DNA of 37,899 nt from the IMG/VR virus record IMGVR_UViG_3300005747_000515, positions 1 to 37,899 of that record; one strand, 5' to 3'. Made by a program: the position numbers and the translations under genes. The stretch comes from a virus. The notes below the pieces were generated by a model. That model worked only from the letters and a program-made list of their open reading frames with translations, did not search any database and was not told the DNA's origin. Of the stretch, positions 1 to 37,899 are shown piece by piece. Numbering within the stretch: the first letter of the stretch is position 1; each line of letters begins with the position of its first letter.

Positions 1-765
1 AAAAAATGCTCAATGTTTACACCAGAACACGCTCCAATGGAACTACACCAGACAACGTTGATGCAGAAAGCAATAGGTAGAAACTTTTGGAAGGATATGG
101 ATGGCAGACCGAGAATAACACCACAAGACATTGAGAGATATATCAATTGGGCGAATGAAAGAATTTATATTACATTGCCAGAAAACGGAGAAGAGGCTAC
201 TTGGGATTGGATTTTTGAAAAGTTCAAAGAACAGATGTACGCATTTGGAGTTAATATTTTTATTATTGATGCTTTCAATAAGGTTCAATTACCTAAAGGA
301 AACAAGAAAGACGAAATAGACAGCGTTTTAAGCAAGTTAACGAGTTTTTGCCAAATAAATAATGTATCTGTTTTACTGGTTGCACACCCTACTAAGATGA
401 AAAAGAATGACAACGGAACTTATGAAGTTCCTACTCTTTATGATGTAGCTGGCACAGCAGATTTTAGAAACCAAACACACAATGGGTTTGCAATACATAG
501 ATATTTTGATACAGAAGATGAATCAGGTTACTCAGAGTTTATAAATCTTAAAACAAAGTTTAGTTTTCAGGGTAACATTGGAGAGCGTGTAGAGTTTGTT
601 TACGACATACCTACTGGAAGAATGTATGCAAAAGGCAGTCAAGCACCCCTCTTTGATTTGACACTTTCAGAAGACGTTGAAGTTATACAAACAAGTCTTG
701 AACCAAATAAAGAATTTGATACTTACTCAGAATTTGACGAACCATTAACAGAATTAGAATTTTAG
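1..765 (+). CDS. Primase-helicase, C-terminal part (gene continues from window end)
   Basis: C-terminal RecA-like motor of a Twinkle/T7 gp4-type replicative primase-helicase. The frame is open at base 1, and the first in-frame ATG is at 13. Counting from that ATG, a Walker B-like segment NIFIIDAF lies at residues 81-88, a LLVAHPTK motif follows at about 121-128, and DVAGTADFRNQTHNGFAIHR spans about 144-163; these match the DnaB-family H2, H3 and H4 regions. The Walker A motif, Toprim domain and zinc finger are missing here but are encoded at 36862-37899 in the same frame. Joining the window ends directly gives one protein of about 600 residues; if the six A at each end are the same six bases it is 598. 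It would unwind DNA and prime lagging-strand synthesis. The acidic tail ending LTELEF resembles tails that bind partner proteins. Confidence 0.93.
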   Translation, partial: KKCSMFTPEHAPMELHQTTLMQKAIGRNFWKDMDGRPRITPQDIERYINWANERIYITLPENGEEATWDWIFEKFKEQMYAFGVNIFIIDAFNKVQLPKGNKKDEIDSVLSKLTSFCQINNVSVLLVAHPTKMKKNDNGTYEVPTLYDVAGTADFRNQTHNGFAIHRYFDTEDESGYSEFINLKTKFSFQGNIGERVEFVYDIPTGRMYAKGSQAPLFDLTLSEDVEVIQTSLEPNKEFDTYSEFDEPLTELEF

Positions 766-835
766 TATTAAAGCACCAAAACTGGATTGAGGACTGCGCA
801 TTAAACGATATAGATATTAAACAAATAATAAAGTT

Positions 836-1216
836 ATGAAACAGAGGGAAATAAAATTTCGTGCATGGCACAAATCAAAATCACAAGCACCACAAATGCT
901 ACAAAATGATGAGTTAAAAGGATTAAGAAAAGCAATTGATTTGTATAAACTTGGAAAAGTTGACTTAATGCAATACACAGGATTAAAGGATAAGAACGGA
1001 GTTGAGATTTATGAAGGGGATATAGTTAAATTACAATCTTGTGAAATTAACCCTGATTACGGCTATCATAAAAAAAATCCTACACAACAGATAATATTTA
1101 AAAATGGTTCATTTCAAGCTGAATATGAAGATTTTGGATGGGAAGGTGAAGGTTGTATTAACTTATCAATGAGTGAAGTAATCGGAAACATTTACCAAAA
1201 TCCTGAACTACTATGA
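836..1216 (+). CDS. YopX-family protein, copy 1
   Basis: A 126-residue member of the YopX family, recognised from the N-terminal REIKFRAW motif, the central MQYTGLKDKNGVEIYEGDI block and the C-terminal VIGNIYQNPELL end. The family is common in phages of Firmicutes and Bacteroidota and its molecular function is not established. A second copy lies at 3671-4030 with near-identical DNA in the conserved blocks, so the pair looks like a recent duplication or recombination product. The middle segment (about residues 60-105) differs between the copies. The start ATG follows a short A-rich leader. Family call is secure; role unknown. Confidence 0.85.
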   Translation: MKQREIKFRAWHKSKSQAPQMLQNDELKGLRKAIDLYKLGKVDLMQYTGLKDKNGVEIYEGDIVKLQSCEINPDYGYHKKNPTQQIIFKNGSFQAEYEDFGWEGEGCINLSMSEVIGNIYQNPELL

Positions 1217-1278
1217 AAAAAGTAAGGGCTTACGTTTATAAGATGGTAGCAAAGTATTTGAATAACCATTGTTTGTAA
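1213..1278 (+). CDS. Possible 21-residue basic peptide
   Basis: A tiny reading frame whose ATG overlaps the stop of the upstream YopX gene as ATGA, the coupling used throughout this genome. It begins MKKVRAYVYKMVAKYL and is Lys/Arg-rich and amphipathic. The other YopX copy is also followed by an ATGA-coupled gene, at 4027. There is no homology I can recognise and it could be a chance frame. Confidence 0.3.
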   Translation: MKKVRAYVYKMVAKYLNNHCL

Positions 1279-1287
1279 ATTTAAACT

Positions 1288-1701
1288 ATGAAATTTAACC
1301 TATCAAATCCAATAGATAAAAACAAGTTCGACAATAGAGTCAAGTACTTGCGTGATAATAATAAAAACGTTGAGTTAAAAGAGATACGCAAAAAACGGAC
1401 ACTAAATCAAAACTCTTACTTACACGTTCTGATTAGTCTATACTGTATTGAGTTTGGATATAACAGAGAAGAAGGTAAGGTTCATTTAAAACGCCTTTGT
1501 GACTTCATGAGATACGATAAGAACGGAGAAGTGTTTTTAAAACGTAGCAGGGATCTAAACACAAAAGAAATGACTATATTTATTGACTGGATAAGGAATC
1601 ATTCATCAATGGAGGGTTGTTACTTACCAACCAGCGAGGAGTATTTAACACACCAGATAGAAATTGATAAAGAAATAGATAGGCATGGAGAATATCTTTA
1701 G
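1288..1701 (+). CDS. NinB/Orf-like recombination protein (tentative)
   Basis: A 137-residue protein with a central KKRTLNQNSYLHVLISL segment (about residues 35-51). This resembles the R-T/S-L-x-Q-N signature of lambda NinB (Orf)-type recombination mediators, which bind single-stranded DNA or SSB and help load annealing proteins. The rest is charged with aromatic residues (FIDWIRNHSS). Size fits the NinB family (about 140-150 residues). Its neighbours include a RusA resolvase and an HNH nuclease, which fits a recombination role. The match is partial, so the call is moderate. Confidence 0.5.
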   Translation: MKFNLSNPIDKNKFDNRVKYLRDNNKNVELKEIRKKRTLNQNSYLHVLISLYCIEFGYNREEGKVHLKRLCDFMRYDKNGEVFLKRSRDLNTKEMTIFIDWIRNHSSMEGCYLPTSEEYLTHQIEIDKEIDRHGEYL

Positions 1702-1774
1702 CCTACGTAAAAGGAATGATTGATAACGAGATACGTCTATGAGGTGTTGCCGATAACAAATACACTTTGAATTA

Positions 1775-1809
1775 AACAACGGACTTGTCAATAACTTATA
1801 TCCGTTGTT
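1775..1809 (+). other. Perfect 9-bp hairpin in leader of the 1825 gene
   Basis: AACAACGGA at 1775-1783 is the exact reverse complement of TCCGTTGTT at 1801-1809, with a 17-nt loop. It lies 15 nt before the ATG at 1825 and has no T-tract after it, so it is more likely a leader structure than an intrinsic terminator. I found no second interleaving helix here, unlike the leaders at 2714, 6548, 8448 and 36106. Confidence 0.5.
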
Positions 1810-1824
1810 ATTAACTGTAAAATT

Positions 1825-1974
1825 ATGAAATTATATACACTGTTTTTATTAAATGTAATTATTTGGTTTATGAACCTTGTTAAAACAAAAGATACCATAG
1901 ATATTATAATGCTTACTATTGGATTAATAGTCTTACTGGCTTACTCACATTATAAAGATGTAATGAGCAAATAA
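1825..1974 (+). CDS. Small two-segment membrane protein (49 aa)
   Basis: The frame starts at an AAATTATG context typical of this genome and encodes 49 residues. There are two hydrophobic stretches: one near the N-terminus (LYTLFLLNVIIWFM) and one near residues 27-40 (IIMLTIGLIVLLAY), with a short charged linker KTKDT between and a charged C-terminus. It fills an otherwise long gap. Function is not recognisable; small phage membrane proteins often act in lysis timing or exclusion, but nothing here decides it. Confidence 0.55.
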   Translation: MKLYTLFLLNVIIWFMNLVKTKDTIDIIMLTIGLIVLLAYSHYKDVMSK

Positions 1975-1998
1975 TTTTATTGTTTATAAAGCCGAAAC

Positions 1999-2019
1999 AA
2001 AATTTCGTTTTAATGAATT
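1999..2019 (+). repeat. 21-bp direct repeat, copy 1
   Basis: The 21 bases here recur exactly at 4792-4812. The core AAAATTTCGTTTTAATGAATT begins at base 1999. Both copies are intergenic, upstream of small genes. In copy 1 the CGAAA at 1993-1997 and the TTTCG inside the repeat could form a small hairpin. Purpose unknown. Confidence 0.6.
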
Positions 2020-2125
2020 TTGTTGAACGTTATCAATAGTTTACTGTTTATTACATATTAAATTATATTGAATCACGTATAAAAAACACCAAATCAACAG
2101 TATTATATTTATTTACGTATAAATT

Positions 2126-2377
2126 ATGAGAAAGGTAAGTAAGAAGCGATCAAAACAATTAAAAGAATATAAGCAGGTAAGATTAAATTGGCTTGAAGAT
2201 AATTACATTTGTGAACGTTGTGGGGGCTGGGGTAGTGAAATACACCACAAAAGAGGTAGGTTTAACGAGCGATTAAACGACACAGATTACTTTATGACTG
2301 TTTGTTCACCATGTCATAGGTATATTCATGATAATTCACAAGAAAGCTACGAAAAAGGATGGTTAATATCAAAATAA
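2126..2377 (+). CDS. Small HNH endonuclease-like protein
   Basis: An 83-residue protein with the layout of a compact HNH nuclease: a zinc pair C29/C32 (CERC), the catalytic-type HH at 40-41 (SEIHHKRGR), a second Cys pair C60/C63 (CSPC) and H64/H68 (HRYIHDN). The N-terminus is strongly basic, suiting DNA contact. It overlaps the downstream RusA-like gene by 19 nt, implying coupled translation. In phages such proteins nick or cut DNA in recombination, packaging or homing. I infer a nuclease but not its substrate. Confidence 0.8.
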   Translation: MRKVSKKRSKQLKEYKQVRLNWLEDNYICERCGGWGSEIHHKRGRFNERLNDTDYFMTVCSPCHRYIHDNSQESYEKGWLISK

Positions 2378-2694
2378 AACCTTTAAGCGTCAACCAAGTT
2401 TGGCAGGGGCGCAGATTTAAAACACAGAAATATAAAGACTATGAAAAAGAAGTTCTGTTTATCCTACCTAAAATTGACATTCCTAGCCCTCCGTATTCGA
2501 TTTATTATGAGTTTGGCTTTTCATCCCCTTTATCAGACTTGGACAACCCTATTAAACCACTACAAGACATATTACAAAAGAAATACGGGATTGATGATAA
2601 ACACATACATCACATGGAAGCATCAAAGCGAATGGTAAAAAAAGGAGATGAATATATAAAATTCTCAATAAAACATTTTGATATTAAAAAATAA
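2359..2694 (+). CDS. rusA: RusA-family Holliday junction resolvase
   Basis: A 111-residue protein matching RusA in size and motifs. It opens with IKPLSVNQVWQGRRFKT (residues 5-21), like the start of RusA proteins, and carries the acidic core SDLDNPIKPLQDIL with D60, D62 and N63, then GIDD with D79/D80. These acidic residues are the expected metal-binding catalytic set. RusA dimers cut four-way DNA junctions, which in a phage resolves branched replication or recombination products before packaging. The gene overlaps the HNH gene upstream and is followed by a structured leader at 2714. Confidence 0.88.
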   Translation: MVNIKIKPLSVNQVWQGRRFKTQKYKDYEKEVLFILPKIDIPSPPYSIYYEFGFSSPLSDLDNPIKPLQDILQKKYGIDDKHIHHMEASKRMVKKGDEYIKFSIKHFDIKK

Positions 2695-2706
2695 TAATTA
2701 ACTTTG
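2677..2706 (+). promoter_or_regulatory. Bacteroidota-type promoter before the 2809 gene
   Basis: TTTG at 2677-2680 and TAACTTTG at 2699-2706 match the -33 TTTG and -7 TAnnTTTG elements of Bacteroidota promoters, with an 18-nt gap. It lies at the end of the RusA gene, and the first helix strand of the leader pseudoknot begins 7 nt after the -7 box. Confidence 0.6.
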
Positions 2707-2713
2707 TTTAAGT

Positions 2714-2793
2714 CAGTGGAACGACAATAAAAGAAATTTAATAACAAGGGGCTACCAGTCTTACCGCGTTCCACTGCGTTCGGTAGTCCTTTG
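2714..2793 (+). ncRNA. Structured leader A: pseudoknot before the 2809 gene
   Basis: Two long helices interleave. Helix 1 is CAGTGGAACG (2714-2723) with CGTTCCACTG (2767-2776), 10 perfect pairs. Helix 2 is CAAGGGGCTACC (2745-2756) with GGTAGTCCTTTG (2782-2793), 12 pairs including two G-U. The strand order 1-2-1-2 is an H-type pseudoknot with connecting segments of 21, 10 and 5 nt. It begins just after a promoter and ends 15 nt before the ATG at 2809. Lengths and complementarity make chance unlikely. The role is inferred: translational control or transcript protection. Confidence 0.75.
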
Positions 2794-2808
2794 TTTAAAA
2801 ACAAAACT

Positions 2809-3033
2809 ATGACAACATTTAAAACACTCGTTAAGAGCGAGAAGAAGAAAAAGACTAGATATACTCATTGCTTAAATGGAGATGGAGTTTGGGAGGGAAC
2901 GGGAGATGGTATTTCTCAAAACGCTATTGTAGTGGAATTATCAGAAGGTATATTTGTAGAAATACTTAATAATGGAGATACATTCATCTACAAAGGCATA
3001 AAAGGAGACGAGGACTATCAAGAGATAGATTAA
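2809..3033 (+). CDS. Hypothetical small protein (74 aa)
   Basis: I start at the ATG at 2809 because it has the A-rich upstream context used elsewhere and leaves the leader pseudoknot intact; an in-frame TTG at 2791 would put the start inside that structure. The protein has a basic N-terminal stretch (KSEKKKKTR) followed by a beta-rich, acidic part (VVELSEGIFVEILNNGDTFIYKG) and ends in acidic residues. I do not recognise a family. It is the only gene between two structured RNA elements (2714-2793 and 3041-3130). Confidence 0.7.
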   Translation: MTTFKTLVKSEKKKKTRYTHCLNGDGVWEGTGDGISQNAIVVELSEGIFVEILNNGDTFIYKGIKGDEDYQEID

Positions 3034-3040
3034 AAAGCAT

Positions 3041-3130
3041 CAACAGGAGCATAGGACAAGTTAAAGTATAAACAAACAGTTTTACTTGGTGTACTGAAGG
3101 GGTTTAGTATAGTCGCTCCTGTTGGTTTTT
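3041..3130 (+). ncRNA. Structured RNA element B with terminal GC stem and T-tract
   Basis: CAACAGGAGC (3041-3050) pairs perfectly with GCTCCTGTTG (3115-3124), closing a 64-nt interior. Inside, TACTGAA/TTTAGTA can form a hairpin with a GGGG loop (3092-3109), and CAAGT/ACTTG can pair. GTTTTT follows the closing stem, so the unit could act as a terminator or as the stable 3' end of a transcript. It starts 7 nt after the stop of the 2809 gene. No promoter is visible directly upstream. A 6-bp interleaving pair TTTAGT/ACTAAA (3103-3108/3144-3149) is possible but weak. Confidence 0.55.
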
Positions 3131-3159
3131 AATGTATTGAAACACTAAAATAAAATATT

Positions 3160-3399
3160 ATGGATAATAGAGATTTGGCAGAAAAGATATATTCAGACCT
3201 TAATGAAAAAGGAGCTGACTTAAGTAATGTATCAATAGTTTTTATAGAGAAAATACTAAACGATAATGGAGTAAAAAACTGCTCTACACATAATGTTGTA
3301 GATCAAAGCGAACAGTTTACCCCTAAACAACTTTGGATAATGGCACAAAAGTATAATGCTGATGACTTTATTAAAATTGTAAAAGAGATTGGGGGGTAA
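3160..3399 (+). CDS. Hypothetical protein (79 aa)
   Basis: A 79-residue acidic, probably helical protein starting MDNRDLAEKIYSDLNEKGAD. A central stretch carries CSTHNVVDQSEQFTPKQLW. No transmembrane segment or recognisable domain. The ATG follows an A/T-rich leader 30 nt after structured element B. Function unknown. Confidence 0.6.
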   Translation: MDNRDLAEKIYSDLNEKGADLSNVSIVFIEKILNDNGVKNCSTHNVVDQSEQFTPKQLWIMAQKYNADDFIKIVKEIGG

Positions 3400-3470
3400 A
3401 TTGCCTACAACACAATGATAAAATAATACACGTTGCGCAGCAATGGATTAAAAACGAAAAATCAAATAAA

Positions 3471-3632
3471 ATGGGATTAATAATATTAAATTTAGGATTA
3501 GCTTTAATTAATGGCATAATGAGTTATTTTAATTATAAACTAGAAAACTATAAAATAAGCACATTTAACGGATTTGCTTGTGGGTTTTGTTTGTGTGCAG
3601 CATTTGCGATTTCATTAAATAATTTTATCTAG
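3471..3632 (+). CDS. Small membrane protein (53 aa)
   Basis: The frame ATG-GGA-TTA at 3471 runs to TAG at 3630 and encodes 53 residues with two hydrophobic segments: LIILNLGLALINGIMSYF at the N-terminus and FACGFCLCAAFAISL (about 35-49). A short polar loop NYKLENYK separates them. Three cysteines cluster in the second segment. It fills the gap between 3399 and 3671. Function unknown. Confidence 0.55.
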   Translation: MGLIILNLGLALINGIMSYFNYKLENYKISTFNGFACGFCLCAAFAISLNNFI

Positions 3633-3638
3633 CTTGTT

Positions 3639-3666
3639 AACGCAAAATGTAAAACGCAAAATGTGA
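3639..3666 (+). repeat. 14-bp tandem repeat before YopX copy 2
   Basis: Two consecutive copies of AACGCAAAATGTRA (3639-3652 and 3653-3666) differ at one base and end 4 nt before the ATG at 3671. They could bind a regulator or be a slippage product. Confidence 0.5.
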
Positions 3667-3670
3667 AATT

Positions 3671-4030
3671 ATGAAAAGAGAAATAAAATTTCGTGCATGG
3701 GATAAAAGAGCCAATGCTTTTACTGATGGTTGGGTTATTTATCCAGATGGTAATTGTGAATATCCACAAGGGGGGTGGGATTTAGGAGGCTACTTCGAAA
3801 ATAAAGAAGAATTTATTTTAATGCAATACACAGGGCTAAAAGACAAGAACGGAGTTGAGATTTACGAAGGGGATATTTTAGCATTTGAAAGAACAAAAGA
3901 CTTTAAAAAAGAAACCGTACACCCATTTGAAGTTACTTGGGATAATGAAAAAGCAAGCTGGATTAATTTTTCACCGAAAGATATGGTAGTAGTAATCGGA
4001 AATATTCACGAAAATCCTGAATTATTATGA
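3671..4030 (+). CDS. YopX-family protein, copy 2
   Basis: A 119-residue YopX-family protein with REIKFRAW at the start, LMQYTGLKDKNGVEIYEGDI in the middle and VIGNIHENPELL at the end. It shares long, almost identical DNA blocks with the copy at 836-1216, including silent positions, so duplication or gene conversion was recent. The N-terminal third (FTDGWVIYPDGNCEYPQGGW) is unlike copy 1. A tandem 14-bp repeat sits directly upstream. The next gene overlaps its stop by 4 nt. Confidence 0.85.
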   Translation: MKREIKFRAWDKRANAFTDGWVIYPDGNCEYPQGGWDLGGYFENKEEFILMQYTGLKDKNGVEIYEGDILAFERTKDFKKETVHPFEVTWDNEKASWINFSPKDMVVVIGNIHENPELL

Positions 4031-4422
4031 AAAGATACGACAAAGACGGAAAAGAGTTCACCAAAGTCGAGCCAATGGGTTATGATTCATATTTATTAGG
4101 GAGTAAAAGAATATTCTCAAAAGATAATGATGACCCTGACAGTCTTAATTTGACTTGGTTAAAACAATGTGAAGACTATCAAAAGGAATTTAATAATACT
4201 CTAACTCCTCAACAAATGGCTGAGAAGATAAAAGAGTTAAAGAAAGAACTACTAACTATATCAATTGTAAGAAATACAGTGAAGGATAAACTCAAAGATT
4301 CACAGCAAGAAGTTGAGAGGTTGAAAGAGGGAGTGAAAGCAGTTTTGAATAAATGGAATTTAGGTGATGCTGATAAGGTATTACGACAACTTTTAGAAAC
4401 TAAACAAAAACAAGAAGGATGA
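4027..4422 (+). CDS. Hypothetical protein with coiled coil (131 aa)
   Basis: The ATG overlaps the stop of YopX copy 2 (ATGA). The first 60 residues are mixed and polar (KRYDKDGKEFTKVEPMGYDS); from about residue 65 the protein becomes a long charged helix with heptad-like spacing (KIKELKKELLTISIVRN, then DKLKDSQQEVERLKEG), a likely coiled coil. No domain recognised. The following gene also starts with an ATGA overlap, so the three genes are translated as a unit. Confidence 0.65.
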   Translation: MKRYDKDGKEFTKVEPMGYDSYLLGSKRIFSKDNDDPDSLNLTWLKQCEDYQKEFNNTLTPQQMAEKIKELKKELLTISIVRNTVKDKLKDSQQEVERLKEGVKAVLNKWNLGDADKVLRQLLETKQKQEG

Positions 4423-4652
4423 AAAATACAACAGCATTAATATTCTGCATATTATTATGCTCTACTCTGTACGCTGTAAATTACAAACCAAGAGCAAAAG
4501 AACTATGCAGCAAATCCCACGTAATAACCAAACCAGAACCAAAGCAAGGTAAGTTATTCGACAAGCCTATACGCTTTTACGAGATGCCGAGGTATAAATA
4601 TAAGACGGGGTTTCCGCTTACTGGGAATGATTATAGAGTGATTAGGTTATAA
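4419..4652 (+). CDS. Small exported or membrane-anchored protein (77 aa)
   Basis: An N-terminal hydrophobic stretch TALIFCILLCSTLYAV (about residues 4-19) looks like a signal peptide or signal anchor. There is no clear lipobox, although cysteines sit in the core. The remaining part is basic and polar (KPRAKELCSKSHVITKPEPK). The start overlaps the upstream stop as ATGA. It would act in the membrane or periplasm. Function unknown. Confidence 0.6.
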   Translation: MKNTTALIFCILLCSTLYAVNYKPRAKELCSKSHVITKPEPKQGKLFDKPIRFYEMPRYKYKTGFPLTGNDYRVIRL

Positions 4653-4683
4653 TGAATTTTAAATAATAATATAAACTGAAATT

Positions 4684-4764
4684 ATGGAATTAATACTAAT
4701 ACTAATAGGATTTGTTATAGGTGCTGCTTTTATGAGGTGGTGGATTTATTATGAGAAATGGTAA
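4684..4764 (+). CDS. Candidate 26-residue membrane micropeptide
   Basis: An AAATTATG start leads to a frame encoding a single hydrophobic helix (ELILILIGFVIGAAFM) followed by an aromatic, membrane-interface-like tail RWWIYYEKW. The composition strongly suggests a real transmembrane micropeptide. No family known to me. Confidence 0.45.
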   Translation: MELILILIGFVIGAAFMRWWIYYEKW

Positions 4765-4791
4765 TAATTATTTTTTTACAATGACGAATGT

Positions 4792-4812
4792 AAAATTTCG
4801 TTTTAATGAATT
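4792..4812 (+). repeat. 21-bp direct repeat, copy 2
   Basis: Exact copy of the 21 bases at 1999-2019, again intergenic, ending 19 nt before the ATG at 4832. It may be a shared regulatory site or a recombination footprint. Confidence 0.6.
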
Positions 4813-4831
4813 ATTTAAAAACTAGGAAATT

Positions 4832-5044
4832 ATGAATTTAACACCACAAGAAGAAGCTGAAAGGTTGATTGAGCAGTATTATAATAGCACACACAATCTT
4901 TATGTGTCTACTCAATGCGCCATTCAAGACGTACAGAATACGATAGACGTTTTAAGAGAATACGCAGACGACTCAAAGCCTATAGCTGTAGAATGGCTTT
5001 ATAGAAAAAAAGTATTAACGATACTAAAAGATAAATTGAAATGA
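4832..5044 (+). CDS. Hypothetical protein (70 aa)
   Basis: A small, mostly helical protein starting NLTPQEEAERLIEQYY and ending KKVLTILKDKLK. This style (an N-terminal EEAERLI helix, then C-A-I-Q-D-V) is common among short phage proteins of Bacteroidota, but I cannot assign a function. It is the last gene of the left plus-strand block and converges on the minus-strand lysis cassette, with only 6 nt between the two stop codons. Confidence 0.65.
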   Translation: MNLTPQEEAERLIEQYYNSTHNLYVSTQCAIQDVQNTIDVLREYADDSKPIAVEWLYRKKVLTILKDKLK

Positions 5045-5050
5045 GTTATC

Positions 5051-5416
5051 TCAAAGAGCTAAAAGCAAAACAGCAATAAGAGAAACACCAACCCCAACAC
5101 CTAATATAGTTCTTTGTCGTTGTAGTCGTTTTATTTCGTTTCGTTGTGTATTGATGAGTAGTTCTCCAATCTGCAATTGATCGTGTTTTTCTTCAAGTAG
5201 TTCAGTAAGTAAGTATATTTCTTCTTCATTTATTTTTATTAGTGAATCCGCAAAGATATACTTTTCATGTGAAGCGGCCAACATTTTAACTACTTCAATA
5301 TCTAAACAAATGGTATCACTTGATAACTCTGAACCTGTTAATTCTTGCCCGTAGACTGTCTTTTGTGATGTCAGTATAAACAGAGTCGATACTATTAATG
5401 CTATCTTTAATTTCAT
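5051..5416 (-). CDS. Exported coiled-coil protein with C-terminal membrane anchor; spanin candidate
   Basis: A 121-residue protein with a signal peptide (MKLKIALIVSTLFILTSQ, predicted cleavage near VYG-Q), a long helical middle with heptad character (INEEEIYLLTELLEEKHDQL), and a C-terminal hydrophobic helix GVGVGVSLIAVLLLAL. Its start lies inside the upstream gene, overlapping by 101 nt in another frame, the arrangement of embedded Rz/Rz1 spanin genes. No lipobox cysteine is visible, so it is not a classical lipoprotein Rz1. I infer a role in disrupting the outer membrane at lysis. Confidence 0.55.
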   Translation of the reverse strand: MKLKIALIVSTLFILTSQKTVYGQELTGSELSSDTICLDIEVVKMLAASHEKYIFADSLIKINEEEIYLLTELLEEKHDQLQIGELLINTQRNEIKRLQRQRTILGVGVGVSLIAVLLLAL

Positions 5417-5594
5417 ATTTTAATGCTTTAAGTTTGTTAAGTTCACTAATTAGTGAATCTTCTTTTAATTTTGATTGTTTGAATTGTTGTTCGATATATT
5501 GCGTATTATCGTTTGGAGTAGGTTTAAATATCAAGTAGGCAACAAGTCCAGCAAAGACTAGTGCCAGTATAAAAAACGCGGTTCGGTAGTTCAT
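5316..5594 (-). CDS. Rz-like inner-membrane protein (i-spanin candidate)
   Basis: A 92-residue protein with an N-terminal transmembrane helix (AFFILALVFAGLVAYLIF, residues 6-23) and a periplasmic charged helix (EQQFKQSKLKEDSLISELNK), the plan of an i-spanin. Its start overlaps the stop of the DUF5675-like gene by 4 nt, and the next gene begins inside it. The three minus-strand genes form one compact unit. The spanin call rests on topology and overlap, not on a family match. Confidence 0.55.
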   Translation of the reverse strand: MNYRTAFFILALVFAGLVAYLIFKPTPNDNTQYIEQQFKQSKLKEDSLISELNKLKALKYEIKDSINSIDSVYTDITKDSLRARINRFRVIK

Positions 5595-5977
5595 ATTGTT
5601 TTGATTTCAATCTCTGTTATGTTATACTGTAAAAGTTTATCCATAGTTGCCTTAGAGTTAACAACATCTAGCAAACCATCACCATTAACATCTTTGTGAT
5701 TATCACCTACAAGTACACACCCAAGCGTATGTCTATGAAAATTACCTGCATGGATTAGAATTGCACTTCTATCTGGTACATCTTTAATCCAAAATGTCAT
5801 TCCAAATTTAGGTGATTTATGCGCTCTAACTTTATAGGTACCGTCAGGTATGCACGATTTTCTTCTTTCGTTATTGTTCCAACCAAGCTCTAAAGTATAG
5901 CAAGTAAAGTCATCTACTTGTAGTTCACCTAGTGTTTGTTCAGGTTGTAATAATGTTCTGTATAAATATGCTTTCAT
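5591..5977 (-). CDS. DUF5675-like protein, probable cell-wall/lysis function
   Basis: A 128-residue protein with the DUF5675 pattern: an N-terminal YRTLLQPEQTLGEL strand pair, CIPDGTYKV, and the signature ILIHAGNFHRHTLGCVLVGD (about residues 73-92) with conserved His and Cys. The H...GC arrangement recalls the L,D-transpeptidase fold, so a peptidoglycan-acting role is plausible; no catalytic activity is established here. It opens the only minus-strand unit in the window, upstream of two spanin-like membrane proteins, which supports lysis. A TATCTTTA box lies 4 nt before its ATG, implying a near-leaderless mRNA. Confidence 0.7.
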   Translation of the reverse strand: MKAYLYRTLLQPEQTLGELQVDDFTCYTLELGWNNNERRKSCIPDGTYKVRAHKSPKFGMTFWIKDVPDRSAILIHAGNFHRHTLGCVLVGDNHKDVNGDGLLDVVNSKATMDKLLQYNITEIEIKTI

Positions 5978-5981
5978 GTAG

Positions 5982-5989
5982 TAAAGATA
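5982..5989 (-). promoter_or_regulatory. -7 box of the minus-strand lysis promoter
   Basis: On the minus strand TATCTTTA matches TAnnTTTG except for the last base and sits only 4 nt before the ATG of the 5977 gene. It overlaps the plus-strand promoter element at 5988-6010 by two bases, so the two promoters diverge from almost the same spot. No clear -33 TTTG is visible. Confidence 0.4.
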
Positions 5990-6010
5990 TAAAATAAATA
6001 CTTATATTTG
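5988..6010 (+). promoter_or_regulatory. Phage promoter element, copy 1
   Basis: A 23-base element ending in TATATTTG (6003-6010), a perfect TAnnTTTG box. It differs by one base from 6423-6445 and by three from 36081-36103. It stands 23 nt before the ATG at 6034 and should drive the SPFH-like gene and what follows. No TTTG stands at -33. Confidence 0.65.
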
Positions 6011-6033
6011 GTTAAACTAAAAATTATAAAATT

Positions 6034-6432
6034 ATGAGAGAATTAAAATGGTTTATTGCAGTTGTAACAACAATACTATTAATTACAATTGGTTTAATGT
6101 GGGGTTTACCTAAATATAACGTATGGCGTTCTGAATTAAATATCATTAAAGCTGAAAACAATGGGAAAGCTGAAATGGCTCAGGCAGAGCAAAACAGAAT
6201 GATATTGATTGAGGAAGCAAAAGCAAACTTAGAAGCGCAAAAATTAAACAGTCAGGCAGAGGTTGAGAGAGCAAAAGGAATGGCTCAGTCAATTGCTATC
6301 GAGGATGGTAAATTAACAGAGCTTTACATCAAATATCTATGGGTTAGAAATATAGATAAGATGGATGGCGAAAAAATTTACATTCCAACAGAATCAAACC
6401 TGCCAATACTTGAAGCTAAGGTTAAAAAATAA
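6034..6432 (+). CDS. Mini SPFH/prohibitin-like membrane protein
   Basis: A 132-residue protein with one N-terminal transmembrane helix (WFIAVVTTILLITIGLMW, about 5-22), a long Ala/Glu-rich helix (AENNGKAEMAQAEQNRMILI and onward, about 37-85), then LYIKYLWVRNIDKMDG and IYIPTESNLPIL. The helix and the Y-I-K-Y-L...P end resemble the C-terminal coiled coil and tail of band-7/SPFH proteins, but the globular SPFH domain is absent. Such scaffolds oligomerise in the inner membrane and regulate FtsH. I infer a mimic or modulator of host membrane scaffolds. It has its own promoter, and a second promoter copy sits on its stop codon. Confidence 0.6.
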   Translation: MRELKWFIAVVTTILLITIGLMWGLPKYNVWRSELNIIKAENNGKAEMAQAEQNRMILIEEAKANLEAQKLNSQAEVERAKGMAQSIAIEDGKLTELYIKYLWVRNIDKMDGEKIYIPTESNLPILEAKVKK

Positions 6433-6445
6433 ATACTTATATTTG
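6423..6445 (+). promoter_or_regulatory. Phage promoter element, copy 2
   Basis: Nearly identical to 5988-6010 (the last 20 bases are the same) and ending in TATATTTG at 6438-6445. It overlaps the stop codon of the SPFH-like gene. A start about 5-7 nt downstream would fall at the first bases of the structured leader beginning near 6449. Confidence 0.65.
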
Positions 6446-6448
6446 TAT

Positions 6449-6640
6449 AAAGAGTGCCAGAAGATAAACAGTGGTAGCCAAGTTAATGACGAGTGAACAA
6501 TAGTAACTTAGAAGTGGCAGAAGTGATGCATGAACACTATCACAGCTTTTGTAGAGCGTTGTTTATTGGAAGGGGTTAAATAGTGCCGATAGGGAAAATC
6601 TTTATTCCTTCAAGACTACAAACTTGAACGCTCTTTTTTA
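6449..6640 (+). ncRNA. Structured leader/small RNA C (about 190 nt)
   Basis: A gene-free transcript candidate between promoter copy 2 and the ATG at 6652. AAAGAGTG (6449-6456) can pair with CGCTCTTT (6630-6637), closing the whole element. Alternatively AGAGCGTT (6553-6560) pairs with AACGCTCT (6627-6634), and TTTGTAG (6548-6554) pairs with CTACAAA (6616-6622); these two interleave as a pseudoknot. Local hairpins include AAGTTA/TAACTT (6480/6504), GTGAT/ATCAC (6523/6539) and AGGGAA/TTCCTT (6591/6605). A T-run follows (6632-6639). The competing pairings allow two states, as in a switch or attenuator. No known RNA family recognised. Confidence 0.6.
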
Positions 6641-6651
6641 AATTAAAAACT

Positions 6652-6750
6652 ATGTATAAAAAACACTTCAACAAACAAGAGAGAAAACAACTAGCCTTTA
6701 CTTATGCAGGGTTAGTGCTTGGAATGTTTCTTGCTAATTTAATAATTTGA
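6652..6750 (+). CDS. Small membrane protein (32 aa)
   Basis: A 32-residue frame with a basic N-terminus (MYKKHFNKQERKQ) and a single C-terminal hydrophobic helix (AFTYAGLVLGMFLANLII). It is the first gene after structured leader C, 17 nt after the last helix. Its stop overlaps the TTG start of the sigma-like gene (TTGA), so it probably couples translation of that gene, acting as a leader peptide or as a membrane peptide of its own. Confidence 0.55.
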   Translation: MYKKHFNKQERKQLAFTYAGLVLGMFLANLII

Positions 6751-7262
6751 AAACAAGTGATAAAATACTAAATGATGAACGTTGTTATCAAGCAGCTAAA
6801 AAAGTTGACCCTGTAAACCACCAAGATTTATTTAACGAATGTTGGTTAAAGATTAGAGAGATAGAACTAAAAGACGTTACATTCAACCCAACTAATTACT
6901 ATCAATTCTTTTTCAGAACTTTAAAGAATCAGCGCATAGATGATTTAAGAACAGAGCAAAGACACAACAAACACAACAAGAATTGGAAGATATTAGAGTT
7001 AGAAGTAATCACAAACGATTATTCTTTTGACGAGTTTTTAATCAATTGGTTAGCAGATGAGACAGATGACGAGGTGATAAACTTTTACAAAGACATTATA
7101 TTTCTGGTACTACACAATAAAACAATAAAAGGTTTAGTATCTCAATTAAACATGAAAGAAACAACTTTCTACAAACACTATAAAACAGCAAAAGAAATTC
7201 TAAAACATGACTATATTACAAGCGCAGATAATTGCATCTTTTTTGACAGTCCTTTGGTTTAA
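6747..7262 (+). CDS. Sigma-70/ECF-like factor
   Basis: A 171-residue protein with a region-2-like helix (NHQDLFNECWLKIREIE, about 24-40, then FFFRTLKNQRIDDLR, about 54-68) and a C-terminal helix-turn-helix resembling region 4 (KTIKGLVSQLNMKETTFYKHYKTAKE, about residues 125-150). Size fits a short ECF-type sigma factor. The start is TTG, coupled to the upstream micro-ORF stop. It stands directly before the terminase genes, a position suited to switching on late transcription. It could also be a DNA-binding regulator without sigma activity. The downstream gene overlaps its end by 56 nt. Confidence 0.6.
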   Translation: MKTSDKILNDERCYQAAKKVDPVNHQDLFNECWLKIREIELKDVTFNPTNYYQFFFRTLKNQRIDDLRTEQRHNKHNKNWKILELEVITNDYSFDEFLINWLADETDDEVINFYKDIIFLVLHNKTIKGLVSQLNMKETTFYKHYKTAKEILKHDYITSADNCIFFDSPLV

Positions 7263-7518
7263 GCATTTAGGGATTCATAGAATTTTATTAGAGTTCTTTG
7301 GTTATCCACCTTATGCAAGTAAGCGAGATATTAAACAGTTCTATCTTAAACCTTTAGGGTGTTATTTTTGCACTTCTTTTTGGATAGGTGTACTAATTTC
7401 ATTACCTTTATTCTATTATTCAACATTAGAAGAAACAATATATTTTATATTACTTAATACAACCATAAGCGGAATATTAGATTCTATATTAGGTTATCAA
7501 TCAATAAAAGAAAAATGA
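7207..7518 (+). CDS. Membrane protein, DUF1360-like
   Basis: A 103-residue membrane protein with hydrophobic segments near residues 3-20 (ILQAQIIASFLTVLWF), 50-70 (GCYFCTSFWIGVLISLPLFY) and 75-95 (ETIYFILLNTTISGIL). The KPLGCYFCTSFWIGV motif resembles the C-x-x-C-x-x-F-W signature of DUF1360-type small membrane proteins. It overlaps the sigma-like gene by 56 nt and the following gene by 4 nt. Function unknown. Confidence 0.55.
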   Translation: MTILQAQIIASFLTVLWFKHLGIHRILLEFFGYPPYASKRDIKQFYLKPLGCYFCTSFWIGVLISLPLFYYSTLEETIYFILLNTTISGILDSILGYQSIKEK

Positions 7519-8057
7519 GTTATCAAAACGAACCATTACCAAAAAAGCAGTATAGCGGATCTGATTTCATCCCTTTAAGCTGTGAGAAAGAATTAAAAGA
7601 GATTAGAGCAGAGATTGAAGCGGGTGAAAACCATAAAGGTAGAAACTTTGAAATTTGCTACCAAGCTATAAAAGAACTATTTCAAGCACAAGGCTTAAAC
7701 AAGCCTAATGCTGATTGCTCTAATTGTACGGTTGAATGGAATAAGCTACTTCAAAACTGGTTTAAACGTCTTGACATGGATATAAGACCAAAAGAAGCAA
7801 CAAGCCAAACAGAGCCAAAAGAGTTAACGCCTATTGAAGGAGGTGTAGAAAAAATACACATCAGGAAAATTGAAAGCGCGGAAGATTTTAAAGAAGGATA
7901 TGCAGTAGATGAGATAGAAGCTAAAGGAATAGAAAACAACCCAGAGTTATCTAAAGAGGATAAAATAGCTCACCTTCAACAAGAGTGTAGAGAAAAAGGT
8001 ATTGAATTTAGACATAATGCAGGCATCAAAAAACTAACTGAATTACTAAATAGATGA
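7515..8057 (+). CDS. Hypothetical protein with C-terminal HeH/LEM-like motif
   Basis: A 180-residue soluble protein. The N-terminal half has GRNFEICYQAIKELFQAQG and a CSNC pair followed by VEWNKLLQNWFKRL. The middle is Glu/Lys-rich and probably disordered. The C-terminus (KIAHLQQECREKGIEFRH and GIKKLTELLNR, about 150-180) has the helix-extension-helix look of HeH/LEM-like domains that bind nucleic acid in phage proteins. Starts and ends with ATGA overlaps. A packaging or head-assembly accessory is possible given its place near terminase. Confidence 0.55.
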   Translation: MSYQNEPLPKKQYSGSDFIPLSCEKELKEIRAEIEAGENHKGRNFEICYQAIKELFQAQGLNKPNADCSNCTVEWNKLLQNWFKRLDMDIRPKEATSQTEPKELTPIEGGVEKIHIRKIESAEDFKEGYAVDEIEAKGIENNPELSKEDKIAHLQQECREKGIEFRHNAGIKKLTELLNR

Positions 8058-8431
8058 GTTACGCAAAAGTAAAACCAACTAGATACGACAAACCCTTTAT
8101 AGATAAGTCTAAACAAAACAAAGCAGGCTACTATGAAGGGATGCCTGGTGTACACACTGATAAATACGGAAACAGAATAATGTGTTATTTTGCTATCACT
8201 CCAGAAGGTGATGCAAATATGGTAATGCACGCAATGGACAAACAAATAAAAGCCTGCATACAACAATCAATGAGCGAAAAGATGACGAGAGCAATAGTTC
8301 ACAGTGCATCAGTTGACGAGTTATTCGCCAAAAAACGATTAGGTAATTTCTTTTTAAGAACAGCATACAAAACTAAATTGATGTTACAACGTCTTAAATA
8401 TAGAAAACAGTTAAAACAATTAAGTGAATAA
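8054..8431 (+). CDS. Hypothetical protein (125 aa)
   Basis: A soluble protein beginning SYAKVKPTRYDKPF, with GYYEGMPGVHTDKYGNR and a basic helical C-terminus (TKLMLQRLKYRKQLKQ). No domain recognised. It is coupled by an ATGA overlap to the upstream HeH-like gene and is followed by a gap of 80 nt with pseudoknot E. Confidence 0.6.
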   Translation: MSYAKVKPTRYDKPFIDKSKQNKAGYYEGMPGVHTDKYGNRIMCYFAITPEGDANMVMHAMDKQIKACIQQSMSEKMTRAIVHSASVDELFAKKRLGNFFLRTAYKTKLMLQRLKYRKQLKQLSE

Positions 8432-8447
8432 AGAAGATACTTATTTT

Positions 8448-8496
8448 GTGGGTTATCCTTGCGAGTGGTTCACCCACGGAGTAACGTTCTTCGCAA
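8448..8496 (+). ncRNA. Structured leader E: compact pseudoknot before the 8512 gene
   Basis: GTGGGT (8448-8453) pairs with ACCCAC (8472-8477), and TTGCGAG (8459-8465) pairs with TTCGCAA (8490-8496, one G-U). The strands interleave 1-2-1-2, a compact H-type pseudoknot with connectors of 5, 6 and 12 nt. It ends 15 nt before the ATG at 8512, as in leader A. A TATTTTG at 8442-8448 just before it resembles a degenerate -7 box. Confidence 0.55.
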
Positions 8497-8511
8497 TATG
8501 TTTGAATTGAT

Positions 8512-8718
8512 ATGATTAGATACATTAAAGAGAGTTATGATTTAAACTCATTTCCTGAGTTGAGAAACAGTACAGAAAATGTAAATAATTTTGCGGCTAA
8601 AAAACAATTCTACATAATGGAAAACCCTAAAGTAAAGGAGATAATAAGTTTTGATTTTTGGTGGTGTGAGTTAGATAGAGTTTTTAAATTATATTGTAAA
8701 GTATTAACAAATGGCTAA
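8512..8718 (+). CDS. Hypothetical protein before terminase (68 aa)
   Basis: A 68-residue protein starting MIRYIKESYDLNSFPEL with an aromatic segment SFDFWWCELDRVFKLYC near its end. It overlaps the terminase small subunit gene by 8 nt. It is the first gene after leader E and so the first gene of the packaging operon. No family recognised. Confidence 0.55.
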   Translation: MIRYIKESYDLNSFPELRNSTENVNNFAAKKQFYIMENPKVKEIISFDFWWCELDRVFKLYCKVLTNG

Positions 8719-9145
8719 ACACAAATACATAAAAACACCTGAAAAGATGTGGGAACTATTTGAAGCCTACAGAAAAGAGGTGAAAGATAACCCGCGTATC
8801 AAAATAGAATACGTTGGTAAAGATGGACAGAGAGTTGGAACACCTATTGAACGGCCTTTAATCATGGAGGGATTTAGATCGTATTGCAGAAACTTAGGGT
8901 TAAGCATAGAGCATTATTTTGCAAATACAAATGGAGCGTATGAAGATTATCGCACGGTCATTATGCGTATACGCGAGGAAATAAAGCAAGAACAGATTGA
9001 CGGTGGCATGACAGGTTTCTATAATTCAAATCTAACAGCAAGGATAAACGGCCTAAAAGAACAGACCGAAAACAGCAATACAACAAGTGTAAGCATATTA
9101 AGTATAGACCCATTGTCAGATGCAGCAGACGACAGCACTACGTAA
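8711..9145 (+). CDS. terS: Terminase small subunit
   Basis: A 144-residue protein of the type found directly upstream of TerL in Bacteroidota phages. It has an N-terminal helical segment (TPEKMWELFEAYRKEV), a strand pair KIEYVGKDGQRVGTPIERPL, a helix-turn-helix-like MEGFRSYCRNLGLSIEHYF (about 52-70), and a Gln/Glu-rich oligomerisation helix, ending in GFYNSNLTARINGLKEQ, a common TerS end. It would bind the packaging site and deliver DNA to TerL. It overlaps TerL by 26 nt. Confidence 0.85.
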   Translation: MAKHKYIKTPEKMWELFEAYRKEVKDNPRIKIEYVGKDGQRVGTPIERPLIMEGFRSYCRNLGLSIEHYFANTNGAYEDYRTVIMRIREEIKQEQIDGGMTGFYNSNLTARINGLKEQTENSNTTSVSILSIDPLSDAADDSTT

Positions 9146-10283
9146 AATAGCATCACTCAAAAAGAAGATAAGAGTAATACAAGGCGGTCAGGGTGCAGGT
9201 AAGACCATAGCGATATTAATACTAATTGCTAACCATGCAGCCGCCAATCCGAATAAGGAGATTATAATCGCATCAAGCGAGTTGACCAAAATGCGGTTAA
9301 CAGTAATAAAAGACTTTGTTAAAATAATGAGGTCTTTTGGTATTTATGAAGATAGGCGTTTTTTAGCTGGAACTATGTATAAGTTTCCTAATAACTCGTT
9401 TATTAAGTTTATAGGACTAGATAAAGAAGATGTTGGAAAAGGTCTTAGAAGTGATGTATTCTATCTTAACGAGGGAAATAAAGTACCTTTTGAGTCATAT
9501 CGAGAAATAGCATCAAGAGCTGGAAAGATTTACATTGACTTTAACCCGAATCAAAACTTTTGGGTACATGATGAATTAATCACCCGTGAAGATTGCGACT
9601 TTCTTAAACTGACATTTCAAGATAATGAGTTTTTAGGAGAAGAAGAAAAGGGTGAGATATTAAGATACAAGCAGAAGGGATATGATGAAGAAGGTAATAT
9701 CATTAATAAATACTGGGCTAATAAATGGCGGGTTTATGGATTAGGTGAAGTCGGTATATTAGAGGGCGCGGTGTATGAGGATTGGGAGCAAATAGATGAA
9801 CTGCCACCAGAAGCAAAGATATGCGGTATTGGTATCGATTTTGGATGGGTTCACCCCCAAGCGGCTGTAGCAGTTTATGAGTGGAATGGTAAACGTATTT
9901 ATGACGAAGTATCTTATGGATCAAATGCTGGCACTAAAGTTATGGCAAGACACATACTTGAAAGGGGGCTTGAAAACGAAACGGCATATTGTGACAACTC
10001 AGCACCTCAGTTAATATCTGAATTACAAGATGAAGGGATTAACGCTCACCCATGTGACGGTAAGACAGGACTTATCAACTTTGCTGTGGAGAAGATGAAC
10101 AAAGAAACGTTCTATGTAACAGCAAGAAGTAAGAATATCATATCAGAATTATTAGGTTATGTTTGGGATACTGACAGCAAAGGAAAACCAACAGGTAAAC
10201 CAATAAAGATATGTGATGATGCTATGAATGCAATACAATATTTTGAAGCAACAGAGGGTAAGTATAGCGGTAATTACAGATAA
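9120..10283 (+). CDS. terL: Terminase large subunit
   Basis: A 387-residue packaging ATPase-nuclease. The Walker A motif GGQGAGKT is at residues 22-29, a Walker B-like FYLNEGNKV comes near 118, and a coupling-type DFNPNQNFWVHDE follows. The nuclease domain carries the RNase H-like acidic residues in GIDFGWVHPQAAVAVYEW (about 238), AYCDNSAPQLI (about 290) and ICDDAMNAIQYF near the C-terminus. It translocates DNA into the prohead and cuts concatemers. Slightly shorter than many TerL proteins but with all motifs in place. Confidence 0.95.
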   Translation: MQQTTALRKIASLKKKIRVIQGGQGAGKTIAILILIANHAAANPNKEIIIASSELTKMRLTVIKDFVKIMRSFGIYEDRRFLAGTMYKFPNNSFIKFIGLDKEDVGKGLRSDVFYLNEGNKVPFESYREIASRAGKIYIDFNPNQNFWVHDELITREDCDFLKLTFQDNEFLGEEEKGEILRYKQKGYDEEGNIINKYWANKWRVYGLGEVGILEGAVYEDWEQIDELPPEAKICGIGIDFGWVHPQAAVAVYEWNGKRIYDEVSYGSNAGTKVMARHILERGLENETAYCDNSAPQLISELQDEGINAHPCDGKTGLINFAVEKMNKETFYVTARSKNIISELLGYVWDTDSKGKPTGKPIKICDDAMNAIQYFEATEGKYSGNYR

Positions 10284-10311
10284 ATTACTATATTGCAATA
10301 AATTAGAGATT

Positions 10312-10500
10312 ATGAAAGGTAACGGAATTGGATTCTTAGGATTATTAACAATAGTTTTTATTGTGTTGAAGTTAACAAGTTATATTAGTTGGTCTTGGTG
10401 GTTGGTATTACTTCCATTATATGGGGGTGTTGCAGTCATCATATCTATACTAGTTATTATATTTGTTGTTGGGTTAGCACAAGATTACTTTAAAAAATAA
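10312..10500 (+). CDS. Small membrane protein (62 aa)
   Basis: I choose the ATG at 10312 (GAGATTATG context, after the terL stop) over an upstream in-frame ATG inside terL. The protein has two hydrophobic helices: GFLGLLTIVFIVLKL (about 6-20) and a long stretch WWLVLLPLYGGVAVIISIL running to about residue 53. It could be a holin-like or exclusion protein; no family match. It starts a run of three tiny membrane proteins. Confidence 0.65.
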   Translation: MKGNGIGFLGLLTIVFIVLKLTSYISWSWWLVLLPLYGGVAVIISILVIIFVVGLAQDYFKK

Positions 10501-10506
10501 ACAACT

Positions 10507-10659
10507 ATGAAAATGGAACAAGCAAAAGCACAGAAAACAGAAGAACAAAAGAAAGCAGAAGTAAACGGTGGTTGTGCTGCCACTGTATTGGGTCTAGCCA
10601 TGTTAGGTGGCGTAGTATATTCAATTTATTTAGTAGGTCAAATTAACGGCTGGTGGTAA
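10507..10659 (+). CDS. Membrane micropeptide ending LVGQINGWW (50 aa)
   Basis: The frame starts 6 nt after the previous stop. Its first 20 residues are charged (MKMEQAKAQKTEEQKKAEVN), followed by a single transmembrane segment (ATVLGLAMLGGVVYSIYLV) and the terminal motif LVGQINGWW. The next frame (10670-10774) ends in LVGELNNWW, so the two are paralogues sharing helix and tail. The WW tail should sit at a membrane surface. Function unknown. Confidence 0.6.
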   Translation: MKMEQAKAQKTEEQKKAEVNGGCAATVLGLAMLGGVVYSIYLVGQINGWW

Positions 10660-10669
10660 AAACAATATT

Positions 10670-10774
10670 ATGAAGATAAACGGAAAAACACTTTTAATTA
10701 CTACGGTAGTTTTATTCACTTATTCACTATCAATAACTATCTGGTTGGTAGGAGAACTCAATAACTGGTGGTAA
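10670..10774 (+). CDS. Membrane micropeptide ending LVGELNNWW (34 aa)
   Basis: A 34-residue frame with a transmembrane helix (LLITTVVLFTYSLSITIW) and C-terminal LVGELNNWW, matching the neighbour's LVGQINGWW. It lacks the neighbour's charged N-terminal arm. Its end overlaps the GTG start of the glycosyltransferase gene by 7 nt. Shared tails in tandem suggest a real, duplicated micropeptide family. Confidence 0.55.
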   Translation: MKINGKTLLITTVVLFTYSLSITIWLVGELNNWW

Positions 10775-11412
10775 TAATTGTATTTACATACGAGCGTGAG
10801 CAAATGCTTAAACGCTTACTAAAAGAAGTAGACGGATATACAGTTATCTGTATTGATGACGGTAGTGAATGGACTAAGCATGACAACATAGAACTAATAA
10901 GAACACCACACGAGGGCAAACACGGATTCTGGAAGAAGTGGGTAATGGCACAACAATTAGCATTAGGCATACAATCCGACTATTATTTATTTCTTCCAGA
11001 TGATGTGACTAATATAAACCTAGATTGGCTAGAAGGATTAAAACGTCAAAAATGGAATGAGCATTTGTTTGCTATAAACGTTATAAATGACGGTCGCACC
11101 TCTTGCTGGGGTTATCATAACACAGGACAAGAGCCAATTAACATAGACGGAATAAATCTAAAAGAGGTTGGCTTTGTGGATTGTGGATTCTTTACTAACA
11201 AGTTAACGCTAGAAAGTATAGAAATACATGAAGTGTCTTTAAGCTGGTTTGACAGAGAAGATAAATCTAGCGGTGTAGGCCATCAATTGACTAATTCGTT
11301 TAGAATGATAGGCGCAAAGATGATGATGCCAACCCCTAGTTTGTGTGAGCATGGCACACATGAAAGTAAGATGCACAAAGAATTAAGAGAGAAACAACCT
11401 TTAAAAACATGA
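10768..11412 (+). CDS. Glycosyltransferase-like protein 1
   Basis: A 214-residue protein resembling a GT-A fold family-2 glycosyltransferase. The N-terminus VIIVFTYEREQMLKRLL is the usual first strand and helix, DDG at 30-32 fits nucleotide binding, and FLPDDV (D78/D79) fits the metal-binding DxD-type motif. The GTG start is chosen because it places the first strand at the N-terminus. It opens a five-gene cassette linked by overlapping starts and stops. It likely transfers a sugar from a nucleotide-sugar donor; the acceptor (virion protein or host surface glycan) is not shown by sequence. Confidence 0.7.
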   Translation: MVIIVFTYEREQMLKRLLKEVDGYTVICIDDGSEWTKHDNIELIRTPHEGKHGFWKKWVMAQQLALGIQSDYYLFLPDDVTNINLDWLEGLKRQKWNEHLFAINVINDGRTSCWGYHNTGQEPINIDGINLKEVGFVDCGFFTNKLTLESIEIHEVSLSWFDREDKSSGVGHQLTNSFRMIGAKMMMPTPSLCEHGTHESKMHKELREKQPLKT

Positions 11413-11840
11413 TACACGAAACAGCTATACTACACCACTCAGTTAGGACAGGTAAAAACGTGTCTATTGGTGCTTATACTGTAATAGAAGAAGGAACTAT
11501 CATAGGCGATAATGTCACTATTCAAGGAGCTGTAAGAATTGGTAAACATTGTACAATAGGAAATGACTGCATAATTAAATGGGGTGCTATACTAACTCAA
11601 AGAGTGATACTAGAGCCGCGTGTATTCTTTGGGGTTCGTTCTACAGTATTGGGTTCTGATTCTGATAGGGTAGATACTCATGGAACTATTATAGGCGCAG
11701 ATTGTTTTATAGGTGGTCATGTTATTATATTCCCGTGTGCATCAATTACGGCAGGTTGTACAATAGGCGCGCAATCAATTATTAGAAATCCTATCCAAGC
11801 AGAAGGGACTTATGTAGGGTTAAGTGTAAGAAAGAAATGA
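11409..11840 (+). CDS. Left-handed beta-helix acyltransferase-like protein (143 aa)
   Basis: Almost the whole protein consists of hexapeptide repeats ([LIV]-G-x-x-x-x), for example VSIGAYTVIEEGTIIGDN, then TIIGADCFIGGHVIIF near the C-terminus. This is the left-handed beta-helix of LpxA/WbbJ-type transferases, which act as trimers and usually acetylate or acylate sugars. A His in GGHVII and another in DTHGTI are candidate catalytic residues. It is ATGA-coupled to both neighbours in the glycan cassette. Confidence 0.8.
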   Translation: MIHETAILHHSVRTGKNVSIGAYTVIEEGTIIGDNVTIQGAVRIGKHCTIGNDCIIKWGAILTQRVILEPRVFFGVRSTVLGSDSDRVDTHGTIIGADCFIGGHVIIFPCASITAGCTIGAQSIIRNPIQAEGTYVGLSVRKK

Positions 11841-12565
11841 AAACACCTAAAGACATTAAAGACCCATCATTTGATGAGGACTCAATAGGCTGGGCTAGTA
11901 TAAACGACTATAACCACCTTTTAACAATGGATAAAGGTACGGTCTATATTCCTAATGATGGTAACCTTAAATGGATTGCTGTACTAAGACGTACTAGACT
12001 AGACTTACAACCTGTTGCTAATCCTGTTGGCGAGTGGGTAGAATATAGAATACAATATGAATTATCTTTACCTAATGTTAATCAAAAGCGTTTAGAGTTT
12101 ATCAAACAAACCAGAGGACAACACTATACAGATTTAGGTATTCATCCTTTAGCTTGTATAGGTTCTGAGGGTATGGGTTACGAATGGGATAACGGTAAAT
12201 GGTTAGAGTTTCCACAAAGAGGTGGGGTATCAATAGGTAAGGATGTAAGGATAGGTGAGTTTACCTCTGTAAAGCGCGGAACAATAAACGACACTGTTAT
12301 CGGTGATGGGTGTAAGATTGGATCACACTGTAATATAGGCCACAATGTAGAGATTGGTAAAAACTGTTTAATAACGCATAGAGTTAGTGTAGGCGGTTCA
12401 ACAGAAATAGGTGATAATGTTGTAATATGGCAAGGTGCAATAATAAGAAATAAGTTAAAAATAGGTGACGGTGCTGTAATTGCGCAAGGTGCAAATGTGA
12501 TATGTGATGTACCAGCCAATAAGATAGCAAAAGGAAACCCAGCAAAGATATATGACAAACCATAA
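11837..12565 (+). CDS. LpxD-like hexapeptide acyltransferase (242 aa)
   Basis: A two-part protein. Residues 1 to about 125 form a mixed domain (GTVYIPNDGNLKWIAVL, VGEWVEYRIQYEL) without repeats. From about 130 on hexapeptide repeats appear (VSIGKDVRIGEFTSV, KIGSHCNIGHNVEIGKN, STEIGDNVVIWQGAII), ending in ANKIAKGNPAKIY, the classic tail of LbH acetyltransferases. The helix resembles LpxD or sialic-acid-type O/N-acetyltransferases. Length is shorter than LpxD (about 340). It overlaps the next glycosyltransferase gene by 14 nt. Confidence 0.78.
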   Translation: MKTPKDIKDPSFDEDSIGWASINDYNHLLTMDKGTVYIPNDGNLKWIAVLRRTRLDLQPVANPVGEWVEYRIQYELSLPNVNQKRLEFIKQTRGQHYTDLGIHPLACIGSEGMGYEWDNGKWLEFPQRGGVSIGKDVRIGEFTSVKRGTINDTVIGDGCKIGSHCNIGHNVEIGKNCLITHRVSVGGSTEIGDNVVIWQGAIIRNKLKIGDGAVIAQGANVICDVPANKIAKGNPAKIYDKP

Positions 12566-13250
12566 AGTAATAGCGGTTACCCCTTTCTATGGTAGACCAG
12601 AAGTAAGCCGTATATTTTGCGAGCAGTTAAAGGAAATCGGAATACCTTTAATTGCAGTTACTCATTATGGTGATTCTAATATAAAACTATTAAAAGAATA
12701 TGCTCAGGAGTTGATATTAACACACCATAATATAACGGGTAAGAAATGGAATGAAGGATTGAAAGCCTTAAAGCATTTAGATTTTGACTATGTAATTATA
12801 TTAGGTTCAGATGATTTGATAAGTGAGCGATATTTTACAGATTTTGCAAATGCTCAAATGGATAAAGGCAAAAGATATATTGGTTTACTAGATGCAGTTG
12901 CACTTGATTTAAGAGTAAAGCGGTTCAGATATTGGGGCGGTTATAGAAATCAAAGAAGGGGTGAGAGTTTAGGTTGTGGTCGATTGATTCATAAAAGTGT
13001 TTTGCAGGTATTTAACTATCAGATATTTCCAGAGGTTCAAGGGGGTAGTATAGATTATCATTCAAATATGAATATTCAATCCGTTACTGGATATGGTAGT
13101 TTTATCTACTCATTAAAAAAGCCTTATAGATTAGGTTTAAAATCTGGCCATGAATTGACCTACAAGAATAGCCGTGACTTTAGATTAAATTTAAGTTTAG
13201 AAGGGTTTTATTCAGATAGAATAATACAAATGATTAGAAGTTATAAATGA
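12552..13250 (+). CDS. Glycosyltransferase-like protein 2
   Basis: A 232-residue protein with a GT-A-like layout: HKVIAVTPFYGRPEVSRIF at the N-terminus, a K-W-N-E-G-L motif (66-70), and a DxD-equivalent VIILGSDDLI at 81-90. Later segments hold RYWGGYRNQRRGESLGCGR, typical of acceptor-side loops. Belongs by appearance to family-2-like transferases. Linked by overlaps to the acyltransferase before it and the third transferase after it. Confidence 0.65.
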   Translation: MTNHKVIAVTPFYGRPEVSRIFCEQLKEIGIPLIAVTHYGDSNIKLLKEYAQELILTHHNITGKKWNEGLKALKHLDFDYVIILGSDDLISERYFTDFANAQMDKGKRYIGLLDAVALDLRVKRFRYWGGYRNQRRGESLGCGRLIHKSVLQVFNYQIFPEVQGGSIDYHSNMNIQSVTGYGSFIYSLKKPYRLGLKSGHELTYKNSRDFRLNLSLEGFYSDRIIQMIRSYK

Positions 13251-13882
13251 AAGTAACAGCCAATATAGCGACTTATCCGCCAAGAGCCGCAAGCCTTAAA
13301 AAGATGCTCAAATCTATTGAGGGGCAATTTGATGAGATTAGAATATATGACAATGGAGTAAAACCTAATCTAACAGATAACGGTAAGTTCTATGCGTTAG
13401 ACCATATAACGGAGCCAGAATACTACTTCACTTTAGATGATGATTTAATTTACCCACCTAACTACGTTGATGCAACCATTAAAGCAATTAAAAGGTACGG
13501 CTGCATAGTAACGCATCACGGTAGGATATTAAACGGTGAAGGCTTGGACTATTACCACGCGCACCAATACCATGCCTGCACAGGAAATGTACATAAAAGC
13601 GTTATGATAGATGTATGCGGTACAGGAGTAACAGCATTTGATACTAGATATTTTCATCCTAAAGGGATAGCAAACGACCCTAGACAGAGAATGACAGATT
13701 TATTATTTAGTTTACAAGCAGCAGAACAAAAGAAGGTAATAGGATTACCAGCACATAACATAGGTTGGATAAAAGGAATAGAAAACAACGAAACTATTTT
13801 CGATACAGAAGTAAAAAACGGAATACCAGTACAAAACAAATTAGCAGATAAGATATGGAGATTAAGATACCAGCAACAGTAA
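13247..13882 (+). CDS. Glycosyltransferase-like protein 3
   Basis: A 211-residue protein beginning VTANIATYPPRAASLKKML, as in GT2-like enzymes, with IRIYDNG (31-37) and a strong metal-binding motif FTLDDDLIYPP (D64-D66). A His-rich segment YYHAHQYHACTGNVHKS and the end AHNIGWIKGIENNETIFD resemble the capsule/LPS transferase style seen in phage proteins. ATGA-coupled to the upstream gene and overlapping the tail chaperone gene by 28 nt, so the cassette is transcribed with the late genes. Confidence 0.7.
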   Translation: MKVTANIATYPPRAASLKKMLKSIEGQFDEIRIYDNGVKPNLTDNGKFYALDHITEPEYYFTLDDDLIYPPNYVDATIKAIKRYGCIVTHHGRILNGEGLDYYHAHQYHACTGNVHKSVMIDVCGTGVTAFDTRYFHPKGIANDPRQRMTDLLFSLQAAEQKKVIGLPAHNIGWIKGIENNETIFDTEVKNGIPVQNKLADKIWRLRYQQQ

Positions 13883-14493
13883 GAGATATGACCATGAAAC
13901 ACCTACCGTTTTTAGAGTGGTTGGTTAAGTTAAATGAAGAAAATAGAGACATACTAGACCTTACCCCTCCTGAATTGCATGAAGGTTTAGCGTTGTTTAC
14001 TGGAATACCTAAACAGCAATTTGGAATGTATCTACTAAAATCCAACTATCAGTTAATGGAGCAGATATTACTTGCATACGGTAAACGAGATGACAATACT
14101 AAGATACCCTATGAGCTTACTTATGAAGATAAAACTTATGTATTTCAATCTGACTTTACTAAACTGCCTGCAAGATGGCACGTTGATACAAGCGAAGCAG
14201 ATGTGAATGAAAATCCTATTGATATAATGTCATTCTGTTATGTTGAGAAGGGGATGGTTTATGGGCAGACGGGAGATCATAATGTAATAATAAATCCAAG
14301 GTCAGGCAGAAACGAAGTCTTTGAAAAGCACGTTGATTTAGAATTGTTCTTAGCGGTGCAGGCTTTTTTTTTGGAGAGTTGGAACGTGTTGAGAATATTA
14401 CCAGAGGTGCGAGAAAGAAACAAGGCAATAGAAGAAAGAAGAAAAAGAATGAAGGTTATCAATGGGAATGGGAAAAAGCTGTACACCATGTAG
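13855..14493 (+). CDS. Tail assembly chaperone candidate, zero frame
   Basis: A 212-residue protein starting with IKIPATVRDMTMKHLPFLEW and followed by helices and a strand-rich middle (YELTYEDKTYVFQSDF). A run of nine T at 14364-14372 near its 3' end, and an overlapping -1 frame with a good-looking domain, recall the lambda G/GT tail chaperone pair. In the zero frame the protein ends with a basic tail (RERNKAIEERRKRMKV). It likely helps wrap the tape measure protein during tail assembly; the chaperone role rests mainly on the frameshift architecture and the minor tail genes that follow. Confidence 0.65.
   Translation: MEIKIPATVRDMTMKHLPFLEWLVKLNEENRDILDLTPPELHEGLALFTGIPKQQFGMYLLKSNYQLMEQILLAYGKRDDNTKIPYELTYEDKTYVFQSDFTKLPARWHVDTSEADVNENPIDIMSFCYVEKGMVYGQTGDHNVIINPRSGRNEVFEKHVDLELFLAVQAFFLESWNVLRILPEVRERNKAIEERRKRMKVINGNGKKLYTM
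14364..14372 (+). other. Candidate -1 programmed frameshift site (T9)
   Basis: In the zero frame the codons read GCT TTT TTT TTG, so T-TTT-TTT at 14364-14370 is a correctly phased slippery heptamer (X XXY YYZ). The -1 frame is open from 14337 to the stop at 14616. A shift would give a 254-residue product: 172 residues of the zero frame plus 82 of the -1 frame. A homopolymer length error in assembly is the main alternative. Confidence 0.65.
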
Positions 14494-14618
14494 CTGACTT
14501 CTTTAAGTTGACATGGGATGAAGTACTAGACTGGAATTATATGTACTTCATGCACAAATCAGCATTTATCCAAAACGAGATAATGGAAAAACAACGCTCT
14601 GGAAAAGTCAAGAGGTAA
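14370..14618 (+). CDS. Frameshift extension of the tail chaperone (-1 frame)
   Basis: This -1 frame has no ATG near its beginning, only a TTG at 14379, which suits expression by frameshifting from the upstream gene. It encodes a basic linker (RGARKKQGNRRKKKKNEG) and then a coherent, aromatic helical domain (WEWEKAVHHVADFFKLTWDE, then VLDWNYMYFMHKSAFIQNE). That resembles the short helical T-type extensions of GT chaperones. It overlaps the end of the zero frame by more than 100 nt. Independent translation from TTG cannot be excluded. Confidence 0.6.
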   Translation, partial: FGELERVENITRGARKKQGNRRKKKKNEGYQWEWEKAVHHVADFFKLTWDEVLDWNYMYFMHKSAFIQNEIMEKQRSGKVKR

Positions 14619-14649
14619 ACAAATCCTTTTATTATTCGTCTTTTAATAG

Positions 14650-15198
14650 ATGAGTAAATCATATTTAGAACAGTTCGGTAAATCAAAAGATGCTTTTAGG
14701 TTAGAAGCAGGTTCGCCTATTGAAGCCTTATTGAATAGATTAGCCTTGCAAATAGCAGAGCAAGCAAAAGCAAACACTCCTAAAGGTTCTGGTGCGTTAG
14801 CCAATTCAATACAACCTAAAGTTACCATGATGGGAACATCAGCACGGGTTGATTTCTTAGCAAATGATTATTGGGATTATGTAAATAGTGGTGTTGACGG
14901 TTATATTCAGTCAGCAGGTGCGAAACAAAACATATACGGTAGTACTTATTCGTTTGCGGAAGTTTCAAAAGGTGGTGCAGGCGGTCAGTTTTCATTTAAG
15001 GAATCTATCGAAAAGTGGATTCAATCAAAAGGTATATTTGCAGAAGATGGTAACTATGATTCTTTACAGTTCTTAATAATGAGATCCATAAAACAGAAAG
15101 GTATAGCACCTACTGAGTTTATGGATAAAACATTCAGTGATGACGCACTAAGCAAGTTTGAAAACGAAATCGCTAATGCGGTTGCAAATCTATTTTAA
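14650..15198 (+). CDS. HK97 gp10-like tail/neck protein
   Basis: A 182-residue protein with the HK97-gp10 pattern: N-terminal helix ALLNRLALQIAEQAKANTP, then GSGALANSIQPKVTMMG, where tail-component proteins have the T-P-x-x-S-G-x-L-x-x-S signature, followed by a beta part around VDFLANDYWDYVNSGVDG. The protein joins tail tube and neck in siphophages. It overlaps the start of the next gene by one base. Confidence 0.7.
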   Translation: MSKSYLEQFGKSKDAFRLEAGSPIEALLNRLALQIAEQAKANTPKGSGALANSIQPKVTMMGTSARVDFLANDYWDYVNSGVDGYIQSAGAKQNIYGSTYSFAEVSKGGAGGQFSFKESIEKWIQSKGIFAEDGNYDSLQFLIMRSIKQKGIAPTEFMDKTFSDDALSKFENEIANAVANLF

Positions 15199-16361
15199 TG
15201 GCAGTAACAATACACCAATTACCACAAGCAGTAAGCCCATCAGATAATCCTATGGTGTTTACATTCTCTAGTGACCAAACAGCACAAGATAATTTTAGTT
15301 ATTTCGTAGACGTTTATATCAATGGCACACTAATAAAGACAGAACAGGTATATCCAGAGAACGGAATATACGCAAGATATGATATAAGCGCATGGTGTTC
15401 TAACTATTGCGACAAACCAACCTTAACAAGTTCTTTAGTAGCAGATGCAGAGAACACTTGTTACTATCAGATCCAAGTTTGGGAAAATTACGGAACACCA
15501 CCAAGCAATCAAGGGCAAGCAACAAGCACACTACAATATGCTTACAAAGGTGGGTTAGATGATTATGACTTTATAGATTACGACTATACAGATTACAGTA
15601 TAACAGCAGGTAGTGACAACTTATTTATGACTCAGTTTCCTAGAAGCTCTGGCGAATATCCATTCATGAGAAGAAACGACAGCCAATACTATCTAGCTTT
15701 AATGACTCATTTAACAAATATTACACTAACGATTAGATTAGTGCCAGAATCTGGTTTCCCTGTAACATATTCAGCAGCGCAAACAACAAACTCCAACATT
15801 GTTACAATGATAAACGTAGGTGTTGATTCTTTGGTAGCAAACACAACATTAACACAAACAGATATTAATAACGCAGCTTATATGCTAGTATATGTGAGTG
15901 GTGTAACTGAACAATTTAGAATTGATTTTGATGATTCTTGTGAGTTTCCAAGAGCTAAAAGAGTTCATTTCCTAACTCAAATAGGTGGTGTAGATTCTTA
16001 CTCATTCAATCTAATATCAAGACAAGAAGCAAAGATACAATCAAACGGATATAAAAGAGTTTTTGGAGAGTGGAACAGTTCAGCGTGGGAATTTAACAAG
16101 ACACGTTCAACAACGGTAGATTTTGCTAAGACAGTTACGCCAATGCTAACAATAGAAAGTGATTGGTTAAACGGAGAAGTACAACACTGGCTTACAAAAA
16201 ACTTATTCACCTCGCTTTATGTAGCAACTGAGAGTGATGACGAATTAGTAGAAGCAAAAATCAAAGCGGATTCGTATGAGTGGAAATATAACGACAATGA
16301 TATGTTGTTTAATGAGCGTATCAAACTAATTGAGCCAGAATATAAGACAATGGTACTATGA
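15198..16361 (+). CDS. Tail/baseplate protein (387 aa)
   Basis: A beta-rich structural protein. The N-terminus (TIHQLPQAVSPSDNPMVFTF) resembles Ig-like/fibronectin-like start segments, and the C-terminal half includes ISRQEAKIQSNGYKRVFGEW and a charged strand-rich end (DELVEAKIKADSYEWKYND). Acidic and Thr-rich, no membrane part. It is ATGA-coupled to the 945-residue gene, so the two probably build the tail tip together. Exact role not recognised. Confidence 0.6.
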   Translation: MAVTIHQLPQAVSPSDNPMVFTFSSDQTAQDNFSYFVDVYINGTLIKTEQVYPENGIYARYDISAWCSNYCDKPTLTSSLVADAENTCYYQIQVWENYGTPPSNQGQATSTLQYAYKGGLDDYDFIDYDYTDYSITAGSDNLFMTQFPRSSGEYPFMRRNDSQYYLALMTHLTNITLTIRLVPESGFPVTYSAAQTTNSNIVTMINVGVDSLVANTTLTQTDINNAAYMLVYVSGVTEQFRIDFDDSCEFPRAKRVHFLTQIGGVDSYSFNLISRQEAKIQSNGYKRVFGEWNSSAWEFNKTRSTTVDFAKTVTPMLTIESDWLNGEVQHWLTKNLFTSLYVATESDDELVEAKIKADSYEWKYNDNDMLFNERIKLIEPEYKTMVL

Positions 16362-19195
16362 TAGATACTAGACTTTTTATTAATGGCATAGAATTAGACT
16401 TAGATAAAAACGTTCACTTTCCTTTAACGTATTCTTTAGCGGATATACAAGAACCAAACAAAAGAAGGCGCAACAGCTCTAAAACTATTGACCTACCAGG
16501 CACACGAAATAATAATTTGTTTTTTGATTCTGCCTATGATTTGCATTTAGTAGACTTAGAAACAAATGTAGGTTTCAATTTTGACCCAACTGTGCGCTAT
16601 CCAGCTAGGGTAATTAGATCAGGTGTTTCTATTTTTATAGGTTCAGCAAGACTTGAAAAGGTTACACAAAAAAAGGGTGTAAACACTTTCAAAATAGAGC
16701 TATATTCTGAAATCGCTAATTTATTTCAAGCATTAGGAGATACTAAAGTCAGTGAGTTAGGGTGGTCAGACTATGACGAAACATTAAGCGTTGCAAATAT
16801 TGTGGCTAGTTGGTCTAATCCTGTAGGTAGTGGTATAGTATGGCCTTATATTGATTATGGCTACGCAAGTACTCCAACAGTAATAAAAACAAACGAACTA
16901 TTTCCTTTTGTTTACATCAAAGAGATAGTAGAGAAGTGCTTAGAGATAGGCGGTCTGACTGTGGATTCTGATTGGTTGGATAGTGCGAGAGTTAGTAAGA
17001 TGGTTTTTGGTTCAGGCGGTGGTGAAAAGATTACACTAACATCATCAGAGGTTGGAGATAGACAAGCCAACTATACAGGTGATGGTATTATAAGTGAGTC
17101 GATAGCGTACACTCCTAATTTTTCAGGAAACATACAATACAACAGCACGTTTAATTACATCATATCAGATATATCACCAATTACTTTGACTCAGGTCACA
17201 GATAATTTAAGCCAATTTGATGAAGCAACGGGAGGTTTTACAGTTCATAGTTCAGGAAGTTATCGCTTAAACTTTGACGGTACATTTCCTTTAACTTATG
17301 CTTATGCCCCTTCACAAACTAACGAGCAATATGTTATAAATGTAATATTTGAGGTATTTAAAAACAATATTGTAGTTGCAAGTGACAGCCAGATTATAAA
17401 CACTTCAACAGCAGGAACTACAAATGTAGTATTCGCATACCAAAAAGATTTAGAATTAGACACGGGCGACTTTCTTTATTCAAGAATTAGAATAGTAACA
17501 AACGGAAGTAGTCACACAGGAACAACAGCCGCAACACTTGATATAGATTTAGATTTAAATAATACTTTAGACTGGGATTTTACAGCGTTAAATGAAGGTA
17601 TCATTGATGGCGATACTGTTTATGTATCTAGATTTTTACCAAACATGAAAGCAAGCGATTTGATGCTTGATTTAGTTACAGCATTTAATTTATACATGGG
17701 AGACAAAGACTCTGATGGGGTTGTGAAGTTAGAGCCAGAACCAGACTTTTATTTACCTACCAATAACACAGATGACTGGAGCGAGAAAATAGATCGTGAC
17801 GATACAATTGAAATAGAGCCAGCCCAAAACATAAAAGGCAAGAACTATTTATTTGAATGGGCAGAAGATAAAGACTATTACAATAACCTTTATAAAGAAG
17901 TTTACGGTATTGGTTATGGCAATTATAATTACGAAGTACCTAGCACATTTAAAACAGGTACTAAAAAATACAAATTAAAAATCGCTCAATCTATACCTGT
18001 TCAATTAGAAGGTACAGACATCGTAGTGCCAAGAATATTAAAGCAAGATGAAAACACTTTACAGACTGCACCGTATAAAGGTAAGCCTAGAATATTCTTT
18101 TATAATGGACTTTATGCCACTACTTCTACTTGGGATCTAGTTAATTCAGATACGGGTGCTGTATCTACTCAATCAAGTGTACCACAAGTTCATCACTTAG
18201 ACGACATTGATTCACCTACATTTGATTTGAATTTTGGCACACCTAACTGGGTTTACTACAGTACAACTGCATACACAAACATAAATCTATTCAACACTTA
18301 CTATTCTGACTTCATGAGAAGTTTAACAGGGCGTGATAGTAAAATGTTGACGGCCATGTTTAAGTTAAACGGAACAGATTTTTATGAGGGGTTCATGCGT
18401 AAGTTAAAGAATATTGACGGTTCAGTATGGAGGGTTAATAAGGTTGTGGATTATGACCCTAACAAAACACAAACTACTAAAGTAGAACTATTAAAAATTG
18501 TTCGCGCTCAATCACCTGCAACAACATCAATAACTTATGCACCGGGCAATGATGCGTTAACACCAGATATTGACGGTGTAGATGGTGGAGGTGACCCAGA
18601 TACAGGAACGGCTGGTGGTTCAACAGTTAACACAGCAATAACAAATGACAAGTCAATGTATATTTTTGATACGTCAGGCGGTAATGTATTAGCTACAATT
18701 GATAATGATATTGTAAAAAAGGGTAAAGAGTTTACAATAAAAAAAGAAACAGCAGCAGGTACGGTGTTTATTGAAACAGTTAACACGGGGGTTTATACTC
18801 CAACAATGGATGGTGAAACTAGTATTGACTTAGTTTCAGAAAATGACTATTTAACTTTAGTTTTTGATGGTGCTAACTACAAGATTAAAGGCGGTGTTGT
18901 AGGCGGTAAACCTTTTGGTGGTGGTATAGTTACGGAAACAGAAACGGCAGACTTTACGGTAGACGACACAGTAGATATTTATTATTTAGACGGTTCAAGC
19001 GCAGGTATTCAGGTAGACTTAAACAGTTCAACAAGTGATTTTATTTTTAAATGCACTGATGCAACTAATAGAGTTTACATTGATGCAGGAGCAGATACAA
19101 TTGATAATGGAAGTTCTACCGTTGATTTATTAACAAACGAATCTATTCGCCTTAGATGGGATAGTACAGATTCAACTTATTATATAATTAATTAA
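16358..19195 (+). CDS. Large tail tip/baseplate protein with two C-terminal beta modules (945 aa)
   Basis: The N-terminal 600 or so residues form a tail-hub-like body (it starts IDTRLFINGIELDLDKNVHF; ESIAYTPNFSGNIQYNS lies in the middle). After a Gly/Asp linker (IDGVDGGGDPDTGTAGG) come two related beta modules of about 85 residues. The first includes YIFDTSGGNVLATIDND and ENDYLTLVFDGANYKI; the second includes YYLDGSSAGIQVDLNSS and NESIRLRWDSTDSTYYI. This repeated unit resembles small carbohydrate-binding or trimerisation modules at the tips of Bacteroidota phage tails. Likely part of host recognition and tail-tip assembly. Confidence 0.65.
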   Translation: MIDTRLFINGIELDLDKNVHFPLTYSLADIQEPNKRRRNSSKTIDLPGTRNNNLFFDSAYDLHLVDLETNVGFNFDPTVRYPARVIRSGVSIFIGSARLEKVTQKKGVNTFKIELYSEIANLFQALGDTKVSELGWSDYDETLSVANIVASWSNPVGSGIVWPYIDYGYASTPTVIKTNELFPFVYIKEIVEKCLEIGGLTVDSDWLDSARVSKMVFGSGGGEKITLTSSEVGDRQANYTGDGIISESIAYTPNFSGNIQYNSTFNYIISDISPITLTQVTDNLSQFDEATGGFTVHSSGSYRLNFDGTFPLTYAYAPSQTNEQYVINVIFEVFKNNIVVASDSQIINTSTAGTTNVVFAYQKDLELDTGDFLYSRIRIVTNGSSHTGTTAATLDIDLDLNNTLDWDFTALNEGIIDGDTVYVSRFLPNMKASDLMLDLVTAFNLYMGDKDSDGVVKLEPEPDFYLPTNNTDDWSEKIDRDDTIEIEPAQNIKGKNYLFEWAEDKDYYNNLYKEVYGIGYGNYNYEVPSTFKTGTKKYKLKIAQSIPVQLEGTDIVVPRILKQDENTLQTAPYKGKPRIFFYNGLYATTSTWDLVNSDTGAVSTQSSVPQVHHLDDIDSPTFDLNFGTPNWVYYSTTAYTNINLFNTYYSDFMRSLTGRDSKMLTAMFKLNGTDFYEGFMRKLKNIDGSVWRVNKVVDYDPNKTQTTKVELLKIVRAQSPATTSITYAPGNDALTPDIDGVDGGGDPDTGTAGGSTVNTAITNDKSMYIFDTSGGNVLATIDNDIVKKGKEFTIKKETAAGTVFIETVNTGVYTPTMDGETSIDLVSENDYLTLVFDGANYKIKGGVVGGKPFGGGIVTETETADFTVDDTVDIYYLDGSSAGIQVDLNSSTSDFIFKCTDATNRVYIDAGADTIDNGSSTVDLLTNESIRLRWDSTDSTYYIIN

Positions 19196-19196
19196 T

Positions 19197-21020
19197 ATGG
19201 CATTTTTACCACCAAAAGCGGTAGTGATATACAGTGACTACCAGTCTAGTTTATTAAATACAGAAAGCATAACGTCAGGATGGCTAGATATGGAGAGTGT
19301 AGATAAAGTACAATTTTCAGGTTATGCAGATACGGCTGGAATGAGAATGACTATCGAGTCAAAAGTAAACAACACCACAGCCCCAACGCAGTTAACAACC
19401 CCTGTAACATATTCAGACGGTACATTTTATATGTTTAATGTTATTTGCCGTCAACGTTGGATGCGTTTCACATGGGAGAATACAACAGGCGGTACGGTTA
19501 ATGATGCGTCAATGGAGATTAAACAAACCTTTGGCAGTTCAGATAAGTTGTCAGTTTTCCCTGTTGGGGTTAATCCAAGCGTTTTTAGTCAAGCGGCTTT
19601 AGTTCAATCTATCAACAGGGGTAAACAACCTGACGGTGATTATGTTGCAGTGCCAGCAGATGGAACGGCTATAAGCACTTCATCTACATTAACAGCCTCT
19701 AGTGTGTTTACATCTTCTTGGATTGATTCAGATGGGTATAACGAAATAGATTTATTAATTGCTTGCGACCAAGTATCAGAAGTAAATGGTGTAGAGGTTC
19801 AATTTACAGATGATGCCAACGCTGCAACGCCTACTGTTATATTTTCTAGGGTTTTTACCTTCAGCTCTTTAGATGTTAACAGGGGTTACTTGAGGGTTAA
19901 ACTACAGCCAACATTAGATGGTTTTAGAATAGTTTACACTAATGGCTCAACAGATCAAACATCTTTCTTTTTGGTCGCAGACCTTAGAATAAACGGAACA
20001 CCTCAAAGATTAAACTCTGGCGGTGCGCAAGTTGTTTCAGACTTTGGAACAGAGGTAGCTTTAGGTGAAGTTCCTAATTATTCTGTATCTACTAAGTTCG
20101 GTCGAAATTCAGACATAGACACAGGTTCAACACCCGAAGATATGTGGAATGGTGGTGGAGAATACACAGGGTTTAATCCAACACAAAACAGAAATATAGA
20201 AATAAATTCAACAGATGGAAATGACACAGGTAGTCTAATAACTAGTGGTACAGCAACGGGTGGTAGTTCATCTACAATAGAAGATACAGGGGCAACTTTT
20301 GTTTCAGATGGTGTTGCGGTTGGCGATTTAGTTATAAACGATACAAATTCAGCTCATGGATTTGTAACAGCAGTTACTAGTGAAACTGTTTTAACAGTGT
20401 TTAGAATGACTAACGGAGCAGTAACACAAAGCTCTAATAGTTCAGGTGACGATTATAGAATAGCATCTAACAACTCAACAGGTGCGTCAGTTGTAAGGAT
20501 AGAACAGATATTAAACTCTGACTATGAAGAACAGCCAGCTAAATACGCTATACTAGATGGAACATCAAACGTAACAGTTACTGTTGATGCCTTTAGGTGT
20601 ACTAGAGCAAAAGTAATAATGGCTGGGTCAAGTGGGACAAATGAAGGAACACTAAGAATAAGACAGCAAACAGATACTTCAAATATATTTGCACAAGTAC
20701 CAACAACAGGTCAAACAACTATTGCCGCTTATACTGTACCAGTAAATAAAGTAATGGTTGTTAAAAGAATAAGATTAAGTATAGTTAGAGCTAATGGTTC
20801 GGCAGGTTCAGCAACTATCAATATGAATGTTAGAGAACCGAGTGGAGCATGGAGAGCAGTAAGAGCATTTGAACTGCAAACAGGGGGCATAATTGAATTT
20901 GAAAATAAGGGTGGTTTAGTATTCACAGAGGGTTACGATATCAAATACACTATATCAAGTGTATCAGATAATAATACGGTAGCAGAAGGCGCATTTGAAT
21001 ATTACCTAATAAACGAATAG
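19197..21020 (+). CDS. Beta-rich tail protein, receptor-binding candidate (607 aa)
   Basis: A long Ser/Thr/Asn/Gly-rich protein with repeated beta-sandwich-like segments: TSGWLDMESVDKVQFSGYAD (about 27-46) recurs in spirit as TSSWIDSDGYNEIDLLIACD (about 175-194). A disordered-looking middle (DTGSLITSGTATGGSSST) is followed by a C-terminal sheet domain. Such composition is typical of tail fibre, spike or tip adhesins. It stands between the tail tip gene and the tape measure gene, so it is structural; binding of a surface glycan is inferred only. Confidence 0.6.
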   Translation: MAFLPPKAVVIYSDYQSSLLNTESITSGWLDMESVDKVQFSGYADTAGMRMTIESKVNNTTAPTQLTTPVTYSDGTFYMFNVICRQRWMRFTWENTTGGTVNDASMEIKQTFGSSDKLSVFPVGVNPSVFSQAALVQSINRGKQPDGDYVAVPADGTAISTSSTLTASSVFTSSWIDSDGYNEIDLLIACDQVSEVNGVEVQFTDDANAATPTVIFSRVFTFSSLDVNRGYLRVKLQPTLDGFRIVYTNGSTDQTSFFLVADLRINGTPQRLNSGGAQVVSDFGTEVALGEVPNYSVSTKFGRNSDIDTGSTPEDMWNGGGEYTGFNPTQNRNIEINSTDGNDTGSLITSGTATGGSSSTIEDTGATFVSDGVAVGDLVINDTNSAHGFVTAVTSETVLTVFRMTNGAVTQSSNSSGDDYRIASNNSTGASVVRIEQILNSDYEEQPAKYAILDGTSNVTVTVDAFRCTRAKVIMAGSSGTNEGTLRIRQQTDTSNIFAQVPTTGQTTIAAYTVPVNKVMVVKRIRLSIVRANGSAGSATINMNVREPSGAWRAVRAFELQTGGIIEFENKGGLVFTEGYDIKYTISSVSDNNTVAEGAFEYYLINE

Positions 21021-21022
21021 AA

Positions 21023-23575
21023 ATGGCGGAGAAAGTTATAGCAATATCAATGGAGTTAGATACTAGCAACGCGGTTGCTGGTTTAAATGAAGTTGAGTCA
21101 GGGGTAAAAAAAGTAGACCAATCCGTACAAGGGTTAGAAAACGATACTAAAAAGTTAACACTAGGCGAACAAATCGAAAAGATAAACGCCGAGGTTGCTA
21201 GTGGTGAAGTTGGGTTTAGAGGTCTTAGAAAAAAAATACAAGAGTATCAAACTATCGCTATTGCAGCAGGCCGTACAAGTCCAGTAGGTAAAGAAGCACT
21301 ACAACAAGCCGCAATACTTAGGGATCAATTAGACGACTTAGATAAAGAGGTTAAAAACTTGGCAGCAGATGGTCAAGCCTTACAAGGTGCTTTGCAATTA
21401 GGTCAAGGAGTTGTAGCAGGGTTTACAGCATTTAAAGGAGTGACGGCCGCACTAGGTATTGAGAATGAAAACCTAATGAAAGTGATGACCCAACTACAAG
21501 GACTGCAAGCGGCCATGATGGGTATTGAGAGACTTCACACACTACTAAGAAAAGAAAGTACTTTAGTGTTAATGCTTAATACGGCAGCAACTAAAGCAGC
21601 ATCAGCAACACAAGCAGCTTATACAGCAGTAGTAGGTGCATCAACAGGAGCGTTAAAAGCGTTCAAACTTGCGCTTGTGGCTACAGGTATTGGTGCTATC
21701 GTTGTAGGTATAGGTATGTTGATTGCCAATTTTGATGTTCTAAAAAAAGCAGTTGCAGACACTGTTGAATGGTTCAAGGGATTAGGTGAATATGTTACAA
21801 GGGCAATTGAATACTATAACGAATTAGGATTTGCAGCAAAAGCACTTCTGTATATTATCGCTGCACCAGTTGTTTTGGCGGTTGAAGCGTATCAATATTT
21901 TTTTGGTACAGTTGAAAAAGGTACTGCGGATATGATGAAAGCTGAACGGGAAGCAGCAGAAGAAAGAAGGAGACAAACAAAAGAATTAGCCAACCAACAC
22001 AAAGAAAGAATCCAAGCAATAGAAGCCGAAAAGGATGCGGTAATAAGTGCAGCAGACGAAACAATAAAGGCTTTAAAATTAGAGAAAGACACTTTAGAAG
22101 CAAATGGTCAAGCAAGTGATGAAGCTACTTTAAAAATACTTGAAGCTGAAAAAACAAAACTTGAAGCAATTGTAGAAGCCAACCAGAAAAAGATAGAATC
22201 TTATATTAAATATTATACAGATTTAGCAGCGTTAAGAGGTGAAGATGAAGCAACATTTAAACAATCAATGCTTAATCAAGGTATTGACTTAGATGCTTTA
22301 CAAGATAAAGCGAATAAATTGATACAAGAAAATCTTGACAACGTTCAATACGCAGAGAATAAAATAACAAAATTCAAGCGTGACCAGAACAACAAACGAG
22401 TAAAGAATAACGACAACACTCAACAGAAAATAATTGATGCACAAGCAAAAGCGAACGCGGATTATATCGCCTTACAAGATGAGCTAGATAAATTAGAACT
22501 AGCTAATATGGCAGAAGGTGCAGAAAAAGAATTGGCAATTCTAGTTTCAAAGCATGATAAAGAACGTCAAATGATGGTTCAAAAGCATGGAGAGAACGCA
22601 GAACTAGAAGCTGCACTTGATGAAAAGCATGAGCAAGAATTATTAAAGCTACAAGAAAAGTTTGATAAAGAAAGACTAGCCAAGCAAGAAGAATTAATTG
22701 ACTTACAATTAGCCAACAAAGAAGAAGGTGCTGACAAAGAAATAGCGATACTAAAAGAAAAGCACCGTAGAGAGTTAGAAGAAATTACTGGGAATAGTGA
22801 GATTGATACAGAGCTAAGAAAAGAATTAAAAATACAACAAGAGACAGCCTTAAACGAATTACAAGCTGAACTTGATGAGCAAGCAAAAGAAGAACGGGAA
22901 GCAAAAATTCAAGAGGGATTAGATCAAGCACAAGCCTTTTTAGATGCGGCTGAACAGATTAACGAAATGCTAAACGAGATAGGCGATAGAAAAATAGAAC
23001 GCCTTGAAGCTGATAGGGATAAGTCACTGGGTATTTTATCAAGCCAGAAGAAAGCAGAGTTAGCGCAAGAAGGATTGACAGCAAATCAAAAGATTGCTAT
23101 CGAGAATAAATACGCTAAACAGGAATACGATACAAAAGTAAAAGCAGCAGAAGCAGCCGACAAGATTGCAGAAAAACAATTTCAAAGAGAGAAAGCGTTA
23201 AAGATTGCACAGATAGCAATTAACACGGCAGCAGGTGTAATGCAAGCGATAGGAACAATGCCACCTCCAGCATCATTTATTTTTGCAGGAATTAATGCCG
23301 CAATGGGTATTGCTCAAGGTGCTATTGTAGCAAGTCAAAAATATAAATCAACGGCAGCCAATATCGCGCCGCCGTCATTTACTGCACCTAATATTTCAGC
23401 AGGTGGAGATGTAGGAAGTTCGGGCAGTGGTTCAGGCGGTGGAAACACACAAACAGATGTGGGAACTGATTTAACCGACTTACCAAACCAGACAAACGTA
23501 GTAGTTAGTCAGGTTGAAATAAACAACACACAAAGCACTATGGCTAATATAGAGGAAGTCTCTACACTTGGATAA
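21023..23575 (+). CDS. Tape measure protein
   Basis: At 850 residues this is one of the two largest proteins of the window, with the expected plan: a helical N-terminus (LDTSNAVAGLNEVESGVKKV), hydrophobic segments at about 216-235 (LALVATGIGAIVVGIGMLIA) and 270-293 (ALLYIIAAPVVLAVEAYQ), a very long Lys/Glu/Ala/Gln coiled coil to about 730, and a Gly/Ala-rich hydrophobic end near GVMQAIGTMPPPASFIFAG. Tape measure proteins set tail length and form or aid the DNA-entry channel. Length predicts a tail near 130 nm by the usual 1.5 Angstrom per residue rule. Confidence 0.88.
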   Translation: MAEKVIAISMELDTSNAVAGLNEVESGVKKVDQSVQGLENDTKKLTLGEQIEKINAEVASGEVGFRGLRKKIQEYQTIAIAAGRTSPVGKEALQQAAILRDQLDDLDKEVKNLAADGQALQGALQLGQGVVAGFTAFKGVTAALGIENENLMKVMTQLQGLQAAMMGIERLHTLLRKESTLVLMLNTAATKAASATQAAYTAVVGASTGALKAFKLALVATGIGAIVVGIGMLIANFDVLKKAVADTVEWFKGLGEYVTRAIEYYNELGFAAKALLYIIAAPVVLAVEAYQYFFGTVEKGTADMMKAEREAAEERRRQTKELANQHKERIQAIEAEKDAVISAADETIKALKLEKDTLEANGQASDEATLKILEAEKTKLEAIVEANQKKIESYIKYYTDLAALRGEDEATFKQSMLNQGIDLDALQDKANKLIQENLDNVQYAENKITKFKRDQNNKRVKNNDNTQQKIIDAQAKANADYIALQDELDKLELANMAEGAEKELAILVSKHDKERQMMVQKHGENAELEAALDEKHEQELLKLQEKFDKERLAKQEELIDLQLANKEEGADKEIAILKEKHRRELEEITGNSEIDTELRKELKIQQETALNELQAELDEQAKEEREAKIQEGLDQAQAFLDAAEQINEMLNEIGDRKIERLEADRDKSLGILSSQKKAELAQEGLTANQKIAIENKYAKQEYDTKVKAAEAADKIAEKQFQREKALKIAQIAINTAAGVMQAIGTMPPPASFIFAGINAAMGIAQGAIVASQKYKSTAANIAPPSFTAPNISAGGDVGSSGSGSGGGNTQTDVGTDLTDLPNQTNVVVSQVEINNTQSTMANIEEVSTLG

Positions 23576-23579
23576 AGGG

Positions 23580-23596
23580 TATAGATTAAATCTATA
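23580..23596 (+). other. Small palindromic hairpin between tape measure and protease genes
   Basis: TATAGA (23580-23585) and TCTATA (23591-23596) pair around a TTAAA loop, followed by TTCGTTTTAT. It could be a weak terminator or processing site between the tail and head blocks. No strong GC stem. Confidence 0.3.
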
Positions 23597-23610
23597 TTCG
23601 TTTTATAAGT

Positions 23611-24672
23611 ATGGCCAGATTACCAGTTTATAAATTAGTCATTGATGAAGATGCGGAAGGCATGGACTTCATGGGCTTGGTTGACTACCCAGCACATGGA
23701 AAGAATTACATAACCTTCTCAAAGAAAGCTCCCGAAAAGGTCGAGCTCAAGCAGTACTTCAATGAAGAAAAAAGAATAGTCACAGGTGTTGCCATTGCAA
23801 CTGACTTGCAAATCTATCGAAGAGATGAGGACGGATATGAGTATAATGTTGTGTTTACTAAAGAAGATACATTAAGTATAATGAAGATGTTCGCAAAGAA
23901 CAATTATTATAACAATGTAAACTTCATGCACAACGCAAGCAAAAAAGCCAAAGGAATCTATTTTATAGGAAATATTTTTGTGAATGACAAGATGTCAAAC
24001 ATACCAGAAGAATTTAAGAACCAAAACTTAAGACCAGGATCTTTGATATTTTCTTATTGGGTTGAAGACGACACTACTTGGGAGTTCATTAAAAAGCACG
24101 GTGCAGGGTTCAGTATTGAGGGATGGTTTAACCAAGTAAAAATTAAATTAAATAAAAAAAGAAAAATGAGTTTAGTAGAAAAATTATTCGGTAAATCAAA
24201 ACCGAAATTTGATGCAGACAACAAAGACAAGTATGCGGAAGCAGTTACTGTTGACGGTGTTACTGTTATGTGGGAAGGTGACCTTGTAGAAGGTGCTCCT
24301 TTATTTGTTGTTCCAGAAGATGGTACAGAGCCAATTTTGGCAGCAGTAGGTGAATATGCTATCGAGGTAGAAGGTTCACCAAAAGTTATCGCAGTAGATG
24401 AGTCAGGAATGATTGTATCAATTGCAGATGCAGAAGCAATGGAAGAAGAAGAGGAAGAAGAAAAAGAGAAAGAAAGCGAAGTTGAAGCTGCGTTAAGAGC
24501 AACTATCAAAGATTACGAAGCAAAATTTGAAGCACAAGAAACAAAACTAAAAACAGTTGCAGAAGAATTTGATGCTTTAAAAGAAGCGTTTGAGAAATCT
24601 TTAGAGGGTAAACCAGTTAAAGTTGTTCAATCAAAAGAGTCAGGGTATGACTTTATTACAGAATCTAAATAA
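23611..24672 (+). CDS. XkdF-type prohead protease fused to scaffold
   Basis: A 353-residue protein. Residues 1 to about 180 match the XkdF-like phage serine protease family: GLVDYPAHGKNYITFSKK, VTGVAIATDLQIYRRDEDGY, VNFMHNASKKAKGIY, then GFSIEGWF near the end of the domain. The C-terminal half is acidic (a run of Glu near residue 275) and ends in a coiled coil (KFEAQETKLKTVAEEFDALK), as in scaffolding proteins. It sits directly before the major capsid gene. The His in NFMHN and Ser in GFSIEG are candidate catalytic residues. An internal ATG at 24166 can make the scaffold alone. Confidence 0.78.
   Translation: MARLPVYKLVIDEDAEGMDFMGLVDYPAHGKNYITFSKKAPEKVELKQYFNEEKRIVTGVAIATDLQIYRRDEDGYEYNVVFTKEDTLSIMKMFAKNNYYNNVNFMHNASKKAKGIYFIGNIFVNDKMSNIPEEFKNQNLRPGSLIFSYWVEDDTTWEFIKKHGAGFSIEGWFNQVKIKLNKKRKMSLVEKLFGKSKPKFDADNKDKYAEAVTVDGVTVMWEGDLVEGAPLFVVPEDGTEPILAAVGEYAIEVEGSPKVIAVDESGMIVSIADAEAMEEEEEEEKEKESEVEAALRATIKDYEAKFEAQETKLKTVAEEFDALKEAFEKSLEGKPVKVVQSKESGYDFITESK
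24166..24672 (+). CDS. Internal-start scaffold protein (in frame with protease)
   Basis: ATG at 24166 lies in frame inside the protease-scaffold gene, immediately after AATAAAAAAAGAAAA, the A-rich start context used by genes here. It marks the junction between the protease domain and the scaffold domain: MSLVEKLFGKSKPKFD begins a 168-residue product with an acidic middle and C-terminal coiled coil. This mirrors lambda C/Nu3. Inferred from start context and domain boundary. Confidence 0.5.
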   Translation: MSLVEKLFGKSKPKFDADNKDKYAEAVTVDGVTVMWEGDLVEGAPLFVVPEDGTEPILAAVGEYAIEVEGSPKVIAVDESGMIVSIADAEAMEEEEEEEKEKESEVEAALRATIKDYEAKFEAQETKLKTVAEEFDALKEAFEKSLEGKPVKVVQSKESGYDFITESK

Positions 24673-24688
24673 TTAAAATAAAAAGAAA

Positions 24689-25720
24689 ATGAAATTTTTA
24701 AAATTCAACAATAGAGATACAATTAGCGTATTTTCAAGAAAGCACAAAAAGACTTTCAACTATGATGTTTCTGGCTTAGGTGCTTATGTAGATGACACCT
24801 CTAAAGAAATCATGGAGGACTTAATCGAAACAGGAGATTTAAAGTCTAGAATCGTAACAATTAAAGATGTAAAAGGATCAAAAGAGATTAAGTTAAAAAC
24901 ATCAAGCCCGACTTTACAGGCTGCATCATCTTGCGGATGGAACGCAACAGGTGGAATTGTTTTAACTGATAAAGCAATCTCAACAGTTAGAGTAAAAATC
25001 CAAGAAGAGTACTGCAACGAAGATTTAAATGACACTTGGGCGCAAATCGAAAACGCAGCAGGAGCAAATACACAGGACGAGAAAGTACCTAACTTTGCAA
25101 AAACAATGATTGCGTACTACAAGAAAAGAGCGCAAGAGCTAGATGAGAACTTAATGATGAATGGAGACACTACTTCATTGAATCCTAACTTAGTATTTTA
25201 TGACGGATTCTCTAAATTGTGGGATGCAGATACAAGCTTAAATGTAGCTTACTTGTCTACACCAGCAACATCAATTACAGCCGCTAACGGTTATGATGCG
25301 TTAATGGATGTTTACAACGCTATCCCTACAGTTGTTAAGGCTAACGCTAAAACTGTAGGTGCTGAAATCTTAGTAGGTTATGAAACAGCAAGAGCTTGTA
25401 TTGACCAAGTATGGAACGATAAAGACTATAATGCAGTAATTGACTTCAAAGAAGAAGGTGATGGTTCTATTTACTTTACACTTCCAACTACTACAATGAC
25501 TGTACGTTCTTTACCTTCATTGAATGGTACAGATAAAGTTTACGGTGTATGTTATAACTATATGTTCTACGGTACAGACTTAGAAAACGATAGAGATGGG
25601 TTCGCATTTAAATATTCGGATTATGACGAAAAGTTAAGATTCGGTGTTAAATGGCGTTCAGGTATTCAATATGTATTCTCTGAGTACTTCACTAGATTGA
25701 AGATTACAGCACAATCATAA
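24689..25720 (+). CDS. Major capsid protein
   Basis: A 343-residue protein right after the protease-scaffold gene, of the HK97-fold type used by Bacteroidota phages. It begins MKFLKFNNRDTISVFSRKHK, has a spine-helix-like segment VPNFAKTMIAYYKKRAQELD (about 131-150), and ends RSGIQYVFSEYFTRLKITAQ. An E-loop-like acidic/basic stretch (DLKSRIVTIKDVKGSKEIKL) lies near 50-70. The GC-rich hairpin at 25726-25747 follows directly. Position, size and composition fit strongly; no structural search was made. Confidence 0.85.
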   Translation: MKFLKFNNRDTISVFSRKHKKTFNYDVSGLGAYVDDTSKEIMEDLIETGDLKSRIVTIKDVKGSKEIKLKTSSPTLQAASSCGWNATGGIVLTDKAISTVRVKIQEEYCNEDLNDTWAQIENAAGANTQDEKVPNFAKTMIAYYKKRAQELDENLMMNGDTTSLNPNLVFYDGFSKLWDADTSLNVAYLSTPATSITAANGYDALMDVYNAIPTVVKANAKTVGAEILVGYETARACIDQVWNDKDYNAVIDFKEEGDGSIYFTLPTTTMTVRSLPSLNGTDKVYGVCYNYMFYGTDLENDRDGFAFKYSDYDEKLRFGVKWRSGIQYVFSEYFTRLKITAQS

Positions 25721-25725
25721 TTGAA

Positions 25726-25747
25726 AGGGGGTTGAAATACACCCCCT
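25726..25747 (+). terminator. Hairpin after the capsid gene, probable partial terminator
   Basis: AGGGGGT (25726-25732) pairs with ACCCCCT (25741-25747) around an 8-nt loop, 5 nt after the capsid stop. The following bases (ATTATTAAC) form only a weak T-tract, so partial termination or 3'-end protection of the abundant capsid mRNA is likely. Confidence 0.6.
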
Positions 25748-25772
25748 ATTATTAACTTAAAAAAATTAAAAT

Positions 25773-26297
25773 ATGTGTGAATTAGCAAACTGGTCGGTAT
25801 CGGCTTGCATGGAGAACGGGGGAATTGATGAGTTTATCGTCTATGAAATTGCAGACAGAGCGACTTTAACAGTTGCAAACGGAGCAGTAACAGCGTTAAC
25901 TATGAACGTTGGGACAAAGGCTTGGAGATGGACACCTGACATGGAAAGCGCAAACGCTACCGAAACAACAACAGGTAACAGAGTAAACAACTCAGTAATG
26001 AACGCGCAGACTGCAATGATTGTATTTAACAATGATGAAGATGCAACAGTAAACACTATTGAAAACTTATCTAGAGCAAAACTAGGTATTATCATTAAAA
26101 AATCAGATCCAGACGACTCAGTTTATAGACATTACGGTTTAAGAAACGGTATGACTTTAGAAACTGGCGAGGGTGTAATGGGTCAACTTTACGAAGATTT
26201 AAGAGGTCACACTCTAAACTTTGTAGGAAAAGAACTTGCGAAAGCTCCAAGCGTATCTGATACGATTGTTGATGCTCTAGTAGTATTAGCATCCTAA
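25773..26297 (+). CDS. Major tail (tube) protein candidate
   Basis: A 174-residue protein with alternating beta strands (RATLTVANGAVTALTMNVGT, TAMIVFNNDEDATVNTIENL) and a loop RHYGLRNGMTLETGEGVMG, consistent with tail-tube proteins of this size. It lies between two hairpins (25726-25747 and 26319-26347), as expected for a highly expressed structural gene with its own mRNA ends. Alternative: a head decoration protein. Confidence 0.6.
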   Translation: MCELANWSVSACMENGGIDEFIVYEIADRATLTVANGAVTALTMNVGTKAWRWTPDMESANATETTTGNRVNNSVMNAQTAMIVFNNDEDATVNTIENLSRAKLGIIIKKSDPDDSVYRHYGLRNGMTLETGEGVMGQLYEDLRGHTLNFVGKELAKAPSVSDTIVDALVVLAS

Positions 26298-26318
26298 GAA
26301 TTAAATATCAATTAAAGG

Positions 26319-26347
26319 AAGGGGTGTATCACTATACCCCTTTTTTT
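26319..26347 (+). terminator. Strong intrinsic terminator
   Basis: AAGGGGTGTA (26319-26328) pairs with TATACCCCTT (26333-26342, one G-U) around a TCAC loop, and seven T follow the CCCC. It is a textbook Rho-independent terminator after the tail-tube candidate. Confidence 0.85.
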
Positions 26348-26361
26348 GTATAAATCAAGAT

Positions 26362-26631
26362 ATGAAGTTAAAAAAAGAAGCAATAGGAGTAAAAACAATG
26401 ACAGAATCATTGGGTTTTATTACTGTACAAGAAAGACATCTACACATTTTAATAAGAGAAGGGCGTTATGACTTAGTAGATGGCATGGTTTCATCAAAAA
26501 ATCTAGTAGCACTAGAAGATAAATTAAAGTCAGAATTAAAAGAAATCGCTAAAGACTTAGAAGGGTATAGTGATACTTTAAAAAAATCAGAACTAATTGA
26601 ACTTATAAATGCTGCACCTAAGTCAGAATAG
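26362..26631 (+). CDS. Hypothetical protein (89 aa)
   Basis: A small protein starting KLKKEAIGVKTMTESLGF, with HLHILIREGRYDLVDG and a charged helical end whose last part, TLKKSELIELINA, resembles a short HeH-like helix. It sits after the strong terminator and overlaps the next gene by 23 nt. Role unknown, probably linked to head-tail assembly by position. Confidence 0.55.
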   Translation: MKLKKEAIGVKTMTESLGFITVQERHLHILIREGRYDLVDGMVSSKNLVALEDKLKSELKEIAKDLEGYSDTLKKSELIELINAAPKSE

Positions 26632-26974
26632 TACCAACGAATTATATGTTGTTTGTGACGATATATTAACCATAAATAATCCTTATTATTTGTGGAGATT
26701 TGTACATAACCAAACGCAAGTAGAGTACTTAATATTTTTAACCAACACCGAGCAACAAAACCCTAGGTTTGATTTGTTTGATTTGGTTTTACCAACAGAT
26801 TTAGACTTATCTACAGGTCATTATTCATGGTGGATATACGAAAAAGACAATAACAGTGATACAGATTATGACGGTTTAAACGTCTTATCTAATGGAGCCG
26901 CAGAAGTTAGAACAACATTTGAAGAAGAAACAGAATATGAATCAACAGAAACCGACAAGGTCTACAAGGCGTAG
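26609..26974 (+). CDS. Hypothetical structural protein (121 aa)
   Basis: A beta-rich protein with INNPYYLWRFVHNQTQVEYL, FDLVLPTDLDLSTGHYSWWI and a Glu/Thr-rich C-terminus. The pattern NPYYLWRF...YLIFLTN recurs in phage proteins encoded beside Bacteroidota portal genes, but I know no function. It overlaps both neighbours, so the start at 26609 is plausible but not certain. Confidence 0.5.
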   Translation: MLHLSQNSTNELYVVCDDILTINNPYYLWRFVHNQTQVEYLIFLTNTEQQNPRFDLFDLVLPTDLDLSTGHYSWWIYEKDNNSDTDYDGLNVLSNGAAEVRTTFEEETEYESTETDKVYKA

Positions 26975-28799
26975 CAATCCGAACAAAAATACTACGGCCT
27001 TTTCATTTGTTAAGGCTAAGCAAAGTAATATTCCAACGGCTGTACAGCAAGAGGACAATACACACAACATTGTTAACTGGGGTAAAAGAAATGAATACCC
27101 ATATTTTTTAAATTACTTATCTAAGGCTAACCCAATTCACGGGGGTATATTGAAAGCTAAAACTTATTACACCGTATCTGGTGGACTTCAATATGATGGT
27201 CAAGACTTAGAATTGTGGAGTAAATTTTACAACAATAAAAAGGACACACCAAACGAGAAGAATCTTGATGATTTAATTTCAGATGTAAGTTTTAACTACG
27301 AAAAGTCAAATATGTTCTGTTATAGAATGATATTTACTAAAATCGGGGTTAAAGAATTTAGGAAACTTGTTGAGATACCATTTGAAAAAATCAGATTCGA
27401 GATAGACGAAACAGAAGAAGGTACTGTATTTTTAACAGGCAATATAAAAGTTTCAGATAATTGGTTAGACGATCAAGTGCCTATCGAAATTTTAAAGCCT
27501 TACAATAAATTTGACGACAATCAAAGAGAGTGTTTTGTATTGCATCAAGAAGAATCTGGCGCAAGTTTAGATACGCCTAACGGTAGAGAAGTTAATGCAG
27601 GTATTTACCCGTTCCCAACTTATGGAGGTGGTATTACAGCGATTGACACGGGGATTGAAATAGGTATTCACGGAAATTCTGAGATTCATAACGGGTTTAG
27701 TTTGGGTACAATCTTAAACTTAAACAACGGCGCACCAAAAAATGAAGATGATAAAAGGGATTTAGAGAGAGATTTAGGAGCAGCAACAACGGGAAGCTAT
27801 CAAGCTGGAAGAATGATGGTTCTTTACAACAACGGTAAAGATAATGCCTCAACAGTAACCAACTTAAACGGGAACGACTTACCAGACAGATATATTAACA
27901 CAAAGTCAGGAGCAGAAGAAAGCATAATTCACGCTCATTCAGTAACAACACCTATTTTATTTGGAATAAAAGAAGAAGGTTCTTTAGGTAATGCTACGGA
28001 ATTAGAAACGGGCTATGCAATTATGCAAGCGAACTACTTTAACGCAAGACGAAAAGCGTTACTATCTGTTTTAAACTGGATAGGTAAAAAGGTGATAGGC
28101 TTACAGGGTGAGATAACGTTTGGTGATGTAGTGCTTGATTTGCCAAAAGAAGAAGTACCAGCGCAACCGCAGTTTAATGTGAACATGGGGCAAGAGAAAA
28201 AGCAAGATATTCTCTTAGAACGTCTTAAAATGTGCGGAACACCTAAAGACAATTTCAAAGTTGCTTACAAAAAAGCAATAAAAGGAACTGCTTTAAGTAA
28301 AGACGAAATTCTAAACGAATATAGAAGTACGTTTGCAAGCCTTTCAGACAACGCACAGAGAGCATTAGGGCTAATCGAACAAGGTGAAGGGTTTAATTCA
28401 ATTAGAAAGGCCTTAGATATAACAGGAACACAACTAGCAAGCATCTATAAGAACCTTCAAAACCTTAAATTAATAACGCCAGAGGGTGTAGTAACTGAGG
28501 TAGGATTAAAGCAAATCGCTGTCAATGAGGTTGAGAGTATGCAGATAATGTATGAATATGACTTGAGAGATGACTTAAAAGGACAGCCAGAAATACTACC
28601 AAACGGAAGAACTAGAGATTTTTGTGCTACACTTATAAGTCTAGATAGGCTTTACACCAAACAAGAGATTGACTTAATTAGCGGTGTAGAGGGGTATGAT
28701 GTGTTTGCGTATCGTGGTGGATGGTATCACGATCCAAACTTAGATGTAAATCAACCGGGCTGTCGCCATCAATGGAGTCAGGTAATAACTTTTAAATAA
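26937..28799 (+). CDS. Portal protein with C-terminal extension
   Basis: About 620 residues. I start at the ATG at 26937; an in-frame ATG at 26892 would add 15 residues and overlap the upstream gene more. The first 400 residues fit a portal (NIVNWGKRNEYPYFLNYLSK, TGSYQAGRMMVLYNNGKD, NYFNARRKALLSVLNW). A winged-helix-like unit follows (SIRKALDITGTQLASIYKNL and KLITPEGVVTEVGLKQI), and the end contains EGYDVFAYRGGWYHDPNLDV, then CRHQW, like the C-terminal Cys/His motif of Mu F/SPP1 gp7 minor head proteins. The portal forms the DNA gate at the capsid vertex. Confidence 0.75.
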   Translation: MNQQKPTRSTRRSNPNKNTTAFSFVKAKQSNIPTAVQQEDNTHNIVNWGKRNEYPYFLNYLSKANPIHGGILKAKTYYTVSGGLQYDGQDLELWSKFYNNKKDTPNEKNLDDLISDVSFNYEKSNMFCYRMIFTKIGVKEFRKLVEIPFEKIRFEIDETEEGTVFLTGNIKVSDNWLDDQVPIEILKPYNKFDDNQRECFVLHQEESGASLDTPNGREVNAGIYPFPTYGGGITAIDTGIEIGIHGNSEIHNGFSLGTILNLNNGAPKNEDDKRDLERDLGAATTGSYQAGRMMVLYNNGKDNASTVTNLNGNDLPDRYINTKSGAEESIIHAHSVTTPILFGIKEEGSLGNATELETGYAIMQANYFNARRKALLSVLNWIGKKVIGLQGEITFGDVVLDLPKEEVPAQPQFNVNMGQEKKQDILLERLKMCGTPKDNFKVAYKKAIKGTALSKDEILNEYRSTFASLSDNAQRALGLIEQGEGFNSIRKALDITGTQLASIYKNLQNLKLITPEGVVTEVGLKQIAVNEVESMQIMYEYDLRDDLKGQPEILPNGRTRDFCATLISLDRLYTKQEIDLISGVEGYDVFAYRGGWYHDPNLDVNQPGCRHQWSQVITFK

Positions 28800-29332
28800 T
28801 GGCAGTAGGATTAGGATATACATATTTTTTAGACATTCCAATTTGGGAAAAGTACGGATACGCAAACGACAATATAGACCCAAAGAAGTTAAGACCTATA
28901 ATTTATTCAGTTCAAAGAACTAGAATAGAACCAATATTAGGAACGGAACTTTATGATAAGATAGTTTCAGAAGTTGATGCAGGTACTTTGTCAGGTATCT
29001 ACAAGACTTTGATGGATGAGCATATATTGCCGACTATGATTGTTTATTGTGATTGGAAAGCTACTTTTCATTTAACCGACCAGATGACAAATAAAACGGT
29101 TGGTAAAAACAATGACGAACATATAAGAGCTAATGATGTAGGTAACAACAACAACCTAAGAGATGAGCTTATAAAGGATGCTAAACAATTTGAAAAGAAA
29201 ATGATAGGATGGCTTTGTGATAATAAAGATAATATTCCTGAACTTTGCGAGGTTGATGAGGATAAATTACACCAAAGCCTAAGACCTTCCAGATTTGAAA
29301 ACGATTATTTTGGTAAGATTAGCATTATATGA
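28799..29332 (+). CDS. Head-tail connector-like protein
   Basis: A 177-residue mainly helical protein right after the portal gene (one-base TAATG overlap). Motifs: GYTYFLDIPIWEKYGYAND, RTRIEPILGTELYDKIV (about 40-56), MIVYCDWKATFHLTDQM. This I-E-P-x-L-G-x-x-L-Y-D pattern is typical of adaptor/connector proteins next to Bacteroidota portals. It would extend the portal channel to the tail. Confidence 0.65.
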   Translation: MAVGLGYTYFLDIPIWEKYGYANDNIDPKKLRPIIYSVQRTRIEPILGTELYDKIVSEVDAGTLSGIYKTLMDEHILPTMIVYCDWKATFHLTDQMTNKTVGKNNDEHIRANDVGNNNNLRDELIKDAKQFEKKMIGWLCDNKDNIPELCEVDEDKLHQSLRPSRFENDYFGKISII

Positions 29333-29454
29333 AAATCAGAAAAGCAACAATAAAGAAAGTAAAGAACGCAGTAAATCAAGTTAATGGCAATAAGCGCAGA
29401 CAAAACACTAAGAAGGGTAGTTTGGGAGTTAGAACAGTGGGCAAACGCTCATAA
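29329..29454 (+). CDS. Highly basic 41-residue peptide overlapping next gene
   Basis: An ATGA-coupled frame after the connector gene. It encodes KIRKATIKKVKNAVNQV, then GNKRRQNTKKG, with about a third Lys/Arg, and runs 71 nt into the next gene in a different frame. The first 55 nt otherwise lie in a gap. It could be a nucleic-acid-binding micropeptide or a translational bridge to the 29384 gene. Confidence 0.4.
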   Translation: MKIRKATIKKVKNAVNQVNGNKRRQNTKKGSLGVRTVGKRS

Positions 29455-30058
29455 AATGATTGAGCAGTTTGGGTATGGTAAATATCTAGACGTTTATGCA
29501 AGTTCAACTAACAATGACTATCCAGCATTTATAGTAAACTGTCCTAATTTTACTATTGATGAATGGTACTTTAACTTTTCGTTTGAGTTTGTCACGCTTG
29601 ATTGGGTTTTTGATGATGAATTAAACTATGAGAGAGCGAAAAGCAACACTGCTGAACTACTTAGGGATTTAGAAAACACTTTAAGAAACTCTAAAAGGTG
29701 GCAATCATTCGCAAGACTAGATACAGATTGGAACGGTAGAAGCTTAGATCAATTTGGTGGAGATAAAACCTACGGATGGTTAACTACTTGTGTAATAAAA
29801 ATTAAAAAGCGTTCAGGAATTTGCAAGATAGAAAACTTAATGCCTGAATATGATTTTGAAAATCAATCGTCAATTGTTCCAGCTTGCGAACCTGTTACAG
29901 TAGAAAACTCTGACCAATCATATCAACAAACTGTTGCTAGTGGTGGCACTTTAGTTTTACCAGACGACCAATTTAACGTTTATCTTAATACAGTTTTACA
30001 GTCAAGCGTAACAGACCCAGCGATAACAAACACAACTATTAATATAACCATAAGTTAA
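29384..30058 (+). CDS. Tail completion-like protein with C-terminal beta domain
   Basis: A 224-residue protein. The N-terminal part (LRRVVWELEQWANAHKMIEQ; GYGKYLDVYASSTNNDYP) alternates helices and strands, fitting a neck/tail-terminator-like fold. From about residue 165 comes a Thr/Ser/Val-rich beta segment (VASGGTLVLPDDQFNVYLN) that looks like a small adhesive or Ig-type module. It overlaps the fibre gene by one base. Confidence 0.55.
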   Translation: MAISADKTLRRVVWELEQWANAHKMIEQFGYGKYLDVYASSTNNDYPAFIVNCPNFTIDEWYFNFSFEFVTLDWVFDDELNYERAKSNTAELLRDLENTLRNSKRWQSFARLDTDWNGRSLDQFGGDKTYGWLTTCVIKIKKRSGICKIENLMPEYDFENQSSIVPACEPVTVENSDQSYQQTVASGGTLVLPDDQFNVYLNTVLQSSVTDPAITNTTINITIS

Positions 30059-30828
30059 TGGCAACACATAACATCAATATAACAGTTCCAGACGCGGATG
30101 AAACCACAAAAGGTATTATCGAAATAGCTACACAAGCAGAGACAAACACAGGAACAGACGACACGAAAGCCTTAACGCCTTTAAAATTAGAGCAAAGTGA
30201 CTTAGTCCAAACAACAGTAGCAGCTAATACAGCTAAAGTAACTAATGCAACGCATACGGGTCAGGTTACAGGTTCGGGAGCTTTAACAGTAGATAAGACC
30301 GCTATAACAGACCAAACTACTGCAACGGTTGCAAGTGGGGATTTGGTGTTAATATCCGATATTGATAATTCAAATAACCTTAAAAAAGTAACAGCGCAAA
30401 GCATAGCAGACTTGGGTGGTGGTTCAGGAACTAATTTCGTTACTTACTTTCACATAAATAACTACACATTCCCAGACGGAGCAAACGCAAAGATAGATCA
30501 AACAGCATCAGTTTCCGCAGGTGTTTTGTATGATATGGTTCCTTTACCTGATTGCACTTTAAAGGCAGTTTATACAACTGTAAGTAGCAACTCTACTATT
30601 GCAAGTGGTGAGGACAACGTCTTGAAAGTTGTTAGTAATGGAGGTGCTGATACATTTACAGTAGCATCAGACTTTAAATTAAACGCAAATAGAACACTTT
30701 ATCAAGAATACACAGGACTAAGCGAAGCTATAACGGCTGGGGGTTCTTATATTCAAATTGACGTTGGAACACTTGCTACAAATCCAGCCGCAACAAAAGT
30801 TAAAGTAATACTAGAAATTGAGATATGA
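30058..30828 (+). CDS. Tail fibre protein
   Basis: A 256-residue protein with the common phage fibre motif TTKGIIEIATQAETNTGTDD followed by TKALTPLKL (about 16-45), which mediates fibre trimers in many phages. The rest is Thr/Ala/Asn-rich beta structure with a C-terminal domain (GVLYDMVPLPDCTLKAVYTT and beyond) that may contact the host. Short for a fibre, so it may be a tip or an adaptor carrying another adhesin. Confidence 0.75.
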   Translation: MATHNINITVPDADETTKGIIEIATQAETNTGTDDTKALTPLKLEQSDLVQTTVAANTAKVTNATHTGQVTGSGALTVDKTAITDQTTATVASGDLVLISDIDNSNNLKKVTAQSIADLGGGSGTNFVTYFHINNYTFPDGANAKIDQTASVSAGVLYDMVPLPDCTLKAVYTTVSSNSTIASGEDNVLKVVSNGGADTFTVASDFKLNANRTLYQEYTGLSEAITAGGSYIQIDVGTLATNPAATKVKVILEIEI

Positions 30829-31169
30829 TTTATACATACACATATAAAAAGCAGGGTGACGGTCGAGATACTTGGAGATGTGAAGCTAAAGAAGGTGAAA
30901 CGCTTATTGATGTTTTTATGGTTGAGTATTTAGAAGTAGATAACTGGAAATTAAAAGCAATATTAAACGAGGACGGGTTGCTTACCTCTGTTGAAACGGC
31001 TATTGATAACCTACCAGAGCCGACTAAAACAAACGCTTTATTCGCTTGGAATAATTCACCAACAATAGATTCGAACAGTAATACAACGGGATTGATTCAA
31101 GCGGTATTAAAACTAAGTAAAGAAGAAGTATTTGATATATTTGCAAGAGCGCAAAACTTTACTATATGA
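30825..31169 (+). CDS. Hypothetical protein after the fibre gene (114 aa)
   Basis: ATGA-coupled to the fibre gene. It starts IYTYTYKKQGDGRDTWRCEA, includes a helical acidic middle and ends LSKEEVFDIFARAQNFTI. Genes at this position often encode fibre assembly chaperones, but the sequence does not prove it. Confidence 0.5.
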   Translation: MIYTYTYKKQGDGRDTWRCEAKEGETLIDVFMVEYLEVDNWKLKAILNEDGLLTSVETAIDNLPEPTKTNALFAWNNSPTIDSNSNTTGLIQAVLKLSKEEVFDIFARAQNFTI

Positions 31170-31516
31170 CCCCAGAAGATGTACAATATATTACGGATTT
31201 AGTTTCGAAAGAAGAAAACAACACAGTGTTGTATGTGATAATATCATTGTTTGTAGTGTTGACTCCTGTTGTTATTTGGGCGGCTAAAATCATATTTAAA
31301 AAGACAGTTGACCAAGTAGTAGACGAAGCAATAAAACCCCAAATAGAACTACTAGAAAAGACTTTCGAGAGAGACAACAAAGCAAACGAGCAGATGTTTA
31401 GTATTATGGAAATGCACATAGACGAATTAAGGCACATTAAATTTGAGGTTGAAAGTAACAAGAAGGAAATAAGCAGCAATAAAGAAGATATAAGAAGGTT
31501 AAAAGAAACGGCATGA
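31166..31516 (+). CDS. Membrane protein with cytoplasmic coiled coil; holin/hemolysin-XhlA-like candidate
   Basis: One transmembrane helix (TVLYVIISLFVVLTPVVIWA, about 20-39) followed by a long charged coiled coil (DEAIKPQIELLEKTFERDNK, then FEVESNKKEISSNKEDIRRL). The layout resembles XhlA-type lysis accessory proteins, though with the helix before the coil. It overlaps the holin-like gene next to it by 4 nt. Confidence 0.55.
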   Translation: MTPEDVQYITDLVSKEENNTVLYVIISLFVVLTPVVIWAAKIIFKKTVDQVVDEAIKPQIELLEKTFERDNKANEQMFSIMEMHIDELRHIKFEVESNKKEISSNKEDIRRLKETA

Positions 31517-31725
31517 CAGAAATAATCAAAACAAACTGGGCTAAGTTTAACAAGTTCTTACAGCAACACATGACTAAGTTTCTAGCATTAGAAGTCGTTA
31601 CTTGTGGGTGTATTTATTTGTTTACTCATGCTGACCCAATTGGGGCTGGTGGTATAATTGCGCTAGGTTTAGGGTTAAAAGGTTGGCAAAATGTAGAGAA
31701 GCGTAGAGAAAAAACCTTATCTTAG
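31513..31725 (+). CDS. Holin-like small membrane protein (70 aa)
   Basis: A 70-residue protein with an amphipathic basic N-terminus (WAKFNKFLQQHMTKF), hydrophobic segments LALEVVTCGCIYLF and GAGGIIALGLGLKGW, and a basic end (KRREKTLS). Two helices with a charged tail suit a class II-type holin. It follows a coiled-coil membrane protein and is separate from the lysis block at 5051-5977. Confidence 0.55.
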   Translation: MTEIIKTNWAKFNKFLQQHMTKFLALEVVTCGCIYLFTHADPIGAGGIIALGLGLKGWQNVEKRREKTLS

Positions 31726-31729
31726 TAGT

Positions 31730-32584
31730 ATGAAGCTAATTGAAAAGTCAAGAAACGTTCATGTTTTAAAGATTGATTCCAAGAAAAGAACGCAACAAAT
31801 TAAGATAGGGATGTTTTCAGACCTTCACTGGGACAACCCAAAATGCGATAGGGTTTTACTTAAAAAACATTTAGATGTTTGTTTAGAGAATAACTATCGA
31901 ATACATTTAAACGGAGATACTTTTTGCTTAATGCAAGGTAAATATGACCCTAGAAAGTCAAAAGGTAGTATAAGACCAGAGCATAACAAAGATAATTATT
32001 TAGATGCGGTTATAAATACGGCTGTGGATTGGTTCTTACCTTATGCGCATTTGATAGATGTTGTTGGATATGGCAACCATGAAACCAATATAATCAAAAG
32101 ACTAGAAACAGATCCTTTACAGAGGTTTGTTGACTTACTTAACTCAAAGGCTAATATAGAGCATAAAGTTTATACAGGTGGTTACGGTGGTTGGTATATC
32201 ATAGTGATAGATACTATCCCTTATAAGATACGTTATTATCACGGTTCAGGTGGTGGTGGTATGGTTACGCGTGGAGAAATAAACCTAACCAGAGCATTAG
32301 AGATGTATGAGGGGTTTGATTGTTTTACTATGGGTCATGTTCATGAGAATAAAGAAACGTTTGTAGTTCGTGACGCTTTATATGGCGACCATCAACAATA
32401 TCAAAAGGAACTGTTAATGATGATTACAGGAACCTATAAGGAGGAGTATGACGGTGGTTTTATGGGTTGGCACGTTGAGAGAGGTGCCCCGCCTAAAACA
32501 GTTGGTAGTAGGTTACTTACTTTAAACTACTACAGACCACATAAAGACAAACCTAGAATAATAGGTCGTTCAGAAAAGTTTTAA
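31730..32584 (+). CDS. Calcineurin-like metallophosphoesterase
   Basis: A 284-residue protein with all metal-binding motifs: FSDLHWD (D31, H33), NGDTF (G62-D63), YGNHE (N116, H117), YYHGSGGG (H171) and MGHVHE (H203, H205). This is the two-metal phosphoesterase core that cleaves phosphomono- or diesters, including nucleic acids and nucleotides. It is the last gene of the late operon, 5 nt after the holin-like gene. Substrate unknown: DNA end processing, nucleotide signalling or host RNA are possible. Confidence 0.85.
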   Translation: MKLIEKSRNVHVLKIDSKKRTQQIKIGMFSDLHWDNPKCDRVLLKKHLDVCLENNYRIHLNGDTFCLMQGKYDPRKSKGSIRPEHNKDNYLDAVINTAVDWFLPYAHLIDVVGYGNHETNIIKRLETDPLQRFVDLLNSKANIEHKVYTGGYGGWYIIVIDTIPYKIRYYHGSGGGGMVTRGEINLTRALEMYEGFDCFTMGHVHENKETFVVRDALYGDHQQYQKELLMMITGTYKEEYDGGFMGWHVERGAPPKTVGSRLLTLNYYRPHKDKPRIIGRSEKF

Positions 32585-32614
32585 ACAGGTTTTATTTCAT
32601 AGTTTTTCCTGTTT
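32583..32614 (+). other. Hairpin at end of late operon
   Basis: AAACAGG (32583-32589) pairs with CCTGTTT (32608-32614) around an 18-nt loop and overlaps the stop codon of the phosphoesterase gene. It lies directly upstream of the strong terminator and may protect the 3' end. Confidence 0.5.
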
Positions 32615-32616
32615 AG

Positions 32617-32640
32617 CCCCTAATCTTTAGGGGTTTTTTT
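32617..32640 (+). terminator. Strong intrinsic terminator of the late operon
   Basis: CCCCTAA (32617-32623), loop TCT, TTAGGGG (32627-32633), then seven T (32634-32640). This separates the late genes from the replication module. Confidence 0.9.
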
Positions 32641-32728
32641 ATGCCTTGTAAATACTATAAACACTAGGATTTTAAAAATAAATTCAAAATAATTATAAAA
32701 AAAGTATTATTTATTAATATTTATTTTA

Positions 32729-32736
32729 TATCTTTA
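32729..32736 (+). promoter_or_regulatory. -7 box of the replication-module promoter
   Basis: TATCTTTA matches TAnnTTTG except for the last base and stands 23 nt before the ATG at 32760, in a very AT-rich stretch after the late terminator. No clear -33 element. The AT-rich segment 32645-32735 could also be a melting region for replication. Confidence 0.5.
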
Positions 32737-32759
32737 CACCGTAAACAAAAAGAAAAATT

Positions 32760-33062
32760 ATGAAAGTAGATTTAAAAGAATACAAAACTGTCAAATGTGA
32801 TATACCAAAGGTTGGTGATGTTGCGTTTAAATCTAATGATTGGAGAGAAAAATTACCATTTACAATTATTAATATTGAACACGATAACACAAGAAGCCTT
32901 TTAAATAATAGTCTAAAAGAAAGATATGATATTTATCATGTTTATGGTGTAAATAAAAAAGAGTTCAGAAAATTCACGTTTTCAAATGGAGCGTTTATTA
33001 CTTCAACTAAGGTTAGAAAAGGAAGTAAAAAAGAAACTCAATTAAAACAAATCAAATTATGA
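32760..33062 (+). CDS. Hypothetical protein, first gene of the replication module (100 aa)
   Basis: A basic, beta-rich protein beginning KVDLKEYKTVKCDIPKVGDV, with YDIYHVYGVNKKEFRKFTF and a Lys-rich end. V-G-D-V near residue 18 resembles small SH3-like barrel starts. As the first gene after the early promoter it could be a host-takeover protein, which is inference from position only. Confidence 0.55.
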   Translation: MKVDLKEYKTVKCDIPKVGDVAFKSNDWREKLPFTIINIEHDNTRSLLNNSLKERYDIYHVYGVNKKEFRKFTFSNGAFITSTKVRKGSKKETQLKQIKL

Positions 33063-33199
33063 ACATAAAAACAAAGAGCAGTAAAAAGGTAACCGTCCAA
33101 CTCAGACAGAGGGTAGACGGTAAATTAAAAACCAAGTCCTTCACGGTTTATGATGCAGACATCAAAGAGCTTGAAGAACACATAAAAAAAACGATATGA
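33059..33199 (+). CDS. Small basic protein (46 aa)
   Basis: An ATGA-coupled gene on both sides, encoding a 46-residue basic protein: VTVQLRQRVDGKLKTKSF forms a likely beta hairpin and DADIKELEEHIKK a helix. This strand-strand-strand-helix look recalls arm-type DNA-binding or AP2-like domains, so DNA binding is possible. Its overlaps with both neighbours support it as real. Confidence 0.6.
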   Translation: MNIKTKSSKKVTVQLRQRVDGKLKTKSFTVYDADIKELEEHIKKTI

Positions 33200-33516
33200 A
33201 AGTAGGAGATAAAGTAGTAGCGTTAATAAGTGAAGAAATAATTGACAAAATAGTAAAAGGAGAAGTTTACAAAATAAAAAGGTCGTTTATGTGGGATGGC
33301 TACGGATTAGTAATTGTATTAGAAGGACAATCAGATACTGGATGGTTAGTTAATGATAACGGAAGAATTTACTTTAAAGAATTAGAACCACAAAAAAGCC
33401 AAAGCACATCCGCAAGTCGTAGCCTAGTAAAAACACTACACGTTGAAAAGATAGGAACTAAAAAGGATAAGTACCTAGAAGAAGAAAGAGAGTTACAATT
33501 AAACGCTAAATTTTAA
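33196..33516 (+). CDS. Hypothetical protein, SH3-like start (106 aa)
   Basis: Begins MKVGDKVVALISEEIIDKIV with strands SFMWDGYGLVIVLEGQ following, consistent with a small beta-barrel. The C-terminal third is polar and charged (KKDKYLEEERELQ). No family recognised. Coupled to the 46-residue gene upstream. Confidence 0.55.
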   Translation: MKVGDKVVALISEEIIDKIVKGEVYKIKRSFMWDGYGLVIVLEGQSDTGWLVNDNGRIYFKELEPQKSQSTSASRSLVKTLHVEKIGTKKDKYLEEERELQLNAKF

Positions 33517-33520
33517 AACT

Positions 33521-33772
33521 ATGAAAACAAATAAATTAATCAAACTAACTGACCAAGAAAAACGGTCAATAGAAATAGAAACAGCTGGACAGCTTGTAAA
33601 GATATTAAACAACACAGAAGGTAAAGAACCATCAGAAAGGTTGTCTAATGTAATTAAAGCCGTTGAAAAGCTTTTAAACGAAGAAAAAAGCATATTCAAA
33701 CATGAGCTGCATGAGCTAGAGAACAAAGTAAAAGAATTAGAAACCAGTTTACAAAGACAAGTTAGAAAATGA
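33521..33772 (+). CDS. Hypothetical coiled-coil protein (83 aa)
   Basis: A helical protein, with SIEIETAGQLVKILNNTEGK and then heptad-rich SIFKHELHELENKVKELETS at the end, a likely dimerising coiled coil. Its stop overlaps the ATG of the DnaA-domain gene by 4 nt, so the two products may act together. Confidence 0.6.
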   Translation: MKTNKLIKLTDQEKRSIEIETAGQLVKILNNTEGKEPSERLSNVIKAVEKLLNEEKSIFKHELHELENKVKELETSLQRQVRK

Positions 33773-34200
33773 AGAAGTCAAAAGCATTTGAATTAATTGA
33801 AGCTGAATTAACTAATAAATATTGGCGGCCTAATTATATCAAAAGAGTTTGTGAGTTATATTTAAACAAGAATATTCATAAAGCAGAAGTAGAAAATTTG
33901 ATAAATTATACTTGTTTGTTCTTTGATGTGTCACAATCAGAACTGCTATCTAAATCAAGAGTTAGAGAATTAGTTACAGCAAGGTCTTTTATGATGAAAA
34001 GACTCAGAAAAGAAAACGAATTTACTTACACTTTTATAGGTAATATATTTAAAAAAAATCATGCTACTGTTATTCACAGTATAGACAGTTTAGATGACTT
34101 GATGACTTTTGATAAAAAATTGAAAAAAAAGTACGATCAATTTATAAAAGGCTTGGGACCTAAAGAAGAATCTGAAGAAAACCGAGTATTAATCAATTAA
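33769..34200 (+). CDS. Free-standing DnaA domain IV-like DNA-binding protein
   Basis: A 143-residue protein matching the DNA-binding domain IV of DnaA without its ATPase: FFDVSQSELLSKSRVREL (51-68), the ARSFMMKRL helix (71-79), and the signature KKNHATVIHSIDSL (95-108), equivalent to DHSTVLHA in DnaA. In DnaA this domain binds TTATNCACA boxes. A stand-alone version could mark the phage origin, recruit the helicase loader, or compete with host DnaA. The N-terminal 45 residues have no counterpart I recognise. Confidence 0.82.
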   Translation: MKKSKAFELIEAELTNKYWRPNYIKRVCELYLNKNIHKAEVENLINYTCLFFDVSQSELLSKSRVRELVTARSFMMKRLRKENEFTYTFIGNIFKKNHATVIHSIDSLDDLMTFDKKLKKKYDQFIKGLGPKEESEENRVLIN

Positions 34201-34226
34201 TAATCAGTATATTTAATAAAAAAATT

Positions 34227-34502
34227 ATGAAAACAAAAGAGAATCTAACCAGTAGGAACTACGTAGAAAACTACGAGAACAACTACACGTTTGAACTAGA
34301 CTTTGAAACCTTTACAATTATAGCCAATGTAACAGAAGATGTAAGGAGCTACGACTGCTCAACTCACAGGGGTAACATGGAACTAAAAGAATCAAGGTTT
34401 TACATTGAGATAGACAGTTGCCTGGATCATGAAGGTGACGAAGTAGAAGATTTAACAAACGAACAAATCATTGAATTAGTAGAGTATAACATTAAATTTT
34501 AA
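34227..34502 (+). CDS. Hypothetical acidic protein (91 aa)
   Basis: A small acidic beta-rich protein (YTFELDFETFTIIANVTEDV; SRFYIEIDSCLDHEGDEVED). A TATATTTA sequence at 34208-34215 upstream resembles a -7 box. The acidic character recalls DNA-mimic or protein-binding proteins, but that is only composition. Lies between the DnaA-like and annealing genes. Confidence 0.55.
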   Translation: MKTKENLTSRNYVENYENNYTFELDFETFTIIANVTEDVRSYDCSTHRGNMELKESRFYIEIDSCLDHEGDEVEDLTNEQIIELVEYNIKF

Positions 34503-34506
34503 AACT

Positions 34507-34890
34507 ATGAAAAGAGATATGCTAAAAGACCTTTACAAAAGGTATGAACTGGAAAGTTCTGACGTATTTAAACATCAACACTACGTAATAATAACTCGTA
34601 GCGGAATTGATAAAATACAAGCGGTTGCAAACATTGCTATAAACTACGAAGTGATAAACTGTGAAAGAGATTTTTGTGTAGTTAAAGCAAATGCGAAACA
34701 CGACAATAAGAGTATTGAAACATTCGGCAGTGCTTTAAAAGGTGATTTTAAGACGGGTAACTGTAACACATGGTATGTTATGGAGATGGCAGAAAAAAGA
34801 GCAATGAGTAGAGCAGTATTAAAGTTGACAGGCTTTTATGAGTTAGGCGTTTTCGGAGAAGATGAGAGCGAAGATTTTAAGAAGAAGTGA
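34507..34890 (+). CDS. Erf/Rad52-like single-strand annealing protein candidate
   Basis: A 127-residue protein. TRSGIDKIQAVANIAINYEV (about residues 36-55) and VMEMAEKRAMSRAVLKLTGF (about 94-113), then GVFGEDES, match a pattern found in Erf/Sak-type annealing proteins (A-E-x-R-A-x-S-R-A). Such proteins anneal single strands during phage recombination. Short relative to full annealases, so it may be a minimal version. It precedes an SSB-like gene, supporting recombination or replication. Confidence 0.6.
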   Translation: MKRDMLKDLYKRYELESSDVFKHQHYVIITRSGIDKIQAVANIAINYEVINCERDFCVVKANAKHDNKSIETFGSALKGDFKTGNCNTWYVMEMAEKRAMSRAVLKLTGFYELGVFGEDESEDFKKK

Positions 34891-35168
34891 TGGGAGCGCA
34901 CTCAAAAGAATTTTTAAACGACAGGATGGATTATATTGATGAATTATTTGAGTCTGAACACAATCAGATAAGCAAGATTGAAACTTTGTTGCATAGAGCT
35001 TGTATTGAGGTTGAAGAAAAAGATTCTATTTATCGAGAGATTAAAGATTATATGACGTTTGAAAGAGCAGAAGAATTAATAAACTATTTATATTTAAACC
35101 AAGTAGATCCGATAAGTGGAGGATTTAACTATTCGCAATCGGACATAATTAAAAAACAAAAACAATGA
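34887..35168 (+). CDS. Hypothetical protein (93 aa)
   Basis: ATGA-coupled between the annealing and SSB-like genes. Helical and acidic (DRMDYIDELFESEHNQISKI, DYMTFERAEELINYLYLNQ). The last part, VDPISGGFNYSQSDI, resembles phage protein ends next to annealases, with no known function. Confidence 0.55.
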   Translation: MMGAHSKEFLNDRMDYIDELFESEHNQISKIETLLHRACIEVEEKDSIYREIKDYMTFERAEELINYLYLNQVDPISGGFNYSQSDIIKKQKQ

Positions 35169-35440
35169 GTAAAGAAACAATTTATGTAAAAGGGGTAAGA
35201 ATTTTTAACCCTCATGAAAAAGCACCAGACTTTGTAAAAGGCACGGTAATACTAGAACCAAAGATGTTAATGGAGTTCTTTAAAAGTAATTCAGAACATT
35301 TCACAGAGTACAACGGGGAAAAGCAATTACGTTGCCAGTTGTTACAAGGCGATAAAGGAATGTATTTAAGTGTTGACACTTACAAACCAGAAAACCAACC
35401 GCAAAGTCAATCAGAGGTAGATGATTCGCTTCCGTTTTGA
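35165..35440 (+). CDS. SSB-like protein with acidic C-terminal tip
   Basis: A 91-residue protein with a beta-rich body (GVRIFNPHEKAPDFVKGTVI; QLRCQLLQGDKGMYLSVDTY), a Gln/Ser/Pro-rich linker, and the tail EVDDSLPF. The acidic tail ending in P-F is the protein-docking peptide of bacterial SSBs (DDDIPF). The body is shorter than a usual OB-fold SSB but fits a small single-strand binding protein. It lies just after the annealing protein, where phages often keep an SSB. ATGA-coupled upstream. Confidence 0.68.
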   Translation: MSKETIYVKGVRIFNPHEKAPDFVKGTVILEPKMLMEFFKSNSEHFTEYNGEKQLRCQLLQGDKGMYLSVDTYKPENQPQSQSEVDDSLPF

Positions 35441-35501
35441 GCTAATAAAATATCTGAAAAATTTAATTGTATACTACCTTTTTAATTACCGTTTTAATTC
35501 G

Positions 35502-35509
35502 TATATTTG
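35502..35509 (+). promoter_or_regulatory. -7 box directly before the HNH gene
   Basis: TATATTTG is a perfect TAnnTTTG box. Only 4 nt separate it from the ATG at 35514, so transcription should start at or next to the ATG, giving a leaderless mRNA. No TTTG at -33 is obvious. Confidence 0.55.
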
Positions 35510-35513
35510 AATC

Positions 35514-36059
35514 ATGAAAAAGAAATGTTTTAAATGCGAAGAGGTTAAATCCTTAGATTATTATTATAAGCACGCAAAAATGGCAGACGGCCACTTAAAT
35601 AAGTGTAAAGAATGTACTAGAAAAGACGTGAAAGAACGAGAAGATAATTTAAGGAAAGACCCTGAATGGTGTGAAAAAGAAAGAGCTAGACATAGAGATA
35701 AATATTATAGACTTGACTATAAAAATAAACACAGGCCAACTCCAAAAATGAGGAGGGAAGCAATAGAGAGATATAAATTAAAGTACCCAGAAAAAGTAAG
35801 AGCTAGAAATAGAAGCTCTCATTTAAAAGCTGAAATAAAAGGCAATCATTTACATCATTGGAGCTATGCAGAGGGTTTTGAAAAAGATGTTATTGAGTTA
35901 TCAGAAAAAGAGCATAATTTACTACATAGGTTTTTAACTTATGACCAAAAAGAAATGCTTTACAGAGCTGACTTATTCAGTGATGAATTGCTTGATACAA
36001 AGTTTAAACACTTAGAGTATTTTAGATTTATACTTCTGAAAACAAAAACTAATAAATAA
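35514..36059 (+). CDS. HNH-type nuclease with N-terminal zinc finger
   Basis: A 181-residue protein. The N-terminus is a zinc-ribbon finger (C5-x2-C8, C31-x2-C34; YYYKHAKMADGHLNKCKEC) found in phage HNH nucleases. A strongly basic middle (ERARHRDKYYRLDYKNKHR) follows, then an HNH-like core GNHLHHWSYAEGFEKDVIEL and LSEKEHNLLHRF (about 110-140). It has its own promoter-like box, so it behaves as an independently expressed insertion, in the style of a homing nuclease; its flanks show no intron. Confidence 0.7.
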   Translation: MKKKCFKCEEVKSLDYYYKHAKMADGHLNKCKECTRKDVKEREDNLRKDPEWCEKERARHRDKYYRLDYKNKHRPTPKMRREAIERYKLKYPEKVRARNRSSHLKAEIKGNHLHHWSYAEGFEKDVIELSEKEHNLLHRFLTYDQKEMLYRADLFSDELLDTKFKHLEYFRFILLKTKTNK

Positions 36060-36073
36060 ATTTGATTTAGTAG

Positions 36074-36103
36074 TTGACAATATAAAATAAATTACTATAT
36101 TTG
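36074..36103 (+). promoter_or_regulatory. Phage promoter element, copy 3 (with -33)
   Basis: TTGAC at 36074-36078 and TATATTTG at 36096-36103 give a promoter with a 19-nt gap between TTG and the -7 box. Bases 36081-36103 match 5988-6010 at 20 of 23 positions. It drives the helicase loader and primase-helicase genes through leader D. Confidence 0.75.
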
Positions 36104-36105
36104 TT

Positions 36106-36179
36106 TTGGAGTCTTGGCTTAGCGGCTGGGTTCAATGAGGTTTCTACGTTCCTGCTCCAATATTATAAATAACGTAGAA
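36106..36179 (+). ncRNA. Structured leader D: pseudoknot before the helicase loader gene
   Basis: TTGGAG (36106-36111) pairs with CTCCAA (36155-36160), and TTCTACGTT (36142-36150) pairs perfectly with AACGTAGAA (36171-36179). The strands interleave 1-2-1-2, a pseudoknot with connectors of 30, 4 and 10 nt. It ends 17 nt before the ATG at 36197. The first helix starts only 2 nt after the -7 box, so its first bases may lie before the transcript start; four or five inner pairs (GGAG/CTCC plus T-G) would remain. Confidence 0.65.
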
Positions 36180-36186
36180 TAAAAAA

Positions 36187-36192
36187 ATGTAA
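36187..36192 (+). promoter_or_regulatory. Minimal start-stop ORF (ATGTAA) before the loader gene
   Basis: After a run of seven A, ATG is directly followed by TAA, 4 nt before the true ATG at 36197. Ribosomes could initiate, terminate at once and restart, or be held there. It lies between pseudoknot D and the gene. Confidence 0.35.
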
Positions 36193-36196
36193 TCTT

Positions 36197-36865
36197 ATGG
36201 CTAAATTAGGCTACACATGGTACCCTAAAGATTGGGGAAATTCAGAATCAGTATTTGAACTAACACTAATAGAGCGCGGTCTTTACCGTGAACTAATTGA
36301 TATAGCAATGCTTAACGATAATAAGACAATTATCAACACTAAAGTATGGGCTAGAAAATTTGGATCCTCTATTGAAGAGATTGAGAAAATACTAAAATAT
36401 TTAGAACGTTTAAATCTGGTTGAAATTGATGGTTTAAATCTTTTTATACCTAGCTGTGAACCTAGATTAAATCTATCAAGAGGGGGTAAAAATGGTGGGG
36501 AAAAAAGTAGACCAAATGACGTCTCTTTAAACAACTTAAAAAAAGCCTCTCCGAAAGCCTCTCCGAAAGCCTCTCCGAAACCAAAAGAAAAGAAAGAAAA
36601 AGAAAAAGAAATAGAAAGTAAAATAATAGGTAAATTAAAACCTTCTCATCTTGGTGCTTTTTTATCTTGGTTAGAATATCGTAAAGAAATAAATAAACCA
36701 GTTAAGGCTGAAAAAACTCTAATTGCATTGGTAAATAAATTCAATAAAAGAAGTGTTGATTGTTGTGACTGGGTAATCACTCACTCGATAGAGAATCAAT
36801 ATCAAGGTTTATTTTGGGATAAATACAACGAAACAAAATCAACTAAAAATAGAATCGCACTATGA
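36197..36865 (+). CDS. Replisome organiser / helicase loader
   Basis: A 222-residue two-domain replication protein. The N-terminal domain (about 1-95) matches DUF1376/winged-helix replication proteins: GYTWYPKDWGNSESVFELTL, ERGLYRELIDIAMLNDN. Residues 100-145 are a basic linker with a tandem KASP repeat. The C-terminal part (LGAFLSWLEYRKEINKPVKA, later HSIENQYQGLFW) has the N-x-W/Y-Q-G-L-F motif common to phage loader proteins. It would load the helicase encoded next at 36862, whose start overlaps by 4 nt. Expressed from promoter copy 3 through leader D. Confidence 0.8.
   Translation: MAKLGYTWYPKDWGNSESVFELTLIERGLYRELIDIAMLNDNKTIINTKVWARKFGSSIEEIEKILKYLERLNLVEIDGLNLFIPSCEPRLNLSRGGKNGGEKSRPNDVSLNNLKKASPKASPKASPKPKEKKEKEKEIESKIIGKLKPSHLGAFLSWLEYRKEINKPVKAEKTLIALVNKFNKRSVDCCDWVITHSIENQYQGLFWDKYNETKSTKNRIAL
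36545..36580 (+). repeat. Three tandem 12-bp repeats in the loader linker
   Basis: GCCTCTCCGAAA occurs three times in a row (36545-36556, 36557-36568, 36569-36580) and encodes KASPKASPKASP. The copies are identical at DNA level, so copy number may vary by slippage and alter linker length. Confidence 0.85.
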
Positions 36866-37899
36866 ATAATTTTATTGATTGGGATAGTTTAGATTTTAAA
36901 AAAGATTCAGGTAGGGAAAAATTAAGATGCCCTAATTGTGACGAGGTTAGAACAGATAAAAAAGATAAAGCTTTAGTTATCTATCACAATGATGGAGTTG
37001 GTAAATGCTTCTACTGCGATTCTTTAACGTTTAGAGATTCAGAAACTAACTATACAGAAAAAGAATATACACTACCAGAGCAGTCTTGGAAGAATTATAG
37101 CAAACTTTCAGATAATCTTATTAAATGGGTTGAGGATAAAAGAAAGATTAGACAAAGCTCTCTAATTGATTTAGGTGTAACTGAAGAAAAGTATTACCAA
37201 CCAAAACACAAGAAAGAAGTAAATAATATTGTGTTTAATTATTTTGAGGGTTCACAAATTGTGAACAAGAAATATAGGTCAGCAGACAAATCATTCACTC
37301 AAACAACGGGAGGAAAACCAATATTTTATAACATTAATTCAGTTATCGGTGCTGAAGAAGTTTACATTGTTGAAGGTGAATTTGATGTACTGGCATTACA
37401 TACTCACGGAATTAAGAATGCAATAAGTGTACCTAACGGAGCTAATGATAATGATGAATATTGGAAGAACTCAGAACCATATTTAAAAGACGTCAAAGAG
37501 TTTATTATAGCCGTTGATAATGATACCAAAGGAAAAGAACTAAAAGATAAGATAGCGCAAAGATTAGGTCGTTACAGATGTAAATTTATAGAATGGACAG
37601 ATAAGGATGCGAACGGATCTTTGATTAATCATAATATTGATAATGATTTAAAGAATAGAAAAAGGTTTCCAGTTTCAGGAACTTGGAAAATAGAAGACTT
37701 AAAAGAAGGTATTTACAATCTATACAATAACGGTCTACCTAAAACGATAAGCCCGAAACACTCTTGTTTTGGTAATTTAAAAGACGTTTTTTCTGTAATG
37801 GATGGCCAGCTAACTGTTACTACTGGTATTCCTTCACATGGAAAGTCAAACTTTGTTGAGTGGTGGATGCTAAACATAGTTAAAGACTACGATAAAAAA
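36862..37899 (+). CDS. Primase-helicase, N-terminal part (gene continues at window start)
   Basis: The frame is open to the end of the window (346 codons) and its phase continues into base 1. A zinc finger (C23, C26, C49, C52) binds template signals. The Toprim primase follows, with IVEGEFDVL (EGE at 171-173) and VDNDTKG (D219, D221) as catalytic acidic residues. The helicase begins near residue 310 with Walker A GIPSHGKS at 322-329. Together with 1-765 this is a Twinkle/T7 gp4-type enzyme that primes and unwinds DNA at the fork. The start ATG overlaps the loader stop as ATGA. Confidence 0.93.
   Translation, partial: MNNFIDWDSLDFKKDSGREKLRCPNCDEVRTDKKDKALVIYHNDGVGKCFYCDSLTFRDSETNYTEKEYTLPEQSWKNYSKLSDNLIKWVEDKRKIRQSSLIDLGVTEEKYYQPKHKKEVNNIVFNYFEGSQIVNKKYRSADKSFTQTTGGKPIFYNINSVIGAEEVYIVEGEFDVLALHTHGIKNAISVPNGANDNDEYWKNSEPYLKDVKEFIIAVDNDTKGKELKDKIAQRLGRYRCKFIEWTDKDANGSLINHNIDNDLKNRKRFPVSGTWKIEDLKEGIYNLYNNGLPKTISPKHSCFGNLKDVFSVMDGQLTVTTGIPSHGKSNFVEWWMLNIVKDYDKK

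Follow-up and report, generated by a model that had tools for sequence, protein, structure and literature searches.

In the rep (repZ/repA) leaders of IncI-alpha and IncB plasmids, a hairpin loop pairs with a distal sequence near the start of the replication initiator, and the mRNA of T4 gene 32 carries a 5′ leader pseudoknot that precedes the ribosome site of a gene for DNA replication. The HK022 put and lambda nut sites act on remote terminators and lie at no fixed distance from an AUG. The wcaG RNA contains pseudoknots as well. It is a structured leader-type RNA of cyanophages, with exopolysaccharide and light-induced genes as its context (PMC2864571). A SAM-II long loops riboswitch is known in Bacteroidetes (PMC2864571), SAM-V is a pseudoknot riboswitch (PMC6061858) and one SAM-II riboswitch also works through a terminator (PMC9373788).

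Gene control in phages of Bacteroidota is little known so far. The ribosomes of these hosts largely ignore Shine-Dalgarno sequences (PMC9976891). The stretch of viral DNA analysed here (IMG/VR record IMGVR_UViG_3300005747_000515; 37,899 nucleotides, hereafter the window) had received a preliminary description in which four 5′ leaders formed one family of pseudoknots, with a constant 15–17 nt to the start codon and possibly one binding factor that coordinates the whole phage cycle. Leaders 1 and 4 proved to be genuine pseudoknots, each from a separate class of structured 5′ leader RNA; the two classes, C and A, respectively, are unrelated (Table 1).

Results

Table 1. Leader RNAs of the window and their associated features.
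Feature	Position	Strand	Basis
Leader 1	2714–2795	+	Pseudoknot
Leader 1, −7 promoter box TAACTTTG	2699–2706	+	TAnnTTTG match; transcription start inferred from consensus
Leader 1, hairpin P0	2712–2725 (2712–2714/2723–2725); loop 2715–2722 AGTGGAAC	+	Sequence
Leader 1, helix S1 (kissing helix, 10 bp)	2714–2723 with 2767–2776	+	Pairing and shuffle tests
Leader 1, hairpin P3 (nested in S2)	2765–2778 (2765–2767/2776–2778); loop 2768–2775 GTTCCACT	+	Sequence, class architecture
Leader 1, helix S2 (14 bp)	2743–2756 with 2782–2795	+	Pairing and shuffle tests
Gene headed by leader 1 (74 aa)	2809–3033	+	Open reading frame
Leader 2 (long), after TATATTTG at 6438–6445	6446–6654	+	Claimed pseudoknot unsupported
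Leader 3, −7-like box TTATTTTG, imperfect	8440–8447	+	Sequence
Leader 3, candidate H-type pseudoknot	8448–8453/8472–8477 and 8459–8464/8491–8496; ATG 8512	+	Shuffle test
Leader 4	36106–36179	+	Pseudoknot
Leader 4, promoter	36074–36103 (TTGACA 36074–36079; TATATTTG 36096–36103)	+	Promoter motif matches
Leader 4, helix S1	36106–36111 with 36155–36160	+	Covariation in 23 sequences
Leader 4, internal hairpin P, loop UUAGCG	36113–36118/36125–36130	+	Covariation in 23 sequences
Class A conserved linker UUCAAUGAGG	36131–36140	+	Sequence comparison
Leader 4, helix S2 (crossing)	36142–36150 with 36171–36179	+	Own versus swapped pairing test
Replication-initiation (O-like) gene headed by leader 4	36197–36865	+	phrog_678, E 1.3e-8

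The crossing helices of leader 1 reach a stacking score of −44.3 kcal, which none of 400 dinucleotide shuffles equalled. Its architecture is that by which class C is defined, with the loop of a hairpin P0 kissing hairpin P3 within helix S2, a TAnnTTTG box before and an AUG after, and this P0 architecture recurs in about 35 class C leaders. The kissing helix S1 of leader 1 is the strongest among 88 leaders selected without using S1, and its S2 is devoid of the U-tract usual in the class. With two more pairs counted than before, the distance from the end of S2 to the ATG at 2809 is 13 nt. The 74-aa gene that follows matches no PHROG and is without relatives in IMG/VR; no relatives of the leader were found via this gene, and blastn of leaders 1 and 4 against cultured phages returned nothing useful.

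Leader 4 displays the elements of class A in order (S1, hairpin P and crossing S2, then the AUG). Taken alone it is equalled by about 1% of shuffles, and it is the homologues that supply the proof of the pseudoknot. Most of the 87 pattern matches in viral contigs are chance, while the flanking helices are present in 23, two of them near-identical, comprising leader 4 and 22 further viral contigs; the resulting model matches leader 4, itself part of it, at E 1.9e-15. All three helices covary, the crossing one included. For S1 and P, 97.5% of cells are paired and 83 two-sided changes were counted, compared with 28 in shuffles and at most 18 when slid. S2, which played no part in finding or aligning the sequences, scores −12.2 kcal with its own partner versus −5.3 kcal with swapped ones, and 0 of 20,000 permutations were as good. 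It carries no U-tract and ends 14–20 nt before the AUG in 20 of the 23 sequences (17 nt in leader 4). The invariance of the linker UUCAAUGAGG is partly imposed, as the linker was included in the search pattern, and it is altered in divergent second copies of class A. A leader peptide was considered and rejected: the AUGAGG open reading frames end at varied places, and the divergent copies L261 and L262 are without the AUG of this frame. Under stricter filters, class A was found in 0 of 198 Bacteroidota genomes; the sole matching record of the genome collection is a contig found among the viral contigs as well.

Class C is a widespread kissing-loop class of about 35 non-redundant leaders, found also in cultured phages of Flavobacterium, Cellulophaga and Polaribacter. 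Among the 88 leaders picked by P0 and S2 alone, 39 show pairing of the P0 loop with the interior of S2 at −10 kcal or lower, versus 5.8 expected with swapped partners. P0 begins 1–14 nt past the −7 box. In the 8 nt after the last G/C of S2 there are 5.9 U, compared with 2.8 in control leaders, and at least five U follow S2 in 86% of class C leaders versus 14% of control leaders. S2 of class C usually resembles the GC stem with U-tract of a candidate transcription attenuator between promoter and gene, but for a terminator its interior would be unusually large (about 15–45 nt, with P3). The AUG lies 7–27 nt away in 23 leaders and 40–51 nt away in 12, where an extra hairpin intervenes. Orthologues of the 70-aa gene of Flavobacterium phage sniff9-1, compared by anchoring on the protein and not on the leader, carry a class C leader with different S1 and S2 in four of five distinct sequences; between sniff9-1 and mymlan6-1, S1 shows compensatory changes from GUGAGACG/CGUCUCAC to GUGGAACG/CGUUCCAC.

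The remaining two leaders of the window fare differently. Leader 2 is indistinguishable from chance, as its pseudoknot is matched by 2.5% of shuffles over 6530–6654 and by 16% over the full leader, its best pairing differs from that claimed earlier and its MFE z-score is 0.03. The gene that follows it (6747–7262), taken before as a sigma-like block, has no support from Pfam or PHROG for that reading. Leader 3 is plausible as a pseudoknot: depending on the assumed RNA start, 0.5–5% of shuffles equal it, and no homologues were found among TerL-anchored relatives, via its gene or by loop pattern. Its last helix ends 15 nt before the ATG. In the homologues of either class the spacing departs from an exact 15–17 nt.

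At a pseudoknot score of −28 kcal or lower, 28 of 165 non-redundant phage leaders were retained, versus 0.42 expected from shuffles. Coding controls resembled shuffles, with no excess of pseudoknots, and among host-chromosome leaders one of 96 reached this score (0.85 expected). In this sample the knotted leaders are restricted to phages. Hence a topological family with divergent sequences, set at a short and limited distance from start codons, is borne out. Lack of enrichment before the starts of relatives, or shuffles that often match, had been named beforehand as grounds for abandoning the family; the enrichment was present and the shuffles rarely matched.

Leaders 1 and 4 have different architectures and no sequence motif in common. 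Since both classes adjoin the −7 box, beginning a few nt from it, and precede orthologous replication genes, they look interchangeable: class A stands before the rep gene in the window and L157, and class C before this gene in L146, L147, L164, L209 and L220. The knotted folds span the gap between promoter and first gene, and the genes that they head belong mainly to replication and nucleic-acid metabolism, so the proposed role as coordinators of an entire phage cycle is not shown.

No Rfam 15 match was obtained for class A and C leaders, with no plausible family even at E ≤ 5, nor for the window at the gathering score of the covariance models; the cultured phages L254, L256 and L258 yielded tRNAs only. 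SAM-II, preQ1 and SAM-V, whose ligand cores are represented in Rfam, gave no match at the leaders. No description of either class was found in openly accessible journal articles.

Discussion

It looks as though many mRNAs of Bacteroidota viruses, above all those that start replication, open with one of at least two unrelated knotted folds, an apparently undescribed set of RNA gene controls. Two unrelated leader RNAs supported by covariation, at the same site before the same replication genes, provide concrete and testable RNA control elements. Both metagenomic and cultured phages carry them, some of the latter with named hosts (Flavobacterium sniff9-1 and mymlan6-1, Cellulophaga phi19:1, Polaribacter Freya_6 and Danklef_5).

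We tentatively propose, at a probability of roughly 0.4, that leaders 1 and 4 are cis-acting switches that gate the polymerase (class C), the ribosome (both classes) or both for the replication operon. The phages place a knotted leader after a host-type promoter and ahead of an operon's first gene, most often in the operon of replication initiation. In class C, a P0 at the predicted 5′ end kisses via its loop the hairpin P3 inside S2, which stops shortly before the AUG, usually running into a U-tract that resembles an intrinsic terminator; in class A, an S1 at the predicted 5′ end encloses a hairpin and crosses an S2 ending about 16 nt before the AUG. Folding co-transcriptionally, the knot may decide whether RNA polymerase passes through the class C leader and, in both classes, whether ribosomes reach the AUG, and the output of the replication operon could thereby be set or autoregulated. 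Attenuation cannot be a mechanism common to all members, because neither the class A S2 nor that of leader 1 has a U-tract, and no off-state structure stands out in the sequence, since S1 and S2 are mutually compatible. It is a doubtful though conceivable extension that topologically alike, sequence-divergent knots evolved more than once as a general switch of early and replication operons in Bacteroidota phages. Such a switch would be an RNA attenuator or a gate of initiation, complete in itself and suited to hosts that make scant use of Shine-Dalgarno pairing, and the kissing sequences would be its leader-specific locks.

The knots might instead be mechanical protectors, whose folded terminus blocks 5′-end-dependent RNases and whose S2 stops where the ribosome footprint begins. 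P0 or S1 starts at the predicted transcription start, or no more than a few nt from it, in both classes, topology is kept while stem sequence is free, and unrelated folds substitute for each other before the same gene, all as such a plug would have it. Yet a simple hairpin would be enough for this purpose, the bias towards a U-tract after S2 in class C would be left unexplained and the conserved loop and linker bases of class A (a conservation partly imposed by the search) suggest more than a plug; we consider protection unlikely. That the leaders serve as operators through which a single factor of the phage or host, an RNA-binding or antitermination protein, coordinates several operons, as the preliminary description envisaged, is distinctly improbable: although some phages harbour several class C leaders (L049, L220, L255 and L258) or two class A-like ones (G012 and G013), and a terminator-like S2 would suit a processive antiterminator, leaders 1 and 4 fall into different classes without a shared motif, class A is present once in most phage records carrying it and kissing sequences vary among the leaders of one phage.

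Control by RNA in trans, either an antisense RNA to the P0 loop as in IncI/IncB or S2-released leader RNAs acting on other leaders as in P4/P1 c4 immunity, would account for an architecture like that of plasmid rep leaders, with loop-to-distal pairing beside the rep start, and for loops that diversify as specificity determinants would. It is rendered very improbable by antisense −7 boxes, which are not enriched in class C (0.64 per kb versus 1.48 in control leaders), and no antisense gene was seen. Chance pairing in AT-rich intergenic sequence fits leader 2 and may fit leader 3. For classes A and C it is refuted by the comparisons with shuffles, coding controls and host chromosomes, by the swapping of partners and by covariation, and has a negligible probability.

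Compared with described systems, the leaders resemble SAM-II, SAM-V and preQ1 riboswitches in having H-type pseudoknots in 5′ leaders near a start codon, but they match no Rfam family and head replication and nuclease genes instead of metabolic ones. Like the wcaG RNA they are phage-borne and leader-type, though of another phage group, sequence and gene context. Antitermination elements of the put, nut and LoaP type are likewise structured RNAs just past a phage promoter and would be in keeping with the terminator-like S2 seen in class C, yet their fold is unrelated and the leaders are set near the AUG. With T4 gene 32 they share a phage mRNA and a pseudoknotted 5′ leader before a DNA-replication gene; no gp32-like autoregulator was identified for them, and their folds are much larger, 5′-terminal and spread over many genes and phages. 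As in the IncI-alpha and IncB leaders, loop-to-distal pairing lies near the start codon of a gene for a replication initiator, but here, without enrichment of antisense promoters, two hairpin loops kiss inside a second long helix or cross it, the promoters are those of Bacteroidota and several kinds of genes are headed.

Knotted leaders in the window

The four 5′ leaders of the window taken as pseudoknot candidates (leaders 1 to 4, at 2714, 6548, 8448 and 36106) each lie immediately downstream of a −7 box of Bacteroidota type (see table). In a scan for two crossing helices, whose scores omit loop penalties and are fit for ranking candidates only, leader 1 combined helices of 10 and 14 bp at −44.3 kcal of stacking, equalled by 0 of 400 dinucleotide shuffles, and leader 4 helices of 6 and 9 bp, matched by 1% of shuffles. 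The 1-2-1-2 strand order that the preliminary description gave to all four is borne out for these two, for leader 4 through its homologues; it is plausible for leader 3 (6 and 6 bp; 0.5% of shuffles, rising to 5% with the start moved) and is not supported for leader 2, where no convincing crossing helices were found in the same scan (2.5–16% of shuffles; MFE z-score 0.03). Leader 2 runs for ~200 nt from a good TATATTTG box to a 33-codon ORF, and its 3′ end (AGAGCGTT/AACGCTCTTTTTT) has the look of a terminator. Very short leaders (~20 nt or less) also follow TATATTTG boxes in the window, so a knotted leader is absent from some promoters of this phage.

Class A leaders

Class A, typified by leader 4, comprises helix S1 enclosing an inner hairpin and crossed by helix S2. 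The record L007, a relative reached via its terminase, harbours a homologue with both helices altered on both sides. Searching IMG/VR with the loop and linker pattern TAGCGG...TTCAATGAGG returned 87 matches, mostly due to chance; apart from the window itself, 22 distinct matches had flanking helices, a downstream ATG and usually a promoter box just upstream. Across 23 sequences, S1 and the inner hairpin were 97.5% paired, with 83 two-sided changes versus 28 in shuffled and at most 18 in slid controls. S2, used neither for finding nor for aligning the sequences, paired with its own partner at a mean of −12.2 kcal versus −5.3 kcal with the partners of other sequences (0 of 20,000 permutations). 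Conservation of the UAGCGG and UUCAAUGAGG bases is to be read with the caveat that they were part of the search pattern; in divergent copies found with the model these bases are altered and the fold is kept.

Whole records mostly carry one copy, and among the genes that follow are those for NUMOD4/HNH-type endonucleases and the replication protein, as well as MAENKKSFLIYCD-type genes. A search of 198 Bacteroidota genomes under stricter filters yielded no class A leader. An AUG within the conserved CAAUGAGG begins an ORF in 23 of 23 sequences, 10 codons or longer in each; a conserved leader peptide was rejected, as the ORF ends varied and the AUG was missing from the divergent copies. The closest replication-gene relative (L141) has a compact leader (S1, AAGUGAGG/CCUCACUU; S2, AAGUAGUU/AACUACUU) with weak likeness to class A (E 0.01–0.6).

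Class C leaders

Class C, typified by leader 1, was first spotted by eye upstream of replication-gene relatives. Two hairpin loops kiss to form helix S1: that of P0, at the 5′ end, and that of P3, which lies within a long helix S2. Among 88 non-redundant leaders picked on P0 and S2 alone, which keeps the test non-circular, 39 showed pairing of the P0 loop to the interior of S2 at ≤ −10 kcal, versus 5.8 expected on partner swap (0 of 20,000 permutations); about 35 of the 39 are class C, and a few are class A members or unrelated helices. Leader 1 was the strongest of all. A test anchored on protein was in agreement: taking a small gene of Flavobacterium phage sniff9-1, its orthologues were found to bear class C leaders with different stems, the S1 changes between sniff9-1 and mymlan6-1 being compensatory; one orthologue, L342, lacked a clear class C fold when read from the selected promoter box.

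Further variants may be represented by leaders of three records, in which S2 is very long (up to 20 bp) or large domains are inserted. Two leaders of Riemerella phage CRP12 may form a third class of knotted leader: following TATATTTG, they have an S1 of 15 bp and, inside, another hairpin.

Coordinates of boxes, leaders and associated features
Feature	Record	Position	Basis or remark
−7 box TAnnTTTG, leader 1	window	2699	motif match
−7 box TAnnTTTG, leader 2	window	6438	motif match
−7 box TAnnTTTG, leader 4	window	36096	motif match
imperfect −7 box TTATTTTG, leader 3	window	8440	sequence
leader 2 region	window	6438-6654	
very short leaders	window	6003-6034; 35502-35514	
compact leader	L141	2898-3000	
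long S2 or inserted domains	L208	1224	
long S2 or inserted domains	L142	2569	
long S2 or inserted domains	L156	2705	
15-bp S1 leaders	L260 (CRP12)	14167-14353; 30911-30759(-)	
second hairpin	L256	10353-10495	
second hairpin	L145, L162, L177, L193, L211, L039		
LDKSTAIKFAKTLRTEINK gene	L177, L162, L211, L171, L145, L190, L193, L196	about 2775-3005	

Enrichment and spacing

Enrichment was scored on 165 non-redundant leaders, all non-coding and each following a TAnnTTTG box. Their contigs had been retrieved by terminase, replication gene or class A, a non-random phage sample with class A members partly selected for; 54 scored ≤ −22, 28 ≤ −28 and 15 ≤ −32, versus 8.8, 0.42 and 0.05 expected from shuffles. 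Equal-length stretches after boxes inside genes scored no better than shuffles. In 1.15 Mb of Bacteroidota chromosomes, 1 of 96 leaders reached ≤ −28, where 0.85 were expected; less strict thresholds gave a slight surplus (16 versus 8.5 at ≤ −22).

The 15–17 nt proposed between the last helix and the start codon proved too narrow. In 20 of the 23 class A sequences, 14–20 nt separate the end of S2 from the ATG, the exceptions being L097 (23 nt), L075 (4 nt with the chosen ATG, about 15 with a later one) and the mis-parsed L059. Class C spacing is 7–27 nt (23 leaders) or 40–51 nt (12 leaders), and most of the latter are followed by a second hairpin and a ~70–77-aa gene, mostly overlapping the next gene. 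This small hairpin (NGGU-nnnCUUAAA-ACCN, preceded by AGUUAU or AGUUUAU) lies directly 5′ of that gene's start codon, with compensatory changes in its variable NGGU/ACCN stem. In the eight records listed for it in the table, a small uncharacterised gene (...LDKSTAIKFAKTLRTEINK...) lies between class C leader and replication gene, its 3′ end overlapping the next start. P0 starts 1–14 nt past the −7 box, so that the class C fold takes up the whole leader, from close to the TSS as far as the border of the initiation region; the gap from S2 to AUG would correspond to a ribosome footprint.

Discussion

The same replication gene can follow either class: it has a class A leader in the window and in L157, and a class C leader in L146, L147, L164, L209 and L220. 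This interchange, together with the common placement, argues for a shared role that would depend on topology rather than on sequence. Of the 8 nt after the last G/C of the S2 3′ arm, 5.9 are U in class C, versus 2.8 in control leaders, and this terminator-like arm favours transcription attenuation as a possible mode in that class. Since leader 1 and class A S2 are without such a U-tract, we hold the broader reading, to which we give a probability of roughly 0.4, that the leaders may be cis-acting switches gating elongation and/or initiation.

The main rival, that the knots protect the 5′ end of the mRNA, appears rather unlikely. The preliminary description suggested that one factor binding all four leaders could coordinate the phage cycle; leaders 1 and 4 have no motif in common, which speaks against a single sequence-specific factor of this kind. 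A promoter search lent no support to antisense control.

Leaders with structure, pseudoknots included, are already known as a kind of element. No family in Rfam 15 matches these leaders, and the papers covered by a literature search do not describe class A or class C. A microbiome study reported thousands of candidate RNAs, some near Bacteroidetes phage genes (PMC8040213), which may overlap with these leaders. What appears to be new here is two unrelated classes of knotted leader, a variant within the known structured and pseudoknotted leaders.
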